This document shows, piece by piece, positions 1-64,000 of a stretch of DNA of 64,000 nucleotides. The notes beneath the pieces are model-generated. The model made no database searches, was not told the DNA's origin, and saw only the letters and a list, made by a program, of their open reading frames with translations. Both the position numbers and the translations under genes were made by a program. Location: assembly GCA_002205965.3 (NCBI GenBank), contig NADL03000612.1, forward strand, positions 806,001-870,000, given 5' to 3'. Each line of letters begins with the position of its first letter. The first letter of the stretch is position 1. Source of the DNA: Kappaphycus alvarezii. Its lineage: Eukaryota > Rhodophyta > Florideophyceae > Gigartinales > Solieriaceae.

Positions 1-430
1 CTAGGTCCCGGGCAACGGTTGCACACTGGCATCATTATTGTCATCCTGGGACGTCTCTCCTGGGTTCTATGCGAGGGTTTGATACTGATAAGAAATGCTT
101 CTCGTCAGGGGCCCATTCTCCACGACTTTTCAATCGCGTCTTCGTGTTTTTCGCTACTTAACACATGGGCGTCAGACGTTCAACATTGCTGTACTCAGCC
201 GCCCTCTCAAAGTCTTTTCAAATTGTGTCGAAGAATACGTGCAACTTTTCTTCGCAGCCTTTTCCGATTCATCAAGTTGAAAAATCGTTCCACACCTCGT
301 TCGTATCAAAGTTCGACTCATCAAGCTTCATCTACTCAACTTTGTCACCTCTTATCACTCCTACAACCAAATCGTATTTCCTCATGCCATATTGCTTCCT
401 CCCATCGTGTGCGGTACTACAATGAGGTCT
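1..430. other. unresolved sequence before the first copia fossil
   Basis: Short overlapping frames only, none with a recognisable domain. It directly abuts the 5' long terminal repeat of the copia fossil and may be older insertion debris. Confidence 0.4.
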
Positions 431-700
431 TTGGCACAATGTAATTATTACAGTGCAAATCGAAAGAACGAATCCTCTCCTGAGTTGCATTATTATCCTA
501 GGTTTCATTTGATTACCAGGATACCGTACCGAATCATCAGGAGTCAATGTGCATTACTCTCCTTCTGAAGCTACAGTATCCTTTTACATTTATGTACCTA
601 TGTTTCACGCAGTATGGTATGTAAAGGGCACTCAAGTCCCCATCTGCGGGACTCGAGAGAACAACAACTTGCCATCTTCCCAAATTCCTTCATGGTAGCA
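431..700 (+). repeat. 5' LTR of copia fossil I
   Basis: Aligns by eye with 5515-5770. Shared anchors are a start resembling TTGGCACAAT/TGTGTCACAT, a mid region around 485-530, and the block GGGACTCGAGAGAACAACAA near 648. The right edge is approximate because the copies have drifted. Confidence 0.75.
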
Positions 701-3700
701 TCGCTCTGAACCTGCCTTCCCCTCCGCCCTCTATTACTCAACAACCACCACCTTCCCCTACATTCCCCCACCTCTCACGAACCTCACCACATAAGTCTAC
801 CACTTTTTCTTTTACAGTCGACAGGCTTTAAACAAGAGTCCCCGGACTATGAACTGCAGTCGGAGGACTGTAAATAAGAGTCTTCTGGACTTTTAAACTT
901 CCCTCTCCGGAACGACTATAAAAAATAGTGCCAAAACGGCCACGTGAAATATACGTGGATTCTGCTCGAGGGCTGAAGTGCCGACCAAAGGGAACAAAGT
1001 CGACAGACTAAAAACAGTCCAAAGCAAACGGACGCAACTTGAAGTAATTTAACCTTGTTGACGTGCTTCCCCCTCCGGTCGAGCTTGCTCGGCGGATAAC
1101 GGTGTCAATCGAAAGATCTGTTGGAATGCAAACGGGTGATCTGACACGATGTTGTACGGAATACAAGCCTAGAAGCACTGAGTAACTTCTCGTAAGAGGC
1201 CAGACCGACATTTAAAAAGGAAAAGTCTCTGACTTAGGAATCTTTCGGGAGACGCTCTCGTAGAGATCATTTGTGCCTTTTTCTCCTTTGCGTGGACGAG
1301 GGTAGTGGTGGCTGAAATTCGCATCACACCCGGAGTGTCTAACCAGGGGCCGAGAGTCCGTGCTCTAAGCGATCCTTCACGTTAGTGTTGGTGTGCAGCG
1401 CTCGACCTGAGTTCGTGCATATCCGGAACAGATTAGACACGTTGGTGTTCGAAGAGAATAGAGACTGGCACAAACACGTCTATCAGTTTAACAGAATATG
1501 CAGAGAACTCGCAACACATGACGAGGAACTGCCAGATCGAAGAAGACTTGAAAATTCATTAGATCTCTCTCTCCTTCCTTTGCAGCTCTCCCCGTGGTCT
1601 CCACGATCACTAAAGACTCGTGAATGCTTTTCAAGCGGAACTCGGTCGAAAGATGAACCGTAACAACTCTCATAACACTACTCGATGGCAAGAATTCATC
1701 CAAGCCAACGTGGTCTGTGGAATACGAGGATATGTTAGAGGACGTAGAAGGAGTTACCCATACGCCAGAGATGGACATTTTAGTGGAAGAGGTCGCGGTG
1801 GACGCCGCAATGGGCAAGCCAGACCACTAGGGAACTGTCATTACTGCGGCGAACCAGGCCATTTTTTTCAAATCTGTCGGAGACGCCTCGAGGATGAGCG
1901 AAATGGTCGCATTCGGAAACCCAGCCGTGTTCGTGGAGGAAAGCGTCACTATTCACAAGCTGACCAAGGATTGAACCAACAAAGTAAACACGAACAATGG
2001 AGACTCGCACCTCCGAATCGTCCTTCTACGCCTTCAGCAAACACCGCTGCGGCCCTCACGAATACGGATAAAGTTGCTTATCCACAGAATATGACCGAAA
2101 TACAACAACGGTCAAGCTCGATGGGGAGCCTCGCTACAGCACAAAGATAACAAAGTGCAAGTTTCGATGTCAAAAATAAGTGTTGAAATGGGAGGAAAGA
2201 AGAAAGAAACCGAGCTCATGAAATCTGGTGCAACAAACCATTTCTTCCATAGTCGTTCCTCGTTTACGTCCTACGGCCCAATTGCCAAAGAAATTTTGCA
2301 GGCAGCAGCTGGAACTTCACATGTTCTCTGTAAGCGTCTAGTGTGGTTACCAGTGACGGCGGAACATATGTTGAAGCCTACCATGCACCTCAGTTTGAAA
2401 CAAACATCCTGGCTGTTAACTTGCTCACGAAACACTGTAATGTGATATTCTAAGAGTCTCTGTTCCAACGCAATGGATGCTTTATCTCTAGGTACGGCTC
2501 CTTGTGCATCGAAGACATTGTCTGGGTTATCGAATGTGTTGACGGACTCTACCAGTTAGAGTTAATCGATTACCCGAAGCAAGCTAACAAAGCCACAAAG
2601 GAATTTCCCGAAAGTGAGGTCATGAAATGGCACCGGAAAACTGAACAAATCGCGACAGATTGGTATATGCAGCTATATCGCCAGCGCTCTGACTTACCGT
2701 CCTTAGATCGTTCACAATTCGACAACATCTAATGTGTTCCATGTCTGACCGGAAAAGCCAGAAAAATACCCATCAAACCAGCGACGAGCAGGACACTGCA
2801 GCCACTCAGTGATGTTCACATGTATGTATCTGGTCCGTTCACTAGCTCTATCGAAGGTAATATGTACGACGTTCACTTTCTCGAACCGCACAATGCAAAA
2901 TCCGACGTTTTGATGATAAAAAGCAATCTGCGCTCCCTGCAGTAGTTCTTAATTACAAAGATATGCCCGAAACTCACTATTCGACCTCGAAATACAAATT
3001 GTGGAGAACACGCTTTGCTCAAGCTTTTGATCACATAAGCAAAGGGATGATGACTTTCCTCAATTCATCAGGAATTGAAGTAGGCACCTCTCCTCCACGA
3101 GCACCTGAGAGCAATGGCATTGCTTAACGTCTCGTCCAAGAGCACTGGACAAGGGCTAGAGTCTTACCATACGACAGTGATCTTCCACATAACTTATGGG
3201 GCGAGGATTTCAAGCATGTAAACTGGCTACGTAATAGGATTCCGGCTTCTAAACTCAATGGAAATATTCTGATCCAAATTTTTGATCCTAGTATAGAGAT
3301 ATATTTTCCATCACTGCTGATTTTCGGTCAACAGGGGTAAAAGTTCATTTATTGTACTCACGTGGAGCAAGCCAAAAAGATGAATCATCGTTCCGAACCC
3401 GGACACCTCGTCGGGATGGAATCAGACACGAGGCTGATCAGGGTATATATTCCAGAATGACAGCCTGTTAAACTCATAAAGAGGGCCGACTTCACCACGA
3501 TCTCGAACGAGCAGCACCCTGAAATTTATTCCTTACTTGATGGTCTTGCATGGCAGAACGACATTGAGGCCTCCAACGGAGAATACATGGATTCGGGACA
3601 GGAAAACCTAATCCTATGTATGACTATCGTGCATAAACAGACTCCGGAAAAGTCTTAATCTGATGGAAAGGCACCCCTGAAGACGGCGTATGAACCCTTG

Positions 3701-5514
3701 ACATTTGCGGAAGCCTTTAACATCCCTCAGTGGGCTGAGACAGAGAGTGTAATGCACTCAAAAAGAGAAATAATTGGTTTATTATTCCCCGAAACCCTGG
3801 AATAGTGCCTTTACCATTCCAAAGCTAAGCCTCTGGATTCCACAGGGAAACAGTAAATGGCAAAAGCACGATGTACTCTGAGGGGGGATCGTTAGTGGGC
3901 ATACGTGGTATTCGATAAGGAAAGCTTTTATGCTCCAGTCACGTCTCATGAGACTATACGTCTACTGGTCTCTGTAGCTGCATCAAAAATTCTTATCCTG
4001 AAACGAAGCGCTTTTTCCAATGCATACATCCACGGAACAATTGATGTAGCAATAAAAATGGAACAGACGACAAACTCTTCCCGTCAGCTTGCTATACCTG
4101 GGCACATGTGTAAGCTGGAGAAGTTTATCTACGGCGCCAAACAAGCGAGGCATATATACGGTTCATTTCTCCACAAAAAGCTCGTCAATTGGGGAATAAA
4201 ACCTTCTAACTTCGAGAAACGACTTCATTTTCTCCCTTCTAACACAGAGAACATAATACTAGCAGTCGTGGTAGATGATATGGAATCCATTCAAATTCCC
4301 ATTCCCTACTTCAGAACTTGAAAGATTTGTTGTCATCCACAGTAGACACCAAATTTTTTGGTGAACTGAAATACTTCATCGGATGGAAAATCACTCGTTC
4401 TCCACTGGGAAATCGGATCAACCAAACGCGCTATGCTAAGAACCTTCTGCGGGCATATGGAATGGACCAATAAAATGCTGTCTTGATTCCACTCCCGATG
4501 GACGTTAAACTGCTTGCTCCAGCAGAATGTGAGGAGTCGACACTGAATGGGAATGACTATCGCGCTTATCGAAGTATAATTGGCGGATTATTCTACGTAG
4601 CCGTTTCTACTCGACCCCACTTCTCATTCCCCGTGTCCGCATTGGTCCTTCAAGTCCACGCCCCGACTGATCGTCACATGAAGCTAGTTAAACGACTGCT
4701 TCGCTATCTAAACAGGACTAGTCACTTGGGACTCCATTACAGTAGCACGTAAGGTATCACAGCAGATTCTATTGGTGCTTCCGTTGATGCAGACTGGGGC
4801 GGATGTGTGAACACCAGGCTATCAAAACTGGGTTAATGGTCGATATCAACGGTTCACCAATCTAATGAAAATCGAAGCGACAGACCGTAATAGCAAAATC
4901 TTCTGGAGAATCCGAATATGGTGCGTTCGCGACTTGTGGAAAAGAGGTATCCTGGATAAGGAAAATCTTTTGGGAAATATGTCACTAAGCTCCTTAGACT
5001 GAAAGTAGCCACTTCTGCCCAACTGTAATCAACTCAGACATCAACTCAGACAGTACAGTGGTCGTTTCAATGGTTTCGGCAGACCATATTTCGCCCAAGA
5101 ATAAGCAAGGTGATGTCAGGGTACACAAGGTTAAGTAACTGATCCGTGAGGGCACCATCAAGCTGAGGCACATTCGTTCTAACCACAACAAGGCGGATTT
5201 ACTAACAAATACAGTGTCGAAAAACTTTTTTGGGTGGATAATTGGCTTGTGGTATTTACATAGCTACGGGTCCTTTTAGTGGAAATCATTTCTATGTTTA
5301 GTTTAATTATTTCTGTATATGCTGCAGTAACTGAAACAAATCATGAAAAAATGAAATAGGAGCAGCGGAGTGAAAATAGCAGCAACAGGAAAGAAAATGA
5401 AGCAACAGCAGATACAAAATTCAAATCCAGAAGAAAATCAGAAGCAGCTGAACGAAAAGCAGCAGAGGCAGCTGGAAGCCCCAGTCCGAACGGATGATTC
5501 GTCCGTCCGAGGGA

Positions 5515-5790
5515 GTGTGTCACATTGAAGTTATTAATGTACAATGCGAAAGGACAAATTATGTCCTGGGTCACATTATTATCGTGGGGTACACTTAATC
5601 ATCGGGATACTGTATTTGGGTCTACAAGAAATCATCGAGAGTCAACATGAATTTATCTCTGGTAGAGTAAAATTCCCTAGGACTGCTACAGTACTGTATA
5701 CAAACGAGTCCCAATCTTCGGGACTCGAGAGAACAACAACTTTTCATCTTCTCAAATTCCTTTGCTTCCCAACTGGCGTTCTGACCAATA
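5515..5790 (+). repeat. 3' LTR of copia fossil I
   Basis: Partner of the repeat at 431-700. The same GGGACTCGAGAGAACAACAA block lies near 5722. A purine-rich stretch lies upstream (about 5340-5460). The last part (about 5767-5812) is also found at 11697-11742. Confidence 0.75.
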
Positions 5791-6999
5791 AATGGCTGAC
5801 GTGACTTTCGACATGCATCCAGACCACCTGTTAGAATTAGAGGATGGTTTCATTAAACAGACAATGTCAACCGACAGTAGTTCCAGTTTATTTCGTAGGA
5901 TGACTCGGATTGATTAGATTATTTTAATGTGCTTTATACTGTCAGTTCGGCTTTACAACTGTACTGAAAATTTTCAGCTAGTATACAGTATACTCTTGAC
6001 CTGTGCACCTCAGGCAAGGGAATCTAAAGTAAAAAAAGAGTGATGGTGTCACATCACACACAGCATCACCAACAACAGCATCACCAAAAAACAGCATTAA
6101 CCAAAACCACCCGCAGACACATTGTTCGTGTGCATGCTCTGACTGTGATTAGTACAGCACAAAGGAATTGGCCGAAATTTGGCTCTCGTCCCGCTCAACT
6201 ACGGGGCGAAAAAGCCCCACCTGCCATATCTGGCACCGTCACTCGAAGGTCATTATGCCCTATACACAACTTCCCCATGAAGATCAAAGGCGTAGGGAGC
6301 TTTTTCCTGTGCATTGCTGACTAGGATCATAGGATGAGGGCAAAAACTATAGATGAAGTAGGAGGACAGCTAGCTTTGGTCTCTCAAGGAGAACGAACCA
6401 AAACGGTCGCACAGGAAAGATAAATAGATACCCCAAAGTCCAACAAAAGATAAGCGCAACAAATGGAACCAAAAATACGATAAACGTGAGCACAAGTATT
6501 ACCTAATGGTCATGCAAACAACATTATCTAGATTATTATCTGGATTAGAAACGTAAACGGAACGAACAATCTATGCAATTGAAGACACTGTTAAACTCCA
6601 TACAAAAAACTATATGAGAAAAATCGGAGAAGGCATGCCTACTGTATCTCAAGCCAGTAACTCACTGGGTTCAATCAAAACTACAAATTTTTCTCCAATA
6701 AACGTAGAGAAAACACAACGAATCAGCAAAATGGACCATCGAGGCCAAGATGGGACAAAAAAGAAGAAGGATAAAAAAGGGACTATTTTCGTTAAAAAAC
6801 CTGCGGGTTGTTCCGCAGACGCAGCATGAGGTAAAGTTATGACTTGGAAGGAGATTGATTCTCGAATATGGTGAGTACTCAAGTCTTTCTAGCCGATATA
6901 GACATCCGCGATCCCAAAGATTGTTCTGAGTAACTGCCTATTTGCACGTCCGTGGGTTCAAACGAGACGTTTGAATCCCAAGGCTCTGAGTGACATATT
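5791..6999. other. spacer between two copia fossils, no gene seen
   Basis: About 1.2 kb with only short frames, one His/Gln-rich (6040-6324) and one Lys-rich (6614-6829), neither recognisable. The left part contains a CTAGTATACAGTATAC word near 5980. The right end holds the hairpin at 6954-6979. Confidence 0.4.
6954..6979. repeat. short perfect hairpin
   Basis: GGGTTCAAACG and CGTTTGAATCCC form an inverted repeat around a loop of about three bases. It lies just beyond the 3' (left) end of the minus-strand copia fossil II and could mark its edge. It does not fold as a tRNA. Confidence 0.45.
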
Positions 7000-9900
7000 T
7001 CCAAAAAAAGTTTGCGGATCCACGAAACTTCCATTGCAAAAGATGATGGAGCGACTTATTCCTATTCTGCTGACGACAATGCGAGCACGTATTGCCGCTT
7101 GCCTTTCCGAAAGACTGGAGCGTTGTTAATGGCGACTACTGAGCCATTGGTTGAACTTCTAGCTTCATTACATCCTCCAGTCGGCGTCAACGATCGCGAC
7201 AAGAGAGGAGGGGTCAAGATCGCGGTTGGTCCTAAAGTGGAGTATGTAATCTGTACTAGCGGCGAGATGACGTGTGAGGTGGTTACGTTAAGAGGCGTGG
7301 CGTGTTTTCAGGGTGTGGAGGTGACGAGCGAGGGCGGAGAAGGAAACGATAATTCAGGGCGTGTGTTGACGGTGAGATAAAGTAAGCAGTAAGCTTATGG
7401 TCGGGCGGTACTGAAAATGGGAAGCTCAAAGGAAGGAGAGTCTCGTCTGCATAAGAAGGAAAGAGATCGGCGTCCGAAGGGAGTTGTGTACGAACGTTGT
7501 TCGTTTGATGAAGGCCGTGGGTTTGCAATAATTGGTTCGCGTACTGTGTTTGATAGACCTTGATAAAGCCAGGGCCTCGGGATATGTGCCAACTGATGAG
7601 AGAGCGAGGTGCCTGGAAAATTTTGACATCGAAGCGAGCAGAGAGCTTGTCTTCGGACGAAGTCATCAGCGAGCTGCTATTGGAGGCACGCGTGAGATCC
7701 TTGACGACGACGACGATGATTATAAAGTCCTGGCGGTCCCGATAGAAGTAGAGTTGTGTGTCGTAACGGGAGGTGAAGAAACCCAATGAGCGAAGTAATT
7801 TATCGAACAGGTAACCCCAAATTTCGTCGACCTGACGATTGCCAAGCATTGACATCAACAGCTCTGCGACATTTCATGGTTTTAGAGTAACGCCGGAAGA
7901 TTCCGCTCGTTGTTTCATGAGAACTGTAACGTTCATTTTCCCGAAGAGATAGGCAATGGGGACATAATCTACTTCCAATCGAAGATTGCGGACGGCAGCG
8001 AAGGCGATTAAGATGCGCAACGTTTCGTGAGTGAGGAATAGAGCGTATGTGTTCTCCAGATCGATATCCAAGTAATTATTTTTGGTCCGCGCGGACGCCG
8101 CACCGAGCCTTGTGGAAGAAGGATCCGCCCGTTTGCGTTTTCAGACGGAAGGACAAAAGGTACGGGACTGTTCGCATATAGTTAGTGCGCGGGTAATTTT
8201 GTGCCAAGTACGGCGCCCAATAAGAGCATTGAACTCTTTATCTGTTGCTGCTGCTCAGTCAGGGTCCTCATAAGATTGCCTGAAGGATCGTGATAAGTTA
8301 GCATCTGACAATGTTGAATTCGAAACGAAAAAATAAGGTTTCTTGATGGTAGCGACAGTGAGGATGGACATTAGATGTTCCTCGTCAGTTTCGTAGTTGA
8401 GACTTGGTTCCTGCAGTTGAACTTCATTAAGTGCTTGGGGCTCCATTTGTCTTAAGATGCCGTCCATAAGCAACAGGAGATTCAGTAATTCCGTAGACGT
8501 TACGAAGTGGAAGTCCTTGGTGCACCTGATTATGATTCTATCCGCCGTGGGAGCGAAGACTCAAACAGAGATACGTCACTTTCCATACTAACGAAGTGGC
8601 AGAAGACTGTGCGAGGATGAAAATTATTTTGGAGTGTCATTTTCGAGCGATAAACGAAGGTATAAATTTGTACTCAAAGCTCGGGGATGTTCGGTTGTGG
8701 GGCTCTATAGGTATGGGTTTTTGGTTGCCAATTTTCTCAGATAGTGCGCGATTCCGGAGCCGATTGGAATGATCGATGGCTCCTCCCCAAAGAAAATTTG
8801 GGGAGTTCACTTGCCATCAGGAGGACGCGAGCGCGATTCCAGTGCTCTTGGATTAGGCACTCGGCAGATTTCTCGCTTTCGGACGCATGAGATTGAGAAA
8901 AATTGAAGCCAATCCAGTGCCCGTGGGCAAATTGATGCATGTCTTCATCCCTATTTTCTCCAGCCCGACTAACCATGGATTGGTATAGCCGAATTTGACC
9001 ATGGAACTCGGTTTCGGAACGAATGCTCCACCATTCCAGTTTCTGGTAAGTCTCATTCTTTGCCTTCAGCATAAAGAAATCTGAATTGGCGGTATATCTA
9101 TCAACGACGCTAAGTGTGCACCTACTTCCAGCGATAGTTGGCGTTATACGACCGTAGATGTCAAGGCGAATGAGATGTAATGGGTTGTTGGAGACGAAAC
9201 AACTTGACGATTAGGATGAGCTTCGTGCCTTTCCTTTGAGGCAAGGGACGAACTGGAGTTTTTGAAGCGATTATATGTTGAGCAAGGGTAAAGAGGTCAC
9301 CAATTCAAAAAGCTTGATGCAGAGCAAAGCCCAAGGGGCCTGTCCGTCCATGCCATTCAAGCGCTACTTTTTTGATGTCACGGAAAGTTTCTTTGAGTGT
9401 TTAAATCGACTCTATATCACTCATTTCCATCCTGAACAATCCTTTTTGTCTCAAATTCTCCCAGATAATCGTATCTGTCAGCTTTTGAATGAAGAAGCAG
9501 CCGTTGCTGGGCTTGATAACACCCGAGAACGCGATTATAAATTCTGACCTGAGCAGACTGACGGATAGAATGTTGGAAGAGAAATGAGGGGCGTGAAGGG
9601 CCTCTAAGTTTATCCCTACGCGTACTGGTATCCGATTTATCCCTTTCCGACAAGTTTTTGATAATCCTGAAGCGACCTCAACATCTCGACTTGGAATTAG
9701 AGAGTACGGGATGAAGGATTTCCGCGAGTGGAAGAATTCATGGGTTGCATCAGAATCAACGCAGTAGAACAATGACCCCTTGTTAAGCAGCCTTCTTGCG
9801 GAAAACGACGCTCGCTCAACTCGACCATGAAACCTTGTGGTTCTTTTCCCTAGTCACTTTGAGTGTTCGCGAACTGAGAAGTGTGACGGCCTTGTTTTGG

Positions 9901-10452
9901 GGGGTTTCTAAGGCTCGGCGGGGGGACGTTCCAGCCCCTAGCGCTACCCCCGTTCTGGAGGTTCCGCTGTGGAGGAGGAGCTATGTGCGGTGTGGGGTGA
10001 GGATTTGTGAGTTTTTCCGTTGGTTATCCGTGTGACTAGGCTGCCTAGATGGCAACTAATGCCCTTGTAGGTAGGTCCCAGGTCCCATCATTCCTTTATG
10101 AAGTTTACGATCCTGTAGCAGAGATATCTGGTCCGTTTGTCCATATCACCTCGAAGATGTGATTCATTAGCATGACTGCGCCCACCACGATGACTGCGAC
10201 GACTATTTCATCGTCAATGTCCTTTTTACCCCAGCCCCACGCATCGGCAGTGTTTGTTTTTGGATCTTGGGATGAATTTTCTTGGAACTGCAGATTGCGG
10301 GGGCTAGATCGCCTGGCGTGCTCCACTTGAACGGCTTTCACCAACTTCCAGAGGCTAAGCTCATGGAGGCTTGGAACTCTAGCCAGCAGAGCGAAGGAAA
10401 GAGGGAGATATCGCAACCTTTTGGGGTTTTTCTTGGTTTCGGATATATCCAT
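7000..10452 (-). mobile_element. Ty1/copia retrotransposon fossil II
   Basis: Read on the minus strand the parts again run in copia order. A possible gag remnant lies at about 10452-10105 (weak). Next comes a protease-like segment at about 9772-9690 (VDSDATHEFFHSRKSF, close to the copia DSGATHHF motif). Integrase C-terminal traces lie at about 9072-8737 and reverse transcriptase at about 8071-7283 (copia-like HETLRIL and TQYANQLLQTHG segments). RNase H traces lie at about 7200-7030 (RSSTNG and LALSSAE signatures). No clear LTR pair was found, so both ends are approximate. It is broken many times, is clearly old, and lies in the opposite direction to fossil I. Confidence 0.8.
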
Positions 10453-11639
10453 GTCGTAAGTAGCGAGTTCTCGGAAGATGGGTAGAAAGAAGCCTACATG
10501 TTTGTCGAAGTTTTCAACTCTTCAAAGCTAGGGAGTTCAATTTCTGTTTGAGATTCTAGATCAGTTGAGTGTTCGACACGGTGTTTTTAGTTACTTTCCA
10601 ACTCGCCCCAAAACTGGCCGCCCGTTTTGTCATCATGGTCGACAAAATGTCTTGTCTGTGATGTTACGGTGACAAAGCGATACTTCACCCTTTGCAATAT
10701 CGTGTTTCAGGTTTCATGTCTCCAGAGAATCGCTTGACGTAGCTCAACCCGTCGGCTTTGGCTTGAGTCCGACGAGAAGCGAGTCGGGCCTTCGTAGATA
10801 GGCCTTTATCTTGCGACTCCACTAGATGTAGTCAGTGGGGGATTTAAGCTCGGGAACGTTGCTCAGGGACTCATTGTAGTCACCTACCATGTTTGAACAC
10901 GGTTCGAGAAGGAATGAAGGAGAGAGAGAAGGTCCTGATAACCAGTATTAAAAAACAATAAAATTCTTCAACAACTTTGATCAACTTGCAAAGCCGTGTT
11001 AAGGTCGGACCCATGGCCCTCTAATACACTTCAAACGACATTAACGGACCTCAGATCGAGGTCGGACCTCAGATCCCCGGTTACACACCTCGGGTGTGTT
11101 CTTCTGTACCGATCCAAACCACAAAAACAGTTTCCAAGGACAAAAGAAAACCGACTACTGTAGATTGTAGTAGTCCTTCGCTCTGTTCCTGACCCGTGAC
11201 GTAATATGTCGTCAGCGCTCTCTAGGCTCCAGGAAACCGGTCAATGTGGACATGAGATGAAGTAGGCGACAGCTCAGTGACAATCAAACACACCCAAAAG
11301 GCAAACGACGCATCTGAAAAGCAGTGATTTACGACCACTCATGCGCACCTGTATCCCTTGTCCCGTACACTAGCCGCAAAACTCTGTAGGTTGCAGTAAA
11401 AGAGGTTTTTGATGATGGGCGAGGGGTACTCACGGAACCGAAGAGAAGCGGACCAGCGAGAAGGAAGGATGTGGGGATAGTTCTGGTAGGTTGGAGCGAA
11501 AAAACTCAGCGATGATACCATGCTGGTTTTTGGGGGGGGGAAGGTCGAAGATACAGGGAAGGTATTTATTCTCTCCGTTAAGTGTTGGAGAGCAAGCTCG
11601 CCGTCAGAACAATCCCTTATTATGTTTTCTGTCCAAATA
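10453..11639. other. unresolved, possibly leader/LTR of copia fossil II
   Basis: No coding frame recognised. It lies where the 5' LTR and leader of the minus-strand copia element should be, but no matching repeat was found to its left. A minus-strand frame at 11339-11722 has no recognisable domain. Confidence 0.35.
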
Positions 11640-11745
11640 AAAACTGCAGTAGGCTCATGTATTAGTTTCAATAGAAACAACTTGGTTGGGTCAAGGTGCT
11701 TCTCAACTGGGATTCTGACCAATTAATGGCTGACGTGATTTCCGC
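11640..11745 (+). repeat. LTR-like scrap related to the 3' LTR of copia fossil I
   Basis: The block around 11697-11742 (core TTCTGACCAATTAATGGCTG) matches 5767-5812 (core TTCTGACCAATAAATGGCTG) almost base for base. Weaker similarity extends to the left (AGAAACAACTT). It is most simply a solo or partial LTR of the same family. Confidence 0.5.
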
Positions 11746-14571
11746 CATGTATTCGGGTCACTTGCCATATCTGTCACACATTCCTCACCCCTACTTTCAA
11801 ACCCATGCAAAGTTGAATGATTAATTGACACAATAATTTCCAGTGTAGGGACCTGCGCCAGTACGCCCGGCAATGTGCCAACGTGGCCCTGAAATGCACT
11901 GTGCAACACTGAATATTGTGAAAAGCTTAACCAGGGACCTGCAGCCCTGTTACATCTGGGTACCATAGGCCGCAAGCGTTAAATCGAAGTTGCTCTACAA
12001 GCCTGAGTGAACCTCAAATTACATGCCCGGAATATTTCCGCCGCCTATGTTTCTTTTGATATTCTTGTTGGCTTGAAACATGTTTAAGTCGAAACCCCAT
12101 CCAGAAATATCAGAATAATATGTAGTTGTGCTATCACCGACCGATAAAAATCAGATATTAGACCATGGAGACACTTCGGGCTCTGCGAGCCCAGTGTATG
12201 TCGTCGACTTAATGCCGCCGAGTTCTCGCGGATCTGACTTAATAATTGTCGTATTGCTTTTGAAGAACGGATGGAAATTCTACCAGTACTGTAGAGCATA
12301 TCTCTAGCGAATTTCCTGATCGCTATTGCGATCAAAAGCAAAAAAGGAAATTTCTCTTACATCGGTACTAATCAAGATAGCGATCAGAAAACATCTTTTA
12401 GGGTATATTTTGAAGTCCAATCATCTGCGGTCGTAGCTATTTCAATGGTTAAATTTATCCAATATCGCTGTCAGTGTGCTCCCGTTATTCACTAGCATCT
12501 TCACTTCTGAAAGCTAGGCCACTGGCTGCATAGATACGTTTTTCGTCGTTTCGCAGTCGACATGCAAAAGTATTGACTCCGCATTCACCTCTTATAGACG
12601 CCCTGCTCTCTTATACCATCTTACATTCCCAAAGTAACCTCCATCACATTCCTCATTCCTCCAAGCGTCCCCGTCACATCCCATCTCCCGAAGCGCCATC
12701 TATCACACCCACATTCCACAAAGCCTCTTCAATCACACCCCACACATACTGAAGCTTCCCCAAACACATCTTCCATCTGTTCCCCATCGAGGTGTAGTTT
12801 ACCGACGTCGTGACGGAAGACGAAGAAATCGAAGATGGGGTCCAATCAGGGCTTATAAGCGCCCAATCGCCATCCAATGAGGCAGTCAAAACACCGATTC
12901 GATCAACCCTCTCAATGCCAAGTCCAATCGCTGACCTCAGTTCCCAGACGCCGCAACCTTATAGCTCCTTGAATGCTGCCAATATTACAAATTCATGGGC
13001 AACTCCGCTAGCGAATGGAATGATAAAGCCTGAAAATTCTGCTCATACGAGGAGCTTCAGTGCTACTGCGCAAGCATCAAAGCACAAAATTCGACTTTTT
13101 GCGGGGTGGGGGGGGGGGCAAAGCCTTGGCCGTAGCAGAGGTGGTCGCGAATGCAGAGGTGGTCGAGGTGCCGCAGAGGGTGTCTCAATAGGATCCATAT
13201 TATATCTGCAGGCGAAATGAAAGCTAAAAAACGGAGCATGCAAGAAGAAAACGTTGGAAAGTGAATTCTCTGAGATGACTATCGGCGAACGGGCGAGCAT
13301 ATTTTGCTCCAATGCCGTGTAAAAACTCATCACTCAGTGCACGGTAAAAGTCATCGCGCCCAGTCTCTGTGGGTTTGTAGTCTTGTTTGACGCAGATAAA
13401 AGACCGGATGAATGAATAAATTAACCTACATGAGTACGGAGAGGATCCTCTTACCACGGCTGAATTGTACCGTTTCCTGTAAATTGATTTTTACTCACTT
13501 CTCTTCATTCAATTTTGAGTAGACTGCTGTTTCTATCGGGGGATTATGAACTAGTTTGCTGTCTCTCCGTCTTCCGTGGTTTACCTTTTCCAACCTGCTT
13601 GCATACTCTCCTACAAGGAGGGGCGAGGAGGGAGTGATCACCTGAAACTTACAAAGTTATCAAACACGAAGTATTCTAGAGTTCGAATACTCAGTGTTCA
13701 AGGGGACCAGGAAGGCTTTTTTCCTGTCTGTTGCAATTAATTGCGTTTCTAAACGATGAACTATTTTCGGCGGACCACGCGACCACGCGACCATCAGAAA
13801 TTAAGGTAAATATGTTGAGTGCTGGGAAGGCAGACAAGGAGGGGAATTCTGCCGACGCCGTTTCCGAGGAGCTGTTCCGCATGGCATTAGAAATAAGTTC
13901 TCAAGAAAAAATAAGCAAACTGAGTCCTTCATCATGCTGCTTGCCAATACCGTTGACGAGAAGGGAGAGAAGACCTTACAAGTTTGTATTACCACCGCAA
14001 ATCGTTGATGTGGAAAGGATTGCCTCATAAATATACTTCGTTCACGAGGGCTCACTGTTTTTGGTCATAATGGGCAATCTCCCTGGCTGTCATCCCTTCC
14101 TTACCCATTCTTAATTTGAAATCAATAGGAGCGATCAAGCAGGAGAGTAATAATACAAAAAATACCTCTCAGATGAGAGAGAAACGGGTGAGTGAAGCAA
14201 GAGAGAGCCAATATTGCTCGTAGTGGTACTATTTTTATAAAACAAACTTGTAGAAGAGGCTTGAGAAGTGGTACAGGGAAATGTGTAGTACAGTAGCATT
14301 TGGGGTGTACAGTAGAGGCTGTAAGCCGGGGAGAGTGGACTGGACCCCCATGGCCCATGTGGGGACACCAGGTGGACCATTAGGTAATTGATTAGATATT
14401 TTAGAATAGGTAGCTCCTATTGGTGGATCGAGGAGGTGGCGGTAGTGGGGCCACTTGTACTTTAGGAGCAACGTACAGTAGTGCAGATTTACAGTAGTTG
14501 TAGTAGGGTAGCTCACCTTATAAGGAGGACGGTAGGAGTGAGAGTAGCAAAGTTGTAAAGGCAAGCACCCT

Positions 14572-14859
14572 TTGGCCCCCAACTCTAGGTCTTCAAGCCG
14601 TCGACACCTCTACGGTGACCCCTTTATCCCCCTTAAGGTTAATCGCCCGCCCAATAAACCTACTCCTTTACTAGTGCTTCCCTCGAAACCTCCTCTAGGC
14701 GAATATCCGTGCTCCTGCGGTGCTCGTCTGCGTTCTAGGTACCCTTTTGTTAGTGGCTACCGACGCACCCTATTGGTCTTATACCACAAAATAAACGTGG
14801 AGAGGGGCAGTCTCAAAAAAACACTACTCCTGCCTTCGATCGCCCCGCAAGTTTCTTGA
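14572..14859 (+). pseudogene. possible zinc-binding tail of a non-LTR retroelement
   Basis: A plus-strand frame of 95 codons contains CSCGAR with basic residues after it, loosely like the CCHC finger upstream of the endonuclease in R2/R4-type retroelements. The expected His and last Cys are not clear and no reverse transcriptase lies next to it. This is a weak call, noted because three better fragments of such elements lie at 41.9-48.8 kb. Confidence 0.2.
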
Positions 14860-14862
14860 TTC

Positions 14863-14897
14863 CGGACGATCCAGATATCGGACGATCCAGATATCGG
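14863..14897. repeat. two-copy tandem repeat
   Basis: The 16-base unit CGGACGATCCAGATAT occurs twice head to tail, followed by a third CGGAC start. Confidence 0.8.
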
Positions 14898-15500
14898 ACC
14901 GGAGATTTTCTTGGCGACAAGACCACTTCCCGTGAAGGGAAACAGTGTCGGAGTTAAGAATATTACAGCCGTGAGTGTGTGTAGGAGCACGGAACTGAGA
15001 AGTACAGCAAAGTGCTTCGATTCATGTAAAACTTTAGCGGGAAAGGCAAATCTCCATAACCTGCACAGGCTGTATTTTCCCCTTTGGGTGCGAGTACCGA
15101 GAAGTTGTCTAACAGCTAATCCAGAATCAAAGAACTTTCAACGTATCTCTTGGCTGCAAAAATTAGATATCGATGCGGTATTGAATGTAAAAAAGCAGCA
15201 AAATATGCAATTAGTGCGGTAAAATGCGGTGGATTAGCGAGCGATCCGTACGATAGTATAAGAAAAAAAGGAAAAAATGCAAAAGAATTGATTTGAAAGC
15301 CACAGAGAGCATCAATAGAAAGAACCACTTAAAGAAAATTGGCAATCTATGAATGGAACTTAGACCTTTATTGTTGTGTGGGAGGCCGTAGAACAACCAA
15401 GAATTGAGGAAGAGTAATTTGCAGTATAGATTCCAAAGTTGGCAGTTATATAGCACTTTTCGACAGATAACTATCTAGCTAAAGGTCTATGTTGGTCTCG

Positions 15501-18500
15501 GAAACAGTAAACTCCCTACATAGCCTTCCTTTTAAGTTTTTCCGGTGTATCAAATGCGAAAATAGACGTGAAAGCTTAATTTGCTGAGAGATGTCGAAGA
15601 GACAAACGTTGAAGCCATCTTATTATACAAAATCATCATTTTCAAAAGTTAAAAGAAAAAATACTTGCAAATATCAAACATCTAGTGTTAATTCTTTCAA
15701 ATAATGTACAGGTGTCTATATAGTATAGTTGAAGCCTAAAAGTTTTCGGTCAAAAGATTAATATCATTTTTTCTCGAGGTCCAATCAAACCGGTTGTATA
15801 CATTGGTCTCTAAGACCAAGGATGAAGAAATAATGCTTACGAAAACATCCATTTATTCTTTTTGTTAAGTTTTTCAACAAATTTTCGAAAGCCAAAATGT
15901 TTGGAAGATATTCCGTTTCGGTTATTTTCATTATATTACAGTCATTTTTAATCTAGAAAATGATTTCTTAGACACCGACGCTATCTCACGGGAATCTAGA
16001 AGTAGCTCTGGTGAGTAGGTTAAAAAATATATAGCTGAAAATACCCTAATGTAAAACAAATGTACACTAAACGCGAGACTAACTCTTTTGGTAGTAGTAT
16101 CTGGCTGTAATAATGTAGCAACAGAGTAGGCTGATGAAAAAAAGAAGAATTAGACAAGTAATAGGCCTCTCGCTCTAGTCGGACTCATTTTCTTGACATA
16201 TTGTCTCTTCAAATAGAATTTTTTTGTAAAAAGATTCTAGTGAAGGAGTGCGTTTTGGCGTAAGACGTGTTTTTCGGAAAAGAAATACGTATGTATGGTA
16301 AAGCAAATAAGTTTCATATTAATGAACAAGGGAAGTTAAGCAGGAGCGTTAAGTACCTTGAACAGGTTCAATATTTTATCCTGTATTGGCTCCTTGCGTT
16401 GCAAAAAATTTGAACAACCTGTAAACATTGCTAGTTTAAAGGCTGATACATCATAGAAACAGATTAGTTTCTCATTTTCTCCGATTTTATCGATGTAAAA
16501 AAGCAATCGAAATTAATAGAAATCATTTCACGTAATGTATTGCGCTTGAGGAAATTAGAAATAACCAAACCCATGAATATACTAACGTGTACATTGATGT
16601 AACATTTTCTGTTTACTAAACTTTCTGCGCAATAGATCAGATCTTCAGCGCAGAGGAGAAGTTGAACGTAGAAATAGATTGGTTAAATAGATTTATTGAT
16701 TTTATATATTTGCTACGAGTATTAGGACTGCCCCTTGAACTACAGAATGCTAGTACTTCGCGAAGAATCAGATCAAGAGAACCAATAAAACTAGGGGTTC
16801 AAAAATGGACAGAAGTAGTTGAGCAGCTCTGAATATCTCTACTGGGCTATATTGTGTTGTCAGCAACGACAAACTTCAGCTTTCTACGCTAAAAGGATGA
16901 CAGATTCCGTAGCACTATGTTTCAGTAAATATCACGGAAGAACAATAAAAGAGGTAATGTTAGATGTCATAGAGATAGTATGAGTGGCAAAACACGGACT
17001 GATAAGTGTGTAGTTAGCCAACTTGAAGTTGAATAAGTCATTCCAGATGCGAAGATTAGGAGGCGGGTGCAGCTAAAACACCGATATGGCTGTCAGACAT
17101 GCAGCCCTGGTGGCCAAGACGGTAAAATGAGTAGTCATTGAGGTTACAATTATCAAAAGCGGGCAGTGGTTGAAGTCTGTGTCAGCTAAGTAAGCCACAT
17201 AAAAAGTATTGAACGCAGAGAAGAGTTAGGCCAGTCTTTGTTTCAGTACTTGCGTTTTAACCGAAAATATCAGGTCTAAGTTCGGGGCCATTGATACGAA
17301 TTGCAAGCAACGACCCGGTCGTCCCAGAAATCAAAAGAGTAGATCAATATAGGATCACTAACACCTGCTTTGCCGGTGGTCGCACACTACTGGTTACAAT
17401 TACTATATACATATATATACGAGTTCTCGTTTATCTTTTTTGCTCGCTATTTCAAAAATGCAAACGAAAACTTCTAGGTCGCTCTTGGAGATAATAAATT
17501 CGGTATCATTGTCTGTTTACATCAGAAAACGTAGTAGAACGCTCCATTATAACCTCAAAAGTTCTTTTAGTTCACTATAGTTTTCGGAGCGTTTGGCGTA
17601 AAAAAGAACAAGACTATGTCAAATATGTTTGGATCAGTCAAGATGTTCTTCTGCCGAAAAGAAGTTCTAGTTCTAGCTGATCTCTGTTAAAGAAAACCAT
17701 TGAGAAAATATTGCAGAAATGCAACGAAATGAACCTTTGAAAAAACTCTATACGGTATTTATAGCCAAACATTCGCGCCATTTAGAACTTTATTTTGAAA
17801 TTTAATATATATGGAACTAGGCAGTCGGCACCTCAAACCAAATTATCCTGGATATATACATGTTTATATAAAATATTTTACTAAGAAAGGTTTTTAATTG
17901 CCCAGTATGAGCTGAGTACATCCAGAAACAAAACGCTCGGGTTACCAGTCATTATTTTTCTACATTGTTTTTTTTGAGTTTCTTCTGAAAACTTTTCTCT
18001 ACATTTTGCTTATTTTTTGCATCTAATTTTATTATATTTAATAGAAGAAACTTGTACTGTCTCCAATATATTAATTTTTTTCAATTGGCAATAAACGTTA
18101 TAATTTCGTTGATTTTTCAAGGAAGCGAGGAATAATTATTGACTGTAGCCTTTTCTCTTGAAATAAGAAGAGTTTTTCAGATACTGACAGCGAGTAATGA
18201 CGTTTCTTCACTGCTTTATGCACAATTTCTGAAAAGTTCGCAAAATCTTGGAAAATCTTCTTACTTTATTTCGTCGGGTACCTATCCAAGGCATTTTACT
18301 TTTGCTTCTTTGTTCTTGATAGAGTACTATGGGCATATTGAGGAAAGTTTACCTTGGACAAAAAATGTTTTGGAATTTTTATTTCCGTATTTTAGGAATA
18401 TTTCTGCGTTTATCGGCTATTTTGTTTTTTAAAATAATTTCAAGATGAATTCATGGCGTATTTAGGATTTCTTTTGGAAATAATTTGATAGAGAGCAGTT

Positions 18501-21500
18501 TTCCCATTAAAAAAATACCTGTTTATGGTACATTATCGACATCGGGGAGCATTGTCTGTTTAATTTCCATTATTATTCAGTAGAAATAATATATAGATAC
18601 CCTTCTAAGGAATGTTATTTTAGTGAAGGGGAACGGCGGAAGCAATTTTTCGTCCTATGGACCGACCTATTGAGAGAACGGTACGAATATACATGTCGAT
18701 TGGTCTGTAATTAAAATAAAATTTCTTCCTGATGAGCTGGTGGTAGCAGTGGAGGGATATACGACCCAAAAATGCTCTCATTTTGAGCCAAGTAATTTTT
18801 GAACTTCTGATATAGAAGATCTCACCATGCGGCGACAAATAAGATCGTGATCGCTTTCATCATATTGCGTTCTAGCACCCTCAAATACGGTTTTCTGTTA
18901 AGTACCATTCATGTGCCTAATAAATGTGTAAAAACGTTAAAAATCATTTTGATTAAATACTTAATTTTTTATTACAATTTTTATAAATTGTGCCCACAAG
19001 ATAAACTTACTCTACAAAGCAATAACAGAGTTTCAAGGATAGTTAAAAATTCCGATCCCGATCATCATTTCACAAATATTCTTTTACAGAAAATTCTAGA
19101 CAACTTTGCACGAACCTATCCCGAGTCTCCCTCAAATTGAGCTGCTCTCCGGGATACATGATTCAAAGTTGATCAATCTAACGAGAGTAGTAATAAAGGA
19201 AGAAGACTATGTGGCGCATTTCATTCGGTATAGTACAACCGACCAAGCAGAATCATCGTCACCTTCGTCGCCACAACAATTATATTCAAAGACAAAATAG
19301 AGGGCAAAAAATATGCGAACCTCATCTCAAAAGCTATATTCAAGTGCCGACTCCCGTTATGGCGATTTTTGGAAATGAGCGGGACTAGATTCCAAAGCAC
19401 CATTGCTCACAAGACACAGTTGCGACTTTTGAAATGAATCACATGCAGTATATGGAGCCCTCACTCGATATTCTCTTCGACTTCGTTAACGCCAAAAAAA
19501 TTCATGGGAAGGAATATGGTACGAGAGAGGCCGAAGATGCCACATAACTTACGAGCAGAGGTTCAGAGACTGAAATTCTTAAAGCATTTCTTCGTAACTG
19601 GAAAAAAGACCCTAATGACAGCTACGATTTTTTTACTTCTTGTACACCTGCAAACACGTGCAAGAGGAAGACTAAAACATTATAAGTAACCATTTTGTCG
19701 CTGTTTTGCAATCAAAAAATCCCAGTACGCTTCCCCTTGTATGTAATTGAAAATTATAAGGATGATCTTCATTCATTGGCTTGCTACAGGAAGATTCTAA
19801 AACCTTTATCAGGGACATATTCGTCGACAATCTCAGAAGAGATTTAAAAAACTGTTGGATACTTGAATTATTTGTATTACTTGGCCCCGCAAAATTCGTC
19901 GTCGATAGAAAGGATTTGAATTATATACTAACTACTCTAGGTATCCACAAGACTAAAAAAATCCTTCTTTAAACAATTTCTACTTCATATATTCCTCTTA
20001 TTTCTCCCTCTATTTTATTTAATTGTCGAAAAAACCCCCACTTTGAGCTCCCGAAGTGATTGCCACTTTGGACATCTTCTACGCCGATATCCTTGCGCTC
20101 CTATGTATAGAGGTCGTGGACAGACATTTTTTCACTCCTTACATTGCTCAAACCACTTTTTACATCGCACAGATCATATATTAGATGACGAGTGCAAGGG
20201 CTAGAAAGATCAGTGGCTTCTACTGATAAAACGCTCCCCAAATAATTATTTTTAGTCCCCTTTCAGTCCCCACCGACAACCTATTTCGTTTAGACGCATC
20301 ACGTTAAAATTCATCTTCTATTATTCCAGCCAACATCGAAGAAGTTCTTAAGCCAAATTTCCCGCACTCTGTCCGTAACAAGCGCCCCCATAAACGCTTC
20401 AAAATTTTGACGAATTCTACAATTTATGAGACCTTTTTCAAAGAATCAAGCGTCTAAAGACTCGTTTCAAGTCTCCTTCGGCGCAGAAGATGCTCTTTTC
20501 AACTAAAGAGTATAAATAAATTACACTGATTAAGAACTAGTGCTCCATATCGTCAATGATAGGACTCGTTGCGCGTTGCCTGCCCAACTCATCGACACAT
20601 CGAATTTGTAAAAAGATTATCGAATTCTAGAAAAAAGAACAGCTGACTTTGGGACAAGATATTTATTGATAAAACCTCCTTCCTTAGACTGAAAGTTATC
20701 CAACTCGCCAAGATGACAGATGTTAAAGTAAACCATACGGGCGTTGAGATTCATTCAAACCTTGAAATACTACAACGCAACAAAAGCCCGCTTAGAACAA
20801 ATCGGAGACCTCTGAATCACTCCCGACTTCCCAAAAACTCAAAACGACCTTTCTGAACCCTTCCATGATCATAAAATAAGCAAATTATTCTCTGTTATTC
20901 GACATTTTCGCTTTCAAAGACTCAGAAATCCCCTCCGCGGACGCCACTCCACAAACAAGTTGAACTATAGTTTGGGCGTGAAATAAATAATTTACCGAAG
21001 AGATAATAGGACTGTGTCGTTTTGGGAATGAAAAATTAAATTTACGTTTTTACTTATATTTTATGACTTTAAATCGTACTGGCATGATCAATGCCTCCAG
21101 AAGACGATCTATCTTGCCGCCAGAATGGATAAATGGGATTACGCTTTGAATAATAGCTTTTTTTGAAGTTCTTTATGCGTAAATAGCGTTTCTTTCAGGC
21201 AGTAAGATCGCTACAAACTACTTTAATACGCTGAAGAGATATTCAGCTCTGTTCCCGTCTTCTACTTTTTGTGGACCTCGGCATTTTCAGCGAGATAACT
21301 GATCTAGGCACAAGAGTGACTTGGCATAGGAATAGTTTGTGTCAAAAAATTCAAAAATAATTCCATTCTCCGCTCTTTCTCTATATTGAAATACTACCGT
21401 AAGTATATTCGGGATGCTATCTAGAAAGTTTCTATACAATAGAAGGTAGTTTCATGCCATTTATGATCTAAAATGTTGCATTCTTGTTGAATGGAGACCC

Positions 21501-24500
21501 CGGGAAGAGTCTTGATGTTCGAATAGAATACATGTGAATAAAGGGTCAAGATAGGTGACGAAGAACGGTCGGAAGCATACAATTTAGATAAGTATTCAAT
21601 GAGTCCATCCAGAACAACTGACTCTGCTGCTATAAGAATGTCCACCCTCACTCTCGCATACGATATACGAGCCTACCTAGAGCTCTGCCAGTCGATTGAA
21701 TGGAATAGTTTGCAGTTTGAGAAAAAATACCCAACAAGTATTCGGATAAGCCGCAGGACGATTTCCCCCGGATTTTTTGAAATTTCTACGTATTGGCACA
21801 CCATTATAATTTATTTTTATTTCTTAGAAGGAAAACTATGAATAAGGAATAGATTAAATTGTCTAATTTCATGGATGACACGATTTTATTCAATCGAATT
21901 GTGCACTCTAGGATTGCATGTCCATTGGTGAAAAGTATTAGACAAAAATGCAACAGGACTGGGGATCCGTTCCAGAGCCAATTAAACTGACCTACAAGAG
22001 CTTGGAACACATTAGCTTCATCCTTTTCTTCTTCATCCTTTCTTTTTTGCAGTGTAATAGATTTGAAACGAATCTGATGATTTTGAAGCGTTTAGTAATT
22101 GATGCATGAAAATTGGGAACCGTTTGTGGTATTTGGGAGGTATTAATTCATCTAAGGGTTTGCGAACATGAAAAGTAAATTAAAAGATAAGTTACGTTTC
22201 AAGAATAATTGAGGTATTACAGGGACTAGTTTAAGTCCATTTCCAAAAACCCATTCTTCAACTACAAGTTCCCAAAGCCAGCATTATTCGAAGACGACGT
22301 ATGACGTAACGGTCATTTTCTACAAAAAGCAAGTGTACGTAGTCCATTTTTTTGATAAGCTGACATCTAGGTTGATATTTGACGGTCTAAACCCAATAAA
22401 TGTACCACATATGCCTATAATCGCCAATTTAAATTAAAGTATCGCCGTAGAAATAAGAAGGGCTCGTATACAATTAAATTGAGCAATTATTGAGTCATTA
22501 CGTATTAAGCTCTTCTCATTGTCCCTACTACTGTCTGCAACCAATCTGCAGTTAACTTCCATTTTTTCTGATTCCCTGTCAAATTTGGTTTGGAACAAAC
22601 GGTGCGACAATAAAGGATTTATTTCTTTTTGTTAAATTTCTAACATTGACTTATTTATGCGCATTTTTCCATTTAACTGCACTTTTCCATCGCGATGAAT
22701 TCCTCAATGAGCTACCTTGATGGGATCAAATCCGTCTTAAAGTACCGTTGCAGGTTCATCACCATCAGTTTTTCGGATTTTTCGAAGTATTATTTCCTTC
22801 TGTGGATTCATTTTCTGTGGTAATTCTATATCCTTCATAAGGAGAGTACTCCAAACATCCTCGTCCGCTCGAGTTTTTATAGTAGTCTTATTTATGTCAA
22901 TCTCGTCATTTTAAGCCTCAGCCCGATCGCCTGCTTTCTTCCACGCAAAGAATGAAGTTCACTCTGAAGCGATTATCGAGGTACCTTTTACGCTATTTGT
23001 GCGATCTAATAAAAATGATGAATAATTTTCTTCATTAAAAGTTTTGTTCCGAGAATTTTCAATCTCTGGTGCTGTTCCAAGAGCGGAAGCAAATGGAATG
23101 AGTGCAGTACCAGAAAATCACCTTCTTCATCCAAAATTGTCTGCTGGTCGTATCCTTGTTCTAACTATTGGATACAGTTAAACTATCTCAGGAGGATGAT
23201 GATGGTTACAGCATTCTGTCCTCGTATGCGACTCTCAAAACTTTCTGCTTCCGCATTTGCTCCCAGCGAGCTCCTCTAAAGGTTCCTTTTCTTTTTGAAA
23301 GTACCCCATATCCCAAACCCGATGTTTTTCTTGCTTCTCACGGAACTATTTTGGAGTTCCTTGCGTGAGAATATTTGATACACCGGTGTCCGTTGATCGA
23401 GATTAAATAATCTTTGAGAGATTGCGTTCAACAATTTGCTTATAATGTGGATTACTTAACTCAGATTCCATTAAAGTCCATTAAAAGCCAAGAACGGACG
23501 GTGTCTACCCCCTAGAGAGCTTAAATGCACTGATTAGATTTTTTCACTTGGAAGATGTTTTGATAGAACAGCTCTTCTTACAATATCCTTAACCGTGAAC
23601 AAAGGACATTTCGTGTCTCTTTCGTGCATTGCATCCTTTAGAATTAAGCAAAGACATCTGATCAAAAGCGAAGTTTGAACTCTAAATAGGACCGATATTG
23701 CTAACTTTACTCGCACGCAGAGGATCTAGTTTGAGACTATGCCTTTTCATAAATTTTGCAGATAACATCATTATCGAATAATTTATCGACAGGTGTGTAT
23801 AAAGGAGCTCCATTCACTCTGATCCACTGAAATACAGTGCATCTCAATTATTTTCGACGCTTCTTCCACATCTACGAGCGAAACAATAACCGCATTGCAA
23901 AATCGTGAAGCAATATCTTTCATATAAAATATTGGTGCTCCTTCAATTCAGCCACGCATATGAAATTTATTTTAACGTCCTCCTCAAAGTTCAAAGTAGC
24001 TTCCTAAAAGATATTTTGCGCACATCGAGTGTCCTAACAGACGTTTTTAGATGGAGAGCTTTTGCACGACAGCTTCGATAGATTTGCTCCAAGACTTGCG
24101 AAGAAATCTGGTAAGTTTGCAGAGAATATTCATATCCTTTAGACGTAAGTGCGAGTAAAGGTGTAGTTTTGAAACGAATTATATCTGCTGGTTTTATCAT
24201 AAAGCGCGATTTTGGGTTACAGAAATCATCCAAAAATTCTTTCGTTTCAAGGAGTGATTGCTGTTTCTAAAGATAGCTTTAAAAATTCGATATTTGAGAC
24301 ATGAAAGCATGGAGAGGAGATTGAGTTTCACTACCCTCGGAAACGTATATTGCAAGACCCAATTTTCTATCCAATACTTCGAGAACGCCTGGTATAATTA
24401 TGAGCACACGAGGTGTCTGTGAATTGGGTACATAAGTTTAGCTCAGGAAACAATTTTTCAAATAGAAGATGATCATCGCAACTTCTGATTTAGATGGGAG

Positions 24501-25430
24501 TAAGAACTTTATTCACTTTCATAATTTCACGAGGAAATATCCATCTAACGAATTTGAGCTCTACATCCCTCCCATTATGAACATAAATATAGTAGAATGG
24601 CTCAAAATATAAGGACAACAACTTAAGTTCTATGGCCATCGCCAAAAAAAGACAGCGCAAACTGATGACTTAATTTTTTCTACCGATTGGGGGAAACTAA
24701 GATCCAGAAAAGGATATAGGTCGTTTTGCATACGTATCGTATAAGACTTGATGGGTATTCCGCTTAATAGGCTCTTTTGCCCTTGACATGCTGTGACCGT
24801 GGACGAAAACACCCGTTTAGGTTTTCGATTTCTTCCTTCCTTTGGAGCCTTCTCCATAATAACTATTTGTTTCTCGGATTTTCAAAGTGGAAATGACATG
24901 AACAGAGGTCCCATGATATCGTGTTGGAGCTCCGTATTCGAATAGTTTAATACAAAGCCCGACTTTAACAGTAGTTTACGAGCGAGTGGTAAGTCGTCAA
25001 TGTTCCACAATCTTTTGCGTCCGTTGATCTGGTGGCGATGACTGTCACAAATGGTCGTTCAGAGTAGTATACCTCATGCTCTACTACATAACTGTACTGT
25101 GCAGTACTACAGCACCAAGCGCGCTTTACGATAGCCCTGCCATCTGGATTTTTTGGGCACAGTCACAGCATGTTGCCGATTCAGCTCAGTCGTGGCCCTT
25201 GGCTGGGCACGAACGTTTGTACAGAATGCACTGTGCGCCAACTCTACCCTTTTCAATGTTTTCCGCTCAAGTAGGACCCCATCGCAGAAGGCCTTGACGG
25301 ATGCAATCCACGAAAGACAGCATGTAGAGCTACGCGTCGGTAACGAACCCCGCCGTGTAATACGGTATATGTAGAATTACAGCAAGCAAATAATTACACT
25401 ATCGTGAGCGATATCGCTAGCTTTATTTAG
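15501..25430. other. AT-rich gene desert, left of the gene island
   Basis: About 10 kb with clearly lower GC than the flanks and many A/T runs. Reading frames rarely exceed 80-100 codons. I looked at the longer ones (18139-18432, 18847-19140 and 19781-19972 on plus; 21421-21651, 23991-24233 and 24630-24857 on minus) and recognise no family in any. Between about 23500 and 24860 the minus strand shows several neighbouring open stretches broken by stops, which might be one decayed gene. No rRNA or convincing tRNA was seen. Confidence 0.6.
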
Positions 25431-25497
25431 GGTAGTTCAGCAGATTGTGACCCTCAAAATATTTTGAATATTATGTACAGTACAGTAGTGTACAATA
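25091..25497. promoter_or_regulatory. TACAGTA/TACTGTA word cluster upstream of RRN3
   Basis: Words of the type GTACTG/CAGTAC occur at 25091-25114, and TGTACAGTACAGTAGTGTAC occurs at 25474-25493, about 290 bases before the RRN3 start codon. The same word family lies upstream of most other host genes in the window. A promoter role is inference. Confidence 0.4.
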
Positions 25498-25784
25498 CGA
25501 TCAAGAGCGCTCTTTATTTCCGAATAATTTTTCGAGAATTTATCTAGAAAAAGAACTGCGTGTTCTACGGCAAAGATGAGGAAACGACAGCGCAGGTGTG
25601 CAAGTCACCCACCGCCGGTGGCCGGTTATACCGTATGCGCACGTTTTCGGCACGTTTTCGGCAAAACATACGCAACCTCGACAGCAAAACCCATCGCCTA
25701 CCAGGTAGCCCAGCTGCAGCCCGTCCCCAATTCACATAAATCACCCTACTCCAAACTAGACATTCTCTCCTTTCCACTGTCAAA

Positions 25785-27299
25785 ATGGGTGCCATATCCG
25801 CCCCAAATCCCTCCTTCACACAACCCTTTCCTAACACGTCGATTTCCGATGCCCTCTCGGCTAACTCAAGCGGCAACCCTCTTCTATACCACCAACTTCA
25901 ACACTCCTTGTCAGGCAAGGACCCGAACGCCATAGCAGCTATTTTGACAGACCTCACTCACTACGCCACTTCCCTCCATGAACCCTCCTCCGAGCATCTC
26001 CACGAGCTCGTCGCCACCGCACTCGAACTCGACTTTGCCGCCTGTGCCGTTCCTACCTCAGGCGACTTTCCAGCCCTGGATGCCTTTCAGATCTTTGCCA
26101 TGAACCTTGCTTCTGCACATGCGGGTTATGTTGAGCAAGTATTCGATTGCATTGCACGTAAGGTGTTTTCACTTGGTGTTGATGTGTATGCCCCGATATT
26201 GAAGCGCGTGCATGTGGTCATTGAAGCCATATGCAAGTTGTATCCGCGGGCGATTTTTGTGTTGGGTGATGTGTTGGTACGAAGGTATCCGCATGCGGTA
26301 AGGGCCACGAAGGAGCATGTAAGCTATGCGAGGGCTTGTTTGGAAGTTGCGAGAAGGGTACGGAGGATGAGAGCGGGGGTGGTGGCGATGGTGTTTGAGA
26401 GGCTGGGGGCAATCGAGGCAATGGTCGGGAGTGACGTTTGGGAGGTAAAGGGAGAGAGCTTGACTTTGGAGGCTGGTAAATTGGAGGGGGTTATGATGGA
26501 GGTGATTGCGTATGTAGATTCTGTGCAGGATGGAGGGGTATTTGAGGATATTTATGACGCGTTTGAAAGTGCTATTGTGCCGGTGGATGGGACAAGGTAT
26601 GTGGGATATGTGGTTATGTACGCGGCTGTTAAGGAAGGGATGTTGGAGACGTTGGTGGAGAGACTGCGGGTTGGGTTCTTTGATCGCGTTTCGGAGGGGT
26701 TGAAGGAAAAGTTTTTGAGACACTCGAGTGCAGTGGTGGTTCGCGCTAGAGACATGACAAAGAAGCACGTCATTGAGTGGGTGGCAGAGATTGCAAAATG
26801 GCTGAATGGTTATGTTGATCGCTGGATGAGAGGGGGTGGGGGATATGTCGACCCTAGCATGCACGCTTCATTTTATTGCGCATGTTGCGTGTTGATGTCA
26901 ACGATTGTCGGGAGAAAAGACGCGTTCGAAGGGAATTTGGGCTTGATGCACAGCATGAGGCTTCTAAGAGTGATGTCCAGTGGTATGAACCCGTTGTTAG
27001 TGAATCCGGAACATATTGTAGAGGAGTTTGTGACTTTTGTGGAAGGACCAGGCGGTTTAGATTTGCAGGAATTGATAGAAAATAACAGGCCTCGGCTTGC
27101 CATGGTCAGGACGAGGTTTAACGGAGGCGGCAGCTTTATGTACAAGGTGCAATATGTTGACATTGAGTTGCCGGCTGTTAGAAAAAAGCTTGCAGAGGTT
27201 GTGCGATATGATGATGGTGTGAGTGAAGAAGGTGGCGAGGACGACTGCATGGTGGACGTGGTTGCGTCGGACAAAGACTCAAGTGTCATGGATAACTGA
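25785..27299 (+). CDS. RRN3: RNA polymerase I transcription initiation factor RRN3/TIF-IA
   Basis: Single-exon frame of 504 codons. RRN3 binds RNA polymerase I through its Rpa43 subunit and recruits it to the core factor on rDNA promoters, so it sets rRNA output in the nucleolus. The middle and C-terminal parts (about residues 240-440) follow the RRN3 family closely. There is a helix ending in AIVP followed by a YVGYVVMYA segment (family: LLPTH...FFMFYLCS). Then come VVVRARDMTKKHVIEW (family SFLARAKF), WLNGYV, HASFYCACCVLM, MNPLLVNPEHIVEEF (family LNPLKICLPSVV.FF) and ENNRP. It is somewhat shorter than the human protein (about 650 residues). The ATG follows CAAA and is the first good start after stops. 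The first 350 bases are C-rich and the rest G-rich on the coding strand, as in its neighbours. The C-terminal tail is acidic. Confidence 0.9.
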   Translation: MGAISAPNPSFTQPFPNTSISDALSANSSGNPLLYHQLQHSLSGKDPNAIAAILTDLTHYATSLHEPSSEHLHELVATALELDFAACAVPTSGDFPALDAFQIFAMNLASAHAGYVEQVFDCIARKVFSLGVDVYAPILKRVHVVIEAICKLYPRAIFVLGDVLVRRYPHAVRATKEHVSYARACLEVARRVRRMRAGVVAMVFERLGAIEAMVGSDVWEVKGESLTLEAGKLEGVMMEVIAYVDSVQDGGVFEDIYDAFESAIVPVDGTRYVGYVVMYAAVKEGMLETLVERLRVGFFDRVSEGLKEKFLRHSSAVVVRARDMTKKHVIEWVAEIAKWLNGYVDRWMRGGGGYVDPSMHASFYCACCVLMSTIVGRKDAFEGNLGLMHSMRLLRVMSSGMNPLLVNPEHIVEEFVTFVEGPGGLDLQELIENNRPRLAMVRTRFNGGGSFMYKVQYVDIELPAVRKKLAEVVRYDDGVSEEGGEDDCMVDVVASDKDSSVMDN

Positions 27300-28390
27300 A
27301 GCTGAGGCACAATGTTATTGAGAGCACTTGCGGGACTCTGGGTATCAATTCAAGCAACCGTTTGCCGACGTACATGGAAGCTCACGCAGCTGCCGGTGGT
27401 TGTGATCTCGGTGGGAGGATGCAAATTTTACGCGGCAAGGACGCAGGAGCAGGTGACTTGCGAGAAAGGCATTTCAGTTCTGCAGTAGTCGATGGGGGAA
27501 ATCTGGGAATAGCAGACATGAATAGTTTGTACGGCAAAAGATTTGGCAGGCGGCCTAGTAGTGCTGCGCTCATTTCTCCTGGTGCTGAAATTCGGCGTAA
27601 AGGTTCAAAGCCGTGAGCGAAAAGCGACAAGATTTCCATTCAACGACGGGCCTCCGCTCAGATCTGTCTGACATCAGATTTTTTGAGTAGCTTTATACGA
27701 TGGGCGTGCAATAGTGATGGCTGTAGGTATTTGGGGAATTTTGAGTGAAGAACTTTGGCGGCGGCGAAATGATTTTGATGAGGATTTTGTCACTCGTGTA
27801 GACCCGGCAGGGTTGCATTTTTCGTTGATCAGTCTGCACCGAAGGGGCAGCGATTCTAATCGCTTTCGAGTCTAATTTGACAGATTACTAGTTCATGGAC
27901 ACTTTGCCAATGCAAATGCTGATTTCAAGTCTTTGCTCTCGGCCGCACGGCACCAGAGAGACACCATGTGCGATGACGGTAGTCTAAAAAATCTGATGTC
28001 AATCCGCCGCCAGTTTTGAAAACCAGCGGCCCAAAAAGCGAAGAGGCAGTTCACCAGTGCCAACTCTTCAGCCGTCTACCAATCATAAATCATTATCCAT
28101 GCTATTTGCAAACTCTATTCCTTTAGAGCCATTATGGTCCCTTTGTTGTGCCGATTAGCTACAACAGCGTTCTTCCTGTAGGTTGCTGCCGCAATTCTAC
28201 TACTACCCCACGGGCTTTGTCGTTTTTCCCCAGACACTTTTCAGTCAAGCAACCAGCATCGCGCTCCGCAGACGTGCAGTCGTCCCCAAAGCCAAAGATA
28301 GCATCCTTTACCGAGTGTATTCCTCATCTCCTCCTCTCACTACAAGTGCCGCCCCTTCCATCCATCACACCGCGCCCCCATCACTCCACA
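27300..28390. other. intergenic between RRN3 and the permease
   Basis: About 1.1 kb. Frames at 27362-27616 (+) and 27382-27639 (-) are unrecognised and probably non-coding. It contains the inverted-repeat-ended segment at 27669-28001. The last 200 bases are C/T-rich, as expected for the 5' UTR of the permease gene. Confidence 0.5.
27669..28001. mobile_element. candidate 333-bp MITE with terminal inverted repeats
   Basis: TGACATCAGATTTTTTGAG at 27669-27687 is matched in reverse complement at 27984-28001 (CTAAAAAATCTGATGTCA), 17 of 18 positions. The inside is non-coding. I could not see a target-site duplication, so this may instead be a chance or regulatory inverted repeat. Confidence 0.4.
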
Positions 28391-30093
28391 ATGACCGCTT
28401 TCCTCCCTCCCTCCCCAGTCCTCGTTCACCCGCCAATCTTCCACTCCCAATCGCTCCTCAAATTTCAGCGATACGCAGTCCGTCTTCGTCCCACTACCCC
28501 ACCAACGCGCCGCCAACCCATTCCAACACTCTCCGCAAAACAAACACACACTCCGCTCCCCTCTCTCACAGAACCAGCTTGCACTGCACCCCCGGCATCT
28601 GACAAGCCACCCACGCGCATGTTCTCCAACCTCCGCGTAGACTCGGACGGTTCGCTGACGCGAAAGCCCGCGTCGCAACTGGGATGCGCTGCCCTCATTT
28701 CAGTGAGTCAATTCCTAATCCTTCTGCACCTACATGATTCGCATTTATGATTCCCTCACTCCCCCTGTGCTTGGGCGATGACGCTGACCGTAGTATCATT
28801 CCACTCGATTTATGCGACGACAGGGTACAATGATTGGCGCCGGGGTGCTCGCGCTGCCAACAGTCGCTGCACCAGCCGGATTCGTGCCGTCTGCAGCGGC
28901 ATTGATGGGTGTTTGGGTGTACATGGTGGCGACCGGGTTGTTAATTAGTGGTACGTAGCGTCCATCCACACTGTCATCGCGGATGCGGGCACACGTTTGG
29001 GCAAATGACTCGTGAAACTCTAACGTCAAAGTTTGCCAATGCGGACATGAGTGCAGAGGTGACAATCAACACGGCGTGTAAACTAGGGCGCCCCACGGGG
29101 GTATCGGTGCTGTCGCTGGGCGAGTTGACGCTGGGACGGGTCGGGGCGTTACTCAGCGCCGGGTCGTACACGTTGCTCCATTATGCGATTCTCACGGCTT
29201 ATACTTGCCAAGGCGGTGCCATGCTGGCGGAACTGTTGCATGACTTTGAAAGTTTGACGCAGGTGCAAGAGTGGGCCATATCTCCTGTGTGGATGACGGG
29301 AGTTTTCGCCGGGGTGCTTGGCGGGGGGATGTACGCGCTTTCTGCACGGGTTGTGGAGCGGGTGAACAATGTGCTGGTGTGCGGGGTGTTGTTATCGTTC
29401 TTTGCGGTGTTGGGGGCGAGGGCGGGGCAGGTGGAGTGGGGTCGGTTGGTCGGGGAGATGGATTGGGGGCGATTGGTACATGGGGAGATTCTATCGGTGT
29501 TGTTTGTATCGTGTGTGTATCACAACGTGGTGAGCACGGTGACGATGCGGCTGGAGGGGGATCGAGGGAAGATCCGAAGTGTGATTGTGGCGGGGTCTGG
29601 GTTGCCATTGTGTATGTTCTTAGCGTATAATGCGGCGATTTTGGGAAGCGGTGGGGGTGGTGGGACGGGGCATGGGGCGGCAGTGGCGGGGTTTTCGCTG
29701 CTGGCGGTGGCGACTAGTTTTGTGGGGTTTGTGGAGGGGTTGACGGAATTGTGGGCGGATGTGCGAATGAGTAGGCTGGGGGAGAGTGAGAGTCGGGTGC
29801 GCGGGTCGCGGTACAAGGATTATTTGGCGACGGTTGTGCCGCCGGTGATGATGAGTGTGGTGTGGCCGGATGTGTTTTTGAGGGCGCTGGATGCGGCGGG
29901 GACTTATGGTATTGCGGTTTTGTTTGGTGGACTGCCGGCGGCTATGGCATGGAGAAATCGAAAGGGGAAGGACAGTTTGGGGAGACGGGGTAGGATGGTG
30001 GCAGGGGGAGATGCGGTATTGGCGGTGGTGGGTTTGGTGCCGATTTTGTTGATTGGCAATAAGGTTTGGGAATATGTGCATCATGCTGCGTAG
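28391..30093 (+). CDS. plastid-type tryptophan/tyrosine permease family transporter (3 exons)
   Basis: Predicted exons are 28391-28702, 28824-28950 and 29057-30093, giving 491 residues. Both introns (121 and 106 bases) are GT-AG, and joining them keeps the frame. The second junction restores LLIS-EVTINTACKLGR, matching the helix-2 region of the Trp/Tyr permease family (PF03222-like, the AAA-permease branch of the APC superfamily). The first 90 or so residues are rich in Ser, Pro, Arg and Thr with almost no acids, like a plastid transit peptide. The core follows with GTMIGAGVLALPTV (family glycine motif), LHYAILTAYTCQGG and about ten further hydrophobic helices, several with Gly-rich loops. 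The plant and algal relatives I know of sit in plastid membranes and are taken to move aromatic amino acids. The substrate here is inference. ATG at 28391 is the first in frame, and the context CACAATGACC is good. Confidence 0.82.
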
Positions 30094-30583
30094 AGTTGCG
30101 GTCGACGAAGGAAGATGGAGAGGATCTTGCGGGGTTTTCAGGTGCAATGTCGGGGGAAGAGGTTGTTCTCGTTGCGGAAAATATCACTGTAAGTATTGGC
30201 GATACTGTAATTGTCCGGGCTGCATCAACCAAATATGGTGCTGGTGCCCGTCTTGCTGCGGCCGAAATCACCTGCACCATTGCAGCATCAACATCAACTG
30301 CAACCAGCATTGCACAACACTTTACACGTGTCCACCACCGGTGCCTCCAAAGGTACAGTATTCCCACTTTGCACACGTTGTACAGCACAATGCTTAATCC
30401 AAAAAAAAGGAAAAAATCAACATACCGAGCACTGCTGCCCCATTGCGCTTCCACACGCCCCTCCACGCCATTCATAACTCCGCCCCTTGTGCTCAACTCA
30501 CCTTCCCCCTCACCCGTCCTTCCTCACCACCCTCACCACTACCCCCCATCCAAACCACCGTTTCTCACCCAACCTTCCCCACC
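30094..30583. other. intergenic between permease and UBC2, with upstream word
   Basis: 490 bases. GATACTGTA at 30201-30209 and GGTACAGTA at 30352-30360 belong to the recurrent palindromic word family, 224 bases before the UBC2 ATG. The last 150 bases are strongly C-rich, typical of the 5' leaders in this window. Confidence 0.5.
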
Positions 30584-31290
30584 ATGTCGACCCCCGCCCG
30601 CAAACGCCTCATCCGTGACTTTAAAAAGCTCCAAAACGTAAGTCACCTTCTCCGCACCCCTCCCCTGTCTGTCCACCTTTTACCTTTTCCATCCCCCCCC
30701 CCCTCCACCATCCTCACTAAGTGCAAACGGCATCACTAACACAAATCCTGCTTTCAAATCCACGCCTCGTCTCACGTGCACACAGGACCCGCCATCAGGC
30801 ATCAGCGGTGCCCCGTGTGATAACAATATCATGCAGTGGAATGCCGTCATCTTTGGGTAAGTTGCCACCCCCCGCTTCCCATTTCCCGTCCCTCGTCACA
30901 CCCATCCCGCAATCTCTTTTCTTCAACATCTAACCCCTGAATACTATCCCCCCACTTAGTCCCGACGACACTCCGTGGGAAGGCGGCACTTTCAAGCTTA
31001 CCTTACAATTCACAGAGGATTACCCCAACAAACCGCCGGTCGTCAAGTTTGTGTCCAAGTTATTCCACCCCAACGTCTACAATGACGGCGGCATCTGTCT
31101 CGACATTTTGCAGAGTAATTGGAGTCCCATATACGACATTTCCGCTGTTCTCACCTCCATTCAGAGCCTGCTCTGTGATCCCAACCCCAACTCTCCCGCA
31201 AACTCAGAGGCCGCCCGTCTCTTCCAGGAGAACAGACGCGAGTATGACAAGCGCGTCCAGCAAATTGTGGAGGACTCTTGGACAACTTGA
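30584..31290 (+). CDS. UBC2: ubiquitin-conjugating enzyme E2 of the RAD6/UBC2 (UBE2A) type, 3 exons
   Basis: Exons 30584-30637, 30786-30856 and 30960-31290 give 151 residues, the normal length of RAD6-type E2s. Introns of 148 and 103 bases are GT-AG. The protein starts [19 protein letters not shown], the RAD6 N-terminus needed for partner and ring-ligase binding. It then has the E2 core with W48, the HPN motif (78-80), the catalytic Cys88 in GGICLDIL, and the RAD6-like [18 protein letters not shown] and [11 protein letters not shown] segments. Family knowledge: with RAD18 it mono-ubiquitinates PCNA in damage tolerance, with BRE1 histone H2B, and with UBR1 N-degron substrates, in nucleus and cytosol. 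There is no acidic C-terminal tail, as in animal and plant relatives and unlike yeast Rad6. Both introns fall in the first 43 codons. Confidence 0.95.
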
Positions 31291-31855
31291 GTTGCATGCG
31301 TCGCGATGGGGGGGTTGTGCGCTGGCGTCTCTGTGCCTCCATATATGAACCCCTGGTGACAATGTAGGTTGCAGCGAGGGGACAGGTAGTGGGGGGGGAG
31401 GGAAGGAATAGACGATACTGTTGTTTTGAGAGCTTAGGTTTTTGTTGTAACCAGCATGAAAGGGCTGGTTTTATGTAAGTAGATGGAAGGATTACGATGA
31501 GACCCTTCTGTGTAATAGCAAGCAAGCGTATGGAATCCTTGTCAACCGTCGTAAGTGAAGATGTCTTGTTGCTGTATCGGTAACGCCTCTAGGTTTATGT
31601 GAATCGTTTCGCCAGAAGAGAAGCGGTATTCATTGTACGATAATGCACACACTTCTTATGCGGGCTTGAGCTTTGGCGCTGAAGAAAGTGGAGTGTGTCT
31701 CCTTTGACCTTAGGATAGAAGAAAATGTAGCCAATTTTGTCCCCATTACCTTGCCCGGATCCGTAAATCGTCTTTGGTTATTCTGCAAATCCCGTTTCGC
31801 TCCGATTGGTCTCTCCGATTGGTTTTTGTCAGGGGATTCGTAATCGATTCCTCAA
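31291..31855. other. convergent intergenic, 3' UTRs of UBC2 and SEN54
   Basis: 565 bases between two convergent genes. G-runs (31389-31402) and T-rich stretches; no recognisable frame or structured RNA. Confidence 0.5.
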
Positions 31856-32905
31856 TCATTCTATGGCCTCCATATCTTGGGCAGTAGCTCCCTTTGCTGT
31901 TGGATTTATAGCTGATAAATCACCATCCAACCGAGGGGTAATAAAACCATGTATGTCACCTTGTCTCAGACGATCTGCCTGTTTTCGCGCGTCAGGGTCC
32001 TCAATTCGGCGAAGGTAGCGGTTTGAAAGCGGAGTAGCATTTGTCGCGAAATCCATCAACACAACAATGCCTCGATCGACCGTTGCAATTTTCAATCTGC
32101 ATTTGTCCATGGTATCACAAAATCGCACCACCCGTTCCATTTCCTCCACAGTTCCTCCCAACGCGTACACCGCGACATAAAATTGTGGACGAGTTTGATC
32201 CCTCCTTTTGAAACCGCCCACCCGCCACACCGCAAAAGAAACGCTCAAACCGCCGCCCTTTACCTCCTTATCCACTCTCCTCACCACCCATCCCATTCGT
32301 CTCAAATGCGCATACACCAAATACTCCTCCATGGTCACACCCCGCTCACCTCCCACCGCAACCGCCCACATCCTTTGCACGCTCATCGGCAACCCCTCGA
32401 CACAACAGTCCAACACTCCACGATCCACCAAATACAACGCCTCCTCTGCATACAAACGTTGCACACCGTTGACAAACTCGCCCATACTCTGAATGCTACC
32501 CCCCCTTGTCACGCTCACATGCGCCGTACAACTCTCCTCATGCCATTCCGCCATTGCCATTCCCTTGGCCCTTGTCGCCCTAGGTGCAGCTACCGCTTTT
32601 CGCAAGGCGGCGACCCGTTCTTTGATTTTAGCCTGTTGTGCTGTCGGTAGAGGTGCCGGGGATAGGAGTGATGCCTTCTTTCCGCGGCGTGGGAGGGATA
32701 GTTTGCGCCACCATTGTAGACCAGAGGAAGCGTTTGCGCGCTGCTTTTTGCGAATGGCGTTTGGATCCGTGGGCGCTCCACCGCGCGGCATGATTAAAGC
32801 CGAGCAGGGTTTCCAGCAAGACGGTGGGCGCCTCGTTTGCTGGCTGTTCCGGAGGTTGACAAGCGCGTCGTGGGACTCAAGGGTTGAACGGCGCCTTTGA
32901 CGCAT
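31856..32905 (-). CDS. SEN54: tRNA-splicing endonuclease subunit SEN54-like protein
   Basis: Intronless frame of 349 residues. SEN54 is the structural partner of the SEN2/SEN34 catalytic pair that cuts introns from nuclear pre-tRNAs. The diagnostic N-terminal SEN54 domain is at about residues 118-215: MAEWHEESC (family AEW..E), RLYAEEALYLVDRGVLD (family PEEALYLVERG), MSVQRMWAVAV and MEEYLVYAHLRRMGWVVRR (family YQVYSHLKRLGYIV). A SEN2/SEN34-like FYVAVYA strand follows near residue 255. No nuclease triad is expected in this subunit. The N-terminus is basic. ATG at 32905 gives the full frame. An internal ATG at 32791 (MPRGGAPT) is a fair alternative start. The gene is divergent from RPL17 and shares about 430 bases of upstream DNA with it. 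Confidence 0.82.
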   Translation of the reverse strand: MRQRRRSTLESHDALVNLRNSQQTRRPPSCWKPCSALIMPRGGAPTDPNAIRKKQRANASSGLQWWRKLSLPRRGKKASLLSPAPLPTAQQAKIKERVAALRKAVAAPRATRAKGMAMAEWHEESCTAHVSVTRGGSIQSMGEFVNGVQRLYAEEALYLVDRGVLDCCVEGLPMSVQRMWAVAVGGERGVTMEEYLVYAHLRRMGWVVRRVDKEVKGGGLSVSFAVWRVGGFKRRDQTRPQFYVAVYALGGTVEEMERVVRFCDTMDKCRLKIATVDRGIVVLMDFATNATPLSNRYLRRIEDPDARKQADRLRQGDIHGFITPRLDGDLSAINPTAKGATAQDMEAIE

Positions 32906-33332
32906 AAACGTATGCTGCTGCTACTAGAGAGTGTGACGGTAATGGCCTTCATTACAGCAAATGCCGTCTAACGAGTACACTATTGTACTGTAAGTATTGC
33001 TGTAGAATACTGCACAGTAGTGCTTAAATCAGGGCCTGTCTCGCGCATGCAGCGGACATATACAGTTCACTGTACAGTATGTACCGTATTACAGTATCAT
33101 TCTATGATACTTGTCCAGACTACACGTGTCAGTGGTGTACAAATATTTAGGTTTGTCGTCGTCGTCGACTTCGGCGTGATCAAGTGCCTCACATGTGCCC
33201 CAGTCCACTACGGCGCTCCAACTCATCACACTGTCTGGTATCGTCAAGTGAACGTATCGCGCTACGCTCCTCGGCCGTCGATTCGTCTTCTCCGTCAGTA
33301 CCGAACAGCCGCACCCTCGCTAACCCGCCACA
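32906..33332. promoter_or_regulatory. shared divergent upstream region of SEN54 and RPL17 with a dense TACTGTA/TACAGTA cluster
   Basis: GTACTGTA at 32985-32992, TGCACAGTA near 33011-33019, and CACTGTACAGTATGTACCG followed by ATTACAGTATC at about 33068-33097. These lie 80-190 bases upstream of the SEN54 ATG and 240-350 bases upstream of the RPL17 ATG. The proximal 100 bases before RPL17 are C-rich. Its role as a bidirectional promoter is inferred from gene layout. Confidence 0.5.
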
Positions 33333-34150
33333 ATGGCCAAGGGCACTTATTCACGAGAACCAGCCAACCCGGCAAAATGTAAGTCCTCCCCGACTCGTCT
33401 CACCTCCGGTACCAACCGCCCATGGTACATCTTTCCTGATTCCTCGTCTAGCTTTACGAATTCCTTCCTTTACAATGGCCCGCGCTCGTGCAGTGCACGT
33501 TGCGCAGCACGGATTGGACAACTACACCCATCTCGCCGCTGTATTCGACAATGCTCTCTGACAGAACACTGACGACTTTTCTCCCTCCGCTGCGATACTA
33601 ATTCACGTCCCGACCGCAACTCTCTATTTCGCCATGTACAGCGGTAAAGGCACGAGGAAGCGATCTTCGTGTGCATTTTAAGAACACTCATGAAGTGGGC
33701 GCCGCCATCAAAGGCATGACGTTGGAGCGTGCGCAAAAGTATCTCCAGGCGGTAATTGACAAGCGTGAAATCGTCCCTTTCCGTCGCTTCAAGATTGGTG
33801 TGAAGGGAAAGCCGCAATGTCGCAATTGGAAGGTGCCGGTGGGTCGGTGGCCGAAGAAATCATGCACATTTGTGTTAGGTTTACTTAAGAATGCTGAGAG
33901 TAACGCAGAGGTCCGCGGGCTGGATACCGATACTTTGGTAGTGGACCATGTGCAGGTGAATAAGGCGATGCGTGGGCGTCGTCGCACGTTCAGGGCGCAT
34001 GGAAGGATTAACGCGTTTATGAGTCAGCCGTGTCATGTGGAGTTGTTTTTGAGTGAGCCGCAGGACCCTGTCGCTGCGGGTGATGAGGATGGCGCCGCAA
34101 TGCCTGCCAATTTGGGACGCACGAGATTGCGCTCAGGTATGACCGCTTAG
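33333..34150 (+). CDS. RPL17: 60S ribosomal protein L17 (uL22), 2 exons
   Basis: Exon 33333-33378, GT-AG intron of 263 bases (33379-33641), exon 33642-34150; 184 residues. Joining restores NPAKSVKARGSDLRVHFKN, the conserved uL22 start (human NPTKSCKSRGSNLRVHFKN). Further family blocks are MTLERAQKYL, VPFRR, GRWPKKS, LLKNAESNAEVRGLD, VDHVQVNKA, RRRTFRAHGRIN and SQPCHVELFLSE. The protein lines the peptide exit tunnel of the large subunit. In place of the usual Lys-rich C-terminal tail it has an acidic and then Arg-containing tail (EPQDPVAAGDEDGAAMPANL then RTRLRSG). The start ATG follows CCGCCACA. The short first exon, splitting after 15 codons, is typical of ribosomal protein genes in intron-poor genomes. 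Confidence 0.95.
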
Positions 34151-35409
34151 AGTGGTAAACTGATTTCATTGAGCTGTTTGATTACGAAATAGTGTCATCC
34201 CGCGCGTGTGCCGCAAGTAGGCATGTATAGTTTCTCCGCGGTTAGATGCGGTTGAATATTGTATACAGCAGGTTTAGCGCGCAGGCCAGTAGTTGAGGTA
34301 GAGAGACAGCTCGTCGCGGCTCGTCGCCGGTGAAGTAGTAGAGGTTGGCGTTGGTTCTAGCGGGCTGCCAGTGCGTACCCTGTTGTCGTGGGCTGGGTAG
34401 AGGCTGATAGCTATTTCGTGCGGTACACGGGAACTAGAATCCCACAGGATTTCAACTCACTACACGTTGGCGCGCATATGGGCTATGACTTTCTTTAACA
34501 TTTGTACCGGCGGTGACGAAGGCGATAGTTCGTAGGCAGTGTTTGCATGCTGATGGCGGTCGGGGCAGAGGTTGTGCTGTTGAGTATTAACTTTGTGGTC
34601 TTCAAACAGGTATTTAGAAATGTGTGCGGTCTGCGGTAATGGAAAGCCGGGGAGTCATGTTGAGATGGTTTGTGTCTGGTGAAGCGGGGTCTACGGTGTA
34701 AAAGGGGTACGTCATTGTATTGGCGTAGGATGGTGACGGGTTTTGCAGGGTGGAAGGAATGGTGCAAAGTGGCCAGCGTTGGAAGATTGGTCAGATTGGT
34801 ATCTCATGAGGAAGGCAGGCTGTTCCAGTACACAGCACTTGGCTGGAACTTGGCCGAAGTTTGAAATTTTTGTTTGCAGCAGAGGCAGGTACGTGTAATG
34901 CCCTGCAGAGGCAGCCGAAGGAATCAGCCTTGTACAAACTGAGGGCCTCGGACTGGACCTTGGTCAAGTTTCCGCGTTGCTGCTGCCGTCAGCACAGGTC
35001 GGGGCGTTTGATACTTGACCGAATGACGGGTGCTTGGACAACTGTTCGTTGGTATACGCATCTCGAGAGTTTTCGTGGAGGTTGGAGTTTTTCTCTTTAA
35101 TGCTCGTGATCCATTTGGAAATGTAACAGATTCAACAACAAGACTTTGGGCGTAATCAAATAATTTGGTGGCGTCCAGTAAAGTGCGTACAGTACTGTAC
35201 AGTAGATATAAATGTGCTATTACATGTGACCTGTAGGCATTTTACCAAACAAATCGGCGATTAAAAGCACCGTTACTAAAGGACTTTCCGATTTGCCGCA
35301 TTTTCTGCTTTCTTAGGCGTTGAGTTGGTCGCCCTCGGAACGGCAGTTGCATTCCCGTGTTATCCTCAGATCCAGTTATTGTCCTCCATCCCTACCCATA
35401 CCCTGAACC
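34151..35409. other. intergenic between RPL17 and enolase
   Basis: About 1.26 kb. Two related segments (about 34830-34885 and 34940-34998; shared core CTGGAACTTGG/CTGGACCTTGG then AAGTTT) suggest a diverged 110-base duplication. GTACAGTACTGTACAGTA at 35187-35204 is directly followed by a TATA-like ATATAAAT, 205 bases before the enolase ATG. Frames at 34670-34864 and 34861-35100 are not recognised. Confidence 0.5.
35187..35212. promoter_or_regulatory. palindromic word plus TATA-like box upstream of enolase
   Basis: GTACAGTACTGTACAGTA contains overlapping perfect palindromes (CAGTACTG, TACTGTACAGTA) and runs into GATATAAATG. This is the longest form of the recurrent word. Core-promoter role is inference from position. 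Confidence 0.45.
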
Positions 35410-36768
35410 ATGTCCCGCATTCAAGACGTCAAAGCGCGGCAACTTTTCGATTCTCGTGGCAACCCGACGATCGAAGTGGAAGTCGAGACCGACGATGGCA
35501 CCTTTCGAGCCATGGTCCCCTCAGGTGCATCCACGGGCAAGTACGAGGCTCACGAGCTCCGCGACGGTGATGCTAAGACCTTCAACGGAAAGGGTGTACT
35601 GAAGGCAATAAAGAACGTCAATAACCAAATCGCCGTCGCCGTCATTGGCATGGATCCCACAGATCAAGAGGGTATAGACCAGGCTATGATTGATTTGGAT
35701 GGGAGTGATGATAATCGAAAGTCGCAGTTGGGCGCTAACGCCATTCTGGGAGTTAGCATGGCTGTCACACGTGCGGGAGCTGCAAAGAAGAAGATCCCGT
35801 TGTATAAACATATTAATAATTTGGCTGGCAATCCTACACCAATGCTCCCGGTCCCGTGTTTCAACGTCATTAACGGCGGCTCGCATGCGGGAAATGGCTT
35901 GGCAATGCAGGAGTTTATGGTATTGCCCACAGGGGTCGAGACTTTTAAAGAAGCCATGCGAGTGGGAGTGGAGATTTATCACAAGTTGAAGAGTATTATC
36001 AAGCAAAAATACGGACAAAATTCGACCGCAGTCGGCGATGAGGGCGGATTCGCTCCTAATATTAAGGATAATGAGGAGGCATTGAAATTGATTCAGGAGG
36101 CAGTGCGCGAATCTGGCTATGAGGAAGTGGTTCAAATTGGTATGGATGTGGCAGCCAGTGAGTTTTATGATGCAGATGCGGGAAAATACAATTTGAACTT
36201 CAAGGCGACTTCGGGGAGTACGGAGCCGGAGAAGATGAAGACGGCGGATGAGTTGCTGCACATGTACAAGTTATATGCCGCCAAATATGGTGTTATATCT
36301 ATCGAGGACCCCTTTGATCAGGATGATTTCGGATCGTACGAAAAGATGACAGGTGAGTTGAATGAGCTCATTCAAATTGTAGGGGACGACTTTCTGGTTA
36401 CCAATCCGGAGCGTATCGAGCAGGCTATCGAGCGCTCGGCCTGCAACGCTTTACTGCTGAAGCTGAATCAGATTGGAACCGTGACAGAGGCCATTGAGGC
36501 AAACAATTTGGCAAGGAACGCAGGTTTCGGCGTGATGGTGAGTCATCGCTCAGGGGAGACAGAAGATCCGTTTATTGCTGCACTCTGTGCTGGGTTGGGC
36601 ACTGGGCAAATCAAGGCTGGTGCACCATGCCGTTCGGAGCGGTTAGCAAAGTATAACGAACTTCTGAGAATCGAGGAAGAAATGGGTGACGCGGCTATTT
36701 TTGCCGGGGAGTACTGGCGTGACCCTTGGATGCTACAGCCGGTGAATCGCCGACCGTCTTATATGTAG
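35410..36768 (+). CDS. ENO: enolase (2-phospho-D-glycerate hydro-lyase)
   Basis: Intronless, 452 residues. Converts 2-phosphoglycerate to phosphoenolpyruvate in glycolysis. The full enolase fold is readable. The N-terminal domain starts [19 protein letters not shown] and has the loop [15 protein letters not shown]. The barrel follows with catalytic and substrate residues in [16 protein letters not shown] (His and Glu), GDEGGFAPN (Glu), [10 protein letters not shown] (catalytic base Lys) and [10 protein letters not shown]. The three metal ligands lie in MDVAASEF (Asp), [10 protein letters not shown] (Glu) and [10 protein letters not shown] (Asp). There is no N-terminal extension, so a cytosolic location is likely. 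The end is unusual: after [12 protein letters not shown] the protein continues for about a dozen residues ([13 protein letters not shown]), where many enolases stop around this point. The ATG lies in ACCATGTCC, a strong context. Confidence 0.97.
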
Positions 36769-37136
36769 TGGACATTCTAATTCTGTTCTAGTTTTGTTGG
36801 TGGATGAAGAGGTGCTGCCAAGATTCGGGGGTGGCATTTCAGTATATTTTTAACTTCTTGTTGAGTCTCATGAAGAGACGCATCGCTCTGTACGGTAAAT
36901 AGCAACGCTTGTCACTACTACTTGTGGCAAGTCTCCCTCAGCAAATCTGAGTCCTCGGGTCAACACAAATCCCCCTGCAACCTTCTTCATTGCGATGCTC
37001 TACTATGTAGCACGGGTTCAAAGCCTGCTTTGCCATTGTGCAAGATATAAATGATACTGCAATTCCCGCGCCCCGCTGAGCTGTCTCAGCGGCCCACTAT
37101 GATGATTTGTAAATTGTTTAAAGATTGCCCTTAATT
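36769..37136. other. convergent intergenic between enolase and the K+ channel
   Basis: 368 bases containing the 3' UTRs of both genes. No frame or structured RNA recognised. CGCTGAGCTGTCTCAGCGG at 37074-37092 is a strong hairpin (CGCTGAG / CTCAGCG) and could help 3' end formation. Confidence 0.5.
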
Positions 37137-40100
37137 CTAATCATCGCTGTCGTCATTCCCTTGAACATCTTCAGTCCACTTTGAGGACAACTCAAAAGTA
37201 GGATCACATAATACATAAACGGCATCGCTCTCCGCGCAGAGTGTATTTGGATCTGGAAGTGTGTACACATAGGGCAACAAATTTCGAGTTACAGCACGTT
37301 CTCGATACTTTGCTTGTCCAGGAACCTCAAACGAATTATCGCCATTCCCTAGATACCGCGCAAAGTAGTCCAGTCGCCGCGGCGAAACGCCTGCAGACTT
37401 TCCACCGCCGTCTTGTGCCCCCTCTTTTTCTCTTTCCTCGCTGTCGTCTTTCAAATCCAGGCGAGGCATGTCTGGCGCACCACTCGAGGGAGAGACTTTG
37501 GCCTCGTCCGCTGGTGGCTCCTGGACCGGTTCATTGCCATCGGTTTCAGAGGTGTCTTCATCTGAATCTTCAGATTCATCCATCTGGTGCCCCGGTTCAC
37601 GACCTCCCAGAATCTCGTTCCGACCTTTCTGCTCTTCCGCTCGATAGGGCATCAGATCTTTCAGCAATTTCCATAATGAGCTGAATGCCCCAGATACTTT
37701 GGGAACTGAAATAGGCTTCTTCCGATCATGTTCATCAAAGAAAGGCTCTAATTGCTCCAGAATCGCCAGCCCACGACGTGCTCTGCTTTTCTTGGGAATC
37801 AGTGCAGGTGCCTCACCAGATCGATAAATCCCAAGAGGGGTAACACCTTGCCGAACAAGGGACCGGAACACAATATTGTACGGAATGAAAAGCCGCCTCT
37901 GTCTCAATACAGCGCCATGCTCCTCTGCAAATATTGCCTTCGGAATGCGCACCAGCCGAATCTTGAGACCTGGGGCGTCTGGCGCAGCCCCAAGAAGATT
38001 TGAGTAGAAATTTGAAAATCCAGGCTCGGTGTACTCGCGAGCAAGCAATGTTATTGCACTTGAATGCACAAGGAGCTCTCCAGAAGCATAGCGACTTCTA
38101 GAAAACAAAGATCCGCGTCTCGCCCTCGCAGCCCCAGCGGTCTCATTTGGATTTGTACCTGCCGCTTCTTTCGGGGCTCCATCGCGCATTGACATCAACT
38201 GTGTCATACCTTTAAAATCTGCAGAGCCCACGCTCGCTATACTAGCGCTGTTGTCTTTCGTCTCACGTAATGTTACCTTGTTCTTGACAGACCTCGAAGA
38301 AGTCAGGTGCGGACCCGAACTCGGAGTTGTTCCAGGAGGTCCAGCAATTCTGCGCTGTTGGCCTATACTTATAGCTTCATTCTTTCGAACATCGGTGGGA
38401 TCTTCTCCAGTTGCCACCGTCCTGGATATCTCCTCCGCATCAAAATTGACTTTAGTAGCGTGCCCTTGAGTCAAGTTTAAAGATTCATCTTCAAGAGCAG
38501 CCCCCTGCTCTGGCGCGGCGCCAGTAGATTGAACTGGAGATGCAAGGCTGGCTTCAGCACTCGGCAAGGGCGACGCGACATGGTCCCCAAGCAGTGCCCC
38601 TTTTCGACGGGAATGTATTGGCTCTCTCAAATACTCAAGTGCTTTTTCGTCAACCAATTCTGTGCATATGTATACGTCGTGGTCCGGAGTGGTACTGACT
38701 TCCAGGGTAAGCAAGGTAAAGATAGAGCGCGCATCAGATATATGCCAAGGTTGAGTATAGTCAGCCATAGTTGCGACAGACTTAGCCGTCGTCAGCTTGG
38801 CCCGTGTCCAACTTCGACATGACGCGGGCGAGCCCTCAACAAAGAATAAGTGGCGGCCCTCGTGATGAGCAAAGTCCTCCCTCAAATCATCGTCAACATT
38901 GGGATGAATCACGACTACCTTCGCTTTCTTCGCTTTTCGCATACATCGTCGATCGTCCTGTCGCCACAATCCGGTCAAAAACAAAGCGAGATTGGTTGAG
39001 GGCGTATCGGCCTCCATGGCAACGATTACATGACCAGAGATCTTTTCCGGTATATCGTAGTCCTCGAGGGCTCCGCTCCTACGCCCGCTTCCTGGCTTCC
39101 TGTCTAGGTCGCTAAACACGTCTACGCTCTGAAAGCGTATCCGAAACTGGGATGAGAATCTGCTCAGAGGAGTAAAAGGGTTGCCGGTACTAAGCCCAAA
39201 AGAACCATCTGCTGCACCCGCCCTGCCACTGTGCAACACCCCTCCCGAAATAGCATCGGTAGACGCATGGGCTTGCAGCAAATGGCGCATTCCTCCCGTC
39301 CGAAACCTCTCAGCCACAAGGTGCAAAGCGGCCCCAACAAATCGTTGCTCATGGTAAGTTAAAAACATACCAATATCTCCCTCTTGGAAAACTGTGTCTG
39401 TTCCTAGAATGGCATTCATTTGAATATCTCTTGGATTGCTCATGGCCACGGGGACCAGGCCCAGGTGAAACATTTCCATTGAAACGTCCCGCACGGCCAC
39501 CCCATCCAGGCTGTCTGGTATAATTGCGTATCCTAACGAACAGGTAGCACCGAGATGGTACTCGGAAATCCACACCGGGTCGTCAGGTGCTGGCTTTGCG
39601 ACATGCACATCCAGATACATGTTGGACAACAAAGTGCCGAGGCCATTGACGCGCATGTTACCCGACATGAGTGCCATATGAATCTCCTGTAGGCAAACCA
39701 GCTGCGAGCGGTCCAGGTCATTGATAATTACATTTGGTCCCAGTCGCTGATCCTTCCCTTGAATCTCTCCATGTTGGCGCAGCACCTCAAAAAACTCCTG
39801 CCTCCCATCCCTCTTATGGGCCCTTGGCAGGGCTTCAAACTCATTCTTGAGAACCTGATGAAACAACCCCAGATACGAGGCTCCTTTCCGCATAAGCTTT
39901 GTACCTCTAGTAAAAGTTCCCTTCCCAAATGATGTCGGGGTACGCAGCGCCACGTCTGTCTGCAAGTTGGACTTTTCCAGCAAAGTCTGGGCATAGATTG
40001 GAACATCGGTGCGAATATTCCTCACGGCAAGAATGTTCATAACGGTACTTGTATCCTGAAGGGTGGGCTCCTCCCCCACAGAGGGGGAGGTAAGGAAGAA

Positions 40101-41264
40101 TACAGCATCAGCCATGGCGATGCGTGCACGTTGCAAATCGCCTGGGTTGCGAGGAGAGCCGATGAGGTATTGCAAATGGGTCTGGAGAAACTGATTACGG
40201 GCAATGCGCTGATACCACTCGGTGTCGGTCCAAGTGGGGTTTTCGACGAGGACGACAATCTTGGCGTCTGCGTTGGAATCGCGGATATCGGAATAAAACT
40301 CGGAGACAAAGAGAGTAAGGTCGGATAGAGTTGGAGTGCCGGTGACGATAACATGGCGCACATCTGGGTTTTTTAGGAAGGAGCCGGAGCCGCGCCCGCG
40401 ACTAGATTGCTCGACGAGCTCACCGATAACAGAGGTAAAAATGACGATGCCAATGATGATGATAAGGATAGTGTAAATACGACCCTGGACGGTGGTGGGG
40501 GAAAAGTCACCATAGCCGACAGTGGAGAGGGTGACGATGATGAAATAGACCGAGTTGAAAAAGTTCCAGTCGCCAAGGGCTCCCCACTCGATGCGGAATT
40601 GGGGTGAGAGTAAATCGCCGGGGACTTCCAAAAGTTGAATACCAGCGGCGAGGGTGTAAAAGAGGGTGAGGCACTGAAGGGCGAGTTTGCCAATGAGACG
40701 CCGAGTGCTGAATAAGTGGACGATGAATCGACGTTCAAGTCTCTCAAAGGCGACGTATGTTTGAATGGAGCGCAGGAAGGAAAAGTTGAGATAGGCGTTG
40801 GGACCCTCGGTGATGAGAAGGGAGGGGATGGAAAAGGCCTCGAATAGAAAGACGATGGTGAGGGTGCGGGTAAGGGCCGAATCCTCAGTCAGGAAGATGG
40901 AGAGTATATCGGCGAAGAAAAAGGCGGCAGCGACTCGATAGAAGATGGTGATGTACTCGGGGACATTACGACGGTAGGTGCCGATGATATAAAGGACGCA
41001 GATGGTGCCGTTGAGAAGGAATCGAAGGAGCTCGACATAGTAGAATAGGTTTGTATTGCGGTAGCGTTTGAGATAGCGAGTATGCCAGCCGAGAGGGGTA
41101 TAAGGCGTGCCCTTTGCTGCAGTGTAGCGCGTAAACCATTTTGACTTGCGAAGTAAGTCTCGAAACAAGGCTAGCACTAGTATGGCAAGGTATGTGATCA
41201 GGCCGGCGTAGGCGGTGCGGGCTATGAAACCCCAGAGGTCATCGTTTTTGGGCTCGACGTCCAT
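37137..41264 (-). CDS. BK/Slo-like potassium channel with cytoplasmic RCK domains
   Basis: Intronless. I take the ATG at 41264 (MDVEPKNDD), giving 1375 residues; the frame stays open about 20 codons further up but only to a GTG. About six N-terminal hydrophobic segments end in the pore, with selectivity filter TLSTVGYGDFSP (about residue 246) and a pore-lining helix (IYTILIIIIGIVIFTSVIGELV). The first RCK domain (HVIVTGTPT..., about 305-460) is followed by a BK alpha-like region (DTSTVMNILAVRN, IYAQTLLEKSNL). A second RCK-like module starts HVIVAMEADTPSTNLALFL. After it come a long disordered Ser/Pro-rich linker, an ordered block (LVHSSAITLLAREYTEPGF, NIVFRSLVRQGVTPLGIYR) and an acidic tail. 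Family members are gated by cytosolic ions such as Ca2+; no canonical Ca2+ bowl was seen. The S4-like segment (SFLRSIQTYVAFERLERR) has few regularly spaced charges, so voltage sensing may be weak. Confidence 0.88.
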   Translation of the reverse strand: MDVEPKNDDLWGFIARTAYAGLITYLAILVLALFRDLLRKSKWFTRYTAAKGTPYTPLGWHTRYLKRYRNTNLFYYVELLRFLLNGTICVLYIIGTYRRNVPEYITIFYRVAAAFFFADILSIFLTEDSALTRTLTIVFLFEAFSIPSLLITEGPNAYLNFSFLRSIQTYVAFERLERRFIVHLFSTRRLIGKLALQCLTLFYTLAAGIQLLEVPGDLLSPQFRIEWGALGDWNFFNSVYFIIVTLSTVGYGDFSPTTVQGRIYTILIIIIGIVIFTSVIGELVEQSSRGRGSGSFLKNPDVRHVIVTGTPTLSDLTLFVSEFYSDIRDSNADAKIVVLVENPTWTDTEWYQRIARNQFLQTHLQYLIGSPRNPGDLQRARIAMADAVFFLTSPSVGEEPTLQDTSTVMNILAVRNIRTDVPIYAQTLLEKSNLQTDVALRTPTSFGKGTFTRGTKLMRKGASYLGLFHQVLKNEFEALPRAHKRDGRQEFFEVLRQHGEIQGKDQRLGPNVIINDLDRSQLVCLQEIHMALMSGNMRVNGLGTLLSNMYLDVHVAKPAPDDPVWISEYHLGATCSLGYAIIPDSLDGVAVRDVSMEMFHLGLVPVAMSNPRDIQMNAILGTDTVFQEGDIGMFLTYHEQRFVGAALHLVAERFRTGGMRHLLQAHASTDAISGGVLHSGRAGAADGSFGLSTGNPFTPLSRFSSQFRIRFQSVDVFSDLDRKPGSGRRSGALEDYDIPEKISGHVIVAMEADTPSTNLALFLTGLWRQDDRRCMRKAKKAKVVVIHPNVDDDLREDFAHHEGRHLFFVEGSPASCRSWTRAKLTTAKSVATMADYTQPWHISDARSIFTLLTLEVSTTPDHDVYICTELVDEKALEYLREPIHSRRKGALLGDHVASPLPSAEASLASPVQSTGAAPEQGAALEDESLNLTQGHATKVNFDAEEISRTVATGEDPTDVRKNEAISIGQQRRIAGPPGTTPSSGPHLTSSRSVKNKVTLRETKDNSASIASVGSADFKGMTQLMSMRDGAPKEAAGTNPNETAGAARARRGSLFSRSRYASGELLVHSSAITLLAREYTEPGFSNFYSNLLGAAPDAPGLKIRLVRIPKAIFAEEHGAVLRQRRLFIPYNIVFRSLVRQGVTPLGIYRSGEAPALIPKKSRARRGLAILEQLEPFFDEHDRKKPISVPKVSGAFSSLWKLLKDLMPYRAEEQKGRNEILGGREPGHQMDESEDSDEDTSETDGNEPVQEPPADEAKVSPSSGAPDMPRLDLKDDSEEREKEGAQDGGGKSAGVSPRRLDYFARYLGNGDNSFEVPGQAKYRERAVTRNLLPYVYTLPDPNTLCAESDAVYVLCDPTFELSSKWTEDVQGNDDSDD

Positions 41265-41929
41265 TGCGCGGAGGGGGAAAGGGAGTGACGAAGGGAGATG
41301 GGAAGGGGAGGTGGGGCGAGAGGTCACGCGGATGAGCGTTGCGCTGCGCGGGGGGGCGGGGAGCGGCAGTGATTTACTTGCACTTTTGTAGTCGCGAGGT
41401 TGCTATGAATAGCATGTCAAAAGGTACACATTGTCGTTATCGTTATTGTTTGAATGGCGCCTCGGATTACATACTGTATGTACAGTACATGCTGGTGCAG
41501 AAAGACAAACTGACATTAAGGTGCGCTCTCTGATTGGGCCTCGAGACCCGCGCCCCTATCCTAAATGCCGCCTCAAGCTCTCCAATACCATACGAGGCAG
41601 TATTGTTGCTTCAATGGCGTTGCTCATTATTTGCAGTAATTAGGCCCCCCGAGGCGGTGCGTAAAAGAGCAAAGTTGCAGAGTTTCTGTTCAATCCCAAT
41701 CATTACATCCAACATTATGAGTGTTTCACAATTGGCAAGAACTTTAATGCATTCAGTATTTCCACGCTGCCGTGGCCGTAATGTCCAACGCAGCCTGTCT
41801 GCTGGGGGGCCTCGAGCCGGCTTTTTAGGGTAATTTCAGAGGTATTACTGCGCGCCCTGTACAGTAGGATATTCCGGGCCACAACCGATCATATTTTTCA
41901 AATATAAAATCACCCCACATTTTCCCAGG
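41265..41929. promoter_or_regulatory. divergent upstream region of the K+ channel, with palindromic word
   Basis: ATACTGTATGTACAGTACAT at 41471-41490 lies about 207 bases upstream of the channel ATG, and TGTACAGTA lies at 41859-41867. The first 100 bases are G-rich on the plus strand, that is, C-rich on the channel's coding strand, as in other leaders here. The frame starting ATG at 41717 stops after about 38 codons and is not recognised. Confidence 0.45.
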
Positions 41930-42420
41930 CACAACGCCGCTGACATTGGTAACAAAGCTCTCGGTTGGAAGAACCGCCACGCAGCAGTGGCAACAGTTGC
42001 TCGGCAATTACCTATTCAATGGAGCCGGCGTCCACTGCGAGGTCCCATATTCACGCCCACCGTCGACATTCTCGTCCACCCAACTAACGCTGCGGACAAC
42101 CAACCACACGCCCCCCCCTCACGGTACCATTGGACGTTACAGTCTCCTCGCCTTTTCAACAGTGCTACCTTTCCAAGGGAGCCGGCGAAGCGCAAGCCCC
42201 CGCAAATGCTGCGTTAAGACAGAAGCTGAGGGACTTGGCACCAAAATCGCCGCCATTCCTAGCAAAGCCCTACATGGACGCTAGAAACTGGGATGCCATG
42301 TTGTGCCGCTGGCCTTTGACTCCCTTGCATGTCCGTCTGCGACCACATCCAAGTTGGTCGACTAGTACGCGGCTGCTCAAAGGCGAATATGTCATTTCTC
42401 CTTCTCATTTCCAACGATTT
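41930..42420 (+). pseudogene. non-LTR retroelement fragment: restriction-like endonuclease end (copy 1)
   Basis: Read in plus frames, the segment from about 41930 gives RHAAVATVARQLP, then FTPTVDILVHP, then (near 42130, in another frame) LDVTVSSPFQQ followed by an Ala-rich helix and AALRQKLRDL. The order His, ...(P)D, ...DVTV is that of the restriction-like endonuclease at the C-terminus of R2/R4/NeSL-type non-LTR elements. It is broken by at least one frameshift near 42120. It lies in the gap upstream of the FIST gene. Family assignment rests on motif order only. Confidence 0.4.
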
Positions 42421-42613
42421 GGCTGATTTTTATGCTGGCGGAGCTGCCTCTCCCCTCTTCGATCCCTAAAACATCCTCTTGGAGCCGTTGATCCAAGTCA
42501 TGCTCGAAACCGCTTCAAAGCGCAGCTCTACAATGTAGCGCCGTCCCCTTTCAAAAATTGACCTTCCTGTGACGAGTTTCCGTGCCCAACCCTTGTTTTG
42601 GGTTTATCTCATC

Positions 42614-44176
42614 ATGACTTCAGCATTCGCTTCTGCATTCTCTCTCACGGAGACAACAACTTGCACCCGCAATTCAAAATGTTCCTTCAATTACTTGTCA
42701 TCCTTTTTTCAGCAGCGTCGTCCACCTCCCCTTCGGAAACCCGTATCTCTCCCGGCACCAATCCCGAAAACCTGTCAAGCAAGTGCTCCTCTTGCGACCT
42801 CTATCTCTTACGTGGTAGGTCAATCCACCAAACCGCGAATACTCGACGCCCTGAAAGAGTCACTTTCAATCGCCGCTTCCAATCTCGCTGCTCGTGGTCG
42901 TACTGCGTGTCTTGCGCTTCTCTATGTCAAAACCACGTCCGAATCCCATCCTGCCCATGAATGTAAACATGTCATCTCCGTCGCCAAAAACTCCCTGCCC
43001 ATGTATCGCGTCCTCTCTCGCGATACCAAATTCTTCGGTTGCACCACCGCTGACTACCCTGCCCCTGAAAATCCTTCCGCCGTCGTTGCCCTCGTTTCAT
43101 TTCCTAACGATACTCACCTGAGGGCGCTTTACATCGAACCAAAGGCGTTTAATTTAGACTGGACTCAGCAACAATGGTTCGACGTAATAGGCACACCTTC
43201 CGCACAATCATCGCAGCAAACCATTATGCTTCTGTATCATCCAAGGTTTGATTCCGTTTCCGATCTCTTGTCTTGGCTAGACTTTGCTTACCCAGGTGTC
43301 CGAAAGCTGGGAGCTTGTGCGGGCCATGCCCATGCGCTTGATGAAGTATACCTGTTCAATTCCCAAGGTCAAGTGAAACGCGGTGCAATTGGGCTCTCTT
43401 TCGCCTCCCCTCACGTTCAGATTGACGTCACTGTAGGACAAGGGTCACGGGGAGTAGGGCCGTTGCTAGAGGTGCAGGAAGTCCGAAACGGAAATGAGAT
43501 AACGCGCGTCAAAGAGATTGGAACTCCGGCAGAGAGCCAGGGTGCTCCTATGATGTTAATGGACACGTGGGCAGGTACTGATGCCATATCGCAGGAGGAC
43601 CGCGAGTACGCGAGGAAGTACTTGCTTATGGGGATTGAGGTCCCGAAAGTGGTGGATTTAGCGGTATCTTCTTCGTCGAGCATGTCAGAAGGCGGGCCGA
43701 AGGTTGTTGATGCAGAAGAGGAACGAAAACAACCTGTGGAAATGGTCATACGAAAGGTAGTGGGATTTGATCAAGGTACCAGGAGCCTGGCAGTTGAAGG
43801 AGATGTAAGATTGGGCAGCCGGGTGCAGTTTCAAATTCGAGATGAAGAAGCGGCACGGTCTGAGTTGAAGACGCTGTTGAACAGGTTGATGCTGGAGGGG
43901 AGTTCAAGAATGATTGATGGGATGAGTCTGATGGGTGCGATGATAATCGTGGATTCAGAGCGAGGGGAAAACCTGTACGGTAACATTGCGGCAGACGCGG
44001 ATCGGACTATGTATTGTGAAAGATTTCCCGTGCCGACTGTTATGATGACGTCGGAGCAGCAGATTGGACCATTGCCGGCCGGTGGTCTGCTGGGGACAGC
44101 CGGAAATAATTTTCTTTTATCTGCCTCTGTGCTGTACTTGTCGATATACGGTCGTGTAGCGAAAGCTTCGAGTTAG
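42614..44176 (+). CDS. FIST-domain protein, probably plastid-targeted
   Basis: Intronless, 520 residues from the ATG at 42614; the frame opens 15 codons earlier but without an ATG. The first 60-65 residues are rich in Ser, Thr, Pro and Arg after a hydrophobic start, suggesting an organelle-targeting peptide. FIST N (about 75-265): regular alpha/beta pattern with the family motif FFGCTTADYP, FDSVSDLLSWL, LGACAGHAHA, and RGAIGLSFASPHVQIDVTVGQGSRGVGP. FIST C (about 290-510): EVPKV.DLAV, VEMVIRKVVGFDQGTRSLAVEGDVRLGSRVQF (family signature), and GPLPAGGLLGTAGNNFLL near the end. Family knowledge: FIST domains are ligand-sensing modules found in bacterial signal proteins, and plants and algae keep chloroplast copies of unknown role. 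The 5' half of the gene is C-rich, the 3' half G-rich. Confidence 0.85.
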   Translation: MTSAFASAFSLTETTTCTRNSKCSFNYLSSFFQQRRPPPLRKPVSLPAPIPKTCQASAPLATSISYVVGQSTKPRILDALKESLSIAASNLAARGRTACLALLYVKTTSESHPAHECKHVISVAKNSLPMYRVLSRDTKFFGCTTADYPAPENPSAVVALVSFPNDTHLRALYIEPKAFNLDWTQQQWFDVIGTPSAQSSQQTIMLLYHPRFDSVSDLLSWLDFAYPGVRKLGACAGHAHALDEVYLFNSQGQVKRGAIGLSFASPHVQIDVTVGQGSRGVGPLLEVQEVRNGNEITRVKEIGTPAESQGAPMMLMDTWAGTDAISQEDREYARKYLLMGIEVPKVVDLAVSSSSSMSEGGPKVVDAEEERKQPVEMVIRKVVGFDQGTRSLAVEGDVRLGSRVQFQIRDEEAARSELKTLLNRLMLEGSSRMIDGMSLMGAMIIVDSERGENLYGNIAADADRTMYCERFPVPTVMMTSEQQIGPLPAGGLLGTAGNNFLLSASVLYLSIYGRVAKASS

Positions 44177-44909
44177 CACTGAAGGGGTACGGGGCGACTT
44201 GCGAAGATTGGGATACTTCTTCAACAAGCCTGTTGGTTGCGAAACAAGCATCTAGGATTTTGTAGGATTGTTCCTACCGAAGCAAGCTTAAGGCTATCGA
44301 TCGACGCGAGATTTTGGTCTTGATTCAACATACGGGAGAGACCGGGATGTTGAGATATGGTGTGCAGATCCGGTGCACGAACCGGCAGCGTGCAGTTTTC
44401 CCGCACACAGTTGCAAGAGAAAGTAAGTACAGCTTCAAAGGGAAAACGAGTTGGGCTTAAAGTGTCTATGCTAAAATCAATCTTAGCGCTGAACCCAGTC
44501 TTGTCTGAAACACGTTGTGGATGAGGACTCTGGAAAGTACGTTAAGGGACTTCAGGTACACAGGTGGCAATCTGCAATCTGCGCTGGAACATTATCCGCA
44601 GTAAACTGTGTCATGTGTGGCAAGAGCCTCTAGGTTGGTTTCAGGATCCTGGTATCATGGCAGAGGACATCATTAGTATTAGATGTGTAGTCGGAGATTG
44701 TGAAGCAGTTCGGACTCGCATGAATGCAGGTCCTGGACAATTGGCAAGGAAACGAAATTCTGCAGTGTTGTACCGTCGTGTTTTCCTTTACGGCGGCTGT
44801 TTTCATTGGTGGCCGAGGTGTTTCTCTGTCTTCAATGCGTTCTAGGCCCGAGCCAATGAGTTCGGGAGGATGATCACTGGGGGTTGTACCATGCCTAGGA
44901 TATCACCAC
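44177..44909. other. intergenic downstream of FIST gene, no gene seen
   Basis: About 730 bases. A 93-codon plus frame (44564-44845) and a short minus frame (44221-44406) show no recognisable family. Confidence 0.4.
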
Positions 44910-45185
44910 GCATGTAGGGCCCTTCGTCGGATCCGTGCCGCTGGTTTGGACACTCAGTTCGAAGTGTCTGACCTCATCCCCGATTCCGAGCTTCGGCCCG
45001 GAGACATATTTGTACAACCTCCTGCCTCCCCCACTGGCTCCTGTGAGAGACCCATTGCCTGTGACGTTGCCATCATATCGCTGCTTACGTCGGCCGCCGC
45101 CGCAGCTGCGATGCGAGTCGCCGAAGGCTCGGCTATCGAAGGATACTGCCAGAATATTCAGAAGTTGGAACACGAGCTGTCCTAG
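44910..45185 (+). pseudogene. non-LTR retroelement fragment: restriction-like endonuclease end (copy 2)
   Basis: One open frame from about 44910 to the stop at 45183. It reads HACRALRRIRAAGLDTQFE, then ELRPGDIFV, then CDVAIISLLTSAAAAAAM and a short helix ending KLEHELS. A basic/His start, RP(G)D, and D-V-A/T-I/V form the expected order of the catalytic core in the C-terminal endonuclease of R2/R4-like elements. The Ala-rich helix after the last Asp is shared with copy 1. No reverse transcriptase lies directly upstream, so it is a 3' end stub, as left by 5'-truncated retrotransposition. Confidence 0.5.
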
Positions 45186-46184
45186 CGAATGGTCCACCCC
45201 TCCTTGGCCCCTTCTCGTGGAACTCGCGACCTAGGTTTCCAGTTCCAGCCCACAATTTTTCACTGTTAAGGTGCTGCATGCTCTGATACCGTAATTTTCC
45301 TTGAAGATTTTATCGACAGTGCTCCGAAGTACTACGACTCTCCTATCATCTTTCGGACGCGTATATATTTACGCCCTAGTTGCATCTTATGGTCATGGGC
45401 AGCAATAGCTCTTATTTCCCGCTCACCACGATGTAGTGTACACTCAAGATAAGTAAAGAGTAAAAATTCATTACTATACGTAGCCGACACTCAATCTTAA
45501 TACTGCACATAGTACTATGTACAGTATTGCATGTACCTACTGTACATACTACGGGTATTTATGCGAACCGAATTGCACTATTCTGAAATGGCGGGACAAG
45601 CGGTACCGAAACTCCGATACACCGCAAACAAGTACTCCAGATAGATCAGGCGGGGGGATGAATAAAGCGTCTGTAAGGAATAAACGAAGTTCAAAACATT
45701 AGCATTGGCAAAGTCGGCAATGGATCGGGACAAGTAGACCTGTCTTAGGCGGGGTTACAGACCAAGGGAGGATCACGGAATCCTGTTTTCCCTGCTATTC
45801 AAGGAAAATGTCTTTGAATGGGACAGGTGGTGACATGTTGTTGAAGGTACTTATATCGTGATGATATCTCACATATTTCTGGAGCATGTAACCATCTATT
45901 TGCCAGACAGCAGTCAGTCTACACACAAGAGTTTACTCGATCATATCAATCGATATGCCCCCAAATTCTGACAAAATTAGTCCGCCCCAGTCCCCTCCAC
46001 CCAGAATCCCCGACTAATCTTCTCCCTATGCAGAATATGTACCAGTAACCTCTCCAACACAAGCTCACAAGACGACAACCGCTGTTCCTCTATTGCTAAG
46101 GTCTTTAAATGGTATGGTTTTGTTCACTGATCCAAGATCTCGCCCTAGTTCTATCTCATCATCTCACACGCCTTCGGAACTTAC
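45186..46184. other. intergenic, with one palindromic word cluster
   Basis: About 1 kb. TGTACAGTA at 45518-45526, CTACTGTACATACT near 45538 and TAGTACTATG near 45510 form a cluster like those upstream of host genes, although no gene was recognised next to it. The frame 45517-45702 is not recognised. Confidence 0.4.
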
Positions 46185-46386
46185 AATGGCGACGACACAT
46201 CATGAAAGGGCTGCAGGACACTACTCCAAATGGGTGGAGCGGTGAGCTGAGGCAGAGAGGATCTCCGATGTGAGCGTTGACGCTTCTTTGAGGCCGACGG
46301 AAGTTACAAAACTCCATGGGACACAATCAAATCAGTAATCTCAGATTACCACTAGCTCGACAGTTGTTACTTACGCCTATGACGAA

Positions 46387-47764
46387 TTGGAGGTAGATTG
46401 TCGTTGTGTTCCGGCTACTTGTGAAGGAGTACTACCAAATTACCCTTCTGTCTTAAGAAAGCCCTCTGTTAAACATAATCACCGAAAGAAAAGGTCCAGG
46501 TCAAAGAGGGGAAAGGGATCAGGCGGCAACCTCAAATTACTTTACAAGTGGACTGTGGACGACGAATACCTGTTGATTGACTACTGGGAAACTCACTATG
46601 CCGACTACAAGAAATTCTCAAAAGATACTTTTGGAAAACAGGCTGTGCCTCACTTAAATCGGGAGTTTTTCAAGAAGAGAGGAGACAACATCGTGCAATT
46701 TCAAACTTCGTGAGTCACATCGAAACTGAAGTATTGGTTCAGACGCTAAAAGGATGGTTGGACAAATTCTCGAGCTCAGGCGCCGGGTTGGAAGTTGGGG
46801 ACGGATATTCTTTAGCCTCACATATCTCGCGAGAGTTCATCCATTTCGAGTCATGTCATCGATTTTTATCCGACAAGACTTATGTCTCGCCACTGTTTAT
46901 TTGGATATGCGGGAAACATATCTCTGAGGTCAACATAAGATATTCTGAAACCAGGAGAGATTCTAATGCAGTAATACGGACTCAACGTGCCAATTTCGCA
47001 GGGATTACTCCCGTAGCTGATGCTGAAGCAAGCGAATTGAGCCTCAAGGCCGCTTGTGTTCGGGCCATATCATTCCGGAACCAGCTCATATCCCAGATAG
47101 CGATGGCACTGCCGATGACATGGATATTGTGCCAGTGAATGAAACGCCAACGTGTGCTACTATGGAATCTGTGGCCAAAATTAGACGATAAAAGGAGATA
47201 AGAGATTTAGGGCAGGTTTCAAGTGATGCCCTAGTGATCAACGAAGATCTTGACGAAGCGACTGGTGATGATAATGCTTGGAACAATAGCAAGCATCGAG
47301 ACAGTACTAACCGTCGCAAAGTTAATGATCGCGTTAAATAAATTACGCAATTAGACGACAGTATTAACGAAGATAAAGATGCTCAGCGGGAGATAAGCAA
47401 GGCCACTTGTGAGCAGATGGCACACCAGCGAAAAGTTTATGACCAGGAACTAGTTTATCGCGGGGAGGATGTTTCAATCAACAAATATGAACCCGCTCTA
47501 AAGGAGAAAGACTATGCCCTTCGCAAGCGCTCTCTTATGTTAAGGGAGTTAGAGATTGATGTTCTCAAGACCGAAGTTGCTCTGGAAAAATAGGAATTTG
47601 AAATGAAGAAGAATGAAGCCCGCGAGAGGATGAGACAGGACAAGATAGCAAGCCTGCGACAAGCACCCATTACCTGGGACAATCTCGGAGAACGAGAGAA
47701 GGCGAGAGAGTGTATGTCTCAGATGTCAGGCATGCTCCAGGCCACAGGTAGTGCTGATGTTTGA
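46387..47764 (+). pseudogene. Myb/SANT-like DNA-binding accessory protein of the Harbinger element
   Basis: Several plus frames, read in turn, show the parts of this protein. First a basic patch (KKRSRSKRGKG), then a SANT-like helix region (KWTVDDEYLLIDYWETHY, followed by a helix with RGDNIVQF), next SGAGLEVGDGY and a short block, and last a long charged coiled coil (ALKEKDYALRKRSLMLRELE ... ERMRQDKIASLR). The accessory protein of Harbinger elements binds the transposon ends and brings the transposase into the nucleus. The gene is broken: the frame changes near 46710 and again near 47080, and there are at least three in-frame stops after 47180 (one in the coiled coil near 47590). A possible first exon (MATTHHERAAGHYSKW) starts at 46185. 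Confidence 0.6.
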
Positions 47765-47945
47765 GAACTCCATTTCAAATATCTTTCTGCATCATTTACG
47801 GCTCAAGTTGAGCCATGCAAGTCAAGACAACAGCGAGAAGGAGATGAAGGCGTACAAGGGCTTCGTGTGCTTGTACGGTAGGTTGTATGGTAAAAACTTA
47901 ATGGTGGCTGCACTTTTCATTTGATCAAGTGTAAGCTGTCAAAAT

Positions 47946-48779
47946 GTGCAGCACGGAATTACAGGAAATTTATTCACTCCACTTCCTGATGATACTCCCC
48001 CCCTTTCTCTCTCACTCATTCCTATCTTCACTAACCCCCTCCCTGCGCCTGCCCCCTCCCCCCTATCTTGGGTCGGGGTTTCTGTGTCCCCTCTCTCCCT
48101 CCTCAAACACATGCTCCCTTCCCCTTTACCCCACCTCCCTGATATTACCCTCCAGAGTTGGTACGCGGACTACGATAACCTCTTCATCCAACGGGACTTA
48201 CCCCCGGCCTTCCTGTGCTTCATACAAACCGAAGGGCCCGACTAGGATGTCTTTATCAATTTATCCAAAATAGAGGCTTGGTGGTTCACCCCACCACCTC
48301 TGCAAGCCCTACTCTACCCCTTCATCGCCAGCGCCGCTATATAGACATTATGCGCTCCAATTGGTCATACCGAGGCATGCGAGTCCCTCATTTCTACTCG
48401 GCTTGAGTCTGCACTGAAGTTTTGGTCTTCTTCCAGATCACATCGTGACTCACAAACGGCCTTCCATATACTTAGCTACTGCACAAGTGCCTCTCGCATA
48501 GTCTGTGCTCTCCAAACTGCCCCGCCGCAACTCAAACTTTCTAGCTCAACAAGGTTTGATCTGGAACTGCATGGAGCTTTCGAATCCATCTATCGATACC
48601 TTCATGATGACGCTTGGCTCTTCGCTACTCGACCATTGACTCTCGGTGGCCTCGGCTTGAACCTAACTACTAATACTACTATCATATTTGTCCTACCACG
48701 GCTCTCTCTTCAGCAATTTCTCTTTAACCTGCGATATTTTATCCCATCCATACTTCGCACTTCTATTCAGGTAGCCTAA
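47946..48779 (+). pseudogene. non-LTR retrotransposon reverse transcriptase fragment (copy 3)
   Basis: One plus frame runs from 47946 to the stop at 48777 and is interrupted by only two stops (48243-48245 and 48342-48344). It shows the second half of a reverse transcriptase. SWYADYDNL stands where elements of this type have WYLDDG, so the catalytic YxDD is altered. GPD/DVFINLSKIEAWW follows (family GL.LN..K.E.W). The thumb region has ILSYCTSASRIVCALQTAPP (family LR.C..s.....R..PP), RFDLELHGAFESI, LHDDAW and LTLGGLGLN, the last being a hallmark of this retroelement group. The 5' part and the endonuclease are missing. It is nested inside the Harbinger fossil. With only two stops it may be the youngest insertion here. 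Confidence 0.68.
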
Positions 48780-48971
48780 GAATACAACTCAAGCGTATTC
48801 GTAGAATGACAGTACCTGTTTCTTAACCACATCTCTCACGTCCCACCCTTTCTTCATATCTACATCTCCATGCTCCATAGGGGGCGGGCTGTACTTTTAT
48901 CCGCTAACATTCAGGTCTCCGCTCCCCTCTCTTTCTGGCACTGCATCCTCATCTTGGGAAAATTCTTTGTC

Positions 48972-50185
48972 CTAGCCGTCACTAAACTCCCTGAGAATGT
49001 TGTGGAGAATGTATCCGGATAATATAAACTTGACTACTTTTTCATAGTCAGTTTTCTTACGCAGTCTAACCCTCACGGATCGCAGTCCTTGGAAACGGCC
49101 CTTAAGATGCCCAATGACGTGTTCGGACTTAATACGGAGAGTACTGTGGTAATGGCTGTATGTCAGACTATCTGCGAATTTTGTATGTGAAGCCTTATAA
49201 TTCGGGATGAGCCTCGGATAAATTCCGAACGCTGCATCACTGAGGCCGTGCTGATGTCCAGTAATGTACTCATTCTCCTTATCTAGGTCCAAAAATGACG
49301 CAGATTTCGCAACACGTGCGTCGTGAACAGATCCAGGCCATCCCACCACAATATCACGAATTATTAGATTTTGGTCGTTAGAGACCAAAGCCTGCATTCT
49401 TACGATCAAAGAACGTTTCTTTTTCAAATACGGGAACGAATGCAAATTTACGTGTAGTACCATCTGTCACAAAAAAGGCCCATTCATACACGTACTTTCT
49501 CTTGATATCAGAACAGAGCGCTGCTCTCTCTTTCAAAATCTGTCCATTTGATAAACTTGTGCTAAAGGCTACATATTGAATCAACAATCCTGGCTCTACA
49601 CTTGTGAATCGTCCCAACCCCATACCCGCATAACACTTGAGTCCGTAAGATATTTTATCCGTTCCCTGAAACCCCTAAGCACTGTAACGCCAAATTTAAC
49701 TGGACATTAATACCCAGCTGGGGTGATGACGAGTTATTCATGAAATAGTTCCCTGCCTCAGTCCTTAGGAGCGTAACCAATCGTTGAAATGACGAAGGAT
49801 ACATCCTAGTATGCATTCGGAACGTCCGTTCTGAAAATTTGGGTAGAATGTTATCAAGAAAGTTGAAAGATTTCGGGACTCTCTGGCGAGGTGATGTGAA
49901 ACGTGAATCAAGAATTGATTTGATACCACATAAAGCCTTTCGAAGAGAATACATTTGCATGTGTAAACATGACTGATTCGCGTTCAAAAGCATATTGATT
50001 CCTCTGGCACCATTTGCAGATGTGTTTCCTTCCCCAGAATGAATAGTGTTCCATAATTGAATTTTTATTGCCTGTATATGCATCCCAGAGAAGTTTGTGG
50101 CTGCGACACACTGACGCAACGCCTGCAAATGACCTTGTTTCCGCATCCTCTTCAGTATTCGGTCTCTTGGACCCAGATTCGGCAT
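48972..50185 (-). pseudogene. PIF/Harbinger DDE transposase
   Basis: On the minus strand: a Ser/Thr-rich start, MPNLGPRDR at 50185, a helical domain (MYPSSFQRLVTLLRTEAGNY, LALQCLGVSGNG), then the nuclease core. The first Asp lies in FVTDGT (about 49470), the second in VGWPGSVHDARV (about 49310), and the Glu in SEHVIGHLKGRFQGL (about 49100), ending with ILSGYILHNILREF. All three DDE residues are present. The frame changes near 49640 (between LGVSGNG and DKISYGLKCYAGMG) and near 49390 (between FFDRKNAGFG and QALVSND). Apart from these two breaks the protein is nearly whole, about 400 residues, the family's usual size. Confidence is high for the family. Confidence 0.82.
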
Positions 50186-50320
50186 TTGATCTGATTCTGA
50201 TGATGATGTTGACTCTGGAGATGTAGAAGATGTTTTCTTTGGAGGTTGAGTGGTGTGCGAAATGACATAGGGTATAGTGGGAAACGGAACTACTAGACGA
50301 TGAAACAGGGGCGAATGGAG

Positions 50321-51201
50321 TTACGCGAAGGATTGATCGGTTACACAGGGGAAGGGGTTCTGTATTTGTCGTCTTTTGTATTCGGTTGACGGATAGGCAT
50401 AGGGTTTGGGGGCCTGTAGTGGGCCGCAGCAGATCTTGACACTTTAAACACTTTCAAGGCAATTCAAACTACCTGGGTTCACCGGTGATCAAAGGTACCG
50501 CCCAGCTTTTTTGAAACTGTGTGTACGCACATCGAAAGTTCATTCGTCAGTTAACTTTCCCACGAATACTGCGGGCCAGCTCGCTAGGTCTCAAGATAAT
50601 TCTCCGTGGCCTAATGCCTTTTACATTGGTTACCAATCTCACGTATTTACAGTCAGGCCTCAGTCAGGTCCCTTCGGTCGAACCGTTTGTCTTCCCTGAC
50701 CGGATTCTTGGCACTCAAAAATGCTCCGAATCCGACCCTCCTATTGGTCCACGTTTACTTCAAGAAATTCTTGGCGGCCATGCGCCGTGCCATGAATACC
50801 CTTATTAAAAGCTGAGCTATGCCATTTGGTCCACGTGTGCCGCTTCAGTGATTGGTCGTGGTCCGCAACATGCGAATGTTTGCCTCCCCATTTAAATCTA
50901 GTCTAGTTAAGTTAAGTGGTACTGCACGTTGCACTTCCCTCTATTCTGTTGATAAAGCACGAATATTGCAACTCTACGACGTGCGTTTACTGAGGCAATA
51001 GCCTTGAAAATGACCAAGGAATCGCAACGCGGTTAAACATTGCCCCTACAAGCGCGCTTTGTTGGCATGACTAGCTACTTAGTTTTGTTCAATGTAATTC
51101 GTAACTACAGGAACTCTGTGCTAGACTCCCGCGTGTAGCCAATAAGGATTTTACGTTTAACAGCTGTTACATTGTTGGTACGGGAGATCCTCTTTCCATC
51201 T
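50321..51201. other. intergenic, no gene seen
   Basis: About 880 bases. Frames at 50511-50699 and 50521-50808 are not recognised. May hold the right end of the Harbinger fossil. Confidence 0.4.
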
Positions 51202-51804
51202 AGATATGTTTTAGGCAAACCCCACTGGTGCAGGGGTCAGCTTCAAACGCATAGCCGTAGGCCTGCATCTTAATAACGAGGAAGGCCTACGGCAGGAGTA
51301 TATATACACCGACAGACCGCGATCGTGTAAGTTTGGCGGCATCACGTGTCTATCGTGGCCACAGCCACAGCAACGGCCCACTATCATGTCCATAGTGTCG
51401 GTGTGGTGGTGGTCGGCCGGTGTGTATATACTCTTTTCGTAGGCCTGCATCGTTATTAATATATTAGAATGCAAGTAGGCCTGCATCGTTATAACGATAT
51501 TACGTGTATATATACTCTTTTTGTAGGCCTGCATCGTTATTACGATATTACGATGCAAGCCTTTAGCTGTGTAATAACGATTCATTTTAATAAAGATGCA
51601 GGCCTACGAAAAAAAGTACACATACACCGACAGACCACCATCATACCGACACGATGGAAACGGTTGTGTTCTCTCGGTATGGTTGGGTTTTGTCGGTGTA
51701 TATGTACTCTTTTCATAGGCCTGTATGGTGTTTAGAATACAGACCTAGGGCTATGTGTTTGAGGCTTACCCCTCCACTAATAGGGTTGGCCTAAGAGCAT
51801 ATCT
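51202..51804. mobile_element. nested inverted-repeat (foldback) element
   Basis: Outer arms: the left arm (51202-51262) and the reverse complement of the right arm (51744-51804) share AGATATG, TTAGGC, AACCC, GTG.AGGGGT, AGC and TC.AAAC.CATAGCC, about 60 bases. Inside lie two further hairpin units. Unit 1 has arms 51257-51318 and 51411-51455; unit 2 has arms 51595-51645 and 51690-51727. Both are built from AGGCCTGCATCGTTAT and AGGCCTACGAAAAGAGTATA followed by TACACCGACAGACC. A single unit arm also lies at 51480-51540. Non-coding, with no clear target duplication. It looks like a non-autonomous foldback or MITE cluster that grew by insertion into itself. Confidence 0.65.
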
Positions 51805-52399
51805 CGACGTCAAAAGACTATCTCTTTCCAAAAATGCAACAAGGTTCACAGAATACACTATATGACGTGGCTTTATAAAGAATAAAACTACGTTCTTCAG
51901 TTATAAAGCGAGTATGTAGTTTTTTTGTGAGGTATATCTTTAGTGTTTGAGATGCAACAGTCGTTGTCTGAAGAGGGCTAAACGGTGATCGTGTATTGTA
52001 TGACGGGTAATACGGTTATTGAGAGACGTTCGTATTCGTAAAGGGTGAGTTTTGAATGTACTAGTTACAGTCCATAGAAACGGGAATTAGACTTAGGCCA
52101 ATCGACAGCTTGCCTCAAGGCTGTGCCACGCACTACAAGGATCCAAAAAACTACATTAAACGAAATTTTCGATCGCAATTGCTGTTTCTCGTCCAGGAGA
52201 AGTGGCCGGTCGACTCTTGGAGCTGGTAAAGCCTTTGCCGCTAGTACCTCAAGCAAGCAATTATATTAGTTAGGACATGTGATCAGGTGCATTGCTTCCA
52301 CCTGCGTCATTCGGGATGGAACATTGAAGATGAACTCAAATTAGGTTGTTAAATCTTTCATTCGATGTTTCCTATATACGTAAAAGAAGTTGAGCAAAT
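51805..52399. other. unresolved spacer
   Basis: Between the foldback element and the gypsy fossil. A minus-strand frame (52065-52256) is not recognised; it could be a distal part of the gypsy element. Confidence 0.35.
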
Positions 52400-53870
52400 A
52401 TTGTGTCTAGTTAATGGATTGGCCAAGGACTATATTATTGATGGATGATTTAATGTTCCGAATCATTCTTCCGGCGCTTTTTTTTAACATTGATGCAGAT
52501 GCAAGTGCCATCTACCATGAAATGCTGTACTTTACCGGTAAAGTTTCAAAGCTATTTAGCTGCGAAGCAACTTGCATTATCTTATATTTTCCTCTAGGCG
52601 GAAAGACAGTATAATATCACTTAGCATGAATCCATTTAAAATCTTGAAGGTGGAAGATTCAGTCGCTATTGCAATGGGCCAGCCTGTGAGTTGTTCTAAT
52701 AAAATCAAGAACTATGTTTTATCCCCGACATTGGTAGAGGACCTGTGAAATCAATAGAAAAATTGTCGAAGATATTTGTCAAAGGAACGCGAATACTAGT
52801 CACATATTTTGAGGCTGCCTCTTCAATTTGACAACCTTTAGAACTTTTGACATAATCTATGATATCTTGATATACTTGTGGCCACCAATAAAGATCGATA
52901 AAAATCTTCTTTATTGTTTTCAGGTCCCAATGGACTATTTCGTCTTGTGGTGTAATTTCATTCCGAAGAGTTCAATGTACGACTGGCTTTCTGGATAGGA
53001 TTCAGGTGCCCGTCCTCTTTCTTCTAGGCGAGGACGGCTCCACTAGCAACCTTTGCTGTACCCCTCTCGACAGTAAAGGGAATAGATAAGTCAGGATCGG
53101 CGATGAAAGGGAGGTACACAAGCTTCTCCTGAAGAAACTCAAATGTAAATATCATCTTCGCTGTACAATTAAACATCTTCTTCGCAGATGTTGCTATTTG
53201 TAGCGCAGCTGAGATATCAGCAAATCCCTTAATGAACCGTCGATAGTATCCAGCTACTACAAAGAAGCTGTGTAACTTCGTTTTAGAATTTGGAATTGGT
53301 GCCTTACTGATGGCTTTGATCTTAGTTTTCTCGATGTGGATACCCTCATTGTCGACACAGTGACCAAGTAGGGAGACAGAAGGCCTCGCAAACGTGCTGT
53401 TCGTAATCTTTACTTTCAACCCTGCGTTAGCAATGGAACGGAGGAAAAACTGGAGGTTATTCACATGCAATTCAAGTTTCGAGAAGAAAATGAACAAATC
53501 ATCTAGGTGTACCCGACCGACTGGAATGTACTGGATGAGTCTATCCATCAATTTTTGGAATCTCAAATAGGCATTCTTAACGCCAAACTACATAGTGCGA
53601 AGTTAAATGTACCATACATACAGACTATTATTGTCATTTACTTACGTTGATCGCGCACACAAACATACCAATATTCCGTAAATAGATCCAGAGTGGTGAA
53701 CACTTTTCCTCTTATCAGTTCATCGACCATTTCTTCTATGGGAGGTAATGGACATCTCTCAGCTTTCATTTTCTGGTTAAGCATACGATAACGCACACAG
53801 CAACGAATATGACCACCTGGTTTGCTGACAAAAAAAAGGTCAGAGGGGGAACCCGTAGCCATCGAGATAT
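52400..53870 (-). mobile_element. Ty3/gypsy LTR retrotransposon fossil (pol part)
   Basis: On the minus strand the order is that of gypsy pol. Reverse transcriptase lies at about 53862-53640 (VSKPGGHIRCCVRYRMLNQK, TLDLFTEYWY) and 53566-53024 (VHLDDLFIF, LLGHCVDNEGIHIEKTKI, VVAGYYRRFIKGFA), running into the start of RNase H. Integrase follows at about 52920-52560 (zinc-binding segment LYWWPQVYQDIIDYV, core FDNFSIDFTGPLPMSG and EQLTGWPIAIAT). No LTR or gag was found; it is a fragment, broken several times and old. Its upstream end is cut by a foldback arm at 53942. Confidence 0.82.
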
Positions 53871-53941
53871 GTTTTTATGCCGATCCCATTCGTTCAGGGT
53901 CAACCGCAAATACATAGCCCCAAGACTGAACCATAATATCG

Positions 53942-54010
53942 ATTTAGGCCTACGAAAAGAGTCTGTATACACCAATAGACCACCACCACACCGATTGCTG
54001 TCGCTCGCTG
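53942..54010 (+). repeat. solo arm of the foldback family
   Basis: TTAGGCCTACGAAAAGAGT then TACACCAATAGACCACCACC is nearly the same as the unit-2 left arm at 51599-51640, including the spacing. No matching right arm is close by, so this is a truncated copy, next to the gypsy fossil. Confidence 0.65.
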
Positions 54011-54855
54011 CTGCTGCTGTCGTTTTGCTGTTTTTTCACAAAGTGGGCCTCCACCACCCGATAATCGACTGCGAAATACAAAGGCTACCGTGCTCTGTGC
54101 CTGTAACTCCATCCGTAGGCTCGAAGGGGGGACTTTAGCTGACCTCCACCGCACCATAGTCGACTGTTCTATCCGGAGACTATAAATGTTCGTGTTTTCT
54201 TCTCTATTCGGAGTCTAGAGTACTGAAATTGAACTTACAAGGACGAAACCCTGGTCCGATAAACTGCAAGCAACTGTCAATTGGGACTGCTACCGGGGAA
54301 CTCGTGCTCATTTCATGGGACATTCTGTCTTTTTGGCTGCCCCAACAGGGAACCCTTTCTCAATTTATAAAGACATCCTATCCCGTTTGGCTTCTTAGTG
54401 GCGGATCCCTACTCAAAACAGTGAGTGAGCTACATTGATTTCGCTACCTACTCAGGAAGCCCTGGCAAATTCGAAACTTTGCCCGTTAAGGCTGTAATTG
54501 GACTGGATCCCGGGAAGAGCTCTGCTCAGCTTGGGGGTGCAGACTGGAACTTGGACTATTGCTGAAAAATTGAGTTCGCAAAAGACTCTAGTTCATCCCC
54601 AACTCAAAAAATATCTGCATTTGGGTTATATATTTACTGATTTTTGCTTGCCCCACACTGCATTACAGTCTCTAATGAGCTATTACTAAACAACTCCCTT
54701 CCGCGTATACCAAAATAGACGCCTACTCTGAGAACCAGTGCTTACTATTATTTCTGTTTGAGAATTAGCATGCCGTAAATATGATTAGAGCGGTAGCATG
54801 TAACTCCAGTGCTCCATTCATCTCCTTAACCACTATCGAACGCCACCTTCGCTAC
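54011..54855. other. unresolved, no gene seen
   Basis: Two similar short stretches (CCTCCACCACCCGATAATCGACTG near 54046 and CCTCCACCGCACCATAGTCGACTG near 54142) form a direct repeat about 95 bases apart. Frames at 54229-54438 and 54498-54689 are not recognised. Confidence 0.35.
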
Positions 54856-55515
54856 GGACCTGTGTCATTACGCGATGCATGGCTATTCCTTCTCATTGGA
54901 AGGACCTAGATATCGTGCTTCGTAGACAAAAACATGAGTATTCATCCGAGATAATTTAGTAAACCATAGAGGGCTTCCTTGATATAAGACGCGGCCTCAT
55001 TTCCGGGGGACTCAACACAGCTCTATAAGTACTGATGATGGAAATTTATGCTGAGGAGCGTAAAACACATTTAACGCTCTCGGGAGCTGCTTTGGTTTAA
55101 TAGATGGGACTTATATTGTATTTGAGCGTCTATGATGAGCAGAAGGGTACGAAGTTGCGCATAACGGGCATGAAACGAAGCATTATGTCAGTTTCTAAGC
55201 TATTACCACTACAGATAGAATTTTTGTACAGATACGGATTTTAGAAGGACCAATGCATGACTGTATCCTGTTTAGGTGAGGCCCAATCTATACGAGATGT
55301 TGGAGAATATTGGGTTACATAGTGGAAGAAAGTATCGCACCTGAGTATACTACGTTCATAGCTGGAGATGCTTCCCCGAGACTTCCTCTAAAGGTTTGTC
55401 TCTCATCATGGACCATACGTTATTCAGTGTAGCTATGTTCAGGAGCCGCGTGACCGTTGGGTGGATTTTCAAGGAGCTGAAACTGTACTGCAAAAAATAT
55501 GGACCTTAAACGGAA
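54856..55515 (+). pseudogene. second PIF/Harbinger-like DDE transposase fossil
   Basis: Plus frames read SHWKDLDIVLRRQ (helical part), then GLIDGTYIVFERL (first Asp, 55103), EGYEVAHNGHETKHYVSF, AITTTDRIFVQI, LEGPMHDCILFR (second Asp, 55259) and FIAGDA. After a frame change between about 55300 and 55420 it continues with LFSVAMFRSRVTVGWIFKEL. This follows the branch whose relatives read GFIDGT...YNGHKR.H...F..I..PDG......EG..HD, ending M..VR..VEW.F. Stops lie at 55133-55138 (two) and 55196-55198. The catalytic Glu of VEW is replaced by Gly (55459-55461), so it is dead. It is a different branch from the transposase at 48972-50185, which has VGWPGSVHDARV. Confidence 0.7.
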
Positions 55516-55652
55516 GTTAAGTGTGAAGGTGAGCCCTGTCGGCGCTCCTAGTGTATCTGTGATGCTACTCACTACTCACTGCGTTCCTGACGTCGTTCTT
55601 TTCGGTCTTCCGCGCGTCATCGCTTCTCTTTTTTGAACTGCTTTTGCGCAAA

Positions 55653-55910
55653 CTACAGTTTCTCCTTCTTGATTTTCGCACGCGAATTCTCAGCGCGGCG
55701 GATCATTTGGTAGAAATCAGCCAACCGCTCGTCGAAATAGTTCATCGGGTTGTCTATGTCGCACTTCTTCCGCAGAACGTGCTTCCATCTCTCATTTCTA
55801 CTTCCCTGAATGTCCATATCTACCGCAACTAGCTTCAGGATCATTTCTTGATTATGCAACAGCGCACTGGTGTCCGCATTTTCCTGCTTTCGCTTTTCGA
55901 TCGGATCATT
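55653..55910 (-). pseudogene. charged coiled-coil tail, possible accessory gene of the second Harbinger fossil
   Basis: A minus frame reads IEKRKQENADTSALLHNQEM, then ILKLVAVDMDIQG, ending YQMIRRAENSRAKIKKEKL. The charged helix preceded by IEKRKQ is like the C-terminal tail of Myb-type accessory proteins. It faces the transposase at 54856-55515, the same convergent arrangement as in the first Harbinger fossil. The DNA-binding part was not found. Low certainty. Confidence 0.3.
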
Positions 55911-55930
55911 TTTCCTCTTTACGCTCCTTT

Positions 55931-58900
55931 ATCATTATTTTCCCGCTTATATCTCTCAGTAGCTCTTTTTATTCCCTAAAATTACATTCAATACCCCTTT
56001 TGTAGCTTTCAGCGGTATTACGACCGTCTAAACGCGCGTGAAGGCGTTCATAACAGTTTTGCATGGTCTTTCAGGTCTCAGCGCACCAGATCTTGTTCGT
56101 AGCAGTATACATATCCAGCACTGTTTTAAAAATGTATTCAGCTCTATATCTTCTCATTACTCAAACATTTTATTTTCTCTACCTCCTAGTCTCTACTTAA
56201 GGTATTAACAGCTATTTAGGTATGCGAAAAGTACGATAGCTGAGCTGTTAAATCAATAAAAACTTCAATTCTGATTTGTTAGTACTTTTGCTGTGCTAAA
56301 TGTGTTCTTTTCTCACGTTTTTTTGTTACCAAACTCTTTTACGAGTTCCTGATTTCCACTATTAACCTTACTGATTGAGTTTTACGTTTATTTTCCAGTT
56401 GGTTTCGTTCGACTTTCAAGGTTACTCCGGCCAACAATGTTATGAACAAGGTGAATACTTTATCTTTTCGAAATGAGCCTGCAGTCCCCAAGTTGATTGT
56501 CTTGAATTCTTCCATTGAATTATTATCTACGCCTGCTGAACCAAGAAGTTCCGATTAGAACGTTTCTTTCATTCTTTCAGAAAATGATTATGTGAACGAT
56601 TACTTCAATATTTTAGTATCTTCGCTTAGTCAAGTTTTTACTAATTTGCTTTTAAAAATTGCAATGATACTTTTGCCACGAAAGATTCATTTTTCCACTA
56701 TCTAATAATTTTAAATGTAATTTATATATATAAAAGATCCAGTATTGTACATTTCCGATGAGAGTATGAATTTTTGAACAGATAATGCTGTTATATTTTG
56801 AGGTGGGTGGAGTGTATCTCATGAAAAAGCTAGCCTCCACGCAAAACGTCAATTAAAGCTTAATTATTCATTCAAATTGGTCAATTGAAGCCTTAACTTA
56901 CCACGGGAGTACTTTCGTCAACATTTGTTCGAAAATTCGCATATTTCTCTTCAATTAAACTTCCATATCCGTAAATACTTTTGAGAAAATATTTTAACTA
57001 CCCAATTCCCATTTTTTGCGCCCGAAGATGTCGAAATATCTTTATTATACGGTTGAGACATTCAAAACACTCTAATGAGCTCCTTTCTATCAATATTGCT
57101 GCAGAAAACTCCCAAGATTTTTTGCGAAACGCGGCTTTGTTATAATAATTTCATCTATTATGTGTAGCCTGAATTTTCACTACAAAATCTGTGGGTTGAA
57201 TAAAACTTTCTGGTAGCATTGCTCAAAATTTCGATTATGAAACAATCGTTTAATAAGATTCCTTCTACCATCTAGTCTTCTCCAAAGTAACTGCATTCCC
57301 TTTTCCGATCCAATATTTAATATCTCATTTGTTCAACAATATTATTCTCTTTCCGCGTTAATTCATGAAGTTGTGCTACTTTACGATAAGTTTTATAGCG
57401 ATACATGTTTATTTATATGCTTAACCTGTATTTTAAGGTACCCTCAGAGCAATTTGACAACATCTTTTGGCGTTTCATTAGATTATAAGTGATCGCCAAA
57501 ACCAATTTAATTAGTATTGTTACACTGTTGATGGGTTTGTATCGATTGAATCCAAAATATATATAGCGCATTCATCTCACTGATCATCATTTAAATGTCA
57601 GAAGCCTCGATACATACTGCGGTTCTGCAGAATTTTTCGGCTTCCGCCCTTCTCAGGGAAAAAACTCTAATGATCCCTACTCCTTTATCCGTAGCATCTC
57701 TGTCGATAAGTAATTCGAAATTGAAATGAAAGTAAAGATTTTAGCCCATTGTAAGCGATTGCCATGAAATTCTTGCCTATATTCCAGTATAGATTCTTAC
57801 ATTTAACAGAAAGGTGTTTAAAAGTACAAGTTTTTTTCGTAAGAGATGTGAAGAACCAAAGTAATGCCACAAAAATTCATAGAATCTAATCAAAGTTCCA
57901 AGTGGCAGCGCAAACCTAAATCACACGAAGTCACTCGCGCGACGAAAAAATCATCTTCAATTATGTATCTAAGTACTCAGAACCTCCTCTACTATTCCTC
58001 TCCCGTAGATATTCACCAATTTGGCACCCAAGAGATCCTACTCAGCCTATAAAATTATCACCCAGCTCCTATCATTCCATTCAAAGAATACGTACCAGTC
58101 CCTGGTTACAGGACTTGACGATGGGTCAGTTTTGTCCTTCGCATTTCGGCGCCCCATGGCATAATTTTAGAGGATTGCATCACATTCCTGACCTTCCTCC
58201 TCAATTCCGTTCTCTTGGTTAGTCTTGGATATAATCACACCAGTTTGTTCCCCTCCGTGCCACTTTGACGCTTCGACCAATCCAAAACTATCTGGGCAGC
58301 ATATTTTCTACAGTTTTAAACAAATAATACGTTACATGATCATCACATTTCATCCCTTGTCACCCTTCGGTGACTGAAAACTCCAAAACTTCCTGGAATT
58401 CTTTTCAACTAGTTTAATGAGTGCATAGGTCACCTACATAAAAACATAAAGAAACATTTTATTTTACTTGGAACTTATTACAAGCTTGATTTCTTACTAT
58501 ATGCTGACGTTTCTAGTGCGTTGCAGTCAGCGTTCTTGATCTCTATATAATTCCTGGAAATATCTTTCCTAGCTCTACTATTCGCTGACTTCATTGATCT
58601 CCTTTCTACGTCCATCTCTTTAATTGGATTATGATGATTCTCAGTTTTATCTCCAATTTACGGGCACAGAAATAAATGGCTGAGGGAAATTCGTACTGTG
58701 CGATACCTTTTTACTTCCAAAATTGACTTTCGGTTTCTTTCCTCTTTCGGTTTCTTTCCTCTAAATTCTACTCTAGAACTGTTTAAGTGACACAACATTC
58801 TCCAATAGCCCACTCGACCACAACGCATCTCTCACAAAGCGCGAGCATCTATCTAGGCGAAAGTATGTGCTTTATTTCCATTTCGCCAACAAAGCAGTCA

Positions 58901-61900
58901 TTTGAAATTTCTACTGCATCATGTGTCGAGATTTAGGAGGTAGTCAAGTAACCATGTTTCTCCTTTTTCTTCATGCTTCGGTGTTGAATTATAACCAGAG
59001 TAATTTTCCGAAGCGATACCGTTCAAATTTCTCGAGGCTTTAATAGAAAATTGATCTTCTGAGCTACTTGAAAATTTGAAAAGTTTTCAGATCTGTTCTC
59101 GTTTTTCAAAAATGAAAGAAGGATAATAGATCTGATTTGTGACTAAGGAGACACTCTCGAGAAAACAAATAAGCTGGTAATTTGGAGTACGAGAAATAAA
59201 TACATGGTTGCTTCCAATATCTTAGGAAGCTTTTCCCCCTTTTCCTGTAATTCGAATGAACTGGTCCCTTTCTGCAGCCAGGTATCCAAAGAATAGCGCA
59301 TTTCTGCGCTTTACTAAGTCCTCCATTATATTTTTTCTCCATCTCTGCACAATAGGGAGAACGTTTTAGTTACGGATACATCTACCCTTATTCCACAAAC
59401 TTTGTATCGGATTAGATAAAAGCAACAAATTTTGCTGATTAAGGGAGGAATTTTTCAAATAGGATACTGGCCTGTCGTATCTTTCAAATTGATTCTTATC
59501 CTTAAGAAAGAAGCCTTAAATAACTTATTCTGAAGAGAAATTGAAACCTAGTCGTACTGCAGCTAAATCTTACAAAAATATATCATATATCCATACTGCA
59601 CCTAACAAACAGTATAGCATAGCTACGATATCTTTGCAAAAATAGCTTATAGAATCTATTTATCTGAAAACATCTAAAACATGGTTTTTGAGTAGCCCTT
59701 TCTGGATTTCAGACTAGTAATCAGCTGTGCGAAGACATTCTGAGCTCTCTGAATAAGAACCAGAGGCTGCAAGATGAGGCTCGATTTGAAATATCTCTAC
59801 GTTAAAATTACTTTCGTTAAATGTGTGTCAGTATTAGAATTTGAAGTAATTTATCCCATTCTTTGGGTCTAATTAGTTACTGGATCGCTTCATATTTTTT
59901 AATGTTCAAAAATGGCGTATTCACATCTTCGACGTGTTATTTCCAAGTTTCAGACCTACTGTCCTTTTTTGCTCTGCTTTTTGAGCGAAGAAAATTTTTA
60001 ATATGACTGGAATGATAGCAGAGCGTACATAAACCCTAAATCTTCCGGTTGAGTAGAGCAGTGGAAGTATAGACAGATTTCAAAACTTTCTTCGTCAGCA
60101 TTGAGAAGAAAGACTTTTCCATTGTGTTCCTTTTTGCCGTGATACTTGATTAAAATCATCTAAACCCGGATATAACTAGAGCAATATTCGTTGTTATTAT
60201 ATTCGCGGTAAGTTGGGCTATTTTACGGCTACTTAATGCACTCAGTCAAAATGAACAAGAATGAAACCGTCAATAAAATGGACAAGAACGGATCGTTAAA
60301 AGGTTTTTTTGGTCAATCTTTTCCACGAATTAGTATAAAATTGAATGGAATCGTGAAAACATTTCTCATTATCTTTCACTTCAATTCTCATTGAATACGT
60401 ATAAATCCATAATATATCGAAAAATCTCTCAACAGAAATAACATAGCTGCTACGAAAACGACTAAGCATTTACTCAATAATTAATTTTTATAAAAAACGC
60501 AGCATATAACAATAATACAATACTTACAAAAAATATTACCTATGTACTTCAAATTCAATAGAAATAAGTCATCGTCTTTGGAAAATGTATTCTCTCAGCT
60601 AATATAGGCCAATTATAACAAAAAAGTTCCAATTTTTAATACGAAGAGCCCTGCTTCCTAGCCCAGAATAAACTTAATACTTACGTTTTGCACGAAAAAG
60701 AGGTTTATCATGTATGTCTTCCACTATTTCACAAGAATCAATTCTCTTAACGCACTTCTACAAATTTTAGAACTATTTCCGTTATCTTCGCCCGACAGAA
60801 GCAATTCGGTACTCAAAATCTTATCTTCAACTGTTAGGAAAACCAAAATATCGTATCAATTGCAATCATAGCATCAGAGACTTAAAAATAAAAGCTAAAG
60901 TCGAAAAGAAGCGACCGAAAAACCCTCTGCGCTCGTGCAGTAAGGGCTAATTTTTCCTATTCTGTTGTAACCCATACGTAGAAATCATTCAAATTTCAGG
61001 CTTCTTCTTCGATGGAAATACAGTTTCCATTGTATCTCGGGCCCTTATATCCATCATCCTAAGAATATCTAAGACCTTTGAGTGATATCAATATCTTCAT
61101 CTTATATCAGAAAAGAATCGTTGTTCATTCCCATTTTCGAAGTAGTACTCTCATGGAACCTGTGAATTTTTTAAACCCGTCATTTGTGACAATTAATGTG
61201 TATAATGGGAAGAGCAACCAAAAAATCATTTTCGGGATAATAAAAACTTCAAACTTGAATCCCTTGAACTTAAGCTTGTGGTTTAAGTACTACTTAAATT
61301 TTCATAATTAATAGATAGTTGATTTGTGTCTTAAATGGCTCATCAGTAGCGTTGAGAGAAATTTTGAAATATTAGTAATTGCTTTCATCATTAACCGATG
61401 TTGCCAATACCTGCATGATCTCGATATCCCTAACAGGCTTGATGTAAGCCAATGAGTAAACTTTTCTAAAAATTCAAATGAACAATCTCTCAAACCATGA
61501 ACTCTTCAGTTCGAACGACATTGTATGAAACTATCAGTTTTTGCCATACTTGACACTTGAAAATTTGGTAGGAAATTGCTCTTACGCAGCGCGGTGCGCA
61601 TTTTCACGATCAACTGCTGAAGTAGTTCCGCAAGGCAAAGAGAGCCGCAAGTAGGAAGTGGATACCATAGAATAGAGGTAAATATAATAAAGGAGACAAT
61701 ATTGAGAACTACGCAGTACACCCTAGCAAAGGCAAAGTACTGAAAGAGTCAACGTTGCCGTTGATTCACGGTTTCTTTCCTGGTTTTGTGTCTTTGTGTG
61801 CGTCTGCAAGAGGACCTTGTGTTCAGTATTACTGCAATGGACCTGATTGGCGTATATGTGCCACTCAGGAGGTGGCGACAGTTTGGCGAGACTTCCAGGT
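55931..61900. other. AT-rich gene desert, right of the gene island
   Basis: About 6 kb of AT-rich DNA with no frame longer than about 80 codons and none recognised (longest: 57864-58052 and 61078-61311 on plus; 59106-59342 and 61506-61721 on minus). The tandem pair CTTTCGGTTTCTTTCCT occurs twice at about 58730-58765. Composition and texture resemble the desert at 15.5-25.4 kb. Confidence 0.6.
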
Positions 61901-62118
61901 GGGCTGCTGTAAATTAACAGATACAACCACTTAATTACACAATTGAGAAATACAAACTCTTCTTTCAAAGCAAATAGCTAACAGCAACAGTGGTAACCAA
62001 ATAATTACTCATTACAGCAATTAGGTATAACTTAGGCAGCTTACTTGCTCCAGTAGTTGGGACTTATTTGAACCTTTGTGTTGGACGTTTGCTCGAGAAA
62101 GAACTGATAATGGCAGGG

Positions 62119-62670
62119 TTAAAACTGCTTGAACACTCGAATCTCCAGATGCTGCTGTACAGCGGCTATAGGCGCGGGGCGCTTCTTCCGAAGATGGTAC
62201 CCCAATTGGGTGTAGTGCGAAAGCTTCCGTTTGGTGCCAACCTTACTTGTCTTCAGTTTATGTACGCTGCCAGCAATGGCCGGCCTGGGGAGGCGCACGA
62301 AGGGGAGAGGATGTTCCAGCGAAAAGGCAGCTGAGTTGCCAGGACCGAGATAATGGACCGGGAGTGATGGAATGGTGTACTTGGATGAGGTGATCGGCAT
62401 GTCTCCCCAGACGCTGAAATCCTTGTCCGGTTCCATTCGTTCTATCATGCATACGATTGGGTAAACTCTTTGGATTTGGTGTGTTCGCGTCGCAAGAGTT
62501 GTAAGGAGAGTAGCTCGGTCATACGCCCGTGACAGATATGCGCGTTGATCCTCTGACCACAACCAAATCAATACTTCCACCGGTTGCTGCGTTTGCGGGA
62601 GACTGGAATCATCAAAATATCCATAGTAAGAAGAATCATTACATAAAATATAACGTAAAATCAAGAACAA
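62119..62670 (-). CDS. unknown 183-codon frame
   Basis: A clean minus frame in GC-balanced DNA, unlike the AT-rich desert next to it. The protein is basic near its end (GTKRKLSHYTQLGYHLRKKR) and has no signal peptide or membrane segment. I do not recognise a family. It lies about 480 bases downstream of the tyrosine recombinase remnant, on the same strand, so it may be a second gene of that mobile element or part of it. The frame may begin downstream of its first Met, and it could also be a decayed or spliced piece of a longer gene. Confidence 0.35.
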   Translation of the reverse strand: MFLILRYILCNDSSYYGYFDDSSLPQTQQPVEVLIWLWSEDQRAYLSRAYDRATLLTTLATRTHQIQRVYPIVCMIERMEPDKDFSVWGDMPITSSKYTIPSLPVHYLGPGNSAAFSLEHPLPFVRLPRPAIAGSVHKLKTSKVGTKRKLSHYTQLGYHLRKKRPAPIAAVQQHLEIRVFKQF

Positions 62671-63146
62671 ATGACGGCTTCTGATTGGGCCACGAAGGAT
62701 GAATGGAGGGTGGGAGGCGGAAGAACAAGTGACGGCTTGGGGAACCAGAAGTTGTGGCTAAGGTTTCCAAGTTGTCGGCTATATAGAACTGTTCGACGGG
62801 TTCCGATCTCACACCAAGTCCTTGAGCAACAATAATTTACCAACGTGGCCTTATCTCGAGTGGCTTACAGTCAAGCAGATGCAAATGCAACCGAGATGCG
62901 GACGTGACAGCGTGACTTGCTTCCAGTTGTGAATCATAGCCACGTCGAAGCCCCTTTATCATATTCACCCATCATTTTCCAATCATTCCACCGAATTAAA
63001 AAATTGAGAAAACCAAAGGACCGCAGGGAGTATTCGAGAGTGAGGTTACAAGTGACCGAAGAAAAATAGAGAATCCTCCGTTTGTAAAACACGACCATCC
63101 AAATAAGATTCTCAGAACGTGCGGCTGTCCATCCAATCACCCCAAA
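62671..63146. other. spacer between the unknown frame and the recombinase remnant
   Basis: Short minus frames at 62661-62843 and 62934-63140 are not recognised. Confidence 0.35.
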
Positions 63147-64000
63147 TTAAAATAATGTACTCTTGAACACCAATGGCGGCACATTCAGGGCTGGTCTTAT
63201 GCGCAGCGAGTGCAAGGACCATGATACTTGAGGTGGTGGAGTCACGTTGAGTTCTTCTAAGCATGTAAGGAGCCAAACTGTAATTGTTCTGGCACTTGTG
63301 GACAGCTTGGTGCCAGACATGGCCCAGTAATAATTACTGGTTGTGCGGTTTCCTTTGCGAATACCGTCACAGCGTGCGACGAGGTCGATCAAACTCTTCT
63401 CGAAATTGAGATTCCGACAATACGAAAGGGTGTGAGCCACTCGTTGCTGATTTTTCCGTAACACGATTGCGATATCGACTGAATTTTGAGACAACTAAAT
63501 ATTGCTGAGGAGTAAAGACACAACAGCTTCTCCCCGTTCGACTAACACATAGCTAACCAATAAAGCAGTCGCATTTCGTAGAAATATCTTTTCGGTGGTA
63601 GCCAGTGCAGCTGTAAACACTTGGTGAGCGACGGAGCTGGGTAGCGCACGGCGTTCGGAGGCCAGTGTTGGAATACTGATCAATTTACGTTCCCGGTCTA
63701 CTTGTTTATATGCGGAGATAGAGAGATGGATTAAAGGGGTATAGTTCAAGGTCCGGCTGATGCGTGTGTGTGCGTTAACGACGTTAGAAATGTAGTTACG
63801 GACTGACGAAGCACTGGCCTTATTTTGATTGAATAGACAACCAAGGTATCGACATAAAGAACTTTCTGACCCTCCACATGGGTCAATTTTGTCTGCGGAG
63901 CAGAATTGCATCCATTTCGTCCACAAGATTTCGTTCGAACGCCATGTGTTCGGAGCTCGATCCTTGTGCATCAACTGTGCAATTGTAGTCCCACCCGACG
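63147..64000 (-). mobile_element. tyrosine recombinase gene of a mobile element (fossil, runs off the window)
   Basis: On the minus strand, still open at the window edge. An N-terminal core-binding region (TWRSNEILWTKWMQFC, SLCRYLGCLF, SASSVRNYISNVVNAH) is followed by the start of the catalytic domain (RNATALLVSYVLVERGEAVV). Its later part lies in 63494-63147 (DIAIVLRKNQQRVAHTLSYC, SWSLHSLRIRPA). The HSLR segment corresponds to the H-x-x-R box of tyrosine recombinases. Such genes belong to Crypton or DIRS-type elements; I saw no reverse transcriptase, so cannot choose. It is broken at least once and looks fairly young compared with the copia fossils. Confidence 0.65.

Follow-up and report, generated by a model that had tools for sequence, protein, structure and literature searches.

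A seven-base word upstream of Kappaphycus alvarezii genes is probably an excision scar of Tc1/mariner-type transposons

The window analysed here is a stretch of 64,000 nucleotides (C608:806001-870000) from the red alga Kappaphycus alvarezii, whose assembled genome comprises 336 Mb in 884 contigs. It contains eight placed genes, of which RRN3, enolase and the FIST-domain gene were named by Pfam matches, and clusters of the words TACAGTA and TACTGTA, which are arranged as follows.

5608-5698, unstranded: cluster away from recognised genes, including TACAGTACTGTA at 5687-5698
14289-14496, unstranded: four TACAGTA with no recognised gene; an overlapping ORF (14235-14582) has no Pfam match
25095-25106, plus strand: nested pair with one mismatch, TACTGTGCAGTA, upstream of RRN3
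25476-25487, plus strand: nested pair TACAGTACAGTA ahead of the RRN3 ORF (25785-27299), at a distance of about 300 bases
28948-30093: Trp/Tyr permease (Pfam), with no site within 1 kb upstream
30203-30360, unstranded: two sites (30203-30209 and 30354-30360) upstream of a UBC2-like gene
About 30584: first exon of the UBC2-like gene, whose name and start come from a reading of the exons and are approximate
31856-32905, minus strand: SEN54 (Pfam)
32986-33096, unstranded: cluster between SEN54 and RPL17
33671-34150, plus strand: RPL17 (Pfam), whose true start is uncertain, the start used being our own reading
35188-35204, unstranded: three nested sites ahead of enolase (35410-36768), at a distance of about 210-220 bases
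37137-41327, minus strand: ORF of a BK-type K+ channel (Pfam)
41472-41487, unstranded: two sites, 145 and 154 bases upstream of the K+ channel ORF
41860-41866, plus strand: single site ahead of the FIST-domain gene (42569-44176), at a distance of about 700 bases
45520-45544, unstranded: two sites with no recognised gene nearby

All of the clusters named in the first-pass annotation of this DNA are present (25476-25487, 30354-30360, 32986-33096, 35188-35204, 41472-41487, 41860-41866, 14289-14496 and 45520-45544), and the last two do lie away from recognised genes, as it had cautioned, as does the cluster at 5608-5698. Sites that it had not listed are found at 572, 4738, 5608-5698, 5984, 6640, 11156, 12287 and 30203. 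Its description of a recurring fused palindrome holds in so far as overlapping pairs of the word are real, but the exact 12-mer TACTGTACAGTA occurs just once in the window (35193-35204), and the unit is thus the 7-mer TAC(A/T)GTA, whose neighbours sometimes share two bases in the window as well as in the genome. The predicted excess over shuffled sequence was also found, with TACAGTA occurring 28 times on either strand of the window, whereas 100 shuffles average 5.2 and never exceed 10.

The genome-wide signal is real and very strong. Overlapping TAC(A/T)GTA pairs are found at 41,390 places, versus 99 for the reversed words. TACAGTACAGTA is present 24,697 times on both strands (12,368 + 12,329; 56 for the reversed control), TACTGTACAGTA 9,195 times (26) and TACAGTACTGTA 7,498 times (17). 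On contig C1 alone, the overlapping pairs within 1.56 Mb are grouped into 85 clusters or more. A rough extrapolation from the density of the window and the pair-to-site ratio of a sample of loci, which is not a count, puts the number of single sites above chance at about 100,000 genome-wide.

Runs of the word step by five bases with a two-base overlap, and pair distances of 5, 10, 15 and 20 are prominent. One reading of such runs would be a five-base microsatellite that was spread by replication slippage alone, and five- and ten-base length differences, some of them plain tandem duplications, are consistent with it. However, a microsatellite consists of identical tandem units, and the middle bases are unlike in 16,693 of the 41,390 overlapping pairs (40%, where full independence would give half), indicating that slippage alone is insufficient; along the runs, the choice between A and T is almost independent of the neighbour. 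Furthermore, 143 of the 191 runs in the sampled loci are single sites, and slippage has no way to make a TACTGTA at a lone TA, as is seen in one locus when compared to its sister copy (L061 versus L062). Slippage as the sole origin is therefore extremely improbable, and its contribution may amount to roughly a fifth of the nested pairs if the rest are independent.

The position of the sites relative to genes was addressed in the window and in loci that were sampled by protein domain (30 of 39 proteasome-domain and 30 of 49 Ras-domain matches), in which sister copies and exons of one gene were merged by sequence into 30 gene groups, each represented by the locus nearest the domain start. That the word lies upstream of most genes was borne out in both sets: a site is present within 1 kb upstream of seven of the eight placed genes of the window, a number that circular shifts of the window sites reach in 0.06% of shifts, and within 1 kb upstream of the matched domain in 16 of the 30 groups and within 1.5 kb in 21 of them. 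The nine groups without a site within 1.5 kb justify "most" rather than "all", and also count against the scar interpretation given below. The enrichment near gene starts, and the claim that coding regions are free of the word, are supported by the same groups, as the 1 kb preceding the matched domain contains 92 sites, the 1 kb following the stop contains 9 (30 kb in total on each side) and 12.8 kb of matched coding sequence contain none; less complete merging (37 groups) gives 106, 9 and 0. None of the eight window ORFs contains a site, and across all 60 loci a single one lies inside a matched domain (L055) in 22.8 kb, which is near the chance rate. An unbiased test of 51 loci ranked TACAGTA first among the 7-mers from -900 to -100, with 148 occurrences compared to 2.7 expected. 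The flanks of tRNA genes (500 bases on each side; 12 of 63 matches sampled) have sites at one gene and none at the other 11, and four 10 kb stretches that were chosen by place contain 1, 14, 1 and 7 sites.

Enrichment upstream of genes is what would be expected of a general promoter or insulator element, in which a factor would bind TACWGTA, arrays would be cooperative and the five-base step would reflect phasing. The strong upstream position, the scarcity of the word in coding DNA and near most of the sampled tRNA genes, and its rank as the top upstream 7-mer in the unbiased test are all consistent with this notion. The sites themselves are less so, as they have no strand preference (107 versus 97), and no clear consensus extends beyond the seven bases at 26 clean isolated sites, where the only trend in the flanks is that A is scarce and C somewhat in excess beside the word. 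As to possible binding factors, SBP and AP2 are GTAC-binding families. A search for both gave no match, although the SBP search lacked a positive control, so that absence is not established. A trihelix factor, which is reported in Kappaphycus (PMC12567131), was considered as a candidate binder of the word.

How the sites change over time also bears on this reading. Many of the loci occur in sister copies, mostly 90-99% identical upstream, which are haplotypes or recent duplicates, and in their alignments whole five-base units are gained or lost. Where one copy has TA and the other TANNNTA, the three additional bases are C(A/T)G in 26 of 30 differences, some events having been seen twice. The first 17 sister pairs give 17 of 20 (from about 14 distinct events) and five later pairs 9 of 10, compared to a background in which CWG accounts for 240 of the 535 TANNNTA words of the sister-copy loci. 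Most of these CWG differences are within or beside arrays, where slippage could also make many of them, which tells against scars. In four cases, however, a unit was gained without copying of a neighbour (L061/L062, L041/L052, L017/L007 at -1040 and L022/L019), such that the sister allele has an empty TA and tandem duplication is clearly not the source. Indels of 4, 5 and 6 bases number 15, 12 and 4 overall, and those of 9, 10 and 11 bases number 1, 6 and 3; of the 12 indels of five bases, 5 are units of the word, and so are at least 4 of the 6 indels of ten bases. Overall, size 5 is not in excess, another observation at odds with scars.

Isolated sites do not appear to be protected. In the first pairs, 10 of 19 are intact in the sister copy, compared to 881 of 1163 control 7-mers (each pair was counted in both directions, and placement failed for 20 sites and 482 controls), and none of the nine changed sites, of which two are possibly alignment-edge effects, was altered by an equal-length substitution, compared to 164 of 282 changed controls. 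The five later pairs have 2 of 3 isolated sites and 288 of 379 controls intact, and the one change is a substitution. These samples are small (22 placed isolated sites in total), and the sites are no better conserved in them than their flanks. In alignments of the sister copies, motif columns are likewise no better than the background. There is thus no sign of extra conservation of the sites, which change mainly by units. Conservation no better than that of the surroundings, together with turnover by five-base units, argues against a promoter element, which is improbable and not supported as the origin of the words. The suggestion in the first-pass annotation of a site for a dimeric factor is not supported on the same grounds, along with the lack of strand preference and of a clear flank consensus.

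The word has the TA-C(A/T)G-TA form of a Tc1/Sleeping Beauty footprint. TACAGTA and TACTGTA are described as the footprints of Sleeping Beauty (PMC4378557, PMC3432063), whose transposase cuts three bases inside the element, after which end joining seals the overhangs (PMC7827188). This mode of cutting and joining predicts that a TA gains five bases, that the middle base is free to be A or T, and that reinsertion into scars builds five-base arrays in which the middle bases are mixed, and all three predictions are seen. A single word proves nothing, since the mouse genome contains more than 300,000 of them (PMC4378557); the argument rests on the excess, the nesting and the empty TA in sister alleles. 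We conclude, with a probability of roughly 0.8, that the TAC(A/T)GTA words were left behind by the excision of Tc1/mariner-type cut-and-paste transposons. The word would then probably reflect past movements of transposons rather than a control switch of the host. The alternative offered in the first-pass annotation, a very short mobile repeat that would be tolerated in open chromatin, comes close to these probable excision scars.

According to this interpretation, an element would insert at a TA and duplicate it, and on its exit the three tip bases C-A/T-G would stay between the two TAs, turning TA into TACWGTA with a gain of five bases. If an element later entered a TA within an existing scar and left again, further five-base units would be added, each taking A or T as its middle base more or less independently, and mixed arrays including TACTGTACAGTA would result. 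The upstream focus is observed, and the reason for it may lie in chromatin, insertion near protein genes being favoured or tolerated, whereas scars in coding sequence would shift the frame and be purged; most of the remaining scars would be neutral. Insertion of Sleeping Beauty is near random, and the promoter focus seen here is stronger than would be expected of that system, which counts against scars.

A candidate for the maker is at hand. A locus that was picked for its 12-mer (L004) also contains a Tc1-like element (C1:113474-115036) with Tc1/Tc3-type HTH and DDE_3 transposase domains (Pfam: HTH_Tnp_Tc3_1, 2.3e-13; DDE_3, 6.3e-15), which lie in two overlapping ORFs in different frames, and the transposase adjoins scars. 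This copy has an outer and an inner repeat at each end, its terminal inverted repeats are flanked by TA, and it sits within a scar array, the matching inverted end adjoining another one. A cysteinyl-tRNA synthetase ORF, the 5' part of which is our own reading, has its 5' end about 590 bases away. The family is about 1.55 kb long, and genome-wide there are 65 copies of its end, ACTSCTGWCTGATGCCATA, and none in reversed form. Twenty inverted end pairs were found, of which 18 are spaced at 1526-1552. This family or its relatives may well have made the scars.

The bases next to these ends bear on that point. TACWGTAC precedes the family end in 34 of the 65 occurrences, and the 31 without the prefix speak against scars, excision itself being inferred from sequence. 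Among the 18 full-length pairs, the prefix is on both ends in 10, on one in 5 and on none in 3 (25 of 36 ends), and at six printed ends the middle base is A, T, T and A on the left and T and T on the right. In L038, the sequence of a diverged relative is GGTA-TGTACACTTGCTG, which looks as though the prefix, less one base, belonged to the element, and this favours the prefix as part of the tip. On balance it appears rather likely that TACWGTAC is the tip and that the family itself makes scars of this form. Conversely, the mixture of A and T at the middle base is unlike a fixed tip, which may instead start at CACT, and this mixture, together with the 10, 5 and 3 split, favours a target. The prefix would then belong to arrays to which the element homes with a tip of CACTSCTG; the arrays would be its preferred target and would be made otherwise, for example by another Tc1 family with a CAG tip, which is compatible with scars. 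The pre-insertion site would be expected to read TACWGTACWGTA, and CACTGCTG, which we take to resemble a Tc1 tip, was counted in favour. Homing, however, would require a double target site for 10 of the 18 pairs and does not sit well with the L038 relative, and we regard it as unlikely.

Returning to excision scars, a more speculative and doubtful extension would be that a promoter-homing Tc1-like transposon wrote the approximately 100,000 scars, that these create palindromic TA targets and so seed more, and that the arrays have become a frequent component of promoters and were co-opted as binding sites or nucleosome-excluding tracts.

The molecular origin proposed here is of a known kind, and what is unusual is its scale, nesting and placement. 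Sleeping Beauty footprints share the seven letters, the five-base gain at TA and the A or T middle base, whereas here there are on the order of 1e5 scars (rough extrapolation), in nested five-base arrays with an upstream focus and with putative makers deduced from sequence. Tc1-like elements with inner and outer direct repeats share the length of about 1.55 kb, HTH_Tnp_Tc3 and DDE_3, and an outer and an inner repeat per end (one copy), and differ in that the tip here may be CWG or CACT and the host is a red alga. The highly iterated palindrome HIP1 of cyanobacteria, which is far over chance genome-wide, is likewise a short palindrome in excess, but the word described here is gene-upstream and grows by five-base insertions. 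Stowaway and Mutator elements occur near the 5' ends of plant genes, and thus share DNA transposon traffic near promoters, yet here scars and not elements are abundant. Among the papers searched, no publication contains TACTGTACAGTA, and for the shorter words the matches listed included none on algal promoters or footprints. Footprints as such are known, and among the titles of the matches listed (on red algal core promoter motifs, tandem excision footprints with mariner, Tc1/mariner in red algae and Tc1 tips) no description of this scale, nesting and promoter focus was found.

Excision scars are usually seen singly, and tens of thousands of them, nested and decaying, would record past cut-and-paste traffic as well as which chromatin was open to transposons. 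They also carry a warning that, in a genome of this kind, motif discovery can return a mutational signature as its strongest "promoter motif". Should scars alter promoter activity, they would provide abundant natural promoter variants between haplotypes.

The window, which together with the four 10 kb stretches served as transposon control, has no BLAST match to the C1 element at E <1e-3. A search of the fetched loci for inverted ends beside TA with C-W-G (18 bases, up to 3 mismatches) returned scar arrays only and was blind to the C1 element, the right end of which is outside L004, and around clean isolated scars a target consensus was unconvincing. Among the 150 scored of 1,153 first-look DDE_3 candidates, other matches include several open frames of 345-402 aa without stops.

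The excess upstream of gene loci extends to the C/G-centred variants of the TAC(A/T)GTA word, TACCGTA and TACGGTA, which are one word and its complement (16 versus 3.2, both strands), and a CCG unit at TA is a point of difference within one pair of sister copies. The upstream identity of sister copies is mostly 90-99% across many pairs (e.g., L005/L006 and L061/L062), which suggests that they are haplotypes left uncollapsed in the assembly, or the products of recent duplication.

Two MITE-like elements with inverted ends adjoining TA are present among the loci cut from this genome, and the ends of both start with bases other than the C-W-G (W = A/T) found between the two TAs of the putative scar:

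L037:6288-6904, MITE-like element
L080:163-413, MITE-like element

Domain matches in the window identified two transposon fragments, and a gene that has no TAC(A/T)GTA site within 1 kb upstream:

3905-4321, + strand, RVT_2 fragment, copia-type
28948-30093, + strand, Trp/Tyr permease-like gene
48972-49463, - strand, DDE_Tnp_4 transposase fragment

Elsewhere, tRNA matches of equal score recur at a spacing of ~5.7 kb on contigs G000:C802 and C388, in what looks like a tandem array.
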